A stretch of 64,000 bases of DNA from Calothrix sp. PCC 7716. Lineage in GTDB: Bacteria; Cyanobacteriota; Cyanobacteriia; Cyanobacteriales; Nostocaceae. The notes below the pieces were generated by a model. The model was not told the origin of the DNA, did not search any database, and saw only the letters and a program-made list of their open reading frames with translations. The stretch spans positions 3,720,001 through 3,784,000 of the forward strand of contig NZ_AP025018.1 in the NCBI RefSeq assembly GCF_019977735.1. Reading direction: 5' to 3'. Of the stretch, positions 1-64,000 are shown one piece after another. Made by a program: the position numbers and the translations under genes. Position 1 is the first letter of the stretch; each line of letters begins with the position of its first letter.

Positions 1-1000
1 AATACGTATCAAGCAGAGAATTAAATTCTGACTCTGTAAAAACTGTTTCTTGAGGCAATAATTTAAGTTGATTACTCCACTTTACGGGTACATTCAAAGT
101 ATTCAATAGCTCATAGGTAAGCTCATTGAGAACAAACTCAAGCTTTTGTTTATTCTGTAATACCCCTAGTACACTTAATCTATCTTTTTTTAGAGTCGTT
201 GAATAAACTGTATACAATGGGTTACAAACAACATTCGTAGTCTGATTTATGCCCTTAACACGCGCGGACGTTTGGTCTAAGTGCTGCCAAGTAGTACTTT
301 CTAGCCCAGATATATATACTTCGTTATATTCAGATTCAAATCCAGAATCATTTTTAATTAGCAGATTTGACAAATAGCCTGCTGACATTGAAATACCAAT
401 ATCTTCTAAAAATTCTAATAATTTACCTTGAGTCATATTGCCTCCATAGTACAGGCTTATGACTAAAGCTTTAATTCCTGGACCAAACTCTCCGTCGTAA
501 CCTGTTGGTAATGGCGCCAAGTATGTTTTACCTTCAGAAGCTGAGTAGAATTTTGGTTTCAGGAATAGTACATTATCGGTTTCAAGTGAGATATCTTGTA
601 TAATTACTTTTTCGTAACCCTTAAACTCCGCATCCGCTGGTAGCTCAGATTCTGGATACTCCAAAATCCATTCTCGATCTATCTTAATACTGGTGTTTTT
701 ACTGCTCTTAGTATGCCCTTTATGAGTTTTACGTTCTTTCTCTGACGAATGGTCTTTCTTAAATCCGCTCGTTTTATTGGCTTTGATGTCTGGCTTACCC
801 TTCTCTCCTTTAAGACGATTGTTTTCATCCCGAAGTTTTTGAATTTCTTCTTCTAAACTTTTTATCTTTAAATTTTGTTCCTCTATTAAGTTCAGAAGTA
901 CTTCTATACTTTGCCGCAATGAAGCGTCTGCAATTCCTCTTGGGTCAATGCTTTGCAGCAAGTCAGGTACTAACTTTTTACTTTCTGGATTTTGCGTCAT
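1..1000 (-). CDS. IS66-like transposase, 3' end outside the window
   Basis: The minus strand is open from an ATG at 1000 to the left edge, about 333 codons with no stop. The N-terminus has a leucine-rich coiled coil (about residues 30-65, ending near KLRDENNRLKGEKGKP), then a Lys/Ser-rich linker and a globular region with WQHLDQTSARVKG and CNPLYTVYSTTLKKDRLSVL. These resemble the start of the DDE catalytic region of IS66-type transposases common in cyanobacteria, where the Asp of HLDQT would be the first acidic residue. The C-terminal catalytic part is outside the window, so activity cannot be judged. The element's right end was not located; it should lie between 1001 and about 1240. The family call is by recognition and moderately sure; other coiled-coil DDE transposases are possible. 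Confidence 0.7.
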   Translation of the reverse strand, partial: MTQNPESKKLVPDLLQSIDPRGIADASLRQSIEVLLNLIEEQNLKIKSLEEEIQKLRDENNRLKGEKGKPDIKANKTSGFKKDHSSEKERKTHKGHTKSSKNTSIKIDREWILEYPESELPADAEFKGYEKVIIQDISLETDNVLFLKPKFYSASEGKTYLAPLPTGYDGEFGPGIKALVISLYYGGNMTQGKLLEFLEDIGISMSAGYLSNLLIKNDSGFESEYNEVYISGLESTTWQHLDQTSARVKGINQTTNVVCNPLYTVYSTTLKKDRLSVLGVLQNKQKLEFVLNELTYELLNTLNVPVKWSNQLKLLPQETVFTESEFNSLLDTY

Positions 1001-1237
1001 GTATCATATTCTACGGCACCATGTTACCAAAACAATATTTTATTTTTTCGTGCTACATATACGCTTTGAGGCACCACCATTAATGCATGACGTATCAGTT
1101 CAAATACATGAATAGCATAAGGCGCCTCTTTTTTAAGACTTTGAGGCAATAGGGCAATATCATTGGCTTTTATAAGCGTGCGATACGTTTACTTTACGCT
1201 CCTAATGGCGCCATGCTGTTGTGCTAGGAGGCTACCC

Positions 1238-1945
1238 CTACTTATTGAGCGGATACTTAAAATCTTCGGCACTTCTACTAGCTAGAAGCTTACCATCTGC
1301 ACTAAAAGATAAAGACTGAACTGCTGCTTTATGTCCGCTAAAGAAACAGATTTTTTTTTCAGTTTGCTTATCTATCAGTTCAATTTGCCCATTTGTATCA
1401 GGTGTGCTTCTAGCGATAAAATAACCATCAGGACTGTGAGCTTCAGTTTGGATACCACTTGAATAACCCTTAAAGGTACGTGTTTCATGACCAATATTAT
1501 GTAGTTCAAATGCTTTCCCTATACTTATCATTCCTAAAGTTTTACCAGATGTTTGAATATTATTAGCTAATGCCAATTGTACTTCTACATCAGTTTTGTG
1601 TGCTGCTTGCTCTAAGATAAACTGTGGCACATTATCCAGCTTTAAAATACTTCGTAGTGTAGGCAGGGGAATTTCTGCAACCAAGTTAGGATTTTCTAGT
1701 AGCAACAGTGAAAATACGGGGTTTTCTACTAATTGTGTTGGAAATTCGGCGCCTAATTTTAAAAGTGCGTCTGCTGGAGTATTTGGATTAGCTGCAACTG
1801 CTCTACGGGTCGCTTTGTCTTGAGAATGTGCTAACTCTAGCAGAAGTTCGGGGTCGGTGCTTATATTTTCTGCTACTATTCTTGCTTATTCTATATTGTT
1901 AACAAGACTAGTATCTATAGATTTAGGTGGAGTTATTTCATCCAT
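1238..1945 (-). pseudogene. LRV-repeat/WD40 protein gene interrupted by a stop codon
   Basis: Reading from the ATG at 1945 gives MDEITPPKSIDTSLVNNIE, then a TAA stop at 1888-1886, then the same frame continues to a TAG at 1240-1238. Residues after the stop show leucine-rich-variant style helical repeats (PELLLELAHSQDKATRRAVA, NPNTPADALLKLG, ENPVFSLLLLENPNL) and then a WD40-like stretch (GHKAAVQSLSFSADGKLLAS). CAA to TAA is the simplest single change, giving the smooth sequence IEQARIVAENIS. The WD40 part ends after about two incomplete blades, so the 3' end also looks truncated, perhaps by insertion of the neighbouring transposase unit. A functional short product from an internal start is possible but unlikely. 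Confidence 0.75.
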
Positions 1946-2117
1946 TGTTAGAATTAGATTGCAAGGTGGATGCTAGCCTGTTGAGTGTTTGTAGCAGTTT
2001 TAGTACATGGCAATATTTACCACTGACTTTTTGACGCACACGCAAGCTCTAATTATCTATACTATTGCTTGTTTTGTATAATAGTCATCTTGGTAAATAC
2101 GTAAATATGGTAGTGAT

Positions 2118-2543
2118 ATGAGTCAGACATGTGCCATTGTTTTTGAAGACAAGCCTGATAGTGCATTTACACAAGCTATTCAAGAAGGTATTAATCAGTT
2201 TAACCAAGAGCAAGCTGGAGATTATAATTATAAAAAGCTTTGTTTTTCATTGCGAGATTCTGAACAAAAAATAGTTGGTGGGTTGGTTGGAGAGACTTAT
2301 TGGGATTGCTTTTATATTGAGTTGTTTTGGATTAGCGAGCCATATCGGAAAGGTGGGTATGGAAGTACTATTTTGCAGATGGCTGAGGATGAGGCTCGTG
2401 GTAGGGGTGTGAAACAAGTTTTTCTCAATACTTTTAGTTTTCAGGCGCCTGATTTTTATGAGAAACATGGTTATCGGGTGTTTGGTGAGTTATCTGGTTT
2501 TCCACCGGGTTATAAGTGTTGTTTCTTGACTAAGAATTTATGA
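2118..2543 (+). CDS. GNAT family N-acetyltransferase
   Basis: A 141-residue protein of typical single-domain GNAT length. The acetyl-CoA binding signature is seen as EPYRKGGYGSTILQMAEDEA (motif A, R/Q-x-x-G-x-G/A type, about residues 74-93), followed by a beta-strand and FYEKHGYRVFGEL (motif B), the usual C-terminal arrangement. Such enzymes transfer an acetyl group from acetyl-CoA to an amine in the cytoplasm; the substrate cannot be read from sequence. The gene stands alone, with a TATAAT-like hexamer at 2077-2082. Its 3' end runs directly into a palindromic mini-element that starts at 2549. Confidence 0.85.
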   Translation: MSQTCAIVFEDKPDSAFTQAIQEGINQFNQEQAGDYNYKKLCFSLRDSEQKIVGGLVGETYWDCFYIELFWISEPYRKGGYGSTILQMAEDEARGRGVKQVFLNTFSFQAPDFYEKHGYRVFGELSGFPPGYKCCFLTKNL

Positions 2544-2548
2544 ATAGT

Positions 2549-2675
2549 CTTGTGGGATAGGCATCGTTGCCTGTCCATTGTTAAGTTCATTGTTAGAGGC
2601 GGGCAAGGATGCCCGCTCCACAAGATGTTGCTCCACAAGATGTTGTTCCACAAGATGTTGCTCCACAAGATGTTC
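2549..2675. repeat. Palindromic mini-element with a tandemly expanded right end
   Basis: It begins CTTGTGG, contains two head-to-head GGGCAT/ATGCCC-type hairpins (the right one is GGGCAAGGATGCCC at 2601-2614) and ends CCACAAG, giving overall inverted termini. The right terminus is repeated four times as a 15-bp unit (CTCCACAAGATGTTG) at 2616-2630, 2631-2645, 2646-2660 and 2661-2675. Related copies lie at 26591-26646, 59529-59669 and 62717-62834, with a half copy at 45397-45426. Confidence 0.8.
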
Positions 2676-3250
2676 TGCAAAATATTTATAGATACTGGTA
2701 TTAGAAACTTGCCATTACCTATGAGGGGTGTCATAATGTAGGGGTCAAGTGCAGTAGGGGTATAAGCAAGTAGGGGTGAAGCCCCTCGAAGACAGGCGAA
2801 ATAAGTAATTGGCGATGCATAGCGCCTTAATTTATAAATGATACCGTGATTTACACTGAACTTCAACGGTGGTTAAGTAAGAATTTCAGTGTAATCACGT
2901 ATTCACTTTAGTCTTATTACTGCTCATAATATCAACCATAGCAGTTCGGTGAGAACCGAGGCTAGAATTCCTCCCTGACAAGTCGAAAAGCCTATCTGAA
3001 TATGGGCAAAAGTTAAGTTAGAGAGAAAAATCCGGTGGGTAAAGCTCAGGAAATTAAAGGTAAAAAAATTAGTAAATTTCCTTACCTGTATTTTTTTGGC
3101 TATCTCGCATAAAATTTTTCTTGACCTTATCTTTTGCCCTTTATTTAAAGTCGTCAGTACTTACATTACCCTCCAAAAAGTAAGGTTTAAGCAATTAGAG
3201 TGTGCGCTGGTCGCATTGAAACAAAATTAATTTATAAAAGGATTGAGAAT
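2676..3250. other. Intergenic region upstream of the protease, with possible structured leader
   Basis: No convincing gene is seen. A small hairpin with AGGGG and CCCCT arms lies at 2772-2786. A possible structured RNA element lies around 2938-3010: TCGGT-GAGA-ACCGA hairpin, then GGCTAG, then AGTCGAAAAGCCTATCTG, vaguely recalling the conserved core of cobalamin-type riboswitches. The last 60 bases lead into the protease start with an AAAAGGA ribosome-binding site. Confidence 0.35.
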
Positions 3251-5545
3251 ATGCAAAATAATGACTTTAACGCTTCGGGCAATGGAAGCGTCAATGGTAA
3301 TGGCAATGGTAACGGTAATGGTAAGTCTAAACAGGCGCCTCCATCATCCAACTCCAGTAATATGCCGTCTTTAGGTATGGGTGAGTCGCGGGGAACAGGG
3401 GTAATGAGTAGCGCGCAGATGAATGCTGACTCTTTTAGTGCGATGCAAAAGGTTCTTGTAGAGTTACGAGTATCTAGAACACAAGGTATAGTTGGTGCAT
3501 CAGAAAATGTTGGCGCCAGTATTGACAGTTTTCGACTCGACACTGCATATGAACCAGTTCCAGTTGCTCCATCTAGCAACGTTGTTGCAAGTATTATGGC
3601 TGCTAACGAAGAAACTTATATCATTCGCGGTGAAGTCGAAGAACGTAGAATTGCTGAACTCGAAGCTCAACCAAGTGTTGTTAAAGTTTATAAAGATACA
3701 CCTATTGCTCCATTCAATCAATCGGTTTTGGAAAAGACTACCTACGATTTAGTCAAACCGATGGATGGTAAAGGTAACTGTCCTGTTGGCACTTGCGACT
3801 GTTCACCCACTACAGCAAAAGGCACAATTGCAGATGTAGCAAAATATTTTGGTGTTGACCAAATTTGGGCTGCTGGGTTTAAAGGTCAAGGTATTGTAGT
3901 TGGCGTTGTTGATGGTGGTATTACTGCTGAGGGGCGCCCTGTTGACCCATTTGAAGGTATTCGTCGCATTCCAAATGTAATTGGTGGTCCAGCACAAGAT
4001 TGGGGAACCAAAGCGCGTTCTTGGGGTGAACACGGTAACATGTGTGCCACAGATATTCTCGGTATGGCGCCTGAAGCAAAATTATATGACTGTCGCATTG
4101 CTGGTGGTGATTCTATATCTAACGCTTTAGCTGTATTTCAATGGGCAATTAACCAACATCGTATTGATGGTACACCACATATTCTTTCCAATAGCTGGGG
4201 TATATATCAAAAAAGCTGGGATGAATTCTACGCGACCAATGCAGACCATCCGTTCACTCGTAAGGTTGTAGAAGCAATCAACGAAGGCATTATTATGCTG
4301 TTCGCAGCAGGTAACTGTGGTGGCACTTGTCCAGCAGACCGTTGCGGTGGTGATATTGGTTCTGGTAAAAGTATTTGGGGCGCCAATGGACATCCTTTAG
4401 TAATGACAGTTGGTGCTGTTAATAAAGACGAACAATTTGTAGGTTACAGTAGCCAAGGACCAGCAACACTCGACCCCAACAAACCAGATTTCTGTTCAGT
4501 TACACATTTCCGAGGTTATTTTGGCAGCGATAACGGTACTTCAGCGGCTTGTCCAATTGCTGCTGGCGTGGCAGCATTATTCACACAAGCAAAACCAGGC
4601 ATCACCCAAGAGGAAATGAAAGACCTCTTTAAGCAGACTGCAAAAAATATTGGTGAACCTGGTTTCGACCAAAATACTGGTGCAGGTATTCTTCAACCCA
4701 AAGTTGCTTTTGACAAATTAAATCCTCAATTACCTCGTTGGAGCGAGTGGGAAAGCTTGGGTGGAAATGCCTTCTCTGCTCCTGGTGCTGTATCTTTAGG
4801 TGAAAAACGTCTTAATATTTTTGCTATCGGTGGTGATAGTGCCGTCTACGAAAAAACTTGGGATGGTACGACTTGGACTGAGTGGGAAAGTTTAAGTGGG
4901 TTTAGCTTATCGGCGCCTGCTGCAATATCACCAACACCTAACCGCATCGATACATTTACTATCGGTAAACAACGCCAAATACAGCGTTTATCTTGCAGTG
5001 ATACCAGTTGGGGCGCCTGCGAATGGGAAAATTTAGGTGGTTTCTGTAAGCAAGGTGTCGCTGTCTCAGGTTGGGGTACACGTCAAGATGTATTTACTGT
5101 AGGTGCAGATAACGCTGTTTACCAAATGACTTGGGATGGTAGCACTTGGAGTAACTGGACGAGTTTAGGCGGACTTGCACTATCGGCCCCCTCCTCTGTA
5201 TCTTGGGGTGAAAATAGAATTGATTTATTTGTACGCAGTGGCGACCATGCTATTTACCATAAATACTGGAATGGTCAAGTATGGAGTGATTGGGTATCTT
5301 TAGGTGGTTTATGGTTATATGCTCCGAGTGTCACTTCATGGGGCAAAAACCGTTTAGATGTATTCGCAGTTGGTACAGATAACGCAGTCTACCGTAAATA
5401 CTCAGATGGCGTAACTTGGAGTTCCTGGGAAAATATCGGTGGTACAGCTATCTCGGCGCCTGCTGCAACTTCACAAGGCAGCAATAAACTGGATGTGTTT
5501 ATAGTTGGTGGAAATAACGCTGTTTACAAAAAATCACTCTCCTAA
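3251..5545 (+). CDS. Subtilisin-like (S8) serine protease with C-terminal lectin-type beta-propeller repeats
   Basis: The start is placed at the ATG at 3251, after AAAAGGATTGAGAAT; an in-frame GTG at 3200 is also open. The 764-residue protein has a low-complexity Gly/Asn N-terminus, a propeptide-like region (about 50-150), and an S8 catalytic domain with Asp221 (VVDGGI), His261 (EHGNMC), oxyanion Asn355 (AAGNCGG) and Ser431 (GTSAAC). From about residue 495 there are six repeats of about 45 residues of the form W-x-x-W-x-x-LGG...R-x-D-x-F...AVY, matching DUF346/PLL-like lectin propellers; the third is degenerate. No signal peptide is obvious. It probably cleaves proteins while docking to glycans or another surface ligand (inference). 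It is followed by a terminator at 5615-5646. Confidence 0.85.
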   Translation: MQNNDFNASGNGSVNGNGNGNGNGKSKQAPPSSNSSNMPSLGMGESRGTGVMSSAQMNADSFSAMQKVLVELRVSRTQGIVGASENVGASIDSFRLDTAYEPVPVAPSSNVVASIMAANEETYIIRGEVEERRIAELEAQPSVVKVYKDTPIAPFNQSVLEKTTYDLVKPMDGKGNCPVGTCDCSPTTAKGTIADVAKYFGVDQIWAAGFKGQGIVVGVVDGGITAEGRPVDPFEGIRRIPNVIGGPAQDWGTKARSWGEHGNMCATDILGMAPEAKLYDCRIAGGDSISNALAVFQWAINQHRIDGTPHILSNSWGIYQKSWDEFYATNADHPFTRKVVEAINEGIIMLFAAGNCGGTCPADRCGGDIGSGKSIWGANGHPLVMTVGAVNKDEQFVGYSSQGPATLDPNKPDFCSVTHFRGYFGSDNGTSAACPIAAGVAALFTQAKPGITQEEMKDLFKQTAKNIGEPGFDQNTGAGILQPKVAFDKLNPQLPRWSEWESLGGNAFSAPGAVSLGEKRLNIFAIGGDSAVYEKTWDGTTWTEWESLSGFSLSAPAAISPTPNRIDTFTIGKQRQIQRLSCSDTSWGACEWENLGGFCKQGVAVSGWGTRQDVFTVGADNAVYQMTWDGSTWSNWTSLGGLALSAPSSVSWGENRIDLFVRSGDHAIYHKYWNGQVWSDWVSLGGLWLYAPSVTSWGKNRLDVFAVGTDNAVYRKYSDGVTWSSWENIGGTAISAPAATSQGSNKLDVFIVGGNNAVYKKSLS

Positions 5546-5548
5546 AGA

Positions 5549-5582
5549 AGAAACCGGGTTTCTTGGAGAAACCCGGTTTCTA
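5549..5582. repeat. Dispersed AGAAACC-type hairpin repeat
   Basis: Two 15-bp arms, AGAAACCGGGTTTCT (5549-5563) and AGAAACCCGGTTTCT (5567-5581), are exact reverse complements with a 3-base loop. It lies just after the protease stop. Relatives lie at 21785-21816, 27231-27296, 52600-52657 and 55853-55919. Confidence 0.85.
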
Positions 5583-5614
5583 GGACTTAGTTAAAGTTTA
5601 TACGCGATGGATGA

Positions 5615-5646
5615 CGCGACATATAAAAAATGTCGCGCTTTTTTTA
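5615..5646. terminator. Rho-independent terminator after the protease gene
   Basis: The arms CGCGACAT (5615-5622) and ATGTCGCG (5630-5637) pair perfectly around an A-rich 7-base loop and are followed by a run of T at 5639-5646. The A-rich loop and flanks could also give a weaker terminator for the converging glycosyltransferase gene. Confidence 0.85.
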
Positions 5647-6723
5647 TTTATTTAAAAAGTTAATTACGTTTTGAGCAATTACTTCATTACCATCTTTGGT
5701 AATTGTTTTTAATTTACTCGGTTGCTGAAATTCTTGGTTAAGAAAATCCCAGTCTCCTTCAAAAAATTCTTGTGGTGATAGAATTTTATGCTGGTTGCAA
5801 TTTGTAATCCCTTCGAGTATGTAGGCAGCTTCAGCAAAGTTATCGCGCGTAATTGTGATTATAGGTATATTAAGTTTGCTTGCTTCGGCAAATGTTCCGT
5901 AACCAGGTTTAGAAATAACTTGACCGCAAACTGGCATAACATCTACTGGACGGTATTTACGGTCTGTAATTTTGATTATATTTGGTAATTCCGGCGCCGA
6001 AGCATCGAAGCTGATAAATTGCCAGTCGGGAAATTTATTCAGGTTATGGTAAGGAATTTCTTGTAAACCTAAACCACCAAACGTAAGTAACGCAGTTTTC
6101 TCTTTAGGAGCATTAATTTTCCATTTTTGGCTAATTTCTTCAGTAGAGTAATGGGGAGAACCACCAGTTAAACCTACATCAGTAATGTTAGAAAACATTG
6201 ACATAGGTTCGTGGAAAGGAAGACGAAAAGTGCGCTGGCATTTGCTATAACATTCACCTATCCAGTCAGCAATGGCAATAAATTCTCCACCCCAGTCACG
6301 ATATATAAAATCCCAACCAAAGTTTGTCATCATCCAACAAGGTATATTGGCCGCACTTGCAATTGGCGCCGTAAGAAAGGGGACATCTGCCAAAATTAAA
6401 TTAACGCGGTTTTGGCGAATAAAGTTTACTTCCGAGGCAATTATTGAATTTTGCTTTTTCTTAATTTCTAGTAACTTAGACAACGTAGCATCCTTGTCCA
6501 TTGTTAAACTATCAGCTTGCACCACACCTAAATCGTATGCACGCGGACGATGTATAAATTCTCCCTGTATATAACATTCTAATAACCATCGCGGCGCCGT
6601 AGTCACCAAAATCAGCAAAACATCAGGAAACAGTTTTTGAATAGTAGCAGCAACAGCAGCAGTACGTGTTGCATGACCAAAACCATGATTCGTGATAGCA
6701 ATATATATAGCAGGACGTTCCAT
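5644..6723 (-). CDS. GT-B fold glycosyltransferase
   Basis: A 359-residue protein beginning MERPAIYIAITNHGFGHATR, the N-terminal nucleotide-sugar transferase signature (GxGHxxR) seen in MurG-like enzymes and in the GT domain of L-arabinokinase-type proteins. The C-terminal half holds ALLTFGGLGL and the donor-site loop VISKPGYGTFAEA (about residues 270-282), as in UDP-sugar-using GT-B enzymes. No membrane segment is seen, so it should act in the cytoplasm on a soluble or membrane-surface acceptor. The acceptor cannot be named. It converges with the protease gene; upstream lies the decayed IS200/IS605 element. Confidence 0.75.
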   Translation of the reverse strand: MERPAIYIAITNHGFGHATRTAAVAATIQKLFPDVLLILVTTAPRWLLECYIQGEFIHRPRAYDLGVVQADSLTMDKDATLSKLLEIKKKQNSIIASEVNFIRQNRVNLILADVPFLTAPIASAANIPCWMMTNFGWDFIYRDWGGEFIAIADWIGECYSKCQRTFRLPFHEPMSMFSNITDVGLTGGSPHYSTEEISQKWKINAPKEKTALLTFGGLGLQEIPYHNLNKFPDWQFISFDASAPELPNIIKITDRKYRPVDVMPVCGQVISKPGYGTFAEASKLNIPIITITRDNFAEAAYILEGITNCNQHKILSPQEFFEGDWDFLNQEFQQPSKLKTITKDGNEVIAQNVINFLNK

Positions 6724-6794
6724 AATACCGTATAAAATACCGTAAAATACCGTAGGGGCAGGTTAACCAAGAGTTATAAGAAATATGCCGAAAA

Positions 6795-6869
6795 CTCTTG
6801 AGAAGATGTAAAAAATGGTTGCGGAGCTTATCATTTTTTACATCTTCGTGCTTCAGCCAAGAGATGAAG
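6795..6869. other. Perfect 16-bp hairpin at the left side of the IS200/IS605 element
   Basis: Arms at 6802-6817 and 6832-6847 are perfect reverse complements (GAAGATGTAAAAAATG and its complement) around a 14-base loop. Flanking CTCTTG (6795-6800) and CAAGAG (6858-6863) could extend it, and a second small hairpin CTTCA/TGAAG sits at 6851-6869. By position it could be the left-end structure recognised by a Y1 transposase, or a terminator for the minus-strand tnpA. Confidence 0.5.
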
Positions 6870-6909
6870 GCTAATTAATGGCGCCGATTCCATTTCTGAC
6901 GTTAAATAT

Positions 6910-7317
6910 TTAACTTCTCTGATTGGCTATGTAATTTTTTACAGTTTCCGCGAGCTAATTACCAGCAGTAGAAACAAAGTAGCTAGGTGTCCATAAAGTT
7001 GGTATTTTAAGCAGTTCTGGAAATTCTTGTCTTAAATGATGTGATGCACGCCCCTTAATTTTCCGCATAATATCAGCCGGCGCATCTATGACTCGAACAT
7101 TAAGAAATAAATGTACATGCAAAAAAGCATAATTTCCATTGCTATAATTTTCCATCTGTTTTCGGTACATACTGTAGCAATAATTTCTTGTAGCCTGTGA
7201 GCTATGTCCCCTACCAATACTTTCTTCCTGCGAAGAAGGTATCCAAACAAAGTGGTAGTTAAGCAAGCATACTGCGTTACCTTCATGACGATACTCATCA
7301 GGGTCAAAAGAAGCCAT
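6910..7317 (-). pseudogene. tnpA: IS200/IS605 transposase tnpA, broken by two frameshifts and a stop
   Basis: Conserved TnpA sequence is spread over two frames. The first frame gives NAVCLLNYHFVWIP, a second frame gives RRKKVLVGDIAHRLQ through WKIIAMEIM, and the first frame resumes with HVHLFLNV (the HUH metal-binding motif) to PSYFVSTAGN. The shifts fall near 7231-7243 and at the T-run near 7120-7127. TAG at 6957-6955 then interrupts, but the same frame goes on as LAETVKNYIANQRS, which carries the expected catalytic Tyr (VKNYI), to TAA at 6912-6910. Y1 enzymes move single-stranded DNA as dimers; this one should be inactive. It is divergent from tnpB, as in many two-gene IS605 elements. Confidence 0.85.
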
Positions 7318-7417
7318 ATTCTTTACAAAAAGATATTAATTTATTGTTTACAGTTATTGTATACTAGTCAGCAATGAAGTCAATAAATTAATTAAAGAGT
7401 AAGGAGGTGATACATGC

Positions 7418-8721
7418 GTGCAGGTAAGGTGGAACTTTAAGCTAAAGCCAAATAAAGAACACGTAGAAACAATGGAACGTTGGCTGGTTACGCTTAGAAA
7501 GCATCGTAACTATGCACTGCGTGAAAGAGAGCAAGGATATAGCACAAATAATCAAGATGTGGAGTCAGAAATAGTTTACGCATTTGGTAGTTACTGTGAC
7601 TTAGAAACACGTGTTGAGTATGGTGCGTGTTGCCCCTTGACATGTCCAGTTCTTAAACATGGTGTGGTACCAGAAAAAATATCTATTGCGTTCAAAAAAA
7701 CTAAAGAAAAGTTTGATGCAAAGACGGGAGAGTTAATTAAACCTAGTATTGTAAAATGGGATGACGCAAGCGGTATACAGAAAAAAGTAACCACAGAGTT
7801 ACGCGGTAAGTCTCCATCCTTTGAAGAAATCTATTCTGCTGTATTGCAAGGTAACTTAGAAAGACTGGATGACGCTTACACTAACTTTTTTAAGCATGGA
7901 CGTGGCTATCCAAGCTATATAACTCGACTCGATTCGTTTGAATATAAGCCCGGTCAAGCTAAAATTGGGTTGACTAATAAAAACTACGCCACTGTCTATC
8001 TTCCTGGCATTGGAAACGTAAAGTTCCATAACAGTCGTAAAAAAGAATTCAGTAACGTAACTGACATTAGAAGCATTACAGTATCAAGGGAAGCAACATA
8101 CTGGTTTATTTCCATCATTGTAGAAATTCCTGATTTAATTCAAGAGCAAGTACCATTTGAAAAAGTCAAGTCAGTAGTAGGAATTGATGTAGGAATCAAC
8201 AAGTTAGTTGCATCCTCGAATGGCAGTTTTGCTATTAATACAAGACCTGCAACAAACAAAAAAACAGCGCGACGTTTGGCAATGCGTCAACGCAGTATTG
8301 CCCGCAAAGTTAGAGGTTCAAGAAATAGAAAAAGAGCAGTAATAAAATTAGCAAGAACTAAACACAAAATTGCAGCCACGAGAAATGGCCGCAATTGGAA
8401 AGTTGCTAATGATATAGTAAAAACCGCTGATGTTGTGGTGCGTGAAGACCTTAAAATAAAGAACATGGTCAAACGCGCCAAACCAAAACATGACGGTAAA
8501 GGCGGATATGAAAAGAATGGTGCCTCTGCCAAATCAGGGTTAAATAAATCAATTTTAGATTGTGGTTGGGGAGATATTTTTAACAAAATAGCTTGGCTTG
8601 CCCTAAAAGCAGGAAAGCATGTAATTGCTGTTAACCCAAAACACACGAGTATTGAGTGCCCAGCGTGCGGGCATATTGATAAAAGTAACCGTGAAGGTGA
8701 GAAGTTTTTCTGGGTTATGTG
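7418..8721 (+). pseudogene. tnpB: 5' part of IS200/IS605 tnpB, interrupted by a transposon
   Basis: TnpB is the RNA-guided nuclease of IS605 elements and an ancestor of Cas12. This 433-codon part starts at a GTG at 7418 behind a strong AAGGAGGTGAT site. It carries RuvC-like Asp257 (GIDVGINK), Glu343 ([10 protein letters not shown]) and the first half of the zinc ribbon, CPACGH (Cys414, Cys417). The frame breaks off at the ATG of GFFWVM-type sequence and hits TGA at 8720-8722, exactly where the Tn554-like insertion begins. The missing 88 residues are at 12652-12918. Joining the parts at ATGTG gives a standard 521-residue TnpB, so disruption appears recent. Confidence 0.9.
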
Positions 8722-8796
8722 ATATACAACGTCTACAAAGCCTACTACACAACACTTTCATCCAGAAATATTTTTCCACAAAGTAAACAACACAAA

Positions 8797-9753
8797 CTAT
8801 TTTTTCTGTTTAAGCGTCTCGATGGGGTACTCAGCTAGCATCTGCTTAAACGGTACTGGTCTACCTTGGATTGTATAGACAATTAGTTGACCATCATCAC
8901 CTTTGGTACTTGCTATTACCAACCCTTGTTTTCTAGCTAAATTAAACCACTCATTAAAAATATCTCGTTCTCCTTTTAATAAAGAAAGATTTTTTTCGTC
9001 AGGCATCCAGCCATCTTGTATTGCCTTGTTTAGCCAACCTCCTGGATTTTTAATTTGTTGACCATGCTCAATTGTTTCTTCAAGAGACTTTATGGCAGCC
9101 AAAACAATTTCTGAAGATTTAGATTGAATTGTTTTAGTTAGAGTTGTATTTAAAGTAATCCCTAGTTCAGCTAACTTAGATTTAATCTGTTCATTAATCG
9201 TTGGCGCCTGAGAACCTGTTTTTTTATCAAACGGTGTAACTTTAGTATCTGTTATGGTTAACGCTTTGATTTGGCATCGACAATCTTCTAACTCTTGGTT
9301 AATTAATTCTAAGCTTTTTTTCAGGCGAATATTATCTGATTCAACTGAAGCTAATTCGTAGTTCCTGCCTTGCACAACTTCAATATGCCGTCTTAATCCT
9401 TCAATCTCAGCTCTAAGTTTTTTGTTCTCTTCTTTTATACTATAAATCAGTACTCCTTTTGATTTATCAGAAGCTGGTTGGTATCGTTTTTCTTGGGTTG
9501 GTATTACAACTGTTTGTTTTTGCTGTTCTCTAAGATATTTAATTCTATCTTTTAATTCTTCGTACTTGTACAAGTAGCTAACTGAGACACCAGCCTGTTG
9601 TGCAATACTTCTGAAAGTAATTTCTTCACCACGTGAACTTAATTTAGCTATTGCTTTTTCTGTTTTTTCAATAGCTTCCTTTTTTTTCAACTCAGCGGCA
9701 GCCACTAATAATTCCGGATTTCCTCCTTGATTACCTTTAGCCATTAGTTTCAT
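8797..9753 (-). CDS. DUF6262/TnpC-like coiled-coil transposition protein
   Basis: A 318-residue protein. The N-terminal half has a helix-turn-helix-like segment (ITFRSIAQQAGVSVSYLYKY, about residues 50-69), then a long coiled coil with repeated Leu/Glu (about 95-165), and an alpha-helical C-terminal domain. Proteins of this type (DUF6262) usually follow paired tyrosine recombinases and correspond in position to TnpC of Tn554, which influences transposition efficiency and orientation. It overlaps the end of the upstream recombinase gene by 17 bases, so the two are translationally coupled. The family name is from context and sequence style. Confidence 0.7.
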   Translation of the reverse strand: MKLMAKGNQGGNPELLVAAAELKKKEAIEKTEKAIAKLSSRGEEITFRSIAQQAGVSVSYLYKYEELKDRIKYLREQQKQTVVIPTQEKRYQPASDKSKGVLIYSIKEENKKLRAEIEGLRRHIEVVQGRNYELASVESDNIRLKKSLELINQELEDCRCQIKALTITDTKVTPFDKKTGSQAPTINEQIKSKLAELGITLNTTLTKTIQSKSSEIVLAAIKSLEETIEHGQQIKNPGGWLNKAIQDGWMPDEKNLSLLKGERDIFNEWFNLARKQGLVIASTKGDDGQLIVYTIQGRPVPFKQMLAEYPIETLKQKK

Positions 9754-11449
9754 CTCCTAATTTTGGATAACTCTCGTGACCGTAAACTACATCTTTTTGT
9801 GAGAGACCACGGATTATATTGTTTAGGTTTTCAACAATGGGAAGATTATTTTCTACTTGTCGTTCCCACTGTTTGTCTCTAGCATTTTCAATTAGCTTGA
9901 CAGTTGACTCTAAATGTTTTTTGTGAGTTTCTAAATGTTCTCTTGTTGTACGAAAGTGTTGACAAGCTAAACATGGACTTCCTTGGACTGGACAATTTTG
10001 GGTAATAGGTAAAGCACAAAAACCGTCTGCCAAAGTTTGAGCTTTCATGTTTTTCTTAATCCATTGCATCTCAGTTGTATCTAAATCTGGATTTTCAGAT
10101 ATAATTATTTCACCTTTAATATTGACTACTCTACCATCCCAAAATTTATTCATCTCATGCTTCATTGTTTCGTCATGAATATGGGCATAGCACATTGTCA
10201 TTTCTGGTGACTCGTGACCAAGACGCTTCTGCACTATATGTTGAGGAACTCCAGCATTAATTAACTCAGTTCCATGTGTATGTCGAAAACTGTGACATCT
10301 ATGAATAGGATAAATCTCTCCTGAAGAACCTCTAATTTCTTTTTCATTAGCTAATTGACTTAAATAACCTCTGAGAACTTTTTGCCTCATTCGTTTAGGT
10401 ATAGGAATAAAGTGTTGAAGTTCTCTATAAGGAATTTTTCTAGTTGTTGCTGAAGTTCTTTTATAAGTATAATCTTCAAACCACGAATAACTTTTGGTTA
10501 AACAAAATAAATAATCAAAGTCTTTTCCTAGCTCTTTTCTGATATACTCTTGCTGTTTTTGAATATCCGAAGCTAATTCTCTGGCTACTGGAATAGCAAG
10601 TTGCTTCTTCATCTTAAATTGGTAAATATTTAGCCACCATGTTCCTGTGCTATCTTGACGAATACAGTCAAAATTAAGATAACATAGTTCTGATAACCTT
10701 ATTCCCGTTTGTCGCAAAACTTTTACCATTAGAGCAACAGGTTCTGGAAGTGCCATTATGTTATCGTCAATTTGTTTGATCACGTCAGGCGGAATAAATT
10801 TTGGTAGTGACTTGATTCGTTTAGCAAAATCTTCAGGATATACTAAAGGCTCTTTATAAATATTAGCCCAATCAAATCTAGCGCAATTCTCTAGAAATAG
10901 TTTTAAACAACCGAGTCGTCCATTCCTTGTGCTAGGACTTTTTATTTTTTCCCTTAAATATACTAAATAGTTGACAACTAAATCACGATTAATTTCCGAC
11001 TCTTGTAATGAACCATATTTTAGTTTCAGGAATCTGTAAAAATATTTGAGGTCATATAATCTGTTAAAAATAGTAGAAGTTGCATCACCAACACCAATTC
11101 TATATTGAATCCAATATTTAACAGCTATCTTCAGCCAGTATAGTTCAATATCTGAAAAATTTAGCAAGCGCTTGGAGCAAGCAATGTCAGGTTCTAGACC
11201 AAAAACTGTGACATTCCAAATATCTAAATTAAACATTTCTGACACAGAAAGACCATCGAATGAGATATAACTGTTTGATATTCTTTTGGGATTTTTATTA
11301 AAATTTGTTTGGCAGCTTTTACACTTGTACATCTGCTCTCCTGTATCTCGACTCTTTCCTGCTTTTTTAAGATGACTGCTTCCACATTTGGGGCACTTTA
11401 ACTCTTGCTCGTTATTGTAATTTTTATTGTTCTTGTTTTGTTGCAACAT
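9737..11449 (-). CDS. Tyrosine recombinase, TnpB-of-Tn554 type
   Basis: A 570-residue site-specific recombinase. An N-terminal zinc ribbon (Cys19, Cys22, Cys43, Cys46) resembles that of insertion-element InsA proteins. The core-binding region covers about 120-200, and the catalytic domain has Arg251 (TGIRLSEL), His386 and Arg389 (HSFRHTHG), His412 (LGHES) and the nucleophile Tyr421. A C-terminal Cys-rich segment (CPVQGSPCLACQHF) follows. It would cut and join DNA through a 3'-phosphotyrosine link. Its ATG lies immediately after the stop of the upstream recombinase. All catalytic residues are intact, so the element may still be mobile. Confidence 0.9.
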   Translation of the reverse strand: MLQQNKNNKNYNNEQELKCPKCGSSHLKKAGKSRDTGEQMYKCKSCQTNFNKNPKRISNSYISFDGLSVSEMFNLDIWNVTVFGLEPDIACSKRLLNFSDIELYWLKIAVKYWIQYRIGVGDATSTIFNRLYDLKYFYRFLKLKYGSLQESEINRDLVVNYLVYLREKIKSPSTRNGRLGCLKLFLENCARFDWANIYKEPLVYPEDFAKRIKSLPKFIPPDVIKQIDDNIMALPEPVALMVKVLRQTGIRLSELCYLNFDCIRQDSTGTWWLNIYQFKMKKQLAIPVARELASDIQKQQEYIRKELGKDFDYLFCLTKSYSWFEDYTYKRTSATTRKIPYRELQHFIPIPKRMRQKVLRGYLSQLANEKEIRGSSGEIYPIHRCHSFRHTHGTELINAGVPQHIVQKRLGHESPEMTMCYAHIHDETMKHEMNKFWDGRVVNIKGEIIISENPDLDTTEMQWIKKNMKAQTLADGFCALPITQNCPVQGSPCLACQHFRTTREHLETHKKHLESTVKLIENARDKQWERQVENNLPIVENLNNIIRGLSQKDVVYGHESYPKLGDETNG

Positions 11450-12538
11450 CTATTTATCCTTGGATACTAAATATTTTTCGTAAGCTTCTCTCATGTCATC
11501 ATCATTAAGATGAACATAAGTATTAATTGTTGTTTGGATACTACTATGACCTAAACGTTTCTGTACATAAGCCATATCTATTCCTGATTTGATTAACTCA
11601 GATGCATGAGTATGACGAAAAAGGTGAGCATTTATTTTTATTCCTGTTTGTTTTTTTAGTTTTTTAAATAAACCAGTTACAGTCGAATATTGCATTGGGC
11701 TTCCGGCTTCACTTTTCCAAATATTGACAAATACATAATCTGAGTCAACATCAGGATATTCGTTAATTATGTAGCTGCTATAAAGCTTCATTAAAGAGCC
11801 AGGTACTTGTAAAATTCTTTCATTTCTTGACTTACCTCTGGCATTGTTAAAGTTATTATTTCTCGTGACAATACGAATTTCATTTTTACCCGCGACTGAA
11901 TTAATATCTTCGTGTCGTAGTCCTAACGCTTCTCCTATTCTCATGCCTGTTTCATAAAGAAGCATAACTAAAAACTTATCTCTTTGAGAGTGACAACAAT
12001 CGACAAGTTGTTTAATCTGTTCTAAATTTAAAATTCCTGGGAAAACTTTTGGCTCTTTTAGTTTCAGCAGTTTTGTTCTAACTGCTTTGTTTTTAGACAT
12101 TTCATACAGCAAAGGTTTGTACTTGCGATTTGCAGGATTAATGTACCGATAAGCATCTACTGAATTTACTGTCCCATTACGTTTATGAAACTCGTAAAAA
12201 TTGTACACAGCTGATAGGATTGTGTTGATAGTCCTTTCTGTCCTTTTCGCTTCTTGCTGCTGTATAGAAATAATTCTAGGATTAGGACTACGTAGCCAAA
12301 GTATAAAATTGGCTAGATACGATTGATTGATTTCCCTCCAATCAAACTTAGAATCTTGTATAAATTCCCATAACAGCTTGAGATGGTAAGCGTAGTTTGA
12401 GACTGTATTTGGCGATTTTTCAATGCTTTCTAGGTGGCGCAAATAGTTATTAACTGGGTTGATAGGTAAATAGTTATCATCTATCAAAATCCAGGTATTC
12501 TTCCCGTTGCTAGGGAGTTTTATTCTTTGTACTTTCAT
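11450..12538 (-). CDS. Tyrosine recombinase, TnpA-of-Tn554 type
   Basis: A 362-residue phage-integrase family recombinase and first gene of the three-gene operon. A SAM-like core-binding domain (about 25-125) precedes the catalytic domain with Arg200 (TGMRIGEA), His305 and Arg308 (HLFRHTHA), His331 (LGHSS) and Tyr341. Its length matches the 361-residue TnpA of Tn554, while the next gene matches the longer TnpB in position. Both recombinases have full catalytic sets. Its start lies about 110 bases from the right end of the element, leaving room for a promoter and recombinase binding sites. Confidence 0.9.
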   Translation of the reverse strand: MKVQRIKLPSNGKNTWILIDDNYLPINPVNNYLRHLESIEKSPNTVSNYAYHLKLLWEFIQDSKFDWREINQSYLANFILWLRSPNPRIISIQQQEAKRTERTINTILSAVYNFYEFHKRNGTVNSVDAYRYINPANRKYKPLLYEMSKNKAVRTKLLKLKEPKVFPGILNLEQIKQLVDCCHSQRDKFLVMLLYETGMRIGEALGLRHEDINSVAGKNEIRIVTRNNNFNNARGKSRNERILQVPGSLMKLYSSYIINEYPDVDSDYVFVNIWKSEAGSPMQYSTVTGLFKKLKKQTGIKINAHLFRHTHASELIKSGIDMAYVQKRLGHSSIQTTINTYVHLNDDDMREAYEKYLVSKDK

Positions 12539-12651
12539 GAGCTTTGTAGGCTCTGTAGACTTATACTACATAACATACTACACAAGGATACAAATCCTGT
12601 CAATAGTTTTTGTTGTTGTTGTTATATAATAAGATTTGTCTATCTCACATA

Positions 12652-12918
12652 ATGTGTACTAATTGTGGGCACACTGACCACGCTGACACGAAAGCGAGCA
12701 GAACAATTGCTAAAAAAGCAGGGTTAGATTTCCCTAAAAATAATAAGTCTCTACGTGCGGACTGCGCGAAAGTTACGGCTGTGAAGAGAACAACCGATGG
12801 AGTTGTGTCCAGCAACCAAGCCTTTGGGGTGAGTGGAATGCAGTTGTCCCTCTTTGACACAACTGTGTATCACTCCCCCGACAAACGGATAACTAAGAAA
12901 TACGGCCGAACTTCTTAG
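12652..12918 (+). pseudogene. tnpB: 3' part of the interrupted tnpB
   Basis: The frame from ATG at 12652 encodes CTNCGHTDHADTKASRTIA, which is the second half of the TnpB zinc ribbon and the third RuvC-like Asp (DHAD). It then runs to TAG at 12916-12918. It directly continues the protein cut off at 8716. It is not an independent gene: the apparent extension upstream to 12610 reads transposon-end DNA. Confidence 0.9.
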
Positions 12919-12955
12919 TGAATCACCGTGTCTTTAGACCGGTGAGCGTCAAAAC
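12919..12955 (+). ncRNA. Right-end hairpin of the IS605 element / 3' end of putative omega RNA
   Basis: Right after the tnpB stop, TCACCG (12923-12928) pairs with CGGTGA (12940-12945), and inside this GTCT pairs with AGAC around TT, leaving one bulged T. It is followed by GCGTCAA. An imperfect subterminal palindrome followed by TCAA is the layout of the right end of IS608-type elements, and in TnpB systems the guide RNA scaffold ends at this border, so the guide would read AACCTATC onward. The RNA assignment is inference. Confidence 0.6.
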
Positions 12956-12997
12956 CTATCACAACAAACTCGTAAACCTGCCCCCCCCACACGCCAA

Positions 12998-14152
12998 TCA
13001 AACACCAAATTCCCGAACCGCCGCAACCAAATCATCAATTTCCGATTCCAGAGTAAAATAATGCACACAAGCACGCACACAATCAGGATTTGCAATAGTC
13101 CGAGTTAAAATATTATGTTGTGTCTCTAGATAACTAACTAATTTCTGGTGTTGCATGTTTATTAGTTGAAATGACACTAAACCGCTTTGTGGTGGAGAGG
13201 TTAGCAAGCATTTGACTTCAGGTAGTGATTGTAATTTTTGCCACAAATACTCACTATTTTTCAATATTTGCGACGAACGTTCCTGAATACTTCCCCACTG
13301 TTCATGAACTATCATTGCCTCCCGTAGCCCTGCAAGTAGCGGTATATCAGAAGTTGCCACCTCAAAACTTCGTCCATCTGGTTGCCAGTCTTGCGGTTGT
13401 CCCTGTGTATCTGTTATTACACTACGCCATCCCACAAATGTCGGTAACAAATTTTCTCTAACTTCTTCCCGCACGTACAATCCACCTAACCCGGCGGCGC
13501 CACACATCCATTTATGACCAGTAAAAGCATAAAAATCGACTCCCATCTGATTCAAATCCAAAGGCATCGAACCAAACGACTGCGCTGCATCCACTAACAA
13601 CAAAGTTTTATTCGCTCGACACAATTGAGATATTTTATCAACTGCTAAAACCTCACCCGTATTCCACAATATATGACTAATAGCTAGCAAACGAGTATTC
13701 GGACGAAGGTGTTGGGCTATTACATCAACAGGGTTTTCTGCTGCGAGAATTGGACAAGTTGTAATTTCTACTTGAAAACGGCGCCTAATAGCTTGAGCAA
13801 TTGCAATTACAGCATGATGCTCACAATCTGTAAGTAACAAATGGTCACCTGGTTGCCAATTTATACCCCACATCGCAATATTACAACCCACGGTAACATT
13901 TTCTGTAAGGGTGATTGTTTCAGATGTAACATGTAAATGCGATGCAATGCTATTGCGTGCCGTCGTTATTTGTTGATTCATCCAGGAATACACCGCATTA
14001 CTAAATGGACCTAGCTGCTGCGTTTGAACTTGTGCAGTAATAACTGCGTCAATAGCAGCTTGTGGCATTGGGCCCTGTCCACCATAGTTAAAGTAAGTCT
14101 TATTTGCCAATGCTGGAAACAAAGCGCGATGTTGATATAGTTTATCTGTCAT
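12998..14152 (-). CDS. Class V aminotransferase-fold PLP enzyme (cysteine desulfurase/cystine lyase-like)
   Basis: A 384-residue fold-type I PLP enzyme. The N-terminal TYFNYGGQGPMP, the PLP-phosphate contact region TENVTVGCNIA (about 83-93), the PLP-pyridine Asp in LLLVDAAQSFG (Asp193-region) and the Schiff-base Lys in FTGHKWMCG (about 215-223) are all present. The ENVT and GHKWMCG style resembles isopenicillin-N-epimerase-like enzymes and the cyanobacterial cysteine/cystine lyase group. A class V enzyme acting on a small amino acid is safe; the exact reaction is not. It diverges from the nuclease gene at 14204, with only 51 bases between the starts. Confidence 0.75.
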   Translation of the reverse strand: MTDKLYQHRALFPALANKTYFNYGGQGPMPQAAIDAVITAQVQTQQLGPFSNAVYSWMNQQITTARNSIASHLHVTSETITLTENVTVGCNIAMWGINWQPGDHLLLTDCEHHAVIAIAQAIRRRFQVEITTCPILAAENPVDVIAQHLRPNTRLLAISHILWNTGEVLAVDKISQLCRANKTLLLVDAAQSFGSMPLDLNQMGVDFYAFTGHKWMCGAAGLGGLYVREEVRENLLPTFVGWRSVITDTQGQPQDWQPDGRSFEVATSDIPLLAGLREAMIVHEQWGSIQERSSQILKNSEYLWQKLQSLPEVKCLLTSPPQSGLVSFQLINMQHQKLVSYLETQHNILTRTIANPDCVRACVHYFTLESEIDDLVAAVREFGV

Positions 14153-14203
14153 ATTACGTATGTTTTACTCCTATTCGTACCAAATTATTGTTAGCCTAGA
14201 GAG

Positions 14204-15913
14204 ATGTTAATTAACGCTGAACTTCTGCTGCAATTCCAACGCTGTAGGCGCCGACCGTTTTTAGACATCTACGGCGACTATACATTGCGTTCTGAACCGA
14301 CCGATTTACTGGTTAAACTTCAACAAGATAAAATTAACCACCAAAAAAGTATTTTACGACGCACTGAGTACATTCGTCCCAACTATCGACCGCGTGATTG
14401 GCGTGCGGGTGCGGTGGAAACTTTGGAATTGATGCAGCAAGGTGTTGATTGTATCTACCAAGGGGTTTTATTGGCAGATTATGCTGATATTGAATGGCGT
14501 ACCCAAGTCTCAAATAGTTTACAACAAAATATTTTGAGTGCTGAGTTAGCTGCTGTCTCTTCCGTTGCTGAAGACAACGAAAGTGATAATAATATATCTA
14601 CGCTTACTTTCTCGCTTGAAGATTCTTTTACTAATTACACGGCGCCGCCATTATTTTCACCTTATGTTCCAAGTCGTGAGTATACACTAGTAAGCTGTCC
14701 TGATTTATTAATTAAACAACCAGGAAAATCACGATTTGGCGATTTTCAGTACATCCCAACCACTATTGAACTTGGTAAGCGTCCAAAACAAGAGTATCAA
14801 GTTATTGCTGCTTACCACGCCGAAATACTTAGAATAACGCAACTCGTCGAACCTACAACTGCTGGGTTGATACTGCGCTCCAAAGAAACGAGCTATCACG
14901 TTGATTTAAAAAGATGGTCTGTGCAAATGCAGCGAATTTTATCGCAATGCATAGAGTCACTCGAAGCAGAAATCGCACCCGATATATTTATCTCACGGCA
15001 AAAATGCACTCTTTGTCATTGGCATACCGATTGTTATAATGTTGCGCGCGCTTCACGTCATCTTTCGCTAATGCCTGGAGTGACTCCAGTTCGTTATGCT
15101 CAACTTAGAGCTATTAATATTAATACTCCCGAAGCTCTAGCTAATACAAACCCCTTAATGCTCGAAAATTTACCTGGATTTGATAGTTATATTGCCCCAA
15201 AGCTGGTAGTACAAGCTAAATCAATAACCGAGAATCGCGCTTTGCTACTTCAACCCTCAACACGCAAAGTAGAAGAAAATATCAGTTTAACCCAACCATA
15301 TACATATACAAGTATTTCTTCGTTACGTCAAAGTCAAATAGCCGTTAAAGATATTCGTCTAGAATATCCTGTAGAACTTTACTTTGATATAGAAGCACAA
15401 CCCGATTTGAATCTTAATTACTTACTGGGAGTGTTGGTTGTTGATAAAATAGCACAGACTGAACAGTTTTATTCGTTCTTGGCAGAGAAACCTGAAGACG
15501 AAGAGTTAGTATGGCAGCAGTTTGTAAACTTAGTAAATCAGTACCCAGAGGCGCCTATTTACCATTTTTGCGTGTATGAGTTTGATACCGTCAAACGACT
15601 TGCGAAACTATATCACACTCAATACGATGTTGTGTTGCCAATACTCAGTCGTTTTGTTGATGTGTATGAAGAACTTATTAAAAATGTGGCTTTACCCATA
15701 GAAAGCTACGCACTCAAAGTTATTGCTAAGTGGTTAAAATTTGAATGGCGTGATAGTGATGCTAGTGGTGCTAAGTGTATTTACTGGTATGACCAATGGT
15801 TAAAAACAGGCAATCATGCGATGCTTTCAATCATTCAGCGTTATAACGAAGATGATTGCCATGCTACACGTTGTGTCAAAGACTGGTTATTTAAATTCTT
15901 TGCCGAAGCTTAA
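14204..15913 (+). CDS. TM0106-family RecB-like nuclease
   Basis: A 569-residue protein. The first part (about 1-285) is a RecB-type PD-(D/E)XK region ending in a Cys cluster CTLCHWHTDCYNVA, which in related proteins forms an iron-sulfur or metal site. A helix-hairpin-helix-like segment follows (NTPEALANTNPLMLENLPGF). The last third is a predicted RNase H-fold 3'-5' exonuclease, with the first acidic pair in YFDIEAQPD and the final YNEDDCHATR. The fusion is that of the TM0106 family, predicted to act in DNA repair or processing. The role is not experimentally clear for the family. No operon partner is evident. Confidence 0.8.
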   Translation: MLINAELLLQFQRCRRRPFLDIYGDYTLRSEPTDLLVKLQQDKINHQKSILRRTEYIRPNYRPRDWRAGAVETLELMQQGVDCIYQGVLLADYADIEWRTQVSNSLQQNILSAELAAVSSVAEDNESDNNISTLTFSLEDSFTNYTAPPLFSPYVPSREYTLVSCPDLLIKQPGKSRFGDFQYIPTTIELGKRPKQEYQVIAAYHAEILRITQLVEPTTAGLILRSKETSYHVDLKRWSVQMQRILSQCIESLEAEIAPDIFISRQKCTLCHWHTDCYNVARASRHLSLMPGVTPVRYAQLRAININTPEALANTNPLMLENLPGFDSYIAPKLVVQAKSITENRALLLQPSTRKVEENISLTQPYTYTSISSLRQSQIAVKDIRLEYPVELYFDIEAQPDLNLNYLLGVLVVDKIAQTEQFYSFLAEKPEDEELVWQQFVNLVNQYPEAPIYHFCVYEFDTVKRLAKLYHTQYDVVLPILSRFVDVYEELIKNVALPIESYALKVIAKWLKFEWRDSDASGAKCIYWYDQWLKTGNHAMLSIIQRYNEDDCHATRCVKDWLFKFFAEA

Positions 15914-15962
15914 ATTTATCAACTCGAATTAATTATGATATTGTGTTGGTGATTTTGACGAG

Positions 15963-17156
15963 ATGGCTATAGTTATGCAACTTATCAGAAAAAACAAAGC
16001 CTTACAATTAACTGTTTTCTTTTGTATACCTATTCTAATTATTAGTTTATTTTTTTTTAATCAACCTTCATCTGCGGTTGAGATTACTGGTATCGAGTTT
16101 ATTGGGCAAGCTGTTATTCCAACAGGTACGATTTTTCAAAATACACCTATTGGAGGACTATCTGGCATTGCTTACGATGATACCAAGCAACTTTATTATG
16201 CAATTTCAGATGACCGCAGCGAAAAAGCCCCTGCACGGTTTTATACTTTTAGAATCGATTTGAGTCAGGGAGTACTCCTCGATGGAAAGGTGGCGCCTGT
16301 TGGGGCTACTTTATTAATAGATAAAAATAATCAGAACTTTGCCAGAAGCACTATCGACTCTGAGGGAATTGCTTTAACTAATCGAGGTACTGTATTTATA
16401 TCTTCCGAAGGTGATGCGGCAAAGTTCATTAACCCCTTTATCAAAGAGTTTTCGCTTGCTTCGGGTAAAGAAGTTAGTAGTTTACCTATCCCAGATAAGT
16501 TTTTACCTTCACGTGATGGTAAAAAAGGTATTCGCAATAACTTAGCATTTGAAAGCCTGACGATTACACCCGATAATAAGTATTTATTCTCTGCTACAGA
16601 AAATGCACTCATTCAAGATGGTCCCGAAGCTAAACCAGGTCTTACCACATCTAGCCGCATTTTGCAATATAATCTTTCTACTAACCAGTTAGAAAAAGAG
16701 TATTTATATAGAACCGAAGCAGTAAAGCCATTGATTAACATCACTGGTAAATACGCTCAAGGTTTACCAGACTTACACGCGATTGATAATCAAGGACATT
16801 TTATTAGTATCGAGCGCGCTTTTACTGGTTTAGGGTTTGCAGTTTCGCTATTTCAAGTTTCCCTTGAAGGCGCCACTGATATTCAAAACGTTGACAGTCT
16901 TTCAGAGGTAGACACAAAAGCTATCATACCTGTTCAGAAAAAACTACTGTTAGATTTACGTAAACTTGACGTTTCTCTCGACAATATAGAAGGTTTAACG
17001 CTCGGTCGTGTTCTACCTAATGGACAACCTACCTTAATTGTTGTCAGTGATAACAATTTTCAGAAAATCCAGCGTACACAATTCATCGCTTTCAAGCTTA
17101 AAACTGAATCACCATCACGATTACAACGACTACTACGTCGCTTATTCCCACAATAA
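15963..17156 (+). CDS. Secreted esterase-like phytase-domain protein
   Basis: A 397-residue protein. A hydrophobic N-terminal segment (LQLTVFFCIPILIISLFFFN, about residues 14-33) acts as signal peptide or anchor. The rest matches the phytase-like esterase domain (pfam13449 type): GGLSGIAYDDTKQLYYAISDDR, IDSEGIALTNRGTVFISSEG, AFESLTITPDNKYLFSATENA, LPDLHAIDNQGHFISIERA. These are the recurrent acidic and SEG/ESL motifs of a propeller. It should act in the periplasm or outside on an organophosphate or ester; the substrate is unknown. The start could instead be the ATG at 15975. A terminator follows at 17212-17233. Confidence 0.8.
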   Translation: MAIVMQLIRKNKALQLTVFFCIPILIISLFFFNQPSSAVEITGIEFIGQAVIPTGTIFQNTPIGGLSGIAYDDTKQLYYAISDDRSEKAPARFYTFRIDLSQGVLLDGKVAPVGATLLIDKNNQNFARSTIDSEGIALTNRGTVFISSEGDAAKFINPFIKEFSLASGKEVSSLPIPDKFLPSRDGKKGIRNNLAFESLTITPDNKYLFSATENALIQDGPEAKPGLTTSSRILQYNLSTNQLEKEYLYRTEAVKPLINITGKYAQGLPDLHAIDNQGHFISIERAFTGLGFAVSLFQVSLEGATDIQNVDSLSEVDTKAIIPVQKKLLLDLRKLDVSLDNIEGLTLGRVLPNGQPTLIVVSDNNFQKIQRTQFIAFKLKTESPSRLQRLLRRLFPQ

Positions 17157-17461
17157 TATAAGTAGGGCGGCTATGCCACACATACATAAGTATATGTACT
17201 GAACTAACCATAACCGCTTATTGAGCGGTTTTTATGTTTCAGTGGATTTTCTCATATGGATAGCTTGAAGTATGTGTTAAACCTTAGTGTAGATAGTTTT
17301 ACACGAACTATTTATTGACTTTATATATATTTTATTTTTACTTGAACTAATTTTTATGGACTCTATTCACTTTTTTTATAATAGTGATTTGTATCATCGC
17401 TATACTTAAAAGTAAATACCTGTAAGGTCACTTAAAATTATGGAATGAAAGCTTAATATTT
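17157..17461. terminator. Terminator and otherwise empty intergenic region
   Basis: AACCGCT (17212-17218) pairs with AGCGGTT (17224-17230) around TATTG and runs into TTTTT, a good Rho-independent terminator for the preceding gene. The remaining AT-rich stretch holds a TATAAT hexamer at 17377-17382, 80 bases before the kinase start, a candidate -10 element without a clear -35. Confidence 0.75.
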
Positions 17462-19111
17462 ATGAAAACTTCTATGTTGTCGGATATTCAAAATGAAGCA
17501 ATGCATAAGGCAGAGTTAGACGGATACATAGGAAAATTTTTAAATAATCGTTATTTAATTAGAGATTTAATTGGCAAAGGTGGAATGGGCAGGGTTTACC
17601 TGGCTGAAGATGCTGCTAAAGGTGGAATGCCTGTAGCTGTCAAAATTCTATCTTTAAGTATTGATAACCAGCAAATCTCACAACGCTTTGGTAGAGAAAT
17701 TTTTATCGGCGCCCAATTAGGACGTAAGAGTAAACAAATTGCTCGCGTTTTGAGCTACGGCATCACCGATGATAAAATTCCGTTTTATGTGATGGAATAC
17801 CTACAAGGTAGAAATCTCAAAGCTATTATTAAATCCAATTCATTAAATTTAACTAAATCATTAGAAATTCTCTATCAAATTTGCTTAGGTTTACAATGCG
17901 CGCATCAAGGTATTAGCCTCAAAGGTGAAATATACCCTGTTTTACACCGCGACATTAAACCTGAAAATATCTTTATTGCCGAAGATTCAAAACAAGGGGA
18001 TGTAGTAAAAATACTCGATTTTGGCATTGCTAAGTTCTTAACCGAACGTGCTGGAATGACGCTTACAGAATCTTTTATTGGTAGTTTGCCTTACTGCTCT
18101 CCAGAACATATGGAAGGACGCAAATTGATAGATGTGCGTTCTGATATATATAGTTTGGGAGTACTAATGTACGAAATGCTTACAGGAGAACACCCTTTTG
18201 CCCTCAAAACCAATTCGTTTGGAGATTGGTATCAAGCACATAAGTTTCAAGCACCACCAACATTTAAAGAAATTAACCCTGACTTGAAAATTCCCAGAGA
18301 GCTTATTGAACTAGTAATGACTTGTTTAGCAAAAGAAGTCAAAAATCGTCCTCAAGATATGGGAAAAGTTTTAAGTAGTTTGGAGCGTATCCAACAGTTG
18401 GAGAATGGCGAAGTTCTTAACTCAACAAACCAATCTTACAATTCCGCAAATGTACAACTAGTACCCGTTACCTCAATATCCGAAAAAATTTGTTTGCAGA
18501 AAACATGGCCTGTGAACAAACCAAAGGCACTTATTTGCTTTCCACATCTACTACAATCAACCCAAGGTAGCATCCCTACCCTATGGGCAATGTTACCTAA
18601 AAAAGAAATAGATGTACTAGTTAAGCAAATCAGTAATACTGAATTTATCTTTCAGAAAAATTTGTACCCCTTATTGCTTTGGGTAACAACCTTATGTGAT
18701 AAAAAGTTTGATTTAACACGCTGGTTGTCGTATTTTCTCGACATGAAAGATAGCAAGAGCCAAAAAATTGCACAAGCTCTTGTGAATACAGGTTATTACC
18801 ATTTACTGTTTTTCTCGCTTGAGAATCCGGGTAAGTGTGAAAAAGTAATAACCCTCACCTTGTCTGCACTTCAACGTCAACAAATTATTGATTGTTTAGA
18901 GTCGATTGAAAATACAAAGTCAATTATCGAATTGAATGAGAGCAAAAATATGTTGCGGTTACATCTGGAAAAAAAGAAGCCAGAAATTATCAGCCAATTA
19001 GCCGAAAACCAGCGAAATCAAAAATTCAGCGTTCGAGAATGGCTTAACTATGCTGTCTCCAAAGTCTCGCGCGTCGTCTCACGCCCAGTATTTCGAGGCA
19101 AAAGTGTATAA
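17462..19111 (+). CDS. Eukaryotic-type Ser/Thr protein kinase
   Basis: A 549-residue kinase. The domain covers about residues 29-305: glycine loop IGKGGMGRVYLAED, VAVKIL lysine, catalytic loop LHRDIKPEN with Asp164, metal-binding Asp186 in ILDFGIAK, GSLPYCSPEH activation-segment end, and the conserved DVRSDIYSLGVLMYEMLTG. The C-terminal 240 residues match no domain I can name; they contain Trp- and Leu-rich helical stretches and no membrane segment, so the protein looks cytoplasmic. It phosphorylates Ser/Thr in unknown targets. It is transcribed toward the tRNA gene, and a second, membrane-anchored kinase lies convergent on the other side. Confidence 0.88.
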   Translation: MKTSMLSDIQNEAMHKAELDGYIGKFLNNRYLIRDLIGKGGMGRVYLAEDAAKGGMPVAVKILSLSIDNQQISQRFGREIFIGAQLGRKSKQIARVLSYGITDDKIPFYVMEYLQGRNLKAIIKSNSLNLTKSLEILYQICLGLQCAHQGISLKGEIYPVLHRDIKPENIFIAEDSKQGDVVKILDFGIAKFLTERAGMTLTESFIGSLPYCSPEHMEGRKLIDVRSDIYSLGVLMYEMLTGEHPFALKTNSFGDWYQAHKFQAPPTFKEINPDLKIPRELIELVMTCLAKEVKNRPQDMGKVLSSLERIQQLENGEVLNSTNQSYNSANVQLVPVTSISEKICLQKTWPVNKPKALICFPHLLQSTQGSIPTLWAMLPKKEIDVLVKQISNTEFIFQKNLYPLLLWVTTLCDKKFDLTRWLSYFLDMKDSKSQKIAQALVNTGYYHLLFFSLENPGKCEKVITLTLSALQRQQIIDCLESIENTKSIIELNESKNMLRLHLEKKKPEIISQLAENQRNQKFSVREWLNYAVSKVSRVVSRPVFRGKSV

Positions 19112-19178
19112 ATAAGTACAAAAAAATCTTAATTGGCGCCACTTGATAAAATTTAGTTGATAAAATTCAAAGAGGCAC

Positions 19179-19207
19179 TTGACAAAATTATTTTATCTGA
19201 GCATAAT
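19179..19207 (+). promoter_or_regulatory. Sigma70-type promoter for tRNA-Asp
   Basis: TTGACA at 19179-19184 and CATAAT at 19202-19207 are separated by 17 bases. The mature tRNA starts 50 bases further on, fitting a short 5' leader processed by RNase P. Confidence 0.7.
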
Positions 19208-19256
19208 GAATAAGTTGCCGAAAAGAGCAGACGCTCTTTAAAAGAAACTACTACTT

Positions 19257-19330
19257 GGGGTCGTAGTTCAATCGGTTAGAGCACCGCCCTGTCACGGCGG
19301 AAGTTGCGAGTTCGAGCCTCGTCGACCCCG
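19257..19330 (+). tRNA. tRNA-Asp (GTC anticodon)
   Basis: All arms fold. The acceptor stem is GGGGTCG with CGACCCC, the D-arm GTTC/GAGC, the anticodon stem CCGCC/GGCGG around loop CTGTCAC with anticodon GTC, and the T-arm has GTTCGAGC. The discriminator base is G at 19330 and CCA is not encoded, usual for cyanobacteria. Confidence 0.95.
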
Positions 19331-19348
19331 TCTCAAAACGTTAATAAT

Positions 19349-21772
19349 TTACTGAAGGCTGACGCTAACTGAGTAATGTGACTCATTGATAGTTGCTACT
19401 TCCAGTATGAAATCTCCGCGTGTGGATACTGAACCTTGCCATTGGGTTGTTTGGTTCACAGATGTAGTTATAGCGGTGGCAATAGTAATACCATCTGGGT
19501 CGATTACTTTTATATTTATGTCACCTTCTAGTAAATCTAATGTTAGCTGTTGTCCTTGTTCGCAAGTGATTGTATAGCGAGCAATTTGATTTGCTCTTGA
19601 TTCTCCTTCGAGTACGGTATTCCCAGAACCTTGTAAAATGCTAATTGGTGGAACCGTTATTAGCTGTGAGTCTCCAACTTGTTTCTGTGTCTTAGATATA
19701 GAAGTGCGAGGAGTACGGATTTTCAATTGATGTTTATTTAAATAAACCCGTAAACCTGCTACCATCCATCCTGTTATTATTAAAGCCAGAGCTGGAGCAA
19801 TAAGAGGTACCCAGCCGGACTGCATAAAAATATAAAATGTAGTTACTAGCAATACGAGCAATATCGCAACTTTGCTAGGGAATAAAACCCAAAAGCGACG
19901 TAGTGGCCACGAGAGAATACCTCCAGCGAGTGCCCAAAAACTAATCCATGCTATTTGCTCATATTCTGACCAAATTTTTAATAAAGGACGATTATTAGTT
20001 ACAGCGTTCAAAATTTGACTAACTGCTTGTGCTTGAAGTTCTACACCGCTAATTCGGCGCCGTTGACTATAGGGAGTGTAAAAACCTGGGTTAGATTTTG
20101 ATATACTCGTGCCAACTATAATAATACGGTCTTTCACCGATTCAGGGTTGATTCGATTTGCCAGCACCTCATCTACAGTAACTTCTTGTGCGACTTTACC
20201 GACTGAATGATAATCAAGCATAATTTCATAACCCCGCGCATCAGGTGTTCTACGATACCCACCAGAATTAGAATTGAGGGGTTGTATTGAGACTTGTCCT
20301 ATTTTCCACTCCCCTTTTGGAGTAAAGTTAGCTTGTAAACCTTTCTGTTGAAGAAATTCAGTTGCAAGTAAAGCTGCAAAGGAGTATTTAGCTGTGCATT
20401 TTTTGCTGATGTCAGGATTGGCAAATAGTAAACTGCGTCGCACAATATTATCGTCGTCTACCAACACATCGTTAAAACCGATGTTTTCGATTGGTAGTGA
20501 AGGTGGTAAAATTGCTGGTTGTGATGAGCTACCAAGACTACAAACACCAATAATATTATTATTTTGATTATTCTTTTCCCTATTAAAAACAGCTAATTTT
20601 TGTTGAGGCTTATATAAATTTAAGCCTATTACACTTGGTTTGTAAGATTGAAGCTTAATTAATAGCTTATTTATAGTATCGTTAGATATGTTTTCATCAC
20701 CAACATTAACTACTAATAAGTTTCGGTCGGTATTGTGGTTCGCTTGTTCTTCGTAACTTAAACTTTGGTAAAACTCAGTTGTAAACCGCAACCGCATCAT
20801 TCGGTCGTAAGCTGCAAGTTCCAATGGTTGAAATAATTTTAGTTCACGAACTCCCAAAACCAATGCTATGGTTATTAACCAACTGGCGCCAATAATACTT
20901 AAACCACTACGATAAAATTGTTTCCAAGTGTAACGTTTATTTGCTAAATCCGGATTTGTTATTTCTTGTAAAGCTTGTAATACTTCAGTTGCAGATTGAT
21001 AGCGAGTACGATAATCGTAGCGCACCATCTTATCGATAATATCCGCTAGCTTGTTACTAACTCTAGCTTGATGGCGCCAAACTATTTCACCAGTATTAGG
21101 GTCTTCGGGTAACTTTGAAGGACGTAAGCCAGTTACCGCCTGAATTGCTACTATACCTAATGCGTAAATATCACTATTTAGTCTCGGTTTACCAACAGAT
21201 TGCTCATTTGGCATATATCCTTGAGTGCCAATTGCAACACTCATTTCCGATTGCCCCGAATTATTTGGTATTTGACGAATTTGTTTAACCGCACCAAAAT
21301 CAATCAAAACCAACTTGCCATCGCTTGCACGCCGAATTAAATTGCTCGGTTTAATATCCCGATGAATACAGTTGTGCGCGTGGACAAATACTAAAATACT
21401 AAGAATATCTTGCAAAAGCATAATTACCTGGGCTTCATCAAACTTAGCATTATTAACTAACTCATCAGACAGTGAAATACCATCAATAAATTCTTGAACT
21501 AAGTAAAATTCCTCGTTTTCTTCAAAATATGCGAGTAATTGGGGTATTTGCTCGTGGCGACCAAGCTGCTCAAGAATTTCTGCCTCTGTATTAAATAGGC
21601 GCCGCGCAAGTTCCAAAAAATTTAATTCCCTACTGGCAGGCTGGAGATGCTTGACAACACATCTAGGATTACCAGGGCGCCGAGTATCTTCGGCAACATA
21701 AATGCGCCCAAATCCCCCACCTCCAATAGCTGCGATAATTCGATAACGTCCGTCTTGTAGACTCTTTAGCAT
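19349..21772 (-). CDS. Membrane Ser/Thr kinase with CHASE2 sensor domain and PPC-like tail
   Basis: An 807-residue multidomain kinase. The kinase domain (about 8-270) shows [32 protein letters not shown] and [12 protein letters not shown] membrane segment ([14 protein letters not shown], about 294-307) leads to an extracytoplasmic CHASE2 domain (about 325-610; [38 protein letters not shown]-like PYSQRR), then three membrane segments (about 610-685). The C-terminus (about 725-807; [29 protein letters not shown]) resembles a PPC-type beta domain. CHASE2 senses an extracellular cue and the kinase passes it to cytoplasmic targets. It ends 18 bases beyond the convergent tRNA gene. Confidence 0.85.
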
Positions 21773-22171
21773 CGTAATAGGATATAGAAACCCTGTTTCT
21801 AGAAACCGGGTTTCTTAAATCTTAGTATAAAGTTGACACTACTTGTAGGTTGGGTGTAAACGGAGTTTTCCCGAAGGGTAGGCTTTGCTCCCCCCAACTT
21901 CCAAGCTACGATTAAATATTTGTAACATAATCTACATAAAACTTCATAATTAATCTTTAATACAATATATTTACAAATAGTTTTTAGATAAATGATAAGA
22001 GCTAACTCGACATTTCAAGTTATCTGTGTTAGCTAGATTATAAATAACGAAAAAATAATAAAACCTTTAGAAAACAATAAATAGGCGATAATAGCAACTA
22101 AAAAGGTTGACTTTAATGACTGATTTCATTAATTATCTTAAAGACACTGGACATTAGCTAGTGAGGGAAAG
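21773..22171. other. Divergent intergenic region with a hairpin repeat
   Basis: An AGAAACC-type repeat lies at 21785-21816; its arms AGAAACCCTGTTTCT and AGAAACCGGGTTTCT pair with one mismatch. The rest is AT-rich, without a gene. It separates the kinase gene from the antiporter gene, so promoters for both should lie here, but no clear -35/-10 pair was found. Confidence 0.6.
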
Positions 22172-24358
22172 ATGCATATAGTCGTTGTAGTTTTACTTGA
22201 AATTCTAGTAGTAATAGGGTTATCAAGGTTTGTCGGGGTGGCATTTAGATGGATTAATCAACCATTAGTAATCGGTGAAATTGTTGCTGGCATTATGCTG
22301 GGGCCTTCGCTACTGGGTCTGGTTGCTCCTGGGTTTGCAGCTACTTTATTTCCTTCTGAAGCAGTTCCTTTTTTAAATATGCTGTCGCAGGTAGGGTTAA
22401 TATTTTTCATGTTCTTGATTGGGTTGGAATTAAACCCAAAATACCTGACAGGCAATTTGGAAACAGCAATATTGACATCGCATATCAGTATATTAGTGCC
22501 TTTTTGTCTAGGTACTTTTTTAGCGGTAATACTGTATCCTTTAGTTTCTGTTAGCAGTGTACCGTTTACTGCATTTGCTTTATTTCTAGGCGCCGCAATG
22601 TCTATTACAGCGTTTCCAGTATTAGCGCGCATTATAACCGAAAATAACTTGCAGCGTACTAGATTGGGAACATTAGCATTAACTTGTGCAGCAGTTGATG
22701 ATGTAACAGCTTGGTGTGTACTAGCTGTTGCAATTGCTGTTGCGCGTAATGGTAGTATCGACCAAAAAGCAGTATTAACGATTATTGAGAGTTTATTCTA
22801 CATCGGTTTCATGTTTACTGTAGGACGTTGGTTTCTCAAACGTCTTTCTCGCTATTATGAACGTGCTGGACGCTTAAGTCAGTTAACAATGGCTCTGATT
22901 TATAGCGGTGTAGTTGCATCAGCATTAATTACAGAATACATCGGAATACACCTAATTTTTGGTGCCTTTTTGCTTGGGGCTGTGATGCCGAAAAATGAGG
23001 GTTTAGTACGCGAACTTGCCGTTAAAACTGAAGATTTTGTCTTAATATTTTTGTTACCCGTGTTTTTTGCGTATAGTGGATTGAAAACACAAATCGGTTT
23101 ACTCAATAGTCCACAATTATGGGGATTATGTTTACTTGTATTATTAGTTGCAATTGCAGGTAAATATATCGGGACTTACATTGCCGCACGGGTTTGTGGA
23201 ATCAATAAGCGTGAAGCATCTGCTCTTGGTTGGTTAATGAATACTCGTGGTTTAACAGAGCTGATAGTTCTTAACATTGGTTTGGAGCTAAAAGTCATTT
23301 CGCCGCTTCTATTTACAATGCTGGTGATTATGGCATTGGTGACAACGTTTATGACTTCCCCATTGCTGGAGCTAACATATCCTAAACGTTTGATACGTAA
23401 AGATATTATTGAGCCAAAAATGGATACTGAAGAAATTAATGGCGCCGCAACGGTTAGTGTCTCTTCAAGTGAACATCCTTACCGAATTTTGGTACCAGTT
23501 GCGAACCCCAGCACCCAAAGAGGATTACTACATTTAGCAACTGCAATTAGTTTTAATCGTCAGCAAAACACCATAGTAAACCCCTTGAGCTTAATTGAGC
23601 TTCCTGAAGACTATGCTTTTGAAAGTACTCCAGCCGAAGCTGAGAAAATGATTCGCCAACGTCAGCAAGAGTTAGAAGAACTTATTTATCGTTTCGACCC
23701 AGCAAATTCTTATCAAATTCAGCCAATTGTTAGAATTACCAATAACGTCGCGCGCGAAACTACCCAAATTGCCCACATTGAGCAAGCGAACTTAATATTA
23801 CTTGGTTGGCACCGTCCAGCTTTCAGTAAAAATCGTCTAGGTGGCAGAGTCGGTCAAATTCTTTCTACTGCCGATGTTGATGTCGCAGTGTATATAGATA
23901 GAGGTCAACAAAAAATAGAAAGTATCTTAGTACCCTTTTCTGCCAATATTCATGACGATTTAGCTATCATTTTGGCACTAAGACTACTACTAAATAAAGA
24001 TACTTGTACAGTTAAAATACTTCAAGTCGTCACAGATAAACACATCAAAAAAGAATTGAGTTACGAAGTGCAAACACTCATGGAACAGCTACCATCTAGT
24101 GTACGCGAACGTATCTATGTAGAAACCGTTGAAGCAGTTGAACCAATTCAAGCAGTAGTTGCAGCATCTGAAGGAATTGATTTAACCATTGCCGGAACTA
24201 GTCGTGCTTGGGGTATTGAACGGCAAACTCTTGGTAGATATACTGACCAACTAGCAATTTACTGTCGTTCCTCGCTTTTAATTACCCGTCGCTACAGTCC
24301 AGTTACTGCACACCTAACATCTGTACTTGCAGATATGCACTCACAAGTTGCTAGTTAG
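22172..24358 (+). CDS. CPA2-type cation:proton antiporter with universal-stress-protein-like domain
   Basis: A 728-residue membrane protein. Roughly residues 1-400 form about 12 membrane segments of the Na+/H+ exchanger fold; the motifs GEIVAGIMLGPSLLG, FFMFLIGLELN and AAVDDVTAW (the paired-Asp ion site of the CPA2 group) are visible. From about 430 a soluble tail holds two universal-stress-like folds (YRILVPVANPSTQRGLLHLA; ESILVPFSANIHDDLAI; TIAGTSRAWG), likely cytoplasmic and regulatory. It should exchange Na+ or K+ for protons across the plasma or thylakoid membrane. The small secreted-protein gene follows 26 bases later and may be co-transcribed. Confidence 0.88.
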   Translation: MHIVVVVLLEILVVIGLSRFVGVAFRWINQPLVIGEIVAGIMLGPSLLGLVAPGFAATLFPSEAVPFLNMLSQVGLIFFMFLIGLELNPKYLTGNLETAILTSHISILVPFCLGTFLAVILYPLVSVSSVPFTAFALFLGAAMSITAFPVLARIITENNLQRTRLGTLALTCAAVDDVTAWCVLAVAIAVARNGSIDQKAVLTIIESLFYIGFMFTVGRWFLKRLSRYYERAGRLSQLTMALIYSGVVASALITEYIGIHLIFGAFLLGAVMPKNEGLVRELAVKTEDFVLIFLLPVFFAYSGLKTQIGLLNSPQLWGLCLLVLLVAIAGKYIGTYIAARVCGINKREASALGWLMNTRGLTELIVLNIGLELKVISPLLFTMLVIMALVTTFMTSPLLELTYPKRLIRKDIIEPKMDTEEINGAATVSVSSSEHPYRILVPVANPSTQRGLLHLATAISFNRQQNTIVNPLSLIELPEDYAFESTPAEAEKMIRQRQQELEELIYRFDPANSYQIQPIVRITNNVARETTQIAHIEQANLILLGWHRPAFSKNRLGGRVGQILSTADVDVAVYIDRGQQKIESILVPFSANIHDDLAIILALRLLLNKDTCTVKILQVVTDKHIKKELSYEVQTLMEQLPSSVRERIYVETVEAVEPIQAVVAASEGIDLTIAGTSRAWGIERQTLGRYTDQLAIYCRSSLLITRRYSPVTAHLTSVLADMHSQVAS

Positions 24359-24384
24359 AAATTAAATAAAGAAAGGGGATTTTT

Positions 24385-24873
24385 ATGCATCAATTTAACG
24401 TCAAATCTCTAACCTTTTACGCTGTTGCCATAACTTCAGTCTTGATTTTGTTTAAAGTCGTTACAGCATATGGAGAAAGCCAACTCAAAGCTCCAAAATC
24501 TGTCTTCGGCAAATACTATATTACACTTGCCGAAAATTTATCTAACTGCAAACAAAATACTTTGGTATTAGATATTCAACAATCAGGAATTTTTCTGAAT
24601 GCGTCTTTATCGACTCCAACCAACCAAAAAATATCTACCCACAGAGAAAAAAATCCTTCGCTAAATGGCAAATTTAATAATAATTCTTTCAGCTTATCTG
24701 GAAGGGTTGATAACACTAGATTGTGTAATGCCATACCTGAAACGTTACAAGCTAGCTTAGTACCAGAAGGTGGACTTTCTGGACAAATCACTTTCAAAGA
24801 TGTGCCAAAATCGATTAAATTTAATGCTATTCTCCAGAAACCTCAAGAGCAATCAACACAGTCATTCAAATAA
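24385..24873 (+). CDS. Conserved small exported protein, function unknown
   Basis: A 162-residue protein with a hydrophobic N-terminus (FYAVAITSVLILFKVVTAYG, residues 11-30), either signal peptide or membrane anchor. The rest is predicted beta-rich, with two Cys (LSNCKQN, TRLCNAI) that could form a disulfide, and a repeated pattern of short strands with NGKFNNNSFSLSGRV. I recognise no named family. It lies 26 bases after the antiporter gene and 34 before the AMIN gene, suggesting a shared transcript and an envelope role. Confidence 0.6.
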   Translation: MHQFNVKSLTFYAVAITSVLILFKVVTAYGESQLKAPKSVFGKYYITLAENLSNCKQNTLVLDIQQSGIFLNASLSTPTNQKISTHREKNPSLNGKFNNNSFSLSGRVDNTRLCNAIPETLQASLVPEGGLSGQITFKDVPKSIKFNAILQKPQEQSTQSFK

Positions 24874-24907
24874 ATCTTGAGTGTTTTAAATAGCAAAGGA
24901 TGATAAT

Positions 24908-25909
24908 ATGCTGAAACGAAGTAGAAGTACGAGTAAACGATTTTTTAGTTTACTGTTGTGGCGCCGTCTTAACGCTAGTAATTGGTATAAGCGATTATTA
25001 TCAACTAGCATAGTAAGTCTGTGTGGAGTATTAACACTTTCTAGCATGACTATCGCCGTCGCACCAAATGCTCAACTTCAAGATTGGCGGTTTTCTCCAG
25101 AATTTGGACAACTTGAATTTACTCTATCTGCTGTTTCTCAACCAAAAGTTTTCTTTCTTTCTCAACCAGAGCGCTTGGTTATAGACTTACCAGGAACAAA
25201 ATTAGGCTTTGTACCAACTCAACAAAATTATTCTGGCGCCATTCAACGTATTCGTCTATCTCAACTCAACGAGAGCGTTACACGTATTGTCTTAGACTTG
25301 GCGCCAGGAACACCAATAAATCCAAGCCAAGTACTCGTACAACCAACCTCTCCTACTAGTTGGGTATTACGACCATTTGCTAACTTTGCAAACAACATCC
25401 CACAAGGAATTTACGCACCACAACCACTTAACAATAATATCCCGCAAGGAATCTACGCACCTCAACCACCGAACAATAATATCCCGCAAGGAATCTACGC
25501 ACCACAACCACCGAACAATAATATCCCACAATCTCTAAACGCACCTTTACCACCAAACAATACGGCGCCCATTTATATACCACAACAACCAGGAATAATT
25601 ACACCACCTGGCGCCAGTCTACCCTCAACAAACACCAATATTCAGCAGCAGCAACAACCATTTGTGAGCGTGCCTCCACTCACTATTAATAACACTTCAC
25701 CAATACCAGGCTCAATACTTCCACCAGCAACCTTTCCAAACCCATCTGGAGGAATTATTAACACTCCACCATTAATTACGCCTAACAATAACTTTCCTAC
25801 TACTATAGTTCCCACAACTATAGTCCCAACATCCCCAAATATTCCAATAACCAATACTAATCCTAATGACATCGTTCCTTGGGGGCAAAACTTACCAACT
25901 CAAAGATAG
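24908..25909 (+). CDS. AMIN-domain protein with Pro/Asn-rich repeats
   Basis: A 333-residue envelope protein. A long basic N-region and hydrophobic stretch (about 28-50, SIVSLCGVLTLSSMTIAVA) suggest export. The AMIN domain follows (about 55-155: LQDWRFSPEFGQLEFTLS, RLVIDLPGTKLG, IRLSQLNESVTRIVLDL), a peptidoglycan-associated localisation module of AmiC- and PilQ-type proteins. The remainder is low-complexity, including four tandem 14-residue units NNNIPQGIYAPQPP (DNA about 25391-25560), the last one diverged. No amidase or secretin domain is attached, so the protein may only anchor or scaffold at the cell wall. Confidence 0.8.
   Translation: MLKRSRSTSKRFFSLLLWRRLNASNWYKRLLSTSIVSLCGVLTLSSMTIAVAPNAQLQDWRFSPEFGQLEFTLSAVSQPKVFFLSQPERLVIDLPGTKLGFVPTQQNYSGAIQRIRLSQLNESVTRIVLDLAPGTPINPSQVLVQPTSPTSWVLRPFANFANNIPQGIYAPQPLNNNIPQGIYAPQPPNNNIPQGIYAPQPPNNNIPQSLNAPLPPNNTAPIYIPQQPGIITPPGASLPSTNTNIQQQQQPFVSVPPLTINNTSPIPGSILPPATFPNPSGGIINTPPLITPNNNFPTTIVPTTIVPTSPNIPITNTNPNDIVPWGQNLPTQR
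25391..25560 (+). repeat. 42-bp tandem repeat inside the AMIN gene
   Basis: Four in-frame copies of a 42-bp unit encode NNNIPQGIYAPQPP or close variants. Copies two and three are nearly identical at the DNA level, and the fourth has changed to PQSLNAPLPP, so copy number may vary between strains. Confidence 0.75.
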
Positions 25910-25912
25910 ATA

Positions 25913-25937
25913 GTAGGGTGGGCACTGCCCACCATAC
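25913..25937. repeat. Dispersed GGTGGGCACTGCCCACC palindrome
   Basis: GGTGGGC and GCCCACC arms flank ACT between two convergent genes, immediately after the AMIN stop. A second copy lies at 41526-41550 in the rpoA-rplQ gap. No T-run follows, so terminator function is uncertain. Confidence 0.75.
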
Positions 25938-25943
25938 TTTTGA

Positions 25944-26483
25944 CTAAAATCTGTCTGTTTCTTGGGGTGTGCCAACTGCCCCAGGTTGACTAAGAAACAA
26001 GTTTTGGGCTGCTTCGTTTTGATAAATACAGCGAATATCAGGTTTTTCACTACCTAAATCACCCGTAAAACCAAAAGTGTTCAAACGGTTTCTACATTCA
26101 TTAACCTGTTGAGCAGTTACAAGCTTTTTCGATTCTAAAAGCGCCCAGTTGTTTTGGCGAATAACACATCCAGGACGCATACTCGGTTGAGCAACGTAAA
26201 CGTTAAACGGGTTGAGCGTTACGAACAAGCGCGCGTCCATAACCATTGCGCTAGCTCCATACTGAACACAAATTTCAGGGTTTGGCGCCTTGGTATCAAT
26301 AAATTCACGTGACGCCACATTTGAAGGAGTTAATGTAGTAGTCGAACTAAAAGCTATACCAATCCCAATACCCAATACAAACACCCCTCCCAAAATCGCA
26401 ATAGTCGTGAAGTTGAAAAGTGGGGATTGTAAAGCAGATGGTTTAGAAGTAGTAGCTTGTCTACCGGGAGGTCTGCGTCTCAT
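25944..26483 (-). CDS. DUF3172 protein
   Basis: A 179-residue protein with a basic N-terminus, a single membrane segment (TTIAILGGVFVLGIGIGIAFS, about 27-47) and a soluble domain with three Cys (EICVQYG, GCVIRQN, ECRNRL, RCIYQN) and NPFNVYVAQPSMRPGC. It matches the cyanobacterial/plastid-lineage family DUF3172, whose role is unknown. The single anchor suggests a thylakoid or plasma-membrane protein with most of its mass on one side. It converges with the AMIN gene and is in the same direction as ndhN, 172 bases downstream of it. Confidence 0.8.
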   Translation of the reverse strand: MRRRPPGRQATTSKPSALQSPLFNFTTIAILGGVFVLGIGIGIAFSSTTTLTPSNVASREFIDTKAPNPEICVQYGASAMVMDARLFVTLNPFNVYVAQPSMRPGCVIRQNNWALLESKKLVTAQQVNECRNRLNTFGFTGDLGSEKPDIRCIYQNEAAQNLFLSQPGAVGTPQETDRF

Positions 26484-26590
26484 TTTTAAATTATGAGTTA
26501 GTTTAATTGAAGTATCAGGAGCAAGTAGTTTAAATCTAAACTGCTTTCCCCTCTATATAAGTATGACTAATATTTTGAATAATTGTGTCA

Positions 26591-26646
26591 CTTGTGGCAC
26601 AGGCATCCTGCCTGTGTCATAGTCAAGCATCTTGCCTGTGCCACAT
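26591..26646. repeat. Palindromic mini-element, short copy
   Basis: It begins CTTGTGGCACAGGCATCC and ends GCCTGTGCCACA, with inner AGGCATCCTGCCT and GCATCTTGC hairpin segments. It is the same architecture as the copies at 2549, 59529 and 62717 but without tandem expansion of the ends. Confidence 0.7.
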
Positions 26647-26655
26647 AATATGTTA

Positions 26656-27135
26656 TTAGCTAGCAACAGCCAAAGTTTTCTCTAAAGGTGTCCAACGGAA
26701 ACTGCGGTCACCTCCCCGTTCGATAATTACCTTAACTTTAGGTTCCATACTAGGTAACGCAGCTAAATATTCTATCTCTTGGTCAGAAAGAATATGTCCC
26801 TCAATAATCCACAATACAAGTCCCTTTGACTTTGGTGGTAACTGTTCGATTTGGTACGACAAAATTGGTGGTACATAGTATACAGCACCAACAGCCGCAC
26901 CACTACCAGTACTCTTTTTACCAAGGTGTGGAGGTCTTACACCGTGAATGCGAGTTAAATAAGCAGCCACGTCACCCAAACCGCGCGCAGTAATATTGAG
27001 AGTTGCGTATCCGTTTGCACGTATACGGCGCCGATACCGACCCTCAAAACCGCCTTCGAGTGGTACGTAAACGCCAAGGGCGCCGTATTTCTCCAAATCG
27101 CGGATTAATCCTTTACCAGTGGTTATTAGTGCCAT
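26656..27135 (-). CDS. ndhN: NAD(P)H-quinone oxidoreductase subunit N
   Basis: A 159-residue protein matching NdhN at full length: MALITTGKGLIRDLEKYGAL at the start, GGFEGRYRRRIRANGY and the central LTRIHGVRPPHLGKK. NdhN is an oxygenic-photosynthesis-specific peripheral subunit of NDH-1, helping to attach the cytoplasmic arm that takes electrons from ferredoxin in respiration, cyclic electron flow and CO2 uptake. It is transcribed away from the ribosomal protein cluster. It is the strongest single taxonomic marker here for a cyanobacterium. Confidence 0.95.
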   Translation of the reverse strand: MALITTGKGLIRDLEKYGALGVYVPLEGGFEGRYRRRIRANGYATLNITARGLGDVAAYLTRIHGVRPPHLGKKSTGSGAAVGAVYYVPPILSYQIEQLPPKSKGLVLWIIEGHILSDQEIEYLAALPSMEPKVKVIIERGGDRSFRWTPLEKTLAVAS

Positions 27136-27846
27136 AGATTTTTAGTCATATTCCACTTCAATATATCTATTATCAACTCCGAACTGTTAATTTAAGTTAC
27201 GCAATAAACTTATAGTCAGCATAGAACCCTAGAAACCTGGTTTCTTACGATAACCTACATGCTTAACCATAATCTTTCATCAGAAACCAGGTTTCTTTAA
27301 ATTACCTCTAGACAAATCTTTATAAACGGTTTATATTGTTAGATTGTGACCAAAGTAAAATTTGGTTGCCTCGTCGCATTGTCTGAAAGTCACAGCTTTT
27401 CGGTGCCGCAATTTGAATTTAGATATATTATAATGTCTAGGTTATGAATCGTGCGACGAACCGCTAGTTGAAACTGGCGCCAGTGGCTGATAGACTTAGA
27501 GAGCTTGGGAAAAGTTTGTAGATTCGTTTGTAAACGCATTCTCAGACCCAATTGACTAGTATATTAGTTTTATTGACTAGTCCCGACAAGTAAGTTGAAC
27601 CTTGAATATTATATTTAAGGTTGGTGTTAAGGCGAAGAACAAAAGGATACTGGAAGCGAATAGCTCTCTAAGTCCATTTAAAGGCGCCACAGTGTCAGAG
27701 CAGAAGCAAAGTAAATTAATGCATTGCTTTCGGCATTGATAGAGGTTTTGCTTTGATAAAAAGTAAATCCCTCAATTTATGTTGGGCGCGAAATTAACAA
27801 ATAAAGTACTAAAGTACTTATTACCAAAAAAGGAGAACCAGTAACT
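27136..27846. other. Long upstream region of the ribosomal protein cluster
   Basis: No gene is seen in 711 bases. It holds a hairpin repeat pair (AGAAACCTGGTTTCT at 27231-27245 and its exact complement at 27282-27296) and two exact 13-base arms, GACTTAGAGAGCT (27493-27505) and AGCTCTCTAAGTC (27662-27674), 156 bases apart. The second pair could fold the leader RNA of the rplC operon. GGCGCC is present next to each arm. An AAGGAG ribosome-binding site precedes rplC. Confidence 0.6.
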
Positions 27847-28488
27847 GTGTCTGTAGGTATTCTCGGCACCAAACTGGGCATGACTCAAATTTTTGACGAA
27901 GCAGGAGCTGCAATTCCTGTTACCGTCATTCAAGCGGGGCCATGCACTGTTACACAAGTAAAGACAAAACAGACCGACGGTTACTCTGCCATTCAGGTTG
28001 GCTATCGTGAAGTGAGACCCAAATCTTTGAATAAGCCAAAGTTGGGACATTTAGCAAAGTCGGAAGCGACTTCTTTGCGTCACTTACGGGAATATCGCAT
28101 TGAAAATTCTAGCGAGTATTCTTTAGGTCAACAGATTCAGGCAGATATTTTTAGCGCAGGTCAAATAGTTGACGTATGCGGAACTAGTATTGGTCGAGGT
28201 TTTGCGGGTAACCAAAAACGCAATAACTTCGGTCGAGGTCCCATGTCACACGGTTCTAAAAACCACCGTGAACCAGGTTCGATTGGTGCGGGTACAACCC
28301 CAGGTCGTGTTTTTCCTGGTATGCGGATGGCTGGTCGTCTCGGTGGTAAACAGGTAACTGTCAAAAAGTTAACTGTCATTAGAGTTGATACTGAACGTAA
28401 TTTGTTGCTAATCAAGGGAGCTATTCCTGGCAAACCTGGAGCTTTAGTAAACGTCGTCCCTGCCAATTTAGTCGGTAGACAAAAGTAG
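27847..28488 (+). CDS. rplC: 50S ribosomal protein L3
   Basis: A 213-residue protein with the L3 signatures [13 protein letters not shown] at the N-terminus and the central loop [23 protein letters not shown] that reaches the peptidyl-transferase centre. The start is GTG at 27847 behind AAGGAGAACC. L3 is an early-assembly 23S rRNA binder. It opens the cluster, 22 bases ahead of rplD; the rpsJ gene that precedes rplC in many bacteria is absent, as is typical for cyanobacteria. Confidence 0.97.
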
Positions 28489-28510
28489 CTTTCTTACGAA
28501 GGAAACAGAA

Positions 28511-29143
28511 ATGTTTGAGTATACAGTCAAAAACTGGCAAGGTGAGCAAGTCGAGCAGAAGACGTTCGAGATGAAGGTTGCTAAGGAATCAACAGCTACG
28601 AGCATCGTGCATCGCGCTTTGATTCGCCAATTGCACAATTCGCGTAGCGGAACGGCAAATACTAAAACCCGTTCGGAAGTACGAGGTGGTGGTCGCAAAC
28701 CTTGGCGCCAAAAAGGAACTGGTCGCGCACGTGCTGGTTCGATACGTTCACCGTTGTGGCGTGGTGGTGGTGTCATTTTCGGACCCAAACCGCGTGATTT
28801 TAACTTAGATATGAACCGCAAAGAGCGGAAGTTAGCACTGCGTACAGCATTTGCTAGTCGAATTGACGATTTAATCGTTGTAGAAGAATTCGGCGCCCAA
28901 ATGTCTCGTCCTAAGACCAAAGAATTGGTGCAGGCAGTAACTCGCTGGGGTTCAGAACCTGAGAACAAAACTTTATTAATAACTTCAGAACGTGACGACA
29001 ACATTTATTACTCAGCTCGCAACGTTGAAAATTTAAAGTTGTTACCAGCAAATCAACTCAACGTTTACGACTTGTTAAACGCTGACAAAATTATTGTTAC
29101 GAAGAGTGCTTTAGAAAAAATTCAGGAGGTCTACAGTGCCTAG
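28511..29143 (+). CDS. rplD: 50S ribosomal protein L4
   Basis: A 210-residue L4, with the extended loop recognisable as [20 protein letters not shown] and [13 protein letters not shown] that lines the nascent-peptide exit tunnel, and the globular C-terminus with [16 protein letters not shown]. In E. coli L4 also represses its own operon; whether that happens here cannot be read from the gene. It overlaps rplW by 8 bases, pointing to coupled translation. Confidence 0.97.
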
Positions 29144-29450
29144 AATTGAGACCCGTGATTTACCTGATTTAGTACGTCGCCCGATTGTGACTGAAAAAGC
29201 GACTATTAATATGGAGCAAAATAAATATACTTTTGAAGTTGCTCCAAAAGCCGACAAGTTGCAAATTAGAGAAGCAATTGAAAGCTTATTTGACGTTAAA
29301 GTTGTAAAAGTCAACACTGCAAACCCACCACGTAAAAAACGTCGTGTTGGTAAATTTGTTGGTTACAAACCCCATTACAAGCGTGCGATAGTCACTGTCG
29401 CTCCTGGGGATGAAGAGAAAATCAGAAAAGTCCTATTCCCAGAAGTGTAA
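29136..29450 (+). CDS. rplW: 50S ribosomal protein L23
   Basis: A 104-residue L23 starting at a GTG (29136) inside the end of rplD, preceded by CAGGAGG within that gene. [25 protein letters not shown] and the Lys/Arg-rich [11 protein letters not shown] loop are typical. L23 sits at the exit of the polypeptide tunnel and is the docking site for trigger factor and SRP. Confidence 0.96.
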
Positions 29451-29459
29451 AAAAGCAAA

Positions 29460-30323
29460 ATGGGTACTCGTTCTTTCCGTCCCTATACTCCCAGTACGCG
29501 ACAAGTCACAATTTCGGACTTCGCAGAAATTACTAAAAAAGACCCAGAAAAGTCTTTAACCGTTTACAAACACCGCGCTAAAGGTCGTAACAACCAAGGA
29601 CGCATTACATGTCGTCATCGTGGTGGTGGACACAAAAGACTTTATCGGATTATCGATTTTAAACGCGACAAGCGGAATATTTCGGCAAACGTTATCGCTA
29701 TTGAGTACGATCCAAACCGTAACGCTCGCATTGCGCTTGTGCAATACGAAGACGGTGAAAAGCGTTATATTATCCAACCTGCTGGTTTAGCAGTTGGAAC
29801 AACTATAATTGCGGGTCCAACTTCTCCAATTGAAATTGGCAACGCATTACCTTTAGCTAATATTCCTTTGGGTACTACAGTTCACAACGTAGAACTCAAA
29901 GCTGGTAAAGGTGGTCAAATCGTCCGTTCGGCAGGTGCTGCTGCTCAAGTAGTAGCTAAAGAAGGCGATTATGTAACTTTGAAATTACCTTCAACTGAAG
30001 TCCGTATGATTCGTCGCGAATGCTACGCAACAATTGGACAAGTAGGTAACGTAGAAGCGCGTAACCTCAGTGCAGGTAAGGCAGGACGTAATCGGTGGAA
30101 AGGGCGCCGTCCTACGGTTCGTGGTAGCGTAATGAACCCAGTAGACCACCCACATGGTGGTGGTGAAGGTCGGGCGCCTATCGGTCGAAGTGGGCCTGTT
30201 ACACCTTGGGGTAAACCAGCGTTGGGTATGAAAACCCGTAAGCGTAAGAACCCAAGTTCTAAATATATAGTACGTCGTCGTCGTAAGACATCGAAACGTG
30301 GACGCGGCGGACGCGAATCGTAA
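29460..30323 (+). CDS. rplB: 50S ribosomal protein L2
   Basis: A 287-residue L2. The RNA-binding OB-fold and SH3-like domains are clear ([33 protein letters not shown]), and the C-terminal [17 protein letters not shown] loop, including the conserved His needed for peptidyl transfer support, is intact. L2 contacts both subunits near the catalytic centre. It starts 9 bases after rplW; the following gap to rpsS holds heptamer-type repeats. Confidence 0.97.
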
Positions 30324-30422
30324 AAAGAGTTAAAAGTGCTGAGGGCTGAGTGTAAAGTAAAACACAACTCAGCACTCAGCACTCAGAACTCAGCACTCAT
30401 TACTCACTAATAAATTTTTGTT
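30324..30422. repeat. Short tandem repeats between rplB and rpsS
   Basis: About 90 bases of imperfect heptamer-like units: GTGCTGAGGGCTGAGTG on one side and CTCAGCACTCAGCACTCAG on the other, so the region can also fold as an inverted repeat. The same sequence family recurs at 43736-43885. It sits inside an operon that should be co-transcribed. Confidence 0.8.
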
Positions 30423-30701
30423 ATGGGTCGTTCTCTAAAAAAAGGTCCCTTTGTTGCAGACCATTTGCTGAAAAAAGTAGATAGGCTTAATGCTTCTAAT
30501 CGAAAAGAAGTTATTAAAACTTGGTCGCGTGCTTCGACAATTCTGCCACAAATGGTTGGACATACAATTGCTGTACACAACGGTAGACAGCATGTGCCTG
30601 TGTTTGTAAGTGACCAAATGGTTGGTCATAAATTAGGCGAATTTGCTCCTACACGTACCTATCGTGGTCATGCTAAGAGCGATAAGAAAGGTGGGAGATA
30701 A
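30423..30701 (+). CDS. rpsS: 30S ribosomal protein S19
   Basis: A 92-residue S19: [38 protein letters not shown] and [14 protein letters not shown] are diagnostic. S19 binds 16S rRNA in the head with S13 and contacts the A-site side of the subunit interface. It begins after the repeat-filled 99-base gap following rplB and ends 8 bases before rplV. Confidence 0.97.
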
Positions 30702-30709
30702 AAGAAACT

Positions 30710-31078
30710 ATGCCAAAAACTGAAGTTACTAGCCCAGAAGTCAAAGCTATCGCACGCTTTGTACGCATGTCTCCTTTAAAAGTGCGACGTGTTCTCGACC
30801 AAATACGTGGACGCTCTTACCGCGAAGCTTTGGTAATTCTAGAGTTTATGCCTTATCGCTCGTGCGACCCTGTTTTAAAGTTATTGCGAAGTGCAGCAGC
30901 TAACGCTGAACATAACAATGGACTTAACCGTGCGGAACTAGTAATTACACAAGCTTTTGCTGACCAAGGTCCAGTTTTAAAGCGTTTTCAACCTAGAGCG
31001 CAAGGTCGAGCATATCAAATTCGCAAACCAACGTGTCATATAACTCTTGCTGTAGCTGCTGGTGCAGTTGCGGAATAA
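30710..31078 (+). CDS. rplV: 50S ribosomal protein L22
   Basis: A 122-residue L22. [23 protein letters not shown] and [23 protein letters not shown] are characteristic, and the C-terminal hairpin with [16 protein letters not shown] would extend into the exit tunnel, the site where macrolide-resistance changes map in other bacteria. No insertion or loss is seen in that loop. Confidence 0.97.
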
Positions 31079-31119
31079 GAAATGAAATTCTACAGTAAGA
31101 AATTTTAGAGGAAGTATTT

Positions 31120-31902
31120 GTGGGACAGAAGATTCATCCAGTAGGTTTTCGCCTAGGGATTACACAAGAACATCAATCTCGTTGGTTTGCTGACCCCAGT
31201 CGTTACCCAGAGCTTCTGCAAGAAGATTATAAGCTTCGTAAATATATAGAAGAAAAACTGGGTAGATACGCACAAAACAACGCCGGAATTTCAGAAGTAC
31301 GAATTGAGCGTAAAGCCGATCAAATTGACCTTGAAGTTCGTACAGCTAGACCTGGTGTTGTTGTTGGTCGTGGTGGTCAAGGTATTGACTCACTCAGAAC
31401 TGGGTTACAACAACTTTTAGGTAGCAATCGTCAAATTCGTATCAACGTTGTTGAAGTACAGCGAGTTGACGCTAACGCTTTCTTAATTGCTGAGTATGTA
31501 GCACAACAACTCGAACGTCGGGTTTCGTTCCGTCGTGTAGTTCGCCAAGCGATTCAGCGCGCGCAACGTGCGGGTGTACTAGGTATCAAAATTCAAGTAA
31601 GCGGACGTCTCAACGGTGCTGAAATTGCACGTACAGAGGCTTCCCGTGAAGGTAGCGTGCCTTTACATACTTTACGTGCTGATATCGATTACGCTTATTG
31701 CACTGCGAAAACTATTTACGGAATCCTTGGTATCAAGGTTTGGGTATTCAAGGGAGAAATTATTCCTGGTCAAGAAGAGCGCGAATTGCCGCCAGTAGCA
31801 CGTGAGCGTGGAGACCGTGACCAACGTGGAGACCGCGACCAGCGTCGTCGTGGTGGTCAAAGGCGCCGTCAACAGTTTGAAGACCGTTCAAATGAAGGAT
31901 AA
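31120..31902 (+). CDS. rpsC: 30S ribosomal protein S3
   Basis: A 260-residue S3 starting at GTG (31120). [13 protein letters not shown] opens it, the KH domain shows [14 protein letters not shown], and the second domain holds [14 protein letters not shown]. The last 40 residues are an Arg/Asp/Gly-rich low-complexity tail with [16 protein letters not shown], longer than in E. coli (233 residues) and variable among cyanobacteria. S3 shapes the mRNA entry channel and helicase activity of the 30S head. Confidence 0.96.
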
Positions 31903-31958
31903 ATAGATTTTGGATTTCTTTTGGATTATCTAAAATCTAAAATGTTTGGTACCCAATT

Positions 31959-32468
31959 ATGTTAAGTCCAAGAAGAACTAAATTCCGCAAACAGCAACGC
32001 GGACGAATGAAAGGGTTGGCATCACGCGGTAGCTCTTTGTCGTTTGGAGATTTTGCACTTCAAGCACAAGAGCCATGCTGGATTACTTCCCGACAAATCG
32101 AAGCCTCACGTCGTGCGATGACTCGTTATATTCGCCGGGGTGGTAAAATCTGGATTCGTATTTTCCCTGATAAACCTGTAACAATGCGTCCTGCAGAAAC
32201 CCGGATGGGTTCTGGTAAGGGAAACCCAGAATTTTGGGTAGCTGTTGTGAAACCCGGTCGAATTTTGTTTGAAATTGCTGGTGTTAGTGAAGAAATTGCA
32301 CGCGAAGCAATGCGTTTGGCATCATATAAACTGCCAATCAAAACAAAATTTATTTCGCGTACTCAAATCGAACCATCTGTTGATATAGATGATAGCGAAG
32401 CAGTTACCTCAGAAGCAGTTGCAAATGAAGCAGTTGCCAGCGAGCCAGTTTTAAGTGAACAGGAGTAG
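31959..32468 (+). CDS. rplP: 50S ribosomal protein L16 with an acidic C-terminal extension
   Basis: The first 138 residues are standard L16 ([48 protein letters not shown]). The protein then continues about 31 residues with an acidic repetitive tail ([19 protein letters not shown]), built from a repeated 15-base DNA unit near 32395-32455. Normal L16 is about 136-141 residues. L16 lines the A-site tRNA path; the tail would project from its C-terminus. The reading frame is intact and rpmC follows after 3 bases. Confidence 0.93.
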
Positions 32469-32471
32469 GTA

Positions 32472-32687
32472 ATGGCACTTTCCAAAGTTTCAGAAGCAAG
32501 AGAATTGAGCGACGAACAACTGTCAGAACAAATAACCGCAGTTAAAAAGCAGTTATTTCAGTTGCGTTTACAAAAAGCCACACGTCAGTTGGAAAAACCT
32601 CACCAGTTTCGTCATGCTCGTCACCGTCTCTCGCAGTTGTTAACTGTAGAAAACGAGCGTAAACGTGAAGCAGCGAAACAAAGTTAG
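32472..32687 (+). CDS. rpmC: 50S ribosomal protein L29
   Basis: A 71-residue all-helical L29 with [24 protein letters not shown] and the [20 protein letters not shown] second helix. It packs next to L23 at the tunnel exit. It is separated from rplP by 3 bases and from rpsQ by 11, so it is within the same transcript. Confidence 0.95.
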
Positions 32688-32698
32688 GAGACCCGAAA

Positions 32699-32935
32699 AT
32701 GGCAGTAAAAGAACGAGTTGGTTTGGTGGTTAGCGACAAAATGCAAAAGACGGTAGTTGTTGCCGTTGAGAACCGCGCTCCACATCCTAAGTACAAAAAA
32801 ATTGTTGTGAAGACCAAGCGTTACAAAGCTCACGACGAAGAGAATCAGTGTAAAATTGGCGACCGTGTTCGCATTTCTGAAACTCGTCCTTTGAGCAAAA
32901 CCAAACGCTGGAAAGTCACAGAAATCCTGAAATAA
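32699..32935 (+). CDS. rpsQ: 30S ribosomal protein S17
   Basis: A 78-residue OB-fold protein: [38 protein letters not shown] and [18 protein letters not shown] are typical S17 motifs. S17 is a primary binder of the 16S rRNA 5' domain. A GGAGACCCGAAA sequence precedes the ATG. Confidence 0.96.
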
Positions 32936-32989
32936 GACTAAAAATGTAAATCGTGGTTTCACGGTTTCACAAGTTAAGGAGAACAAATC

Positions 32990-33358
32990 GTGATTCAGCA
33001 GCAAAGCTATTTAAATGTCGCAGATAACAGCGGCGCCCGTAAATTAATGTGTATCCGCGTATTGGGTGCAGGTAACAGTCGTTACGGTTTCATTGGCGAC
33101 CGCATTATCGCCGTCGTTAAAGATGCTTCACCCAACATGGCAGTTAAAAAGTCTGATGTTGTTGAAGCAGTTATCGTTCGGACTCGTCATACTATCCGTA
33201 GAGATAGTGGCATGAGTATTCGTTTTGACGACAACGCCGCAGTCATCATTAACAAAGATGGAAATCCTAGAGGTACTCGCGTTTTTGGACCAGTAGCTCG
33301 CGAACTGCGTGATAAAAGCTTTACCAAAATTGTATCGCTGGCGCCGGAGGTTCTGTAA
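32990..33358 (+). CDS. rplN: 50S ribosomal protein L14
   Basis: A 122-residue L14 ([52 protein letters not shown]). GTG start at 32990 after AAGGAGAACAAATC. L14 forms part of the intersubunit face. Its TAA stop shares bases with the rplX ATG (TAATG), so the two are translationally coupled. Confidence 0.97.
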
Positions 33359-33708
33359 TGGGTAAAACAAAAGAAAAACCCAAATTTCACAAGATGCACG
33401 TCAAAACAGGTGATACCGTTCAGGTAATCACAGGCAAAGACAAAGGCAAAGTCGGGGAAATAATGAAAGCGTTTCCTCAAGACAGCGAAGTCATTGTTAA
33501 AGGCGTAAACATCAAAACAAAACACGTCAAACCCCAAGCAGAAGGGGAATCTGGACGTATTGTTACTCAAGAGTACCCCATTCACAGTTCCAACGTCATG
33601 CTGTACTCCACCAAGCAAAACGTCGCTAGTCGCGTTTGCTACACAGTAACAGCCGAAGGAAAGAAAGTGCGGATGCTTAAAAAGACCGGGGAAATTCTTG
33701 ACAAGTAG
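33358..33708 (+). CDS. rplX: 50S ribosomal protein L24
   Basis: A 116-residue L24 with the KOW motif ([21 protein letters not shown]) and [19 protein letters not shown]24 starts assembly of the large subunit by binding the 23S 5' domain. Its TAG stop lies within the left arm of a 28-bp palindrome (33705-33732). Confidence 0.96.
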
Positions 33709-33732
33709 AGACGCGATTAATCGCGTCTCTAC
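33705..33732. repeat. Perfect 28-bp dispersed palindrome
   Basis: Arms GTAGAGACGCGATT and AATCGCGTCTCTAC are exact reverse complements without a loop. It overlaps the rplX stop codon. A close relative lies at 61614-61641 and a variant with a GACGTTACATGT core at 57704-57729 and 63437-63460. It has no T-run, so it is a repeat more than a terminator. Confidence 0.85.
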
Positions 33733-33796
33733 GAAAGGCGAATTCATTCTTTTTTCCTGACCAAGACCAGGGACTAATACGACCCTTCTAAGATTT

Positions 33797-34342
33797 ATGG
33801 CAAATACACTCAAAACTACATATCAGGAAACAATTGTTCCTAAACTGATTAAACAGTTTGAATATACGAACGTTCACCAAGTTCCCAAGGTGATTAAAGT
33901 TACTGTTAACCGAGGAATGGGAGAGGCAGCGCAAAACGCAAAATCTCTCGAAGCTTCATTGGCTGAAATTGCTTTGATTACAGGACAAAAGCCAGTTGTC
34001 ACGCGCGCTAAAAAAGCGATTGCGGGCTTTAAAATTCGTCAGGGAATGCCCGTAGGTATCATGGTGACATTACGTGGCGACCGGATGTACTCGTTCTTAG
34101 AACGATTCATCAATTTGACATTGCCACGTATCCGTGACTTTCGTGGTGTTAGTCCAAAAAGTTTTGACGGACGCGGTAATTATACACTCGGTGTTCGCGA
34201 ACAATTGATATTCCCTGAAGTCGAATACGACAAAGTTGACCAAATTCGCGGGATGGACATTTCCATCATTACAACTGCGAAGAGCGACGAAGAAGGTCGC
34301 GCGTTGTTAAAAGAAATGGGTATGCCCTTTCGCGACCAGTAA
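33797..34342 (+). CDS. rplE: 50S ribosomal protein L5
   Basis: A 181-residue L5: [42 protein letters not shown] and [19 protein letters not shown] identify it. L5 binds 5S rRNA and contacts P-site tRNA. It starts 88 bases after rplX, the gap being partly filled by the palindrome. The gene for S14, which follows L5 in many bacteria, is absent here, as usual in cyanobacteria. Confidence 0.97.
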
Positions 34343-34363
34343 TTTAACCATTAGAGGGTAAAG

Positions 34364-34765
34364 ATGGCGGCAAACGATACAGTTGCAGATATGCTTACGC
34401 GCATCCGCAATGCTAACATGGCGCGGCATCAGACTACAGAAGTGCCCGCAACCAGAATGACTCGCAGTATTGCAAAAGTTCTTCGTGAAGAAGGCTTTAT
34501 TGGTGAGTATGAAGAGAAAGGTGAAGGTATTAAAACGAACTTAGTAATTGCCCTGAAGTACAAAGGCAAAAGTCGTCAACCTTTAATCACCGCTCTAAAA
34601 AGAGTTAGCAGACCCGGACTTCGCGTTTATTCAAACCGAAAAGACCTGCCACGAGTTTTAGGTGGTATCGGTATCGCAATTATTTCCACATCCAGTGGCA
34701 TTATGACCGACCGTGAAGCACGTCGTCAGAATGTTGGTGGTGAAGTACTTTGCTACGTTTGGTAA
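34364..34765 (+). CDS. rpsH: 30S ribosomal protein S8
   Basis: A 133-residue S8 ([57 protein letters not shown]). S8 binds the central domain of 16S rRNA and in E. coli represses the spc operon by binding its mRNA. GAGGGTAAAG precedes the start. Confidence 0.97.
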
Positions 34766-34780
34766 AGAAAGGTAAACATT

Positions 34781-35326
34781 ATGTCTCGAATTGGTAAACG
34801 TCCAATTACGGTTCCTGCCAAAGTTCAAATAACTTTGGATGGCGCCAAAATAGCTGTTAAAGGTCCCAAAGGCGAACTGTCTCGCGAATTGCCAGTTAAC
34901 ATTCAGGTTGTCCAAGATGGAGAAACACTTAATGTTAACCGTATAGATGATTCGCGCGTATCTCGCCAACTACACGGTTTGTGTCGAACACTTGTCGCCA
35001 ACATGGTAGAAGGTGTCTCAACTGGTTTTCAACGGAAGTTGGAAATTCAAGGGGTTGGTTATCGTGCTGCTCTTTCGGGACGTAACTTGGTATTAAGTAT
35101 GGGCTACAGTCACCAAGTACAAATACCACCACCAGAGGGTATCCAATTTGCAGTAGAAAATCCCACAAACGTTATAGTTAGCGGTTACGACAAAGAAATT
35201 GTTGGTAACACTGCTGCACGTATTCGCGCGGTTCGACCACCAGAACCTTACAAAGGTAAAGGTATTCGTTACGCCGGTGAGGTGGTTCTTCGTAAGGCTG
35301 GTAAGACTGGTAAGGGTAAGAAGTAA
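34781..35326 (+). CDS. rplF: 50S ribosomal protein L6
   Basis: A 181-residue L6 with two repeated folds: [19 protein letters not shown] in the first and the C-terminal [17 protein letters not shown] signature in the second. L6 lies near the factor-binding site of the large subunit. It lies 15 bases after rpsH and 3 before rplR. Confidence 0.97.
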
Positions 35327-35329
35327 AAT

Positions 35330-35692
35330 ATGAAACTGACTCGCAAAGAATCGAAACAACGGCGCCATCGTCGTGTTCGCGGCAAAGTAAATGGTTCTCC
35401 CGAACGTCCAAGATTATCAGTCTTCCGCTCGAACGACCATATATATGCCCAGGTTATTGATGATGCTGCTCAACATACTTTAGTCGCAGCTTCAACAGTC
35501 GAGCCTGAAATTAAATCAAAAATAACTTCAGGTGGAAATTGCTCTGCTTCAACCGAAGTCGGTAGGCTAATTGCTCTGCGTGCTAAAGAAAAAGGTATTA
35601 CCCAAGTTGTGTTTGACAGAGGTGGAAACCTTTATCACGGTCGCATTAAAGCTCTCGCCGACGCTGCGCGCGAAGCTGGTTTAAGTTTTTAA
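35330..35692 (+). CDS. rplR: 50S ribosomal protein L18
   Basis: A 120-residue L18: basic N-terminus [32 protein letters not shown], and [26 protein letters not shown]. It binds 5S rRNA together with L5. It starts 3 bases after the rplF stop, so translational coupling is likely. Confidence 0.97.
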
Positions 35693-35728
35693 GGCAGTCG
35701 CAAACAACAAAACGAGAGAGTAATAAAT

Positions 35729-36259
35729 ATGGCTACAGGTGGTCGTCGTAAAACTAACAAAACGAAAAAAGAAGAAACCAACTGGCAAGAGCGGGTTATT
35801 CAAATTCGTCGCGTTAGCAAAGTTGTAAAAGGTGGTAAAAAACTCAGCTTCCGTGCCATTGTTGTTGTCGGCAACGAACGCGGTCAAGTTGGTGTTGGTG
35901 TTGGTAAAGCATCTGATGTAATTGGCGCCGTCAAAAAAGGTGTTGCTGATGGCAAAAAGCACCTAGTTGAAGTTCCAATGAACAAGGCTAACTCTATACC
36001 TCACCCAATTAATGGAGTCGGTGGTAGTGCAAAAGTTCTCATGCGTCCCGCATCACCTGGTACAGGTGTAATTGCAGGTGGTGCCGTGCGTACTGTTTTA
36101 GAACTAGCCGGAATCCGCAATATATTGGCAAAACAACTCGGCTCGAACAATCCTTTAAATAATGCACGCGCCGCAGTTAATGCACTCTCAACTCTACGTA
36201 CTTTCTCGGAAGTAGCAGAAGATAGAGGTGTTCCAATCGAAAATCTCTACGCTCAGTAG
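35729..36259 (+). CDS. rpsE: 30S ribosomal protein S5
   Basis: A 176-residue S5 with the N-terminal dsRNA-binding-like domain ([20 protein letters not shown]) and the C-terminal domain ([24 protein letters not shown]). S5 influences decoding accuracy at the back of the 30S. GAGAGAGTAATAAAT lies ahead of the ATG. Confidence 0.97.
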
Positions 36260-36299
36260 TAGACAGGGTTTAGTGTAATTAAGGACTAAATATAGAGTC

Positions 36300-36746
36300 A
36301 TGAGACTTAATGATTTAAAGCCGCAAGTCGGCTCAAAACAGCGTCCGCGCCGTCTAGGTCGCGGTATTTCTGCCGGACAAGGCGCCAGTTCAGGTAAAGG
36401 GATGCGTGGTCAAAATGCGCGTTCTGGTGGTGGTACTCGTCCAGGTTTTGAAGGTGGTCAACAACCTTTGTACCGTCGTTTACCGAAATTGAAGGGTTTT
36501 CCCCTCGCTCCGCGCAAAGAATACACTACGATTAATGTAGAAAAGCTAGCATCGCTCCCCGCAAATACAGAGGTAACTTTGGAATCGCTAAAAGAAGTTG
36601 GGATTCTCACAAGTGGTAAAGCACCTTTGAAAATTTTGGGTAACGGAGAGTTAGGTGTTGCGCTTCAAGTTAAAGCCGCAGCCTTTACAGGTTCGGCACG
36701 CAGCAAAATTGAGGCTGCTGGTGGGAGCTGCGAAGTTATAGGGTGA
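36300..36746 (+). CDS. rplO: 50S ribosomal protein L15
   Basis: A 148-residue L15: [20 protein letters not shown], then a Gly-rich extended arm ([20 protein letters not shown]) and [19 protein letters not shown]. It is a late-assembly protein reaching into the 23S core. The L30 gene (rpmD) that precedes rplO elsewhere is missing, a normal cyanobacterial loss. secY follows 77 bases later. Confidence 0.96.
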
Positions 36747-36823
36747 GCCTCGGCGCCCAATATGATGCTTTCGCAAACTCTCAAATGTTGGCGCCTCCGT
36801 TCGTTCTCTAGGTAACACCCGCT

Positions 36824-38137
36824 ATGATTAGTCGAGATAAACCCCCAACCGCTCAAGAAACTTTTATGCAAATGGCGCAAGCAGCCGGACTAAGAGGTCG
36901 GCTGCTTGTCACGGTCGGTATTCTCATGTTGATTCGCCTTGGTATTCATTTACCAATTCCAGGAATCAATCGTGTAGAATTTGCCCGTGCCGTTGCCAGT
37001 AATAATCAGATATTAAGCTTTTTGGATATCTTTTCGGGTGGCGGACTTTCAGCGTTGGGAATCTTTGCTTTAGGCATTCTGCCTTATATTAATGCTTCGA
37101 TTATTATCCAACTTTTGACCGCCGCCATTCCATCTTTAGAAAATTTACAGAAAAACGAAGGTGAAGCAGGTAGACGCAAACTTTCTCAATATACACGTTA
37201 CGTGTCATTGGGATGGGGGATTGTACAAAGTGTTTTCCTCGCGTCATTCTGGTTGAGACCGTATGCTTACAACTTTGGACCTTTATTTGTCGCCCAAACT
37301 GCAATTGCGTTAGTGGCTGGTTCAATGTTTGTAATGTGGGCTTCTGAGGTAATTACAGAACGTGGAGTAGGAAATGGCGCCTCTTTGTTGATTTTTGTCA
37401 ACATTGTGTCAACGCTGCCAAAATCATTAGGCGACACAATTCAATTTGTTGAATCTGGTGGTCGTGAAATTGTCGGTCGCGTCATCGTCTTATTACTGCT
37501 GTTCTTAGTAACAATCGTTGGTATCGTCTTCGTACAAGAAGGTGTTCGACGTATTCCCATTATTTCAGCACGGCGCCAAGTTGGTCGTAGGGTTTTAGCA
37601 GAACAACGCAGCTACTTACCTTTACGCCTCAACCAAGGTGGTGTAATGCCCATTATCTTCGCTGCGGCAATTCTCAGTTTGCCTTTATTAATAGCTAACT
37701 TTACTAAAAATGTTGAAGTAGCAAATATCGTCAATACATATTTGAGTCCCGGTGGCAGTGGTTCTTGGGTTTATGCGCTCGTTTACCTTGTATCGATTGT
37801 TTTCTTTAGCTATTTCTATTCCTCATTAATTGTTAACCCAGTTGATGTGTCACAGAACCTAAAGAAAATGGGTTCAAGTATTCCTGGTATTCGTCCAGGT
37901 AAAGCTACAAGCGAGTACATTGAGCGTGTATTAAATCGACTAACCTTTTTGGGTGCTATCTTTTTAGGCTTGATTGCGATTATTCCGACTGCAATTGAGC
38001 GCGCGCTAGGAGTTCCAACCTTTAAGGGATTGGGGGCTACTTCGTTATTAATTCTGGTTGGCGTAGCAATTGATACTGCTAAACAAGTACAAACCTACGT
38101 CATCTCTCAGCGCTATGAAGGAATGGTGAAACAATAG
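36824..38137 (+). CDS. secY: Protein translocase subunit SecY
   Basis: A 437-residue membrane protein with ten predicted helices, opened by MISRDKPPTAQETFMQMAQAA. Conserved channel parts are visible: GRLLVTVGILMLIRLGIHLP, INASIIIQLLTAAIP (helix 2b plug-gate region), QNEGEAGRRKLSQYTRY-type loop (LQKNEGEAGRRK), and cytosolic RRIPIISARRQVG. SecY forms the protein-conducting pore in plasma and thylakoid membranes with SecE and SecG; secG lies at 61675. The stop overlaps the adk start by one base. Confidence 0.96.
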   Translation: MISRDKPPTAQETFMQMAQAAGLRGRLLVTVGILMLIRLGIHLPIPGINRVEFARAVASNNQILSFLDIFSGGGLSALGIFALGILPYINASIIIQLLTAAIPSLENLQKNEGEAGRRKLSQYTRYVSLGWGIVQSVFLASFWLRPYAYNFGPLFVAQTAIALVAGSMFVMWASEVITERGVGNGASLLIFVNIVSTLPKSLGDTIQFVESGGREIVGRVIVLLLLFLVTIVGIVFVQEGVRRIPIISARRQVGRRVLAEQRSYLPLRLNQGGVMPIIFAAAILSLPLLIANFTKNVEVANIVNTYLSPGGSGSWVYALVYLVSIVFFSYFYSSLIVNPVDVSQNLKKMGSSIPGIRPGKATSEYIERVLNRLTFLGAIFLGLIAIIPTAIERALGVPTFKGLGATSLLILVGVAIDTAKQVQTYVISQRYEGMVKQ

Positions 38138-38691
38138 TGACGCGACTTATCTTCTTGGGGCCGCCCGGAGCTGGTAAAGGGACGCAAGCGAAAGCGTTAG
38201 CTGACCACTGGCAAATTCCCCACATTTCGACGGGTGACATTTTACGTCAAGCATTAAAAGACCAAACTCCTTTAGGAATCAAAGCTAAAGGTTATATGGA
38301 CAGGGGTGAGTTAGTGCCCGACCAGTTAGTACAAGACATGGTGGAGGAACGCTTAACTCAAGCTGATACCAAACATGGTTGGATTCTTGATGGTTTTCCT
38401 CGAACTGTTCAACAAGCTGGTTTTTTAGAAGCTTTGCTTGATAGGTTAGACCATCATGGAGAAAAGGTTGTTAATCTTGACGTTCCTGACGAAATTGTTA
38501 TTGGGCGCCTGCTTGAGCGAGGACGTAAAGATGATACCGAAGCTGTGATACGGCGCCGTCTTGAAGTGTATCGAGAAGAAACAGCTCCTTTAATTGACTA
38601 CTACACAGGCAAACAGCAACTAGTAATAGTCAATGGCAACCAGTCCCTAGAAGAAGTCACTGTTGAAATTGGTCAAGCTATTAGCTGTTAG
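38137..38691 (+). CDS. adk: Adenylate kinase
   Basis: A 184-residue kinase interconverting ATP + AMP and 2 ADP. The P-loop GPPGAGKGTQAKAL (residues 8-21), the AMP site ISTGDILRQAL and the WILDGFPRTVQQA motif are complete. The LID is the short form (GRLLERGRKDDTEAVIRRR) without zinc Cys, and total length fits short-type adenylate kinases. GTG start at 38137 overlaps the secY TAG, so expression is coupled to the translocon gene, the common bacterial order. Confidence 0.96.
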   Translation: MTRLIFLGPPGAGKGTQAKALADHWQIPHISTGDILRQALKDQTPLGIKAKGYMDRGELVPDQLVQDMVEERLTQADTKHGWILDGFPRTVQQAGFLEALLDRLDHHGEKVVNLDVPDEIVIGRLLERGRKDDTEAVIRRRLEVYREETAPLIDYYTGKQQLVIVNGNQSLEEVTVEIGQAISC

Positions 38692-38725
38692 CTGTTAGCT
38701 GTTAGCCGTTGGCTAACAGCTAACC
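38683..38725. repeat. TTAGCTG tandem heptamers after adk
   Basis: Four head-to-tail units of TTAGCTG or TTAGCCG (the adk stop TAG lies in the first), then TGGCTAACAGCTAACCCC, which pairs back to them as a hairpin. There is no T-run. It is a short tandem repeat stretch typical of filamentous cyanobacteria. Confidence 0.75.
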
Positions 38726-38783
38726 CCAACCGAAGCTGCCAGTTCTTGATTAAATAAGATATATTAATAAACTGTTAGTGTAT

Positions 38784-38813
38784 TTGACAAAATCTATGTG
38801 CTTGTAGTATAGA
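38784..38813 (+). promoter_or_regulatory. Likely sigma70-type promoter ahead of infA
   Basis: TTGACA at 38784-38789 and TATAGA at 38808-38813 are 18 bases apart, about 80 bases before the infA start. This would allow infA and downstream genes to be transcribed separately from the rplC-adk block. Confidence 0.55.
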
Positions 38814-38894
38814 CGATACAGCAAGCCATTTTAAAAAATCCAACTTACGCTCGAAAAAGCGCAAAAATTAATTGATTGGAAAGAGGAAAGCAAC

Positions 38895-39119
38895 TTGTCT
38901 AAACAAGACTTAATAGAAATGGAAGGGACGGTAACAGAGTCATTGCCCAACGCGATGTTTCGTGTTGACCTGGACAATGGTTTTAACGTCCTTGCTCACA
39001 TTTCCGGCAAAATTCGCCGTAATTACATCAAAATTCTACCTGGTGACCGAGTCAAAGTGGAGCTTACTCCCTATGACTTAACGAAGGGTCGAATCACCTA
39101 TCGATTGAGGAAAAAGTAG
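38895..39119 (+). CDS. infA: Translation initiation factor IF-1
   Basis: A 74-residue OB-fold protein ([52 protein letters not shown]). It blocks the 30S A site during initiation. The start is TTG at 38895 behind GAGGAAAGCAAC, a rare start codon but fixed by homology since the protein begins SKQDLIEME. Confidence 0.95.
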
Positions 39120-39200
39120 ATTATGTAGAGGATTTTACCACAACAAAAAATTTTTGGGGTAATATCTACTCTGAAAACAGAATTTTTTTCTTAAAAATGG

Positions 39201-39206
39201 TATAAT
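39201..39206 (+). promoter_or_regulatory. Possible extended -10 element ahead of rpmJ
   Basis: TGGTATAAT (TATAAT at 39201-39206) lies 28 bases before the rpmJ start. The TG just upstream fits an extended -10, but no -35 hexamer is evident and the resulting leader would be very short. Confidence 0.35.
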
Positions 39207-39233
39207 TTAACATTTGGAGTTAAAGAGCGAAAC

Positions 39234-39347
39234 ATGAAAGTTAGAGCTTCAGTCAAACGGATTTGCGAAAAGTGCAACGTTATAAAGCGTCGCGGTCGCG
39301 TCATGGTAATTTGTGTAAACCCCAAGCACAAGCAACGTCAAGGTTAA
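39234..39347 (+). CDS. rpmJ: 50S ribosomal protein L36
   Basis: A 37-residue protein, [20 protein letters not shown] at the start and [13 protein letters not shown] at the end. The zinc ribbon ligands Cys11, Cys14, Cys27 and His32 are all present, so this is the zinc-binding (C+) form. It stabilises the large subunit near the L16/L6 region. GGAGTTAAAG precedes the ATG. It lies between infA and rpsM as in most bacteria. Confidence 0.95.
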
Positions 39348-39449
39348 GTCCTCAAGCGCAACCGCGCATTTTCTTTTCACTAAGTACATAGTATCAGCTG
39401 TCTAAAAGTACAGCGCAAAAAACAACGCAATCAATGGGAGATATTCATA

Positions 39450-39830
39450 GTGGCACGTATTGCCGGAGTAGACCTTCCGCGTGACAAGCGGATTGAAATT
39501 GGTCTGACTTATATTTTTGGAATTGGTCTATCGCGGGCACAAGCGATATTGTCAGCAACTGGTGTTAATCCTGACACACGAGTTAAAGATTTAAGTGATG
39601 CTGATGTTACAGCATTACGGGGCGAAGTTGAAAGCAATTACCAAGTAGAAGGTGATTTGCGGCGCCTCGAAGCAATGAACATCAAGCGCTTAGTCGATAT
39701 TGGCACCTACAGAGGGCGCCGTCACCGGATGGGACTACCAGTAAGGGGACAAAGAACTCGGACGAACGCTCGGACTCGACGCGGTAGACGTCAGACAGTA
39801 GCTGGTAAGAAGAAAGCACCAGGTAAATAA
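39450..39830 (+). CDS. rpsM: 30S ribosomal protein S13
   Basis: A 126-residue S13 starting at GTG (39450) with [21 protein letters not shown]-type N-terminus, the helix-two-turn-helix IGLSRAQAI and the basic C-terminal [20 protein letters not shown]. It bridges the 30S head to L5 and contacts P-site tRNA with its tail. Confidence 0.97.
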
Positions 39831-39881
39831 ATTTCATCGCTTGCTTCATAGCAAGTTATACGCTTACTCAAACGAATTAAT

Positions 39882-40277
39882 ATGGCGCGTCAAACACCTA
39901 AAAAAGCCGGGAGCAAAAAAGCAAAACGTAACGTTCCCAACGGAGTTGCTTACATTCAATCGACTTTCAACAATAGTATTGTGACTATTGCCGACCAAAA
40001 CGGCGATGTCATATCGTGGGCAAGTGCAGGGTCTAGCGGGTTTAAAGGAGCGAAAAAAGGTACTCCCTTTGCAGCTCAAACCGCAGCAGAAAGTGCAGCA
40101 CGCCGAGCAATTGACTCTGGTATGCGTCAAGTGGAAGTAATGGTTTCGGGTCCTGGAGCGGGTCGTGAAACAGCGATTCGAGCATTACAAGGAGCAGGAC
40201 TAGAAATTACATTGATTCGCGATATCACTCCTATACCCCACAATGGTTGTCGTCCTCCTAAACGGCGCCGTGTATAG
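39882..40277 (+). CDS. rpsK: 30S ribosomal protein S11
   Basis: A 131-residue S11: [40 protein letters not shown] and [19 protein letters not shown]11 lines the mRNA exit platform. The gap to rpoA is 222 bases and has no gene. Confidence 0.97.
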
Positions 40278-40499
40278 AGATAGTAGTAGTAAATTGGGGT
40301 CTTAACCCAAGAAGAGCATTTTTGAAGTTCTCCTCACTCGCTGTCTTTGGCCGCAAATTAATTCGTATCGCCCACGCTCACCCGTAATACGAACTTCATT
40401 TCGTAATTGAGCCAGAACTGGGCAACGTTTGTCAAAGAAAGAACTAGCAATTTTTACGCAGTTGCGAATTCAGGACTGTTATACAAGGGAGGCTGCTCC

Positions 40500-41447
40500 G
40501 TGGCGCAATTTCAAATTGAATGTGTAGAGTCCAATACAGAAGAAACTCGGAGCCATTACAGCAAGTTTGTCTTAGAACCTTTAGAAAGAGGTCAAGGAAC
40601 AACGGTTGGTAACGCCCTTAGACGAGTATTACTCTCTAACTTAGAGGGTACGGCGGTTACTGCGGTACGAATTGCGGGCGTTACACATGAGTTTGCCACC
40701 GTTCCAGGTGTGCGGGAAGACGTTCTTGAAATCCTGATGCGGATGAAAGAAGTTATTCTCAAAAGCTATTCCTCTCAACCTCAAATTGGTCGCTTGCTTG
40801 TTACTGGCCCAGCGAACGTCACTTCAGCGCATTTTGATTTACCTAGTGAAGTTGAAGTGATTGACCAAACTCAGTATGTCGCTACTCTTGCAGAAGGCGC
40901 CAAACTTGAAATGGAGTTTCGGATTGAAAAGGGCAAGGGTTATCGTACAGTCGAACGTGGTCGTGAAGAAGCGACATCGTTAGATTTTTTACAGATAGAC
41001 TCTGTATTTATGCCAGTACGTAAAGTTAATTATAGTGTTGAAGAAACACGCGGTGAAAGCAACATACCCAAAGACAGACTTTTATTAGAAGTTTGGACAA
41101 ACGGTAGTCTTAGCCCACAAGAAGCGTTATCTTCAGCAGCAAGTATATTAGTGGATTTATTTAATCCATTAAAAGACTTCACTTACACTGAGCAAGATAC
41201 AGGTATAGCTGAAGACTTAGACCCAACCGCACAAATTCCTATCGAAGAGTTACAACTTTCTGTACGCGCTTACAACTGTTTGAAGCGTGCCCAAGTCAAC
41301 TCTGTAGCTGACTTATTGGATTATACTCAAGAAGACCTCTTAGAAATAAAGAATTTCGGTCAAAAGTCTGCTGAAGAAGTCGTAGAAGCTTTGCAGCGAC
41401 GTTTGGGTATTACCCTACCTCAAGAGCGGGGTTCAAAGCATAGCTAG
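40500..41447 (+). CDS. rpoA: DNA-directed RNA polymerase subunit alpha
   Basis: The start is placed at GTG 40500 (MAQFQIECVESNTE), just after AAGGGAGG; an upstream in-frame extension to 40407 is open but not alpha-like. The 315-residue protein has the N-terminal dimerisation domain (FVLEPLERGQGTTVGNALRR, which nucleates the polymerase) and the C-terminal domain (IEELQLSVRAYNCLKRAQ and FGQKSAEEVVEAL), which binds UP-element DNA and activators. The order rpsM-rpsK-rpoA-rplQ is standard. Confidence 0.96.
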   Translation: MAQFQIECVESNTEETRSHYSKFVLEPLERGQGTTVGNALRRVLLSNLEGTAVTAVRIAGVTHEFATVPGVREDVLEILMRMKEVILKSYSSQPQIGRLLVTGPANVTSAHFDLPSEVEVIDQTQYVATLAEGAKLEMEFRIEKGKGYRTVERGREEATSLDFLQIDSVFMPVRKVNYSVEETRGESNIPKDRLLLEVWTNGSLSPQEALSSAASILVDLFNPLKDFTYTEQDTGIAEDLDPTAQIPIEELQLSVRAYNCLKRAQVNSVADLLDYTQEDLLEIKNFGQKSAEEVVEALQRRLGITLPQERGSKHS

Positions 41448-41525
41448 TAACTAAGGTAACTCTGAAGAATTAATAGTTAATAGTTATTTGCATATTGATT
41501 GGTAGTTACGTTCGTGCGCGGGTAT

Positions 41526-41550
41526 GTAAGGTGGGCACTGCCCACCCTAC
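41526..41550. repeat. Dispersed GGTGGGCACTGCCCACC palindrome, second copy
   Basis: It lies in the 182-base rpoA-rplQ gap and matches the copy at 25913-25937 except for single-base changes at the flanks (GTAAG...CCTAC against GTAGG...CATAC). Confidence 0.75.
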
Positions 41551-41629
41551 GTATATCACCCGCTACCTACTAGCTACCAGCCGCTGATTCGGATATCAAT
41601 TCCATTCTATTTTTCATGCGTCAATTATT

Positions 41630-41980
41630 ATGCGTCACCGTTGTCGAGTCAAACAACTAAGCAAACCAGCAGACCAGCGTCGTGCCCTTTTGCGCGCGCT
41701 CACAACCGAAGTAATTCGTCACGGTCGAATTACTACTACTTTAGTTCGTGCCAAAGTTGTACGAGCCGAAGTTGACAAAATGATTACCTTAGCAAAAGAC
41801 GGTTCATTATCTAGTAGGCGCCAAGCACTAGGTTATATCTATGATAAAGACTTAGTACAAGCCTTATTCGAGCAGGCGCCAAAACGATATGAAAATCGTA
41901 ATGGTGGTTACACCCGTATTTTGCGTACCGTACCACGCCGTGGCGACAATTCTGACATGGCAATTATTGAATTAGTATAA
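41630..41980 (+). CDS. rplQ: 50S ribosomal protein L17
   Basis: A 116-residue L17 ([55 protein letters not shown]). It sits at the tunnel exit side of the large subunit. It is 13 bases upstream of truA, and these two likely share a transcript. Confidence 0.96.
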
Positions 41981-41993
41981 AAGTTCTAATTCA

Positions 41994-42818
41994 ATGTTAA
42001 CGTCTCAACCCATAGATTTGCAGCGAATAGCCATAGTAATTCAATACCTTGGCACTAATTTTCATGGGTGGCAAAGGCAAGCACAGCACCGTACCGTACA
42101 AGAAGAAATTGAGAAAGCGATTGCGAGTATTGTGGGTTCACACATTAACTTGCATGGCGCCGGACGTACCGACAGTGGTGTACATGCAGCAGCACAAGTA
42201 GCACATTTTGATGTTGCAAGTCCGCTGCCACCACATAAATGGGCGCCTGTTCTCAACACTTACTTACCGAAAGATATATTGATAAGAGCCTCAATCGAAG
42301 TTGATAGCACATGGCATTCACGTTTTAGCGCATCGTATCGACGTTATCGTTATACGCTTTATACTGAAGCACGCCCAAATTTGTTTATTCAACCCTTTTG
42401 CTGGCATTATTATCAGGCGCCACTTGATGAATCATTAATCCAGACAGCGTTAGAACCTCTGGTAGGAAAGCATGACTTAAGTGCTTTTCGACGTGCCAAC
42501 TCAAAGCGAGCGCACTCAATAGTAGAAGTGCAAGCAGCAGAATGTAATCGCTCAGGTGCGTTTCTAAATATAGAAATACAAGCAGACGGCTTTTTGTACG
42601 GTATGGTGCGGTTGATTGTAGGGATGTTAGTACAGGTAGGAACAAAAGAAAGAACAGTTTCAAACTTCACAAATCTTTGGAAGAACCAACTCCGAGAACA
42701 AGTGAAACATTCGGCGCCCGCACAAGGCTTATGCTTATTGCGAGTAGGCTATCCAGACTTTGCAGTTCCAAAAGAAATTTGGTACGACACGCAGCCGAAA
42801 TTTGTATTTGGGGAATAG
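41994..42818 (+). CDS. truA: tRNA pseudouridine(38-40) synthase TruA
   Basis: A 274-residue enzyme isomerising uridines 38-40 in the tRNA anticodon arm. The catalytic Asp60 is in GAGRTDSGVHA, with YLGTNFHGWQRQ at the N-terminus and FLYGMVRLIVGMLVQVG in the C-terminal half. Length is normal. Its position between rplQ and rplM is conserved in cyanobacteria and plastid-lineage clusters. Confidence 0.95.
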   Translation: MLTSQPIDLQRIAIVIQYLGTNFHGWQRQAQHRTVQEEIEKAIASIVGSHINLHGAGRTDSGVHAAAQVAHFDVASPLPPHKWAPVLNTYLPKDILIRASIEVDSTWHSRFSASYRRYRYTLYTEARPNLFIQPFCWHYYQAPLDESLIQTALEPLVGKHDLSAFRRANSKRAHSIVEVQAAECNRSGAFLNIEIQADGFLYGMVRLIVGMLVQVGTKERTVSNFTNLWKNQLREQVKHSAPAQGLCLLRVGYPDFAVPKEIWYDTQPKFVFGE

Positions 42819-42860
42819 GGGATAATAAACCAATTCTCATAAACAAAGGAAATAAAAAAG

Positions 42861-43322
42861 ATGACAGCCCAAAAAACATATCTTCCACCAGTTAATACCC
42901 TTGAGGGTGACTGGTATGTAGTAGATGCTAAAGACCAACGTCTTGGTCGTTTAGCCAGCGAAATTGCAATGGTTCTCAGAGGCAAGAGAAAACCTGAGTT
43001 CACCCCTCACTTAGATACAGGTGACTTTGTAATTGTAGTTAACGCTGAACAAGTTGCAGTAACAGGTAAAAAGCGCTCACAAAAGCTTTACCGTCGCCAC
43101 TCTGGGCGCCCAGGTGGAATGAAAACAGAAACCTTTGCTAAACTGCAAGAACGTATACCCGAACGGATTATCGAGCAAGCGGTTAAAGGTATGCTTCCCA
43201 AAAATAGCCTTGGAAAAAGTCTATTTACAAAGCTTAAAGTTTACGCAGGTCCAACTCACCCTCATACCGCTCAAAAACCTAAAGAATTAATAATCAATAC
43301 AATTCCAGGAGCAGAAGGTTAA
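42861..43322 (+). CDS. rplM: 50S ribosomal protein L13
   Basis: A 153-residue L13 ([58 protein letters not shown]). In E. coli L13 represses its own rplM-rpsI mRNA. The TAA stop shares bases with the rpsI ATG (TAATG). Confidence 0.97.
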
Positions 43323-43735
43323 TGCAAGCCACCGAAACCAGCGGTCGCGCGATGTACTTTGGTACAGGGCGCCGTAAATCAGCAGTAGCGCGAGTACGTC
43401 TCGTTCCAGGCACAGGAAAACTAGTTGTTAACGGGAAAGAGGGAGATTTGTACTTCCAATTCAACGCCAACTACCTAGGTATCATCAAAGCCCCCCTAGA
43501 AACACTAGGTATGGAAAATGACTATGACATCTTAGTGAAAGCCGAAGGTGGTGGTCTTACAGGTCAATCAGACGCAGTACGTTTAGGCGTAGCGCGCGCA
43601 TTGTGCCAACTAGACCCAGGCAACCGTCCTCCACTCAAAACCGAAGGTTACTTAACCCGTGACCCTCGTGCAAAAGAGCGTAAAAAATACGGTTTACACA
43701 AAGCTCGCAAAGCTCCTCAATACTCGAAACGATAA
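43322..43735 (+). CDS. rpsI: 30S ribosomal protein S9
   Basis: A 137-residue S9: [38 protein letters not shown] and the conserved C-terminal tail ending YSKR, whose last residues touch P-site tRNA. It is translationally coupled to rplM. Confidence 0.97.
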
Positions 43736-43890
43736 AAAGTTAAAAGTGCTGAGTGCTGAGTGCTGAGTAGAGTTAAAAGTTAAGAGTTAGGAGTTAGGAG
43801 TTAGGAGTTAGGAGTTATAATCATAACTCAGCACTCAGCACTCATAACTCAGCACTCAGCACTCAGCACTCATAACTCTTCATTAACTGT
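43736..43890. repeat. Heptamer short tandem repeats between rpsI and rpmE
   Basis: About 150 bases made of GTGCTGA-type units, then four AGTTAGG units, then CTCAGCA and CTCATAA units in the opposite sense, so the left and right halves are complementary. They are the same sequence family as at 30324-30422. No promoter is obvious apart from AT-rich sequence just before rpmE. Confidence 0.85.
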
Positions 43891-43922
43891 TATAATTAAA
43901 ATAGATTCACCACAACAGGAAA

Positions 43923-44165
43923 ATGGCAAAAGACGGAATTCACCCTGAGTGGTATCCAGAAGCGAAAGTGTATTGCAACGGAAAAGTTGTAATGACAGTA
44001 GGCTCCACCAAACCCGAATTACACGTAGACGTTTGGTCTGGAAACCACCCCTTTTACACAGGAACTCAGAAGATTATTGACACCGAAGGTCGCGTAGAGC
44101 GCTTCCTCCGTAAATACGGTATGTTCGACCAATCAGCCGCAGCTAAAGAAGAAGACCAGAAGTAG
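43923..44165 (+). CDS. rpmE: 50S ribosomal protein L31
   Basis: An 80-residue L31 (GIHPEWYPEAKVYCNGKVVM, SGNHPFYTGTQKIIDTEGRV, RFLRKYGMF). Only one Cys (Cys18) of the four zinc ligands of the classical form remains, so this is the non-zinc type, common in cyanobacteria. L31 bridges the 50S central protuberance to the 30S head. A terminator-like hairpin follows. Confidence 0.93.
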   Translation: MAKDGIHPEWYPEAKVYCNGKVVMTVGSTKPELHVDVWSGNHPFYTGTQKIIDTEGRVERFLRKYGMFDQSAAAKEEDQK

Positions 44166-44185
44166 CTGGTTAGCTTTGCTTTGAA

Positions 44186-44220
44186 CGACCCCGCACAGAG
44201 AAGTGCCGGGTCGATTTTGT
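44186..44220 (+). terminator. Hairpin after rpmE
   Basis: CGACCCCGCAC (44186-44196) pairs with GTGCCGGGTCG (44203-44213) with one C-C mismatch, followed by ATTTTGTGTT. This is a strong stem with a modest T-rich tail and may only partly terminate before prfA. Confidence 0.65.
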
Positions 44221-44275
44221 GTTCTTTGCAATTTAGCTAACCAACTTATTTTTGAAGGAGCGTGAGGCACGCATT

Positions 44276-45376
44276 ATGGCTGAACAATATTTGCTGGAGA
44301 AATTAAAATCTGTCGAACAAACTTTTAACGAGTTGACTCGGCGCCTAGCAGACCCAGATACCGCAAGAGACCAAGACGAGTATCAAAAGATAGCTAAGGC
44401 ACGGTCAGGTTTAGAAGAAGTAGTAAACGCTTACGAAACCTGGAAACAAGCTACCGACGACTTAGTTGGAGCGCGTCAAATATATAAAGAGTCAGCGAGT
44501 GACCCAGAAATGCAAGAAATGGCAGGACTGGAAGTAAAAGAACTCGAAGAAAAAATTGAGTATTTAGAGAACCGCTTAAAATTACTATTACTACCACGTG
44601 ACCCTAACGATGATAAAAACATCATGTTAGAAATTCGTGCGGGTACTGGAGGTGACGAAGCCAGTATTTGGGCCGGAGACTTAATGCGGATGTATACTCG
44701 TTATGCTCAAACCCAAGGTTGGAAAGTTTCGCTAATGAGTGAATCATTAGGAGACATGGGTGGATGGAAAGAAGTAATTCTAGAAATTAAAGGCGACGAC
44801 GTATACAGCCAATTAAAATTTGAGGCAGGAGTACACAGAGTCCAGCGCGTCCCCCTCACCGAAGCAGGTGGAAGAGTACATACATCAACAGCGACAGTAG
44901 CAATAATGCCAGAAGTCGATGATGTAGAAGTACATATCGACCCCAAAGACATCGAAATGAAAACCGCGCGTTCGGGTGGTGCAGGTGGACAAAACGTCAA
45001 CAAAGTAGAAACTGCCGCTGACTTATTGCACAAACCAACAGGTATAAGAATCTTCTGTACAGAAGAACGAAGCCAGTTACAAAACAAAGAACGAGCAATG
45101 CAAATCTTGCGCGCGAAATTGTATGAAATGAAACTGCAAGAACAACAAGCAGCCATCACTTCAGCAAGGCGCCTGCAAGTAGGAACAGGCGCCCGTTCCG
45201 AGAAAATACGCACCTACAACTACAAAGACAACCGCGTCACCGACCATCGTCTCAACCAAAACTTCTCCTTAACCCCAGTTCTAGAAGGCGAGCTAGAAAC
45301 AGTAATACAGTCTTGTATCTCTCAAGACCAACAAGACCAACTAGCCGAACTCGCCGCCAATGCTGGCAACAACTAA
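44276..45376 (+). CDS. prfA: Peptide chain release factor 1
   Basis: The start is ATG 44276 ([15 protein letters not shown]); an in-frame TTG at 44252 is less likely. The 366-residue factor reads UAA/UAG: the codon-recognition PxT tripeptide is in [14 protein letters not shown] and the catalytic GGQ in [14 protein letters not shown] (about residues 228-241). The following [14 protein letters not shown] helix is typical. It closes the + strand ribosomal block. RF1 at the end of this cluster is the usual cyanobacterial order. Confidence 0.95.
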
Positions 45377-45396
45377 TCATTGTGCAATTTGCTCAT

Positions 45397-45426
45397 CTTG
45401 TGGAACAGGCATCCCTGCCTGTTCCA
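45397..45426. repeat. Half copy of the palindromic mini-element
   Basis: CTTGTGGAACAGGCATCCCT followed by GCCTGTTCCA: left half of the element seen at 62717 and 59529. The right half is absent. Confidence 0.6.
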
Positions 45427-45564
45427 TTATTATTAATAATGTTATTTTTACCACAGAGACGCAGAGTACACAGAGAGAAGAATAAAGTTTTGTAAAGATT
45501 CACGCTCTCAGTATAATAGAAATAAATTGTGAGAAACTTATAATATGCAATTTTTTTAAATGCT

Positions 45565-46872
45565 ATGAATCAACCTCTTATTCGCTTCCTAGCTACCAAA
45601 AATTATAAAAACTTATCTTTAGATACACAAGTAAATCTAAAAAAACTCAATATATTTATCGGTTCAAACGGTTCAGGCAAAAGCAACTTTATCAACTGCC
45701 TAAAACTTTTAAAAAATAGCCTGATTACTATTCCCGACGAAAGCCGAGGTGTTAGCAGTTTTGAGAATGCAGTTGCCCAAATTGGTAGTAATAGAATTTT
45801 AGATGCTAATGTGGCAAGTCCTGCTGTAGTAAGGCTAGCATATTGTTTTTCACAAATTTCACAAACAGGTATTCCTGGAAGAGATAGCGGAATTCTTGAT
45901 TTAAATATTTATGTTGAGAAAAATAAACCTAGAGTTAGTATTTCCAAAGAGTTTCTATATAGTGGAGAAGATTTACATGCATCAGATTCATCCAGCCCTT
46001 TCTATTATTATAAATTTCATGACAAGGAAGTAGGAAAAGGTGCTGTATCAGTTTATAATAATCCAGAGCATAATTCAGGAACCCATTTTGAACCTTTAGA
46101 TAATATACATACAAATTCTTTAGGTCTTTCTTCTATACCTCGACTGCTTGAATATAGCCAATATCCACCAGAAAGTACACCTGTTTATAGAATTAGAAGA
46201 AATTTAGTTGAATTTATTTCCGCATGGCAATTTTATAACGCCAACAATATGGATTTAAATCAAATTAGAACATCAGAGCCTAAAATTGGAGGTAGCGATA
46301 TTTATTTATCTCCAGATGGAGATAATTTACCACTAGTTTTGGATAACTTGACTCAGCGATATATTAATTTTGAGGAAAGTATTAATAAGGCAATGAAGTC
46401 GATTTTACCAAAAACACGTCGCCTTCGACCTATACGTTCTGGTCTCTTATCTTTAACCGTAGAATGGTATTTTCATGATATGGAAGAACCTTTTTATCTA
46501 AATGAAATGTCTGATGGAACTGTTAGAATGTTATGTTGGGCTACTATATTAAATTCGCCAGTTTTACCTTCATTATTAGTAATAGATGAACCAGAATTAG
46601 GTTTACATGTATCTTGGATGCCAATTCTCGCTGAATGGATAAAAAAAGCCGCAAACAAAACTCAAGTCATTATTACCACACATAGTCCTGACCTTTTAGA
46701 CCATTTTACAGATTGTCTAGAGGATGTTTTTTGTTTTTATTCAGAAGATAAAACACATTTCTCTATTAAAACACTCTCTAAAGAAGTGCTATCGGAAAAG
46801 CTACAAGAAGGATGGCAATTAGGTGATTTATACCGTGTTGGCGACCCAAGTATTGGAGGATGGCCGTGGTAG
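45565..46872 (+). CDS. AAA/ABC-type ATPase of a two-gene defence-like pair
   Basis: A 435-residue SMC/AAA_21-type ATPase. Walker A is GSNGSGKS (residues 33-40), Walker B VIDEPELGLH (Asp341, Glu342), and the switch His373 sits in TTHSPDLL. Between them lies an insert with a signature-like EMSDGTVRML. There is no TOPRIM domain on the same chain, unlike OLD proteins. The next gene starts inside its last codons (13-base overlap) and encodes a TOPRIM-like protein, so the two proteins probably form one complex. Such ATPase/TOPRIM pairs include known phage-defence systems; the role here is inferred. Codon use and GC are lower than in the ribosomal genes beside it. Confidence 0.8.
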   Translation: MNQPLIRFLATKNYKNLSLDTQVNLKKLNIFIGSNGSGKSNFINCLKLLKNSLITIPDESRGVSSFENAVAQIGSNRILDANVASPAVVRLAYCFSQISQTGIPGRDSGILDLNIYVEKNKPRVSISKEFLYSGEDLHASDSSSPFYYYKFHDKEVGKGAVSVYNNPEHNSGTHFEPLDNIHTNSLGLSSIPRLLEYSQYPPESTPVYRIRRNLVEFISAWQFYNANNMDLNQIRTSEPKIGGSDIYLSPDGDNLPLVLDNLTQRYINFEESINKAMKSILPKTRRLRPIRSGLLSLTVEWYFHDMEEPFYLNEMSDGTVRMLCWATILNSPVLPSLLVIDEPELGLHVSWMPILAEWIKKAANKTQVIITTHSPDLLDHFTDCLEDVFCFYSEDKTHFSIKTLSKEVLSEKLQEGWQLGDLYRVGDPSIGGWPW

Positions 46873-47579
46873 TGTGGGTTTTTGCCGGAGGTGGAGAAGC
46901 TGAAGTTAGAGGACTGATTCCTTTTTTAGAGAAAAATTTTCCTGCATGTAAATTTGAAAGAAAAACACCAGTACGTCATAAACCTGGACCGAAGCCAAAT
47001 AAAGCAGCTAGCTATGGAGGAACAGGTCAAAGTTTAATTAAGCAAATCAGTGAACAATTACCCATTGCCTTAAAATACCAACCGAATACATGCAATTTAA
47101 TTTTGGTTTTCGATGATTTAGATTGTCGTAAACCAGACGAACAAAAAGAAAAGATTTTAGAAGCTATATCAAAAATAGAAGGAAGCACTGATATTGCAAA
47201 ATTTGTTGGGTTTGCTGCACCCGAACTAGAATCTTGGATTATAGGGGATTGGAAGAACTCTATAGGTCAACATCCAGATTTTAGGAGTAGACATCAGCGT
47301 ATGCGTTGGTGGTTAAGTACACAAAGAAACGTGGGTTTTGATAGTCCAGAATCATTTAGTGAATATGACCCCGAAAGAGATTGTTGTCAAGAAAAACTAT
47401 CAGAGGCATTAATTGAGTCAAGCGTTTTAAATGAGTTTGATAGTACTTTGCCACGTTACTCTAAAGGTTTACATACCCCTTTGCTATTATTGGATATACA
47501 GCCAAATGAAGTCCAACAAAGATGCCCTTTATTTCGTGAACTTTATAATTACTTAAATAGCTTTTGTCAAAATAGTTGA
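46860..47579 (+). CDS. DUF4276-like (TOPRIM-fold) partner of the ATPase
   Basis: A 239-residue protein. The N-terminal strand VVWVFAGGGEAEV carries acidic Glu13 and Glu15 where TOPRIM-like proteins have a catalytic Glu. Asp85, Asp86 and Asp88 in LVFDDLDCRKP match the DxD motif, and APELESWIIGD (Glu122, Glu124) is a DUF4276 hallmark. A nuclease or nucleotide-cleaving activity controlled by the ATPase is the natural inference. A GGAGG site inside the end of the ATPase gene drives it. The exact family name is tentative. Confidence 0.7.
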   Translation: MAVVVWVFAGGGEAEVRGLIPFLEKNFPACKFERKTPVRHKPGPKPNKAASYGGTGQSLIKQISEQLPIALKYQPNTCNLILVFDDLDCRKPDEQKEKILEAISKIEGSTDIAKFVGFAAPELESWIIGDWKNSIGQHPDFRSRHQRMRWWLSTQRNVGFDSPESFSEYDPERDCCQEKLSEALIESSVLNEFDSTLPRYSKGLHTPLLLLDIQPNEVQQRCPLFRELYNYLNSFCQNS

Positions 47580-48219
47580 ATGGTTGGGACTATATATCCA
47601 ACTTCGGCACCTAGATAATTAAACTACATAAATATTTAAATTATAGCGACTAATTTTCACCCTCAAACATGAAATATTCATCGGCGCCTGTCAAACTGAA
47701 GAAGGTTGCCATAATCTAATTGTTTTATCTTTACTACCACTGACTAAAGTTCGACCATCGTGTAAGGTACACATGCGTTGCACCGCAAGCGTTTGGGTGC
47801 TTTCATATCAGCCTGTAACTAAAATTTTAAACGGCGCCAACAGTTTCCAGATAAAGGTTTTGTTTATAACAGGCTTTCTATGCCTGTTCCATTATCATTT
47901 ATGCCGCAGGTTAGGTGGACGTTCATTTGGAGGTAGTATCAAAAGCTTTTAGCTAAAACTACCTTATGCCAAAAGTTTTGCTTCGACTTGCTTAATATAA
48001 CTTTACAACATGCTTAAGAAAGCAGGTTTCTCGGCGGTCACCCATCATCAACAAATTCAATGATATGCATTTAGACTTTCATCTTTAGCAGGCTACAGGC
48101 AGTCATTGACATGTTTGAACTAAAAATATTGATTTTAGCTACCTTTGTCAAGAAAGAATTTACAATCTGTAAAAGGAACGATAGAACTTAATTATTGCGC
48201 TTGCAACAAACCTAAAGCA
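47580..48219. other. Intergenic region with a WD40 remnant
   Basis: No intact gene is seen in 640 bases. A decayed WD40 fragment lies on the minus strand (listed separately). TAACAGGCTTTCTATGCCTG at 47868-47887 is a weak relative of the palindromic mini-element. The last part is open in the frame of the following HTH gene, but without HTH-family similarity. Confidence 0.5.
47691..47853 (-). pseudogene. WD40-repeat gene remnant
   Basis: The minus strand reads IWKLLAPFKILVTG, a TGA, then YESTQTLAVQRMCTLHDGRT and LVSGSKDKTIRLWQPSSV, and TGA at 47693-47691. DGRTLVSGSKDKTIRLW is an almost canonical WD40 blade, and IWKL is the end of the previous one. It is only the 3' end of a gene, without start and with an internal stop. 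Confidence 0.65.
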
Positions 48220-48582
48220 GTGAATCCAGAAGCTAGAAAAAAACTTGGTGAAATAGCAAAAAAGGCTCGTGATACTATGAGCCAACGGGCTTTTGCAACG
48301 CTTTTGGGTGTTTCGTATACTACGGTACAGGCGTGGGAAAAAGGGGAATCTGTACCAGATATTGAGAATTTAGCGAATATTGCCGATAGGGCAGGTTACA
48401 CGATTGAAGAACTATTGAACTATCTTGGTGTTAAACCACAATCTGAGACTTCAGATGTAAACCAAATAATTAAACAGATAAAAGTAATGCCTTTATCAGA
48501 GGTAGCGGTAATTGCCAAAGCTGCTGCTGAGAGATTTGCAGATGCGGCTCAAAGTTTGGGTGAAGAAGTAAAGGCTAGTTAG
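48220..48582 (+). CDS. XRE-family HTH regulator, paralogue 1
   Basis: The start is set at GTG 48220 because two neighbouring paralogues begin at the same point after an identical GCAGTG. The 120-residue protein has a Cro/CI-type HTH (MSQRAFATLLGVSYTTVQAW, about residues 20-39, then EKGESVPDIENLANIADRAG), followed by EELLNYLGVKP and a helical tail (VNQIIKQIKVMPLSEVAVIA) that may dimerise. It likely binds DNA as a dimer. No Shine-Dalgarno is seen. An open extension to 48145 exists, without family similarity. Confidence 0.8.
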   Translation: MNPEARKKLGEIAKKARDTMSQRAFATLLGVSYTTVQAWEKGESVPDIENLANIADRAGYTIEELLNYLGVKPQSETSDVNQIIKQIKVMPLSEVAVIAKAAAERFADAAQSLGEEVKAS

Positions 48583-48620
48583 AATATAATGTTTCTCAAA
48601 CTTCACACTAAAAAATTAAA

Positions 48621-48809
48621 CTACAAGATAAACCATTTACTTAAACGATGTTCTACTTCGTTTTGTAAAATAGTACGTTGTGCCTCAGCAGCTTTCAATC
48701 CATTATCAACTTTCTGTAATACGTATAAGTGATACTGAACGTCTTCAATTGAACAGTCATCAGGCAATTGATTTAACAAGAATTGTATTTTTTCTTTTGT
48801 TGAACTCAT
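48621..48809 (-). CDS. Antitoxin-like small protein, no toxin next to it
   Basis: A 62-residue acidic protein: FLLNQLPDDCSIEDVQYHLY, VLQKVDNGLKAAEAQ and EVEHRLSKWFI. This pattern (LPDD-S-EDxxYHLYVLxK...GL...EV...KW) is seen in antitoxins that accompany RelE/ParE toxins in cyanobacteria. No toxin gene follows: 38 bases further on is the end of the convergent HTH gene. It may be a solitary remnant or act with a distant toxin. Confidence 0.6.
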   Translation of the reverse strand: MSSTKEKIQFLLNQLPDDCSIEDVQYHLYVLQKVDNGLKAAEAQRTILQNEVEHRLSKWFIL

Positions 48810-48860
48810 TTATGTATGTAGATAAGATTTTTGAGTTAAAGCGTGTAGCTAACTTATTCA

Positions 48861-49328
48861 TCAAACACAAGCAACTTCGCGTTGGACAGTTTTTCTGTAA
48901 CTTTCAAGCGCAGTTAGCTCAGAGTTGCAAGTCTCTATTGTGTTATTGATTGCTTCTTGTATTTCAAAGGGATAAGGGTAATGAGTATATTCATACTCAA
49001 TCAATTCACTCAATTGCTGTAACTGCCTTACACTTCCACAGTTGTAAACTAATCTTTCAACGGCTTGTTGCCAGCGTGCGAATATTCGATAGCTGAAAAA
49101 ACCACTGCACACTCCACCTTTTTTATCCCAGTACGAAATGCTTACTTGGTGCTTGAGGTAAGAGATTTTCTTGATTTTCTTTACGTTGTAACCTTGAGCG
49201 TTGAGCGCTTCGATTAAATTACCTTCGCTCAGGCGCCAAACATGTGGTGTAATTTTGTTAGCGGCGATTAAGCTCTGAACCTTTTTGTTTGGAGCCTTAT
49301 AGTAACTTTGCCTTACTCGCTTACGCAT
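48861..49328 (-). CDS. Hypothetical protein of unknown family
   Basis: The likely start is the ATG at 49328 (MRKRVRQSYYKAPNKKVQSL) behind GGGGTGC; an ATG four codons earlier is in frame. The 155-residue product is basic, with a conserved-looking Trp/Tyr core (VSISYWDKKGGVCSGFFSYR) and helical C-terminus (SVRQLQQLSELIEYEYTHYP). I recognise no domain. It lies between the first and second HTH paralogues and is oriented against them. Confidence 0.5.
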   Translation of the reverse strand: MRKRVRQSYYKAPNKKVQSLIAANKITPHVWRLSEGNLIEALNAQGYNVKKIKKISYLKHQVSISYWDKKGGVCSGFFSYRIFARWQQAVERLVYNCGSVRQLQQLSELIEYEYTHYPYPFEIQEAINNTIETCNSELTALESYRKTVQREVACV

Positions 49329-49495
49329 AATGCACCCCATCTATATAATTCCAGCAGAAAACTACATTGGTAGTTATACATTGACAATCTAAATTGTAAG
49401 ATACATCTTCCAAGGAAAGTTGTCAATATGCAACGAAACTTTTTGTAATTGATTACTAAACTAAATTTGTAAATGCTCTCTTAGTAACCACAGCA

Positions 49496-49855
49496 GTGAA
49501 TATCGAAAGCAGGGAAAAACTGGTTGAAATCATTAAGCAAGCTCGTGGTTCTATGAGTCAAAGAGCGTTTGGCAAACTTTTAGGTGTTTCTGCGACTGCT
49601 GTACAGTTGTGGGAAAAGGGCGTGAATGTGCCTGATACAGAGTATCTAGGAAAAATTGCATCTAGAGCAGGTTATACACTCGAAGAGTTGCTTGGCTGTT
49701 TGGAAGGCAAACCTGTACAAGAAGCTTCTGATTTGAGCTTGATTTTGAGGCAAATTAATCATATGCCTTTATCTCAAGTTGCTCAGATTGTTCAAGCAGG
49801 CGCCAGTCGGTTGGCTGCTGCGGTTGAATCTTTGGAGGAACCGAAAGCTAGTTAG
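49496..49855 (+). CDS. XRE-family HTH regulator, paralogue 2
   Basis: A 119-residue protein starting GTG at 49496 after ACCACAGCA. It aligns over its full length with the paralogues at 48220 and 49974: HTH MSQRAFGKLLGVSATAVQLW, EKGVNVPDTEYLGKIASRAG, EELLGCLEGKP and the tail LILRQINHMPLSQVAQIVQA. It is the most diverged of the three. Again there is no ribosome-binding site, so leaderless translation or an unusual initiation signal is possible. Confidence 0.82.
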   Translation: MNIESREKLVEIIKQARGSMSQRAFGKLLGVSATAVQLWEKGVNVPDTEYLGKIASRAGYTLEELLGCLEGKPVQEASDLSLILRQINHMPLSQVAQIVQAGASRLAAAVESLEEPKAS

Positions 49856-49973
49856 CGGTACAAATAATCGCTGTGTACTCTACAATCACCGGAATTATTC
49901 ACATACAAGTTTAATCTTTAGGTTTTCCAGGCTAAAATATTTTGGTCTGTACGGTTAGAAAAATATTACAGCA

Positions 49974-50333
49974 GTGGATTTAGAAGCGCGCAAGAAGTTA
50001 GGTGAAGTTGTTAAAACGGCTCGTGATTCCATGAGCCAAAGAGCGTTTGCAAAATTACTTGGTGTATCTTATACAACGGTGCAGCTGTGGGAGAAAGGCG
50101 AGTCAATTCCGGATGTTCTTAACCTGGCAAATATTGCCGATAGAGCGGGTTACACAATTGAGGAGCTTTTAAATTATTTGGGAATTAAGCCACAATTTAA
50201 TTCTTCAGATTTGAATCAGATTGTTAAGCAAATTCAGGTGATGCCATTGTCTGATGTGGCGGTTATTGGGCGCGTTGTAATGGATAGACTTGCTTCTTCG
50301 ATTGAGTTGTCGGGTTCTGAGATTAAAGCTTAG
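49974..50333 (+). CDS. XRE-family HTH regulator, paralogue 3
   Basis: A 119-residue protein starting GTG at 49974 after ATTACAGCA. HTH MSQRAFAKLLGVSYTTVQLW is nearly identical to paralogue 1, with EKGESIPDVLNLANIADRAG and tail LNQIVKQIQVMPLSDVAVIG. It lies 245 bases before the DNA methylase gene in the same direction, so it could control the restriction-modification genes in the manner of C-proteins, though C-proteins are usually about 80 residues. Confidence 0.82.
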   Translation: MDLEARKKLGEVVKTARDSMSQRAFAKLLGVSYTTVQLWEKGESIPDVLNLANIADRAGYTIEELLNYLGIKPQFNSSDLNQIVKQIQVMPLSDVAVIGRVVMDRLASSIELSGSEIKA

Positions 50334-50578
50334 TTGAGTCGGCGCCTTACGGTTAATATTTGTTTGTTTTAGTTTGGGGCATTATGTCAGTGATGTTAGT
50401 CTTTTTTTTGACATAAGAGTATTTCTATTGCCTGGATTTGGGTTGGCTAGTGGTAAAAACGGGTAAAATATTACACTGTTTTGTTTTGCAATTTTGCTCT
50501 TTGGAGTAAAGTAGAACAGGTATTCTTTTTTCGTTTTTTTAAAGTACGATAGTACTAAACTAGATTCATCATAAATTA
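50334..50578. promoter_or_regulatory. Upstream region of the restriction-modification genes
   Basis: 245 AT-rich bases without a gene. One GGCGCC lies at 50341-50346. No clear -35/-10 pair and no obvious operator palindrome were found. Confidence 0.3.
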
Positions 50579-51619
50579 ATGGCTTATATAGTACGTAGCA
50601 ACTATGATGTGAAAGTAGGAACTCATTTGGCTTTGCAAAAAGGTGTGGCGAAGCGAGGTGTATTTGAGGCGCCTTCTAATTACAATGTTTATACAGCAAA
50701 CCAGGCGCCAGCAAAACCGTTTTTAAAATGGGCTGGGGGGAAAGGTCAGCTTCTGGAACAAATAAGTAGATATTTGCCACAAGGCTTGTTAAATGGTTCA
50801 ATCAAAAGGTATGTTGAGCCATTTGTAGGAGGAGGGGCAATGTTTTTCTATCTTGCTTCTTCGGGTTATCAGTCGAGTATTGATGAGTTTTTTATTTATG
50901 ATGTTAATCCTGAATTGATACTTGCCTATAAAACTATTAAGTTTGATGTATGTGCATTGATTGATGCGTTATCAAAGATTCAATCTAAGTATTGGTCTAT
51001 GTCAGATATCGAAAAAAGCCAATATTTTTATTATGTGCGTCAATCGTTTAATTCAAAGCGAAGAAGTATTGATTTTAATGTATTCAGTAGTAATTGGGTA
51101 GAGCGTGCGGCTCAAATTATTTTTTTAAACCGTACTTGTTTTAATGGCTTGTTTAGGGTTAATTCTAGAGGTGAGTTTAATGTTCCTTGTGGTAAGTATA
51201 AGAAGCCTTTAATTTGTAATGTGGATAATTTGAAGGCAATTTCCTTAGTACTGCAAAAAACTCGTATTGAGTTGGGAGATTTTATGAAGTGTAAAGATTT
51301 TGTTGATGATAAGACTTTTGTCTATTTTGACCCTCCTTACCGACCTATAAGTAATACTGCTAATTTTACTAGTTATTCTCAAAATATATGGCATGATAGT
51401 GAGCAGTTAAGACTAAGGGACTTTTTTGCTGAGTTAGATGGTAAGGGCGCCGAGCTGTTATTGAGTAATTCAGACCCTAAAAATGAGGATGTTAATGATA
51501 ATTTTTTTGAAGATGCTTATGATAAGTATAGAATTGAGCGAGTAAGAGCTGCGCGGAAGATTAATTGTAATGCTTCTAAGCGTGGTCAGATTAATGAGTT
51601 ACTAATTATGAATTATTAA
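50579..51619 (+). CDS. DNA adenine methylase (D12 class, Dam-like)
   Basis: A 346-residue N6-adenine methyltransferase. After a 48-residue extension comes PFLKWAGGKGQLLEQI, the S-adenosylmethionine site EPFVGGGAMFFYL, and the catalytic DPPY (residues 251-254, VYFDPPYRP). These are alpha-class Dam/M.DpnII motifs, which act on GATC. It is followed by a DpnII-family endonuclease gene after 51 bases, so it should protect GATC sites from it. The target is inferred from the partner and the low GATC count in this window. The N-terminal extension includes two GGCGCC palindromes and is longer than in most relatives. Confidence 0.9.
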   Translation: MAYIVRSNYDVKVGTHLALQKGVAKRGVFEAPSNYNVYTANQAPAKPFLKWAGGKGQLLEQISRYLPQGLLNGSIKRYVEPFVGGGAMFFYLASSGYQSSIDEFFIYDVNPELILAYKTIKFDVCALIDALSKIQSKYWSMSDIEKSQYFYYVRQSFNSKRRSIDFNVFSSNWVERAAQIIFLNRTCFNGLFRVNSRGEFNVPCGKYKKPLICNVDNLKAISLVLQKTRIELGDFMKCKDFVDDKTFVYFDPPYRPISNTANFTSYSQNIWHDSEQLRLRDFFAELDGKGAELLLSNSDPKNEDVNDNFFEDAYDKYRIERVRAARKINCNASKRGQINELLIMNY

Positions 51620-51627
51620 GGTTGTGG

Positions 51628-51645
51628 TAAGCACTGAAGTGCTTA
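51628..51645 (+). promoter_or_regulatory. Hairpin between methylase and endonuclease genes
   Basis: TAAGCACT and AGTGCTTA pair perfectly around GA, in the 51-base gap. It may slow or limit expression of the endonuclease relative to the methylase, or be an operator. Confidence 0.5.
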
Positions 51646-51670
51646 TTACTAAGTCGTTCGCAGGTTAGGT

Positions 51671-52597
51671 ATGAAAAATAGTCAGGTATTTCATGATTTT
51701 TTGGGAAGTGCTGCTACCAAAGATGTATTTAAGCATTTGAAAAATACTTTGACTGACTCTATCACGATATGGGACTATTTTGTCAATTGGCAAAAAGTCC
51801 TATCCAATTTTAAAAGCGTCGAAATACATTTGAATACTCTAAATTATTTAATTGGAAAAAATAATATAGAGCAAGAGTTTAGAGAACTATTACAAACTTA
51901 TCCAGGCGTTTACAGCGCAATTCCAATTTTAATAGCTTGTCGAACAAAAACTTTTAGAATTCTAACTAGCTTTACAGAAGGAGATTTTCAATATAAAGGC
52001 TTTAATTTTAGTAATCAGAGTCTTTTATTTCCAGAAAACATTGATGCAGCAGTAGAATTTGTCAGAGAAACTGGTGTGCTGGAACTATTTGAAAATCGTA
52101 CTATTAAAAGTATTCCAGATTATGTATTAGGAATTGAGGTGGGACTCGATAGTAACGGGAGAAAAAATCGTGCTGGAGATACGATGGAAATTATCGTTGA
52201 AGAATTAGTAAAGTCTATTTGTAACGCGAGTAATTTTACATATATTAAACAAGCTACTGCTGAAAAGATTTTGGCTGAATGGGACATTGTAGTGGAAGTA
52301 GATAAATCAAGTAGAAGATTTGATTTTGCAATTAATAATAGTGAAAAAATTTATTTAATTGAAGTAAATTTTTATGGTGGAGGTGGTTCTAAGTTGAAAG
52401 CCACCGCAGGTGAGTATAAAAGTTTGTATGATTTTTTAACGGCACAAAATCACAAATTTATTTGGATTACTGATGGTTTGGGTTGGAAGAGTACTTTAAA
52501 ACCTTTGGAAGAGACTTTTAATTATATCGATTATACATTAAATTTGAATATGGCTTCTAGTGGGCTACTCGCGGAAATCATTAAACAACGGCTTTAA
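51671..52597 (+). CDS. DpnII-family type II restriction endonuclease (GATC)
   Basis: A 308-residue enzyme matching DpnII/MboI-type nucleases along its length: HLNTLNYLIGKNNIEQEFRE, YPGVYSAIPILIACR and the strongly conserved KIYLIEVNFYGGGGSKLKA. Asp218 (RRFDFA) and Glu231 (IEVNF) are the likely metal-binding pair of the PD-(D/E)XK fold, with Lys in GGSK. It would cut unmethylated GATC in invading DNA. No frameshift or missing motif is seen. Low GC compared with the ribosomal genes fits a transferred defence module. Confidence 0.9.
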   Translation: MKNSQVFHDFLGSAATKDVFKHLKNTLTDSITIWDYFVNWQKVLSNFKSVEIHLNTLNYLIGKNNIEQEFRELLQTYPGVYSAIPILIACRTKTFRILTSFTEGDFQYKGFNFSNQSLLFPENIDAAVEFVRETGVLELFENRTIKSIPDYVLGIEVGLDSNGRKNRAGDTMEIIVEELVKSICNASNFTYIKQATAEKILAEWDIVVEVDKSSRRFDFAINNSEKIYLIEVNFYGGGGSKLKATAGEYKSLYDFLTAQNHKFIWITDGLGWKSTLKPLEETFNYIDYTLNLNMASSGLLAEIIKQRL

Positions 52598-52598
52598 A

Positions 52599-52657
52599 TA
52601 AACCAGGTTTTTACGCATTCATTTATTACATGCTATCAACAAAGAAACCAGGTTTCT
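52599..52657. repeat. AGAAACC-type repeat after the endonuclease gene
   Basis: AAACCAGGTTTTT (from 52599) and AGAAACCAGGTTTCT (52643-52657) are two copies of the motif, only the second one complete; the pair is not an exact hairpin here. Confidence 0.65.
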
Positions 52658-52661
52658 AAGT

Positions 52662-53117
52662 CTAGATAATAATGGAAGTTAATTCTTTCAGTGCTTTCAT
52701 TTGTGTGGGCTTATGTTTTATATGAAGCGCCATTTTCTTTGCGTCTCTAAAAACTGAAAAAGCTTCCTCGGAGTAAATACTTCCCGCACTGAAAAGTGCT
52801 GCTGCTAATTCTCGCAGTTCTTTTGCCTTGACAACAGCAGAATTTTTTATAGTCTCTTGTACTTGTTTAGCTTCGTGATAGCGTCCCGCATATGCTAAAG
52901 CTGAAGCTAAGTCTTTTAATGCTTCGACGCGCGCTTGAGAATCTTCTTCAATTTGATACGCGACTTTCCGAGCTTCATCTAAAATTGCCAAACTCTCCTC
53001 GACATTAGCTTTTAATGACTTGTGAATAGTCATTATAACTGCAAATTTTGTAAATTCGGCATTGTTTACAAAGGGACTATGAACACGTTTCTGCTCAAAC
53101 CTAATATTATTAGTCAT
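52662..53117 (-). CDS. TPR-like helical-repeat protein
   Basis: A 151-residue protein made of paired helices: ESLAILDEARKVAYQIEEDS, ARVEALKDLASALAYAGRYH, LRELAAALFSAGSIYSEEAF. The A-x-A-G-x-Y spacing and 34-36-residue period resemble tetratricopeptide repeats, about three of them. It would be a protein-interaction module without catalytic activity. It is short for such proteins and may be a fragment of a longer one, since the last repeat stops early next to a dispersed repeat. Confidence 0.6.
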   Translation of the reverse strand: MTNNIRFEQKRVHSPFVNNAEFTKFAVIMTIHKSLKANVEESLAILDEARKVAYQIEEDSQARVEALKDLASALAYAGRYHEAKQVQETIKNSAVVKAKELRELAAALFSAGSIYSEEAFSVFRDAKKMALHIKHKPTQMKALKELTSIII

Positions 53118-53388
53118 GTTTTAACAAATCATAAATCTTATGTATATGACGATACAAAATCTCAAAAATTAGAAATTTTGTATTGTTGAGGTCAGACGAA
53201 AAATTTAGAAAACTTTTCGCCTTCCTATATACATATAGGTATTGAGTCAGAAGAGTTATGCAGTTCTGTTTATATTTTTTTGTGGCGGTTTCCTACGACT
53301 ACTCAGCAGGAGCATCCCAATTTTGCCAAAATATAAATTTGTCCTAAACGAGCTAGCGAAAAATCTTAGTTAAATTCAAGTTTTTTAA
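53118..53388. other. Intergenic region, nothing clear beyond one inverted repeat piece
   Basis: No gene is seen. The stretch contains TATACATATAGGTA-type AT-rich sequence and the inverted fragment of the 30-bp repeat at about 53300-53325. Confidence 0.4.
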
Positions 53389-53501
53389 GATGCTTCGTTC
53401 CTCAGCATGACAAATTGGGATGCTTCGTTCCTCAGCATGACAAATTGAGATGCTTCGTTCCTCAGCATGACAAATTGGAATGCTCCACTACTCAGCAGTA
53501 A
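53389..53501. repeat. 30-bp tandem repeat next to the MFS gene
   Basis: Three near-identical copies of a 30-bp unit starting GATGCTTCGTTCCTCAGC (53389-53418, 53419-53448, 53449-53478) differ at one or two bases. A fourth degenerate copy runs to 53501 and forms the 3' end of the MFS reading frame. An inverted piece (AGCATCCCAATTTT) lies at 53311-53324. There are no spacers, so this is not CRISPR. Confidence 0.85.
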
Positions 53502-54786
53502 TACCAGATAGTGCGGGATAATTTTCGCTATCGTCAAAATTCGGCACCGGAGCTACAACTGTACTATAAGCAAAGTCATCATCACTACGTCCAAAGGCAA
53601 ACTGTAATGAGTTAATTAGAGTTTTGTTTGATAACGTTAGGAAAATTATAATGGCTAAAAAAGTTAAGGCGCCTGCAATACCAAACATATTATGATAACC
53701 GACTTGTTCGGCAATCGAACCTCCAAGCGGGCCAGCAATTGCAATACCCAAGTCAAACCCTACTACACATAAAGCAAAAATTCGTCCGCGCTCTTGGGGT
53801 AATGAACGGTCGGCTATAACTACATCCATTGTCGAAAGGAATGTACCACCTCCGGCGCCTTCAAGTATTGCCGACATAACAAATGACAAATCGTTGTTTG
53901 CTTGCCATAGTAGTAACATCGAGAGCGTATAAGCAATTAAACCAAGAGTTACAAATATACCCCTACCAATTCGGTCACTACCACCGCTAGTAAAAAACCG
54001 CGATACTAAACTGGATACCGCTGCAATTGTATAAAACAAACCACAATCGAAGTCAACATGTATAGATTTAATAAATAATGGAATAAAAGTATTTAACGTA
54101 CCTACCGCTAACCCAATTAGTAACATTGTTAGCGCTGGAACCCTCACCCTTGGGCTTTTGTAAATTTGCCAAATACTTTCGTCACTACTATCTTCACTCA
54201 CATCTTGCGATACAGGAAAGCTATGAAGTGGCAGTACAAATAAAAGCGAAAGTAAACCTAAAATAGCAGTAGTATTAAATAATAATGTATAACTTGCATT
54301 TTCTTGAATATAGGTACCAATTGCTGGGCCAAGTGCTAAACCAGTTGCCCCAGTCAAAGTCATATAGCCCAAAATCTCACCGCGATTTTCTACTGGAGCG
54401 ATATCGGAAACTAGTGCTGCGTATGCTGTAGTAAAAGCTGCAATACTAACTCCATGAAACGCGCGTAGTGCAATAAGTCCAGGTATTGATGTAAATACTT
54501 GATAACCCAATGGTGCAATAGCTGCAACCAAGGCGCCAATAATCAAAACAATTTTACGGCTACGTCGGTCTGCTAACTCTCCCAACTGAGGACGAAAAAT
54601 TAATAACCCAACAGCAAAGCTGCCCATGACAATGCCAACTTGCTGTTTAGAACCGCCTAAATCTTCTATATAAAGCGGTAACGTTGATAACAACGCTCCA
54701 ATACTCGACCAAAATAGTAAACCTGCTGCGAATAAAATCAGCATGTAATTACGTATCTTGCTATCCAAGCGTAGAAGTACTTCCAA
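53488..54786 (-). CDS. MFS transporter
   Basis: A 432-residue major-facilitator protein with about 12 membrane helices. The motif after helix 2, GELADRRSRKIVLIIG (about residues 69-84), is the MFS loop-2/3 signature, and GSDRIGRGIF is its echo in the second half. GATGLALGPAIGTYI resembles the helix-5 antiporter motif, suggesting drug or small-molecule efflux by proton exchange. The start is TTG at 54786, with an ATG at codon 15 as alternative. Its last codons lie in the 30-bp repeat, so the C-terminus may be altered. The substrate is unknown. Confidence 0.85.
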   Translation of the reverse strand: MEVLLRLDSKIRNYMLILFAAGLLFWSSIGALLSTLPLYIEDLGGSKQQVGIVMGSFAVGLLIFRPQLGELADRRSRKIVLIIGALVAAIAPLGYQVFTSIPGLIALRAFHGVSIAAFTTAYAALVSDIAPVENRGEILGYMTLTGATGLALGPAIGTYIQENASYTLLFNTTAILGLLSLLFVLPLHSFPVSQDVSEDSSDESIWQIYKSPRVRVPALTMLLIGLAVGTLNTFIPLFIKSIHVDFDCGLFYTIAAVSSLVSRFFTSGGSDRIGRGIFVTLGLIAYTLSMLLLWQANNDLSFVMSAILEGAGGGTFLSTMDVVIADRSLPQERGRIFALCVVGFDLGIAIAGPLGGSIAEQVGYHNMFGIAGALTFLAIIIFLTLSNKTLINSLQFAFGRSDDDFAYSTVVAPVPNFDDSENYPALSGITAE

Positions 54787-55318
54787 TTGTCTTATCCTAT
54801 CGATTTATATTACGTGTAACTGTGGAGATATATCCAAGCTTCCACACTTTTAATACCATTACCTTTGCATACTGATACAAACTCACGTTTCAGAAACGCT
54901 ACGCAATCTAGGCGCCTGTACAAGGTTTATATATTACATGTACTATAGATAATAGTATAGTGCGGTATTAGCCAAGTAAAAATACTTATGGCTTTACCCA
55001 GCAGCGATTTACGAATTTTAAACGATGCAATTAGTTATATAGTACGATTTTTCGCGTCTAAAAAGACTAATACTTTTTGTAGATTCTTCAAACTACTTCA
55101 ATCAAAGCATTTTATATAAAGTATAGCCACAAGGGCAGAAGACAAAATACAGAAGAATAAAGTAGACTATATAGCTATGTTTTCATGCAAGAGTTAATTT
55201 ACTTCTTAGAATCAAGAAGATTTTTTAGTATAAATAGTTACTTAGAAGCCCAAGGGGGCATTTTTTGCAAGAGAGGCTATAACAGGTAAAGTCTTATACG
55301 TATTTTACTGGTGCAGCC
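54787..55318. other. Intergenic region without a recognised feature
   Basis: 532 AT-rich bases between divergent genes. One GGCGCC is at 54911-54916. AATAGTATAGTG around 54950 could be a -10 region for either gene. No RNA gene or ORF stood out. Confidence 0.4.
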
Positions 55319-55801
55319 ATGTCCTTACGCAATGAACCTACCGATTGGCAATTAGGCGTACATGAAAGTTACATGCCTGTTTATTATAAAGGCGCCGTAG
55401 CTGGATTTTTCAAAAAAGAATATTCAGAAACGATAATCAAACAGTTAAACGAAGACGAATTATTGAAAAAAGCATTGACTACAGCTTGTACCGATTTAAT
55501 TAGGCAATCGGGTGGTGATGTTAGTCAAGTTAAAGAACTAATCAAAAAATATCTCAAAACCAGCGAGCTTCCAAAGTCAGGCACATTTGCAATTGCAGGT
55601 TTTCTACGTGAAAGACAGCAAGAATTAGACTTAGGCGACAAAGAATTTGCTAAATTTTGCGACACTTTTAAAGTTTCACCTGTCGAATTAAACAATATCT
55701 ACGCCGGTGACAAAATTGAAGACGCATTGATGGCGCCGCTCGCCCGCATTTTAGGAAAATCTAAAGACGAATTACTAAAAGTCAGAGACGGTCATTTGTA
55801 G
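55319..55801 (+). CDS. Conserved hypothetical protein with helical C-terminal region
   Basis: A 160-residue soluble protein. The first half (NEPTDWQLGVHESYMPVYYK, GAVAGFFKKEYSETIIKQLN) is not assignable. The second half reads FLRERQQELDLGDKEFAKFC and LNNIYAGDKIEDALMAPLAR with IARILGKS-like spacing, reminiscent of an HTH fold of the XRE type but too weak to call. It stands alone. A short GCACAGG/CCTGTGC hairpin at 55801-55823 just after the stop may help end transcription. Confidence 0.55.
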   Translation: MSLRNEPTDWQLGVHESYMPVYYKGAVAGFFKKEYSETIIKQLNEDELLKKALTTACTDLIRQSGGDVSQVKELIKKYLKTSELPKSGTFAIAGFLRERQQELDLGDKEFAKFCDTFKVSPVELNNIYAGDKIEDALMAPLARILGKSKDELLKVRDGHL

Positions 55802-55852
55802 CACAGGCCAAAGGCGCCTGTGCAGTGATAACTTATATTTCAACAAGCCGAA

Positions 55853-55919
55853 AGAAACCGGGCTTCTGTACGAAAAATCAACGCTTTACGCAACATGTTT
55901 GGCAAGAAGCCCGGTTTCT
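55853..55919. repeat. AGAAACC-type hairpin repeat with covarying arms
   Basis: AGAAACCGGGCTTCT (55853-55867) and AGAAGCCCGGTTTCT (55905-55919) are exact reverse complements, 37 bases apart. Compared with the other copies, both arms carry the matching change, so pairing is preserved. Confidence 0.85.
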
Positions 55920-56600
55920 AGACCTCGTGCAAGATGTCACAAGCCAAAAGGTCAACTCAACCAAGATTATAAGCAGTTTCTAGGTTTACGAGATGAGGAT
56001 ATTCAAAAAATATACGAACAATTACTTTCTCAAACAGGTTCTGTAATCAACAATCAACAACCTGCCACAAATAACCAACAACAACTTGAAGAAGATGACC
56101 TTAGTTCTGAAAAAGGAGTAAACTATGCAAAACTACGCGACTTACTTCAAGCAGGTAAATGGAAAGAAGCAGACTATGAAACCTACCTGGTAATGCTTCA
56201 TGCTGTGGGTAGAGAAGAAAATGACTGGATTAGAAATGAAGAATTGTTAAAATTCCCCAGCAAAGACCTTCGCACAATCAACACCCTTTGGGTCAAATAT
56301 AGCGATGGAAAATTTGGCTTCAGTGTTCAAAAAGAAATTTATTTGATTGTCGGTGCTGAAGCAGATGGCAAGTATTACGAAGAAGCATGGATAAAATTAG
56401 CAGAGAAAGTGGGCTGGAAGATAAATGATAGTTGGATTATTTGCGAGGAAGTTACTTATGGTAATTCAGCACCTATCGGACACCTCCCTTTTTGGAGTTC
56501 AAAGGTTGGAATTCGGGAAAGAGATTCAATGAGGGGAGTTTTTTGGGTTGGTGTCATGTTCTCTTCCCTGGTATCAAGACTTGTAAGAGTTAGCATTTAA
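55899..56600 (+). pseudogene. GUN4-domain protein, probably truncated and frameshifted
   Basis: The open frame (233 codons) begins only at TTG 55899 within a hairpin repeat, and its first 20 codons translate repeat DNA. YKQFLGLRDEDIQKIYEQLL is a linker usually found inside longer cyanobacterial signalling proteins, so an N-terminal domain seems lost. The GUN4 domain follows (NYAKLRDLLQAGKWKEADYE to GHLPFW), which in GUN4 binds porphyrins and stimulates Mg-chelatase. The end is off-frame: after T6 at 56539-56544 the neighbouring frame gives GWCHVLFPGIKTCKS and a stop, matching typical GUN4 ends. It is possibly still expressed; a start signal is lacking. Confidence 0.65.
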
Positions 56601-56770
56601 AGCTTTTAGAGGTATATGTATCCTATATAACTCTAGTCTAAAAACCTAATGTATAAATTGAATCTTCAACAGTTGAAAACATAGAGAGATTAAGAAAATA
56701 TTCTAAAAAAGCAGGTACAAAACTGTTGGTTTAGTGATACATATATCTAATCTTAAATAATTGATAATTT

Positions 56771-57646
56771 GTGAAGACCGACAGCATATTTTACCGCTTA
56801 TTTAGAGAGTTTCCAGGAATTTTCTTTGAACTCATTGGAGATGCATCTACTACTGCCAGTGCCTATAACTTCAAATCAATTGAAGTCAAGCAAACAGCAT
56901 TCCGTATCGATGGCGTTTTTATACCAAAAAGAGGTAAAGACAAACCAACTTATTTTATAGAGGTGCAGTTTCAACAAGATAAGGAAATCTACTCACGGCT
57001 GATTTCAGAAGTCTCTTTATACCTACGTCAGAACATCATTAAAAATGATTGGTATGGTGTAGTTATATACCCAAGGAAAAGTTTAGATGTAGCAGACACA
57101 AAGCATTTCCGTGAATTCTAAGGGCAGTGGGCGAGTGACTCGTATCTATCTTGAGGATTTGGGTGATGATGCTTCGTTACCGATTGGAATTGCTACTATT
57201 AAACTAATCGTCGAAAATAAAAGAAAAGCCAAGGCAAAAGCTAAGGAGTTAGTTGCAAGAACCAAGCAACAGGGTCTTACACAACCCCAACAGCTGCAAC
57301 TACTGAATTTAATTGGAACAATCTTACTGTATAAATTACCTAAGATAAACAGGAAGGAGTTAAGAGCTATGTTTGGAATAAGCGATTTGAAGAAAACAAC
57401 ATTCTACCAGGAAGTCAAAGAAGAGATACAAGAACAGCTTGAACAACAGATTGAACGAAAAATTGAAAAAAGAATCAAACAGAAAGTCAAGCAGGAAGTC
57501 AAGGAAGAAGTTAAGCAGGAAACTAAACTAGAATCTGTACCTGGCTTAAAGCTATGGGCTTAACTCCAGAACAAATAGCTCAAGCGCTTGATATAAATGT
57601 GGAACTGGTTAGACAGGTAGTACAGAATAACGACTCAGGCTCTTGA
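56771..57646 (+). pseudogene. Rpn-family/DUF2887 nuclease-like gene with two frameshifts
   Basis: The GTG at 56771 opens MKTDSIFYRLFREFPGIFFE, IDGVFIPKRGKDKPTYFIEV (the nuclease-fold Asp and Glu of Rpn proteins) and DVADTKHFREF, then TAA at 57119-57121. The neighbouring frame continues SGRVTRIYLEDLGDDASLPI and a long Lys/Glu coiled coil to 57563. A second shift near 57550 is needed to reach the usual end, MGLTPEQIAQALDINVELVR, stopping at 57646. Intact family members promote recombination or resemble transposases and are common, often multicopy, in cyanobacteria. With two shifts this copy is probably dead. Confidence 0.8.
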
Positions 57647-57703
57647 CAGGCGCCAACTCTCTCCTCTGTGTCTGTGTGGTAGAAATAAATATCAAAATTT
57701 TGT

Positions 57704-57729
57704 GGAGACGTTACATGTCACGTCTCTAC
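57704..57729. repeat. GAGACGTTACATGT-type dispersed palindrome
   Basis: GGAGACGTTACATGTCACGT and following CTCTACA form an imperfect palindrome related to the 28-bp family and closest to 63437-63460. Confidence 0.65.
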
Positions 57730-57812
57730 AATTGCATTAATTTTTGTTAAGATTGGACACGAAGCGTAAACGCGCGCACTTTCCCACTTATTCCCTACCT
57801 TGGAGACACTGG

Positions 57813-59507
57813 ATGCTACGACTCGAACATATCAGTAAAATTTACCCGACTGGTGAAGTCCTCAAGGATGTTAATTGGGAGGTCAAAGCCGGTGATAGGA
57901 TTGGCTTGGTTGGGGTTAACGGCGCCGGCAAGTCCACCCAGCTTAAGATTATCACAGGTGAAGTCGAGCCGACTTCGGGTGAAATTGTTCGTCCTTCGAG
58001 TTTACATATAGCTTACCTTAACCAAGAGTTTGAGGTAGATCCATCACACACAGTTAACGAAGAATTTTGGACTGTATTTAAGGAAGCAAACGAAGTACAG
58101 TTGGCGTTGGCACAAGTAACGCGCGAGATGGAAAGTGCCACACCCGAAGAACTCGATAAATTAATTAATAAATTAGATAAGTTACAGCGTCAGTTTGAAG
58201 CACTCGATGGTTATGGGTTGGATGCGCGCATAGGTAAGATTCTACCAGAAATGGGTTTTCAAATCGAAGATGGGGAGCGTTTGGTAAGCGCTTTCAGTGG
58301 TGGGTGGCAAATGCGAATGGGTTTAGGTAAGATTTTGCTGCAAGAACCTGATTTGTTACTGCTGGACGAACCTACAAACCACTTAGATTTGGAAACTATT
58401 GAGTGGTTAGAAGGTTATCTCAAGAAACTTACTACCCCGATGGTGATAGTATCGCATGACCGGGAGTTTCTTGACCGTTTGTGTACTCAAATAGTCGAAA
58501 CTGAACGTGGTGTTTCTTCTACATATTTAGGTAATTACTCTTCGTACCTGCAACAGAAAGCTGAAAATCAGTCAGCGCAGCTTAGTGCTTTTGAACGTCA
58601 GCAAAAAGAACTCGAAAAGCAACAAGCGTTTGTAGAAAAATTCCGTGCTAGTGCGACTCGTAGTACTCAAGCGAAAAGCCGAGAAAAGCTACTTGATAAA
58701 ATTGAACGTATTGAGGCGCCTACAAGTTCAGTACGTACTTTACACTTCCAGTTTCCTCCTGCACCTCGTAGCGGACGCGAAGTTGTAATTATTGATGAGT
58801 TGACACATACATATGACGATAAAATTCTGTTCTTAGGCGCCAGTTTAATAGTTGAGCGCGGTGATAGAATTGCCTTCGTAGCTCCCAATGGTGCAGGTAA
58901 GTCTACATTGCTACGTTTGATTATGGGAATGGAGGCGCCGAGTGAAGGTATTGTAAAACTAGGCGACCATAATGTTCTTCCTGGTTACTTTGAACAGAAC
59001 CAAGCAGAAGCACTTGATTTAAGTAAAAGTGTTATGGAAACTATCCATGACGAAGTGCCTACCTGGACAAACGAAGAAGTTCGGACTATTTTAGGACGCT
59101 TTTTGTTTAGTGGTGACACTGTATTTAAAAATGTCTCAGCATTAAGCGGTGGTGAAAAGGCACGTTTGGCATTAGCTAAGATGCTCCTACGTCCTGCGAA
59201 TTTATTAATTCTAGATGAGCCGACAAACCACTTAGACATTCCTGCCAAGGAAATGCTCGAAGATGCACTGCAAAATTATGATGGTAGCGTAATTGTTGTA
59301 TCGCACGACCGTTATTTTGTTTCGCAGATAGCAAATAAAATCGTCGAAATTCGCGATGGTGAATTTCGTGTTTATTTGGGTGATTACCATTACTATCTCA
59401 GCAAGCTTGAAGAAGAAAAAGAAGCCGCGCGTCTGGCTGATATCGAGAAAGAAAAAGCTGCTAAAAAAGCTGCTAAAAGCGCTAAGTCTACCGCAAAGAA
59501 AAAGTAG
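57813..59507 (+). CDS. ABC-F family ATP-binding protein
   Basis: The start is placed at ATG 57813 (MLRLEHISKIYPTGEVLKDV); the frame is open 23 codons further up. The 564-residue protein has two ABC domains without membrane segments: GVNGAGKST, FSGGWQMRMGLGK and LLLLDEPTNHLD in the first; APNGAGKST, LSGGEKARLALAK and LLILDEPTNHLD in the second. The linker ARSTQAKSREKLLDKIERIE matches the P-site tRNA interaction motif region. The C-terminus is Lys/Ala-rich. ABC-F proteins act on the ribosome at the E site in translation rescue or antibiotic protection; the subtype is not determined. Confidence 0.9.
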   Translation: MLRLEHISKIYPTGEVLKDVNWEVKAGDRIGLVGVNGAGKSTQLKIITGEVEPTSGEIVRPSSLHIAYLNQEFEVDPSHTVNEEFWTVFKEANEVQLALAQVTREMESATPEELDKLINKLDKLQRQFEALDGYGLDARIGKILPEMGFQIEDGERLVSAFSGGWQMRMGLGKILLQEPDLLLLDEPTNHLDLETIEWLEGYLKKLTTPMVIVSHDREFLDRLCTQIVETERGVSSTYLGNYSSYLQQKAENQSAQLSAFERQQKELEKQQAFVEKFRASATRSTQAKSREKLLDKIERIEAPTSSVRTLHFQFPPAPRSGREVVIIDELTHTYDDKILFLGASLIVERGDRIAFVAPNGAGKSTLLRLIMGMEAPSEGIVKLGDHNVLPGYFEQNQAEALDLSKSVMETIHDEVPTWTNEEVRTILGRFLFSGDTVFKNVSALSGGEKARLALAKMLLRPANLLILDEPTNHLDIPAKEMLEDALQNYDGSVIVVSHDRYFVSQIANKIVEIRDGEFRVYLGDYHYYLSKLEEEKEAARLADIEKEKAAKKAAKSAKSTAKKK

Positions 59508-60010
59508 GAATTGTTTGTCAAATCACAATATTGTGGGGTGGAATCATTTCTCTTGTGGGGTGGGCATCCTTGCCCGCCTTTGAGCATTTGTTAGGAACGG
59601 GCAGGATGCCCATTCCACAAGATATTATATTTCACAAGATATTATATTTCACAAGATATTTCACAAAATATATTAATGAGAATTTATTGCAGTTGCTACA
59701 AGTTAGCTAAACACTAATTTGAAATTACTAATTGGTTACAGGGATTTGTATTAGAAAATATGATTGAAGAATGTTGAGATAATTACATAACAGTTGGCGC
59801 CGATACAGTCAAGCAAGATATGAATAAATTGCATCTATCTGGTGACAGTATTGAAAGATTGTAAATATGTCTACAGGTGTTCAATAATTAAAAAATGTCT
59901 AAAAAAACAGATATTTGTAATAAGAGAAGCTAATAAGCAGAAATTCACTTGCGATGGCAGGTAGCAGTGGTATTATTCGGATATTACAAAAAGTAAAGGG
60001 CAGTTTTATT
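59508..60010. other. Intergenic region with a large palindromic mini-element
   Basis: The element at 59529-59669 fills the first third. The rest is AT-rich, without a gene, with one GGCGCC at 59798-59803. The reading frame of gpmI is open up to 59954 but lacks family similarity before 60011. Confidence 0.5.
59529..59669. repeat. Palindromic mini-element with expanded ends
   Basis: The core runs from CTTGTGGGGTGGGCATCC (59552) to GCAGGATGCCCATTCCACAA (to 59629), with hairpin GGGCATCCTTGCCC inside. TTGTGGGGTGG is repeated to the left (59531), and a 16-base unit of TCACAAGATATTATAT type is repeated to the right up to 59669, so both ends show tandem growth. Confidence 0.8.
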
Positions 60011-61609
60011 ATGACCAAGGCACCTGTTGCTCCCGTGGTGCTAGTCATTTTAGACGGATGGGGCTACTGCGAGGAGACGAAAGGAAATGCAATTGCACAG
60101 GCTAAGACTCCAGTCATGAATAGCCTATGGTCGGCATATCCGCACACGCTCATTCGCACGTCAGGAAAAGCCGTCGGTTTGCCAGAAGGTCAAATGGGTA
60201 ACTCAGAAGTTGGTCATTTGAATATTGGCGCTGGTCGAGTGGTACCGCAAGAGTTAGTACGCATTTCAGATGCGGTAGAAGACGGTTCCATTAATAAAAA
60301 TCCAGCGTTAATAAAGATTTGTCAGGAAGTCCTGAGTCGAAACGGCAAACTGCATATGGTCGGGCTTTGTTCTGAGGGAGGTGTACACTCCCACATTAGC
60401 CACCTGTTTGGACTACTTGACTTAGCTAAAGCACAAGGTATTTCTCAAGTTTGTATTCACGCTATCACTGATGGTCGTGATACTGCACCTAAAGAGAGTG
60501 TAGAAGCAGTAGGACTGATTCAAAATTACATAGACCGTATCGGCGTTGGTAAAATAGCGACAATTAGCGGTCGTTACTACGCAATGGACAGGGATCGTCG
60601 TTGGGATAGAGTTAAACTTGCCTACGATGTGATGACTATTGATGGTGAGGGTAATGGACTCTCGGCAATGGAAACTGTCAAGGCTTCTTATGCTGCCGAC
60701 ATAACCGACGAGTTTATTGTTCCCGTGCGGTTAGCATCTGGAGCAATTGAAGCTGGCGATGGTGTTATATTTTTTAACTTCCGCCCTGACCGCGCGCGGC
60801 AGCTAACTCAAGCTTTGGTGAGTCCTAATTTTAATAATTTTGAGAGACAGTTAATTGCGCCACTGTCTTTTGTTACTTTTACTCAATACGACCCTGAACT
60901 ACCTGTCAGTGTTGCATTTGAGCCACAAAATCTTAGTAACATTTTGGGGGAAGTAATATCAAACCGGGGTTTAAAACAGTTCCGCACTTCCGAAACTGAA
61001 AAATATGCCCATGTAACTTATTTCTTCAATGGTGGTTTAGAAGACCCCTACCCAGGTGAAGACCGCGAACTCGTATCGAGTCCAATGGTGGCAACTTATG
61101 ACCAGGCGCCTAAAATGTCTGCCGAAGCCCTCACCGATGTAGCGACTTCTGCGATAAGCAAGCAAATCTACTCACTAGTGGTAATAAATTATGCCAACCC
61201 AGATATGGTAGGGCATACAGGTCAAATTCCAGCCACAGTGCAAGCTATTGAAACAGTAGACCGTTGTGTGGGGCGCCTGCTAGAGGGTGTAATAAAAGCA
61301 GGTGGCACGGCAATTATTACAGCCGACCACGGCAACGCAGAATATATGTTAGACAATTTGGGTAATCCTTGGACTGCCCACACCACAAACCCAGTACCCC
61401 TTATATTAGTCGAAGGCGAAGGAGCAAAAATTCCTGGACACGGTACAGATGTTAACTTACGCTCAGATGGTAAGCTAGCGGACATTGCCCCAACAATTTT
61501 AGAAATTTTGCAAATTCCCCAACCAGTAGAAATGACTGGGAAATCCCTAGTAGTATCTGCTGACTACGAAGTGCGAAACAACCGCACACCTGCACAAGTA
61601 GGAATGTAG
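60011..61609 (+). CDS. gpmI: 2,3-bisphosphoglycerate-independent phosphoglycerate mutase
   Basis: The start is ATG 60011 (MTKAPVAPVVLVILDGWGYC). The 532-residue enzyme interconverts 3- and 2-phosphoglycerate in glycolysis using two Mn ions. The metal site Asp in LDGWGYCEE, the phosphoserine loop GQMGNSEVGHLNIGAGR, HAITDGRDTAP, RYYAMDRDRRWDR and the second metal cluster TADHGNAE are complete. Length is normal for the alkaline-phosphatase superfamily form. An Asp-rich start region and RBS-like AAAGGGCAG precede it. Confidence 0.96.
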   Translation: MTKAPVAPVVLVILDGWGYCEETKGNAIAQAKTPVMNSLWSAYPHTLIRTSGKAVGLPEGQMGNSEVGHLNIGAGRVVPQELVRISDAVEDGSINKNPALIKICQEVLSRNGKLHMVGLCSEGGVHSHISHLFGLLDLAKAQGISQVCIHAITDGRDTAPKESVEAVGLIQNYIDRIGVGKIATISGRYYAMDRDRRWDRVKLAYDVMTIDGEGNGLSAMETVKASYAADITDEFIVPVRLASGAIEAGDGVIFFNFRPDRARQLTQALVSPNFNNFERQLIAPLSFVTFTQYDPELPVSVAFEPQNLSNILGEVISNRGLKQFRTSETEKYAHVTYFFNGGLEDPYPGEDRELVSSPMVATYDQAPKMSAEALTDVATSAISKQIYSLVVINYANPDMVGHTGQIPATVQAIETVDRCVGRLLEGVIKAGGTAIITADHGNAEYMLDNLGNPWTAHTTNPVPLILVEGEGAKIPGHGTDVNLRSDGKLADIAPTILEILQIPQPVEMTGKSLVVSADYEVRNNRTPAQVGM

Positions 61610-61613
61610 AATA

Positions 61614-61641
61614 GTAGAGACGCGATTCATCGCGTCTATAC
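61614..61641. repeat. 28-bp dispersed palindrome, second copy
   Basis: GTAGAGACGCGATTCATCGC and following GTCTATAC differ from the perfect copy at 33705-33732 at two positions. It lies directly behind gpmI and 34 bases before secG. Confidence 0.8.
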
Positions 61642-61674
61642 AATTCATTAACCTATGGATAAGTAATTTTGGTC

Positions 61675-61908
61675 ATGACCGTCACTAATATTGTTCAAGG
61701 AATCTGGACTTTCTCTGCTGTTGGCTTAATTATTTTGGTGCTACTTCACAGTCCTAAAGGTGATGGTATTGGCGCCATTGGTGGACAAGCTCAATTATTT
61801 AGCAGTGCCAAAAGTGCTGAAAGTACTCTTAACCGAGTCACTTGGGCATTAACTGCTATATTTATGGGTTTGACAGTCGTGTTAAGCGCTGGTTGGTTGC
61901 CTAAATAA
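61675..61908 (+). CDS. secG: Preprotein translocase subunit SecG
   Basis: ATG at 61675 (an in-frame TTG lies two codons earlier). The 77-residue protein has two membrane helices (WTFSAVGLIILVLLHSP and TWALTAIFMGLTVVLSAGW) separated by KGDGIGAIGGQAQLFSSAKS, the conserved SecG loop. It is the small accessory subunit of the SecYEG channel; secY lies 24 kb upstream. A position after gpmI is common in cyanobacteria. Confidence 0.93.
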   Translation: MTVTNIVQGIWTFSAVGLIILVLLHSPKGDGIGAIGGQAQLFSSAKSAESTLNRVTWALTAIFMGLTVVLSAGWLPK

Positions 61909-61939
61909 TTAGTAAAGAATTATAAGGGAGGATAGGGCA

Positions 61940-62710
61940 ATGGGAACGGAACAAAAATACTATAACCGTAACCCTAAACCCAATATCCCAACCCGCATAT
62001 TTATATTTTTAGGAATATTATCAACCACTTGGCTGCTAGTTGTAATTAACTCGCAGTTTATTGTTGTTGGGCAAACACCTTCAACACTTACACATCCTTT
62101 ACCGTCAACACTCATGCGTTGGCAAGACGTGAAAAACAGCGGTGATTATTTTGATGCTGTGAAACCAACAGAAGTAGGATACTTAGTCTGGTCAAATTTT
62201 CCTGTTAAGGTTTACATCGAAACGCCAAAAAATCTTAATAAGAATCAAGCTAGTACATGGGTAAATGCTGTCTCATCAACAGTTCAAGAATGGAATACTT
62301 ATTTACCATTACAGATAGTTGAGCAATCAGAGTCAGCCGATATTACAATTTTAAGAAAGGCGCCTCCACTTCAAGGCAACCCACCGAAGTTGGGCGGGAC
62401 GGAAGCCGACACCGCCCACTTCTCACCACGCGCACGTTCTGCACAAACAACATATAATTTGTATACAAAAAATAATATTTTATACCATAGGTTTAGTATT
62501 TTATTGAGTCCGAGTCAAACGGGTGAATATCTTATTGCTGCGGCGCGGCACGAACTTGGACACGCATTAGGTATTTGGGGACATAGCCCATTACAAAGCG
62601 ACGCCTTATACTTTTCTCAAGTCCGTAACCCACCACTAATTTCAACAAGAGATGTAAACACCTTAAAAAAGGTATATGAACAACCAACTAAACTAGGTTG
62701 GCAAAAATAG
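61940..62710 (+). CDS. Membrane-anchored or secreted metzincin-like protease
   Basis: A 256-residue protein with an N-terminal hydrophobic segment (IFIFLGILSTTWLLVVINSQF, about 20-40) and a zinc protease domain. The zinc site HELGHALGIWGH (about residues 210-221) has the three His of the metzincin motif HExxHxxGxxH. Met-turn equivalent is unclear: SDALYFSQV follows. WVNAVSSTVQEWNTYLPLQI is the typical matrixin-like N-terminal strand-helix. It should cleave proteins outside the cytoplasm. GGAGGATAGGGCA is a good ribosome-binding site; it follows secG by 31 bases. Confidence 0.82.
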   Translation: MGTEQKYYNRNPKPNIPTRIFIFLGILSTTWLLVVINSQFIVVGQTPSTLTHPLPSTLMRWQDVKNSGDYFDAVKPTEVGYLVWSNFPVKVYIETPKNLNKNQASTWVNAVSSTVQEWNTYLPLQIVEQSESADITILRKAPPLQGNPPKLGGTEADTAHFSPRARSAQTTYNLYTKNNILYHRFSILLSPSQTGEYLIAAARHELGHALGIWGHSPLQSDALYFSQVRNPPLISTRDVNTLKKVYEQPTKLGWQK

Positions 62711-62716
62711 TTTATT

Positions 62717-62834
62717 CTTGTGGATAAACTTTTGTGGATAAACTCTTATGGAGAAACTCTTGTGGAGCGGGCATCCCTGCCCGCCTCCTTATATAGATAT
62801 GTAATAACGGGCAAGGATGCCCATTCCACAAGAT
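62717..62834. repeat. Palindromic mini-element with left end expanded
   Basis: Four left-end units, CTTGTGGATAAACT, TTTGTGGATAAACT, CTTATGGAGAAACT and CTTGTGGAGCGG, precede GGGCATCCCTGCCC. After about 30 bases comes GGGCAAGGATGCCC and TTCCACAAGAT. It lies between convergent genes. Confidence 0.8.
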
Positions 62835-62839
62835 AGTTA

Positions 62840-63334
62840 TTACCATCCCCAACTGCCGGGAATGCCTTTAAATGGTCCAACGATATCTTTGGTTATCCAA
62901 CCACCATAAAAATTACCTGGTTGCGGCGCCACTTTTTCGCCATCTATATAACATGCATCCATTGGGTGTGCATAAAAAGCTACATAATCTTTGAGAGATT
63001 CAAATTTAGGTGTGGGGTTAGGATAGAACCAGGCAACGTTTTGCAGTTCTTTATCACCTACACGCAGTGTATAATATCCTGCTGCTCCTTTCCACTCGCA
63101 AAAACTAGATTGAGGCATTTTAATAAGATATTCCATTTTAATATCGGCAGGTGGAATATAGTAAACTGGCGGATGGCTAGTTTCTAAAACTCGTTTTGCA
63201 TTGTGGGTATCAGCGATTGTTTCACCATTAAAAATAATCTGAATATGTTTGCTGACATCTTCTAAACGTGGTGGACGTGGATAGTCCCATACTGACTCTT
63301 GTCCAGGTTGAGGTTCAATGCGTTGCGGTCTCAT
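62840..63334 (-). CDS. DUF427 protein
   Basis: A 164-residue soluble protein with the DUF427 pattern: IFNGETIADTHNAKRVLETS, HPPVYYIPPADI, SFCEWKGAAGYYTL, NVAWFYPNPTP and YVAFYAHPMDACYIDGEKV, ending in a Gly/Trp-rich tail. The fold is a small beta-barrel found in many bacteria; no activity is established. Length fits single-domain members. It converges with the protease gene. Confidence 0.85.
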   Translation of the reverse strand: MRPQRIEPQPGQESVWDYPRPPRLEDVSKHIQIIFNGETIADTHNAKRVLETSHPPVYYIPPADIKMEYLIKMPQSSFCEWKGAAGYYTLRVGDKELQNVAWFYPNPTPKFESLKDYVAFYAHPMDACYIDGEKVAPQPGNFYGGWITKDIVGPFKGIPGSWGW

Positions 63335-63844
63335 AAAGCTATCTCATAGGTATAATTACTCTGATCTTATATTAACAACTAAGCTTTACGACCAGTAGCT
63401 AAAAAAGTAGTGATATCCCACCAAACACCTTTTTCAAGAGACGTTACATGTAACATCTCTAAATTTGATTATATTTGTGCGCTGTTAAAAAAATCATTGG
63501 CTAAGTAATTTACGCAAGCATATTCTTGACCTCTCTATGAATTTACAGAGATTTTCTCGCGCTGTCAAAAGACATAGTTCGAGAATACCTGATCTGAATA
63601 GTATTACTACTGTTTATCAGTTTATAACTAATACAAATTAATTTTTAGATACCGGATTAATACTTAGAAATACTATCAAAATTCTCTATAAAACAGCTTG
63701 TAAGCATAAATTGTTGAATCCATCTTTATACAAGTCATTTGAAATATTTTCTTTCTGCAAAGTTTGATAAAAATACAACACGATAACTATTCTCATGTGC
63801 CAACTTATGAGTATCAAATAAATTTAAGAACACGGGATAACATC
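63335..63844. other. Intergenic region with one dispersed palindrome
   Basis: A GAGACGTTACATGTAACATC palindrome (63437-63460, with flanking AGA/TCT) is the only feature seen in 510 AT-rich bases. Two of the rare GATC sites lie here (about 63362 and 63591). The promoter for the gene at 63845 was not identified. Confidence 0.5.
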
Positions 63845-64000
63845 ATGTCTAAACTATTTAAAAGCTTGGTTGCTGGTACAGTACTTTCAGTTGGTTTAGC
63901 TATTGGCAGTGCGGGTGAAGCGAAGGCTGTATCACTTACAGGAAGCGCAACAATAACCGCAGATAATCATTATGGGTTTTTCTACGGTGATAAAGATGGA
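63845..64000 (+). CDS. Exported protein, 5' end only
   Basis: The ATG at 63845 begins MSKLFKSLVAGTVLSVGLAI, a classic signal peptide (basic start, hydrophobic core, GSAGEAKAVS with a likely AKA cleavage site), then LTGSATITADNHYGFFYGDK before the window ends. Such beginnings are seen in PEP-CTERM-type secreted proteins of cyanobacteria, which often have SATITADNHY-like starts, but the sorting signal would be outside the window. Confidence 0.75.
   Translation, partial: MSKLFKSLVAGTVLSVGLAIGSAGEAKAVSLTGSATITADNHYGFFYGDKDG

Follow-up and report, generated by a model that had tools for sequence, protein, structure and literature searches.

GGCGCC as the highly iterated palindrome of the genus of Calothrix sp. 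PCC 7716, and its probable link to a resident C5-methyltransferase

HIP sequences were described in 1995, and their role and mode of spread have been open since, according to Elhai 2015 (PMC4390886). The window analysed here, a 64,000-base stretch of the genome of Calothrix sp. PCC 7716 (G000), is dense in GGCGCC and holds no copy of HIP1, GCGATCGC. The swap itself is already published for the sister strain Calothrix PCC 7103 (G127 of our genus set), where GGCGCC was called an 'alternate HIP' and methyltransferases were reported under the label GRCGYC (Elhai 2015, Life 5:921, PMC4390886); that strain resembles the present genome in its word, its loss of HIP1 and its strong avoidance of GATC. 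Added here is genus-wide persistence, together with five features not met in the portions of Elhai 2015 at hand (PMC4390886): a fixed orphan locus, a missing restriction partner, a deamination footprint, the occupancy of permissive positions and a contrast in the age of losses. Among open-licence papers, no newer work was found that treats GGCGCC as a HIP or deals with permissive-position occupancy. Earlier work on selection at HIP1 likely exists, since a 2018 NAR paper by Xu, Lawrence and Durand is reportedly devoted to it.

The iterated word in the window, the genome and the genus

GGCGCC is the commonest hexamer of the window (39.7% G+C). Its 102 copies bear out the initial annotation's hand count of about 100 and compare with 3.9 expected from base composition and 5.8 from dinucleotides; a maximal-order Markov model, into which much of the signal is already built, gives 50.7. 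The absence of HIP1 noted at first reading was confirmed, and GCGCGC, then put at about 20 copies, occurs 25 times, with CGCGCG at 27. Neither a genome-wide density near background nor abundant HIP1 elsewhere was found: the 12,367,066 bases hold 20,380 GGCGCC (1648/Mb) against 7 copies of the reversed word CCGCGG, and GCGATCGC stands at the background level (66 in 12.4 Mb vs 64 for its reversed control).

The word was also said to be spread evenly over coding and non-coding DNA. It is present in both, but at 1690/Mb in genes versus 1307/Mb outside them, and its density falls in poorly conserved DNA (1964/Mb where the window aligns to 5-6 congeners, 1711/Mb for 3-4, 482/Mb for 1-2 and 678/Mb for none). 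That it lies in nearly every gene was an overstatement, as 17 of the 56 gene calls have none, including those for a TnpB-like transposase and a phage-type integrase; a single site, at 9203, separates those at 6880 and 13496. The integrase gene and the next ORF offer one permissive position between them, making their lack of GGCGCC weak evidence. Spacing is near random in the window (CV 1.01). Being a palindrome, GGCGCC can show no strand bias such as would be looked for in a DNA uptake sequence or Chi. The claim that protein sequence does not drive the word holds well: 100 synonymous-codon shuffles gave a mean of 5.1 copies (sd 2.3, maximum 12) against 80 observed, the 81 in-gene sites use all three reading frames (29/23/29), and CCGCGG is absent from the window's genes.

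Table 1. Features of the window, with coordinates counted from its first base
Feature	Coordinates	Strand	Observation
GGCGCC sites (alternate HIP)	1..64000	.	102 sites, first at 513, last at 62925; GCGATCGC none
OrfB_IS605/TnpB-like gene	7472..8722	+	0/3 permissive positions occupied
Phage-type integrase gene (9737-11449) and next ORF (11450-12538)	9737..12538	-	GGCGCC absent
Conserved block, SecY gene at 36824-38137	28000..45431	+	Syntenic in 6 congeners; used for site turnover
Example site	38552..38557	.	GGCGCC in 7/7 congeners; outgroups with GTCGTC: G019 (the closest) and consensus of 10 others
Probable later gain	39715..39720	.	GGCGCC in G000, G138, G127 and G115, not in G030 and G076; G101 has GTCGTC like outgroups
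Probable gain within five-genome clade (G127 without site)	42416..42421	.	G115, G101 and consensus of 10 outgroups have TGCACC
Example site	43105..43110	.	GGCGCC in 7/7 congeners; outgroups with GTCGTC: G019 and consensus of 9 others

All seven genomes of the genus are GGCGCC-rich (1150-1711/Mb), and none of the 185 other family genomes searched exceeds 111/Mb. GCGATCGC numbers 31-163 copies in the seven, and at least 535 in 184 of the 185 others. By word density, near-absent HIP1 and an excess beyond composition and codon use, GGCGCC is the highly iterated palindrome of the genus, an alternate HIP in place of HIP1. The reading of the word as a substitute HIP1-like element is thereby upheld, a methyltransferase family that would fit the word also being present. 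The genome does not belong to the HIP1 class, with no GCGATCGC in the window, control levels genome-wide and 0/108 permissive positions filled. HIP1 shares with GGCGCC the character of a GC-rich palindrome found throughout genes that takes up roughly half of the peptide positions open to it, but is another word of another length, tied to methyltransferases for GATC and CGATCG, not for GRCGYC, according to the passages at hand of Elhai 2015 (PMC4390886). Those passages argue that exceptional HIPs are sporadic and non-persistent, whereas the present one occurs genus-wide, in seven genomes with about 15% nucleotide divergence. The genus avoids GATC, which stands at 0.06-0.12 of its expected count in five congeners and at 0.24 in G101, and outgroups avoid GGCGCC (0.2 of expectation). 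Among the named strains of the genus are Calothrix PCC 7103, Dulcicalothrix desertica PCC 7102 and Calothrix NIES-4105.

Permissive positions and the turnover of sites

In G000, GGCGCC occupies 51-59% of the positions where the protein permits it: 149/265 Gly-Ala, 69/116 xAla-Pro and 69/134 [RGW]R[LPHQR]. Codon use predicts that 0.023 of Gly-Ala would be so written. Gly-Ala is not commoner in G000 (265 in 53,909 codons) than in outgroups (284 in 51,840), where occupancy is 0/284, 0/103 and 1/251, respectively; because outgroups avoid the word, these near-zero values overstate the contrast. HIP1 in outgroups fills 35/53, 10/17 and 13/31 of its own permissive positions (42-66%). Occupancy thus offers one scale on which HIP1 and its substitutes can be compared, and it argues against a set-point of one site per kilobase; density looks to be set by protein-permitted positions. 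GGCGCC occupancy falls close to another site: counts from four genomes, added up by hand, are 114/315 within 60 bp, 679/1235 at 60-400 bp and 300/460 at 400-1000 bp.

The block used for site turnover is, in its main pieces, 96-97% identical to G127, G030, G076 and G138, 89-92% to G115 and 81-87% to G101. This comparison is confined to the 42 sites with outgroup data, a few of them non-coding and poorly aligned. At 33 of the 42 the nearest outgroup departs from GGCGCC by at least two bases, reading GTCGTC in nine; such differences often can be synonymous (Arg-Arg, Gly-Ala). For 19 listed sites lacking in G101, the G101 sequence has an outgroup base at a differing position in 17 and matches an outgroup state completely in 4, suggesting probable later gains on the stem and rejecting the view that all sites were ancestral and have since only decayed. 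G000 retains 57 of the 66 sites of G101; the retained fraction over all hexamers is 0.394.

Total terminal losses equal expectation (84 vs 83.4; four genomes, two regions), and only their spectrum differs; an excess obtained with five genomes in the window (37 vs 24.2) disappeared in that comparison. C3>T losses are doubled (50 vs 24.5 expected; odds 2.07 relative to GCG>GTG elsewhere, p=5e-5), which is expected of methylation at GG-mC-GCC and points to it, whereas other losses fall short (34 vs 58.9, p=0.0003). GGTGCC/GGCACC reach 1.3-1.8 of expectation in six congeners versus 0.53 in outgroups. The lines differ in how many sites they have lost (32 in G127, 21 in G030, 18 in G000 and 13 in G138, with 1813, 1775, 1417 and 1463 singletons). 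Losses are also seldom old: terminal and stem losses stand at 32:4, compared with 264:544 for GC-rich control hexamers (p=1e-11), and at 12:1 versus 62:80 when presence is required in both G115 and G101 (p=0.0008). Terminal gains from one-off words number 4 against 0.9 expected (p=0.013). Since the 84 terminal losses far exceed the 4 one-off gains, unlike a steady mutational balance, later re-conversion or selection is needed.

The resident methyltransferase and its missing restriction partner

The swap is probably linked to a resident C5-methyltransferase. A homologue is present in all seven genomes and an orthologue at the same chromosomal locus in six; the exception, G076, has two gene fragments at contig ends, one of them next to the neighbour seen in the others, plus an 82% copy elsewhere. 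dN/dS values of 0.05-0.16 across six congeners indicate purifying selection. The G000 gene stands out by its divergence from closely related copies (dS 0.30-0.34). Searches with the methylase against the PDB returned general C5-methyltransferases, M.HaeIII being the best, and NCBIfam matches were limited to the general dcm superfamily and a single subfamily far under its cut-off; two restriction partners had no NCBIfam match. Several other C5-methyltransferases occur in the genus, one type (L017) also in 7/7. One cluster of putative CGATCG methylases, which would correspond to DmtC, comprises six of the eight outgroup enzymes fetched (411-423 aa) and members of 413-430 aa in G138, G076 and G115, 332 aa in G000 and 281 aa in G127; no member came from the G030 or G101 sequences included, and seven loci that the motif filter missed lay outside the clustering.

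The resident enzyme shares 66-70% identity with the G019 and G068 methylases, both of which adjoin a HindVP-type gene (PF09519 confirmed for G068). Among 23 methylase homologues inspected in the rest of the family, 17 have such a gene beside them, in one case a fragment, and PF09519 was matched in all four partners tested. We take the specificity of HindV and HindVP-type systems to be GRCGYC. From this, the label given to the PCC 7103 enzymes and the family of the partner, we infer that the resident methyltransferase recognises GRCGYC and would methylate the inner C of GGCGCC. A search with the PF09519-type protein of G068 found no match in any of the seven congeners. They thus share a methylase of the kind found in these putative GRCGYC restriction-modification systems but show no match to the PF09519-type endonuclease, and GGCGCC is hugely over-represented where such a system would avoid its site; a functional system with that type of endonuclease is unlikely in the genus.

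Across the 185 other family genomes, median GGCGCC density was 0.7/Mb with the methylase and a full or nearly full restriction gene (n=31), 12.8/Mb with the methylase alone (n=11) and 4.6/Mb with neither (n=128), 'full' referring to query coverage and not to an intact frame, and 15 mixed cases being set aside. The first two groups differ for GGCGCC (p=0.001) and not for the CCGCGG control (p=0.76). Methylase alone versus neither gave p=0.18 for GGCGCC and p=0.03 for its ratio to CCGCGG, which was itself lower (p=0.01); the genomes are not independent, four of the 11 methylase-only ones belonging to one genus. As these 11, without a restriction match, have at most 43 GGCGCC per Mb and do not clearly differ from genomes with neither gene, the methylase is not sufficient. 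A link between methylase presence and low GGCGCC (48/185 genomes, p=0.003) was discarded as not specific, CCGCGG also being lower (p=0.001).

Candidate routes to a genome-wide word

On balance we favour methylation-linked biased repair or conversion toward GGCGCC as the best explanation; biased conversion as the actual mechanism is put forward more tentatively. An orphan C5-methyltransferase, from a family often paired with a HindVP-type gene, would methylate the inner C, and mismatch repair, at replication or between chromosome copies or alleles, would be biased toward the strand with the methylated word. GGCGCC could then spread to permissive positions, losses being converted back, until protein sequence limited its density; HIP1 would arise likewise through its own methyltransferases. 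Counting against this reading are the surplus of terminal losses over one-off gains, the methylase without a restriction match in 11 genomes of low GGCGCC density, the drop in occupancy close to another site, the further C5-methyltransferases of the genus, the excess of GGCGCC over CCGCGG in G022 and the divergence of the G000 gene. A broader proposal, and a more speculative one, is that an orphaned restriction-modification methyltransferase rewrote the genomes of a whole genus, HIPs being neutral by-products of methylation-driven recoding whose density reflects where proteins permit the word, rather than a functional signal with its own spacing, and that a relative without HIP1 and the methyltransferase has no HIP.

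That relative is the HIP1-poor G022 (10.7 Mb, 99% complete), with no close homologue of the resident methylase (best E 4.9e-24), 326 GGCGCC (30/Mb) versus 9 CCGCGG, and no palindromic 6-mer above 1.7x expectation in 140 kb. A new iterated word in G022 was rejected, its signal stemming from one CRISPR-like array on one contig without which no palindrome is raised. With one HIP replacing another, a single orphan methyltransferase inherited vertically, several named strains and G022 for comparison, the genus makes the role and spread of HIPs testable.

The main rival is functional selection, in which the methylated word serves the cell in repair or recombination, or as a nucleoid or replication mark, so that losing a site carries a small cost. 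It predicts most of the same data, including losses confined largely to terminal branches, the deficit of losses other than C3>T and the retention of G101 sites, but we regard it as less likely: about half of the permissive positions are filled, 0.53-0.58 of them even with a site 60-400 bp away, where a per-region function should saturate sooner, and no palindrome is raised in the 140 kb of HIP1-poor G022.

Less likely again is the ratchet of Elhai, whereby GmeC directs mismatch repair at the replication fork, which makes sites until there is about one per 1000 nt and then stops. The methylase family, the loss of HIP1, GATC avoidance, the raised one-off gains and the somewhat lower occupancy beside existing sites all fit; however, the distances between sites nearly follow an exponential distribution (CV 0.88-1.14, six genomes), lacking mainly intervals under 50 bp, occupancy at 60-400 bp comes fairly near that at 400-1000 bp, and the word persists across the genus where exceptional HIPs, in the passages at hand, do not (PMC4390886).

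The remaining candidates fare far worse than biased repair or conversion. Very-short-patch repair by Vsr, which acts at methylated C and has been proposed to enrich CCWGG in E. coli, could restore T:G mismatches and so enrich the word, but is very improbable and was rejected, as PF03852 was found in none of the seven congeners (5/14 control genomes have it), C3>T losses are raised rather than lowered and GGTGCC is in excess. Chance, GC content, codon usage and protein content were rejected outright: frequent as Gly-Ala, Ala-Pro and Arg-Arg are in proteins, the synonymous-codon shuffles exclude such a by-product, the three frames and missing CCGCGG speak against it, and outgroups with like codon use write no Gly-Ala as GGCGCC.

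Iteration of GGCGCC in the window, the genome and the genus

The initial annotation put GGCGCC at about 100 copies, and we counted 102 in 64,000 bases, against 3.9 expected from base composition and 5.8 from dinucleotides at a G+C content of 39.7%; GGCGCC was the commonest hexamer of the window, and HIP1 (GCGATCGC), reported as unseen, had a count of 0. Extending the count to the whole genome (12,367,066 bases, 10 contigs) yielded 20,380 copies of GGCGCC, compared with 7 of CCGCGG (the same word reversed), while HIP1, which might have been abundant elsewhere, stayed at control level with 66 copies against 64 of its own reversed word. The claim that the iteration is not protein-driven also held, with 80 copies seen in genes against 5.1 (sd 2.3) in 100 synonymous-codon shuffles and all three frames in use (29/23/29, n = 81). 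The proposed even spread stood for genic and non-genic DNA (1690/Mb and 1307/Mb), but evenness is not complete: density is 1964/Mb where the DNA aligns to five or six congeners and 678/Mb where it aligns to none, and some genes lack the word (Table). GATC (8 versus 134 expected) and GGCC (18 versus 88) were strongly avoided in the window and likewise in six congener data sets.

Table. Coordinates of the features discussed in the text
Feature	Position	Observation
TnpB-like gene	window 7472-8722	GGCGCC = 0
Integrase gene	window 9737-11449	GGCGCC = 0
Repeat, ~150 bases	window 43733-43886	long hairpin as single-stranded DNA, predicted (z -10.3)
Resident methyltransferase (METHYLTRANSFERASE)	G000:C1:10950497-10951507, outside window	331-337 aa
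The same methyltransferase gene, L111 coordinates	L111 9494-10489	
CRISPR-like array in G022	L149, G022:C5:1-20000	101 repeats, ~73-base period

A search of 192 family genomes found GGCGCC at 1150-1711/Mb in 7/7 members of the genus (per-Mb figures for family genomes use rounded genome sizes), which includes, besides the present genome (G000), Calothrix sp. PCC 7103 (G127), Dulcicalothrix desertica PCC 7102 (G138), Calothrix sp. NIES-4105 (G115), Calothrix sp. HK-06 (G076) and the assemblies FI2-JRJ7 (G030) and C42_A2020_038 (G101). Where all seven could be aligned (24,148 columns), identity to G000 ranged from 97.3% (G138) down to 85.5% (G101). The top density among the 185 other family genomes was 111/Mb, in a genome where CCGCGG is even commoner. 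HIP1 numbered 31-163 copies in the seven members and at least 535 in 184 of the 185 others, the exception being G082 (88% complete), with 30 copies in 3.2 Mb.

The iteration is genuine and pronounced; its kind is known, as is its occurrence in a sister strain. Elhai 2015 (PMC4390886), in the portion of that paper drawn on here, describes GGCGCC as the 'alternate HIP' of Calothrix PCC 7103, where HIP1 was lost, GATC is very rare and two GRCGYC-type methyltransferases are present; because this strain belongs to the genus, the GGCGCC finding as stated was already known. The same portion argues that alternate HIPs are sporadic and non-persistent, whereas GGCGCC here persists across the whole genus. 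The present analysis adds this genus-wide persistence, the orphan locus, the putative methylation footprint, the age contrast of losses, and an occupancy rule common to GGCGCC and HIP1.

A resident methyltransferase and its missing restriction partner

The G000 genome has 16 PF00145 matches, some being pieces of one gene. The resident enzyme (Table) has relatives in the six congeners at 82-92% identity, and its locus, flanked by the same two genes (390-394 aa and 681-685 aa), is common to 6/7 genomes, none of which has a restriction gene there; at the G030 locus, a 172-aa ORF related to the 681-685-aa neighbour stands in its place. G076 carries two methyltransferase fragments (84% and 88% identity) at contig ends, one adjoining the usual neighbour, and an additional copy (82% identity) elsewhere. 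Pairwise dN/dS between the resident genes of six genomes was 0.05-0.16. Second copies with 58-61% identity occur in G000, G030, G115 and G127, and those of G000, G115 and G127 (the three included) fall outside the resident clade of the tree. The resident gene of G000 showed dS of 0.30-0.34 to those of G138, G127 and G030, which differ among themselves by 0.08-0.13, in contrast to the window region, where G000 is closest to G138; this divergent allele is perhaps a replacement by recombination.

In other family genomes, a related gene, in one case a fragment, adjoins the methylase homologue at 17/23 loci viewed, and 4/4 partner proteins tested, two of them from other groups, matched the HindVP restriction-endonuclease family PF09519. 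HindV has the specificity GRCGYC. We infer that the specificity of the resident methyltransferase would include GGCGCC. Relatives of the HindVP-type gene, fragments included, were found in 43/192 family genomes and, in that same search, in 0/7 of the genus. Among the 185 non-genus genomes, with 15 mixed cases set aside, GGCGCC stood at 0.7/Mb in the 31 with the methylase and a full or nearly full restriction gene, at 12.8/Mb in the 11 with the methylase alone and at 4.6/Mb in the 128 with neither. With kinship of genomes ignored, the first two classes gave p = 0.001 for GGCGCC and p = 0.76 for CCGCGG, and methylase alone did not differ clearly from neither gene in GGCGCC (p = 0.18). Four of the 11 methylase-only genomes belong to one genus (g22), with GGCGCC at 20-43/Mb and HIP1 still full. 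Loss of the restriction gene therefore accompanies loss of GGCGCC avoidance, and the explosion was observed only where HIP1 is also gone.

A family relative outside the genus, G022, serves as a natural control. Its genome, of 10.7 Mb and 99% complete, is poor in HIP1 (50/Mb) and strongly avoids GATC (0.04 of expectation). No close methylase homologue was found in it (best E 4.9e-24), and no palindromic hexamer exceeded 1.7 times expectation in 140 kb, comprising seven of eight stretches taken, the eighth being dropped for a CRISPR-like array (Table). GGCGCC numbers 326 there against 9 CCGCGG, or 30/Mb.

Occupancy and turnover of GGCGCC sites

The peptides permissive for GGCGCC in genes are Gly-Ala, [x]-Ala-Pro and [RGW]-Arg-[LPHQR]. 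Across about 223 kb of G000, the word fills 149/265, 69/116 and 69/134 of these positions, respectively, and occupancy is 43-57% in G138, G127, G030 and G115; in 11 outgroup genomes (G022 left out) it is 0/284, 0/103 and 1/251, near zero partly because outgroups avoid GGCGCC. Codon use of G000 predicts 2.3% at Gly-Ala, a dipeptide not commoner in G000 than in outgroups. HIP1 occupies its own permissive positions at 35/53, 10/17 and 13/31 in outgroups and at 0/108 in G000. The nearest outgroup, G019, was one base off at 9 and two or more at 33 of 42 GGCGCC sites with outgroup data, reading GTCGTC (in frame Arg-Arg) at 9 of the 42.

Inter-site gaps were near exponential (CV 0.88-1.14, six genomes), with too few below 50 bp. 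Pooled over G000, G138, G030 and G115, which have many positions in common, occupancy was 114/315 where another site lay within 60 bp, 679/1235 for distances of 60-400 bp, 300/460 for 400-1000 bp and 23/43 for longer ones. Density therefore appears limited by protein-allowed positions, whose number seems mainly to set it; spacing and occupancy disfavour a strict set-point of one site per kb.

Unique GGCGCC sites in a six-genome alignment (46,466 columns) amounted to 2/55 in G101 and 3/75 in G115; the share was 24-54% for CAATTG and TTGCAA and 18-37% for CGCGCG and GCGCGC. G000 retained 57/66 of the G101 sites, versus 0.394 for all hexamers, and in the reverse direction 57/98 G000 sites were found in G101. 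Singletons were analyzed in the four close genomes over 113,655 usable columns, with 6,468 events kept and 1,752 dropped, the singleton state being present in an outgroup. At 214 sites, GGCGCC was lost 84 times versus 83.4 expected from trinucleotide rates, of which C-to-T changes at the third base (C3) numbered 50 versus 24.5 expected and the remainder 34 versus 58.9 (p = 0.0003); gains from one-off words numbered 4 versus 0.9. GGTGCC/GGCACC reached 1.3-1.8 of expectation (outgroups 0.53), and most other one-off words were rarer than at outgroup level. The C3-to-T and GGTGCC/GGCACC excesses form the footprint expected if C3 were 5-methylcytosine, suggesting methylation of GGCGCC.

Among the sites that G115 carries, losses fell on one terminal branch in 32 cases, on the four-genome stem in 4 and otherwise in 14, versus 264, 544 and 589 for GC-rich control hexamers (terminal versus stem, p = 1e-11, which is optimistic because hexamers overlap); when presence in G101 was also required, terminal:stem counts were 12:1 versus 62:80 (p = 0.0008). 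Losses of GGCGCC are therefore frequent and seldom lasting. Mismatch repair or gene conversion may be biased toward methylated GGCGCC, with protein sequence restricting where it could place the word; in the model of Elhai 2015 (PMC4390886), as given in the portion drawn on, GmeC-directed mismatch repair creates the sites. Weak selection on every GGCGCC site would also fit. Vsr repair is disfavoured as the cause, with Vsr in 0/7 genus genomes and the wrong mutation spectrum.

Recent losses were uneven (G127 32, G030 21, G000 18, G138 13), as were those among six-genome sites (G127 13, G030 10, G000 2, G138 1). G101 has the lowest density of the genus (1150/Mb), a permissive-position occupancy of 33-49%, few unique sites, and one close methylase of the resident type among the matches listed. 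At 17 of 19 listed sites lacking GGCGCC in G101, it has a base in common with an outgroup, and the difference is therefore partly later gain in the other line rather than loss in G101; the rate of gain apparently fell early in the G101 line.

Other words and repeats

GCGCGC, also noted initially as raised, is indeed so, with 3689 copies in G000 and 2397 in G030, and CGCGCG is raised too (5058 and 3257); 68 other family genomes searched had at most 505 CGCGCG and 637 GCGCGC. In six congeners CGCGCG stands at 5-14 times its expected count, with the maximum in G115, and it might represent a second iterated palindrome; the word is absent from the main text of Elhai 2015 (PMC4390886). Its sites were little better conserved from G115 to G101 (26/60) than average hexamers (0.40). 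The repeat in the window (Table) is composed of TGCTGAG- and AGTTAGG-like units, and its related copies among the matches listed number dozens in G000, G138 and G115 and a few elsewhere.
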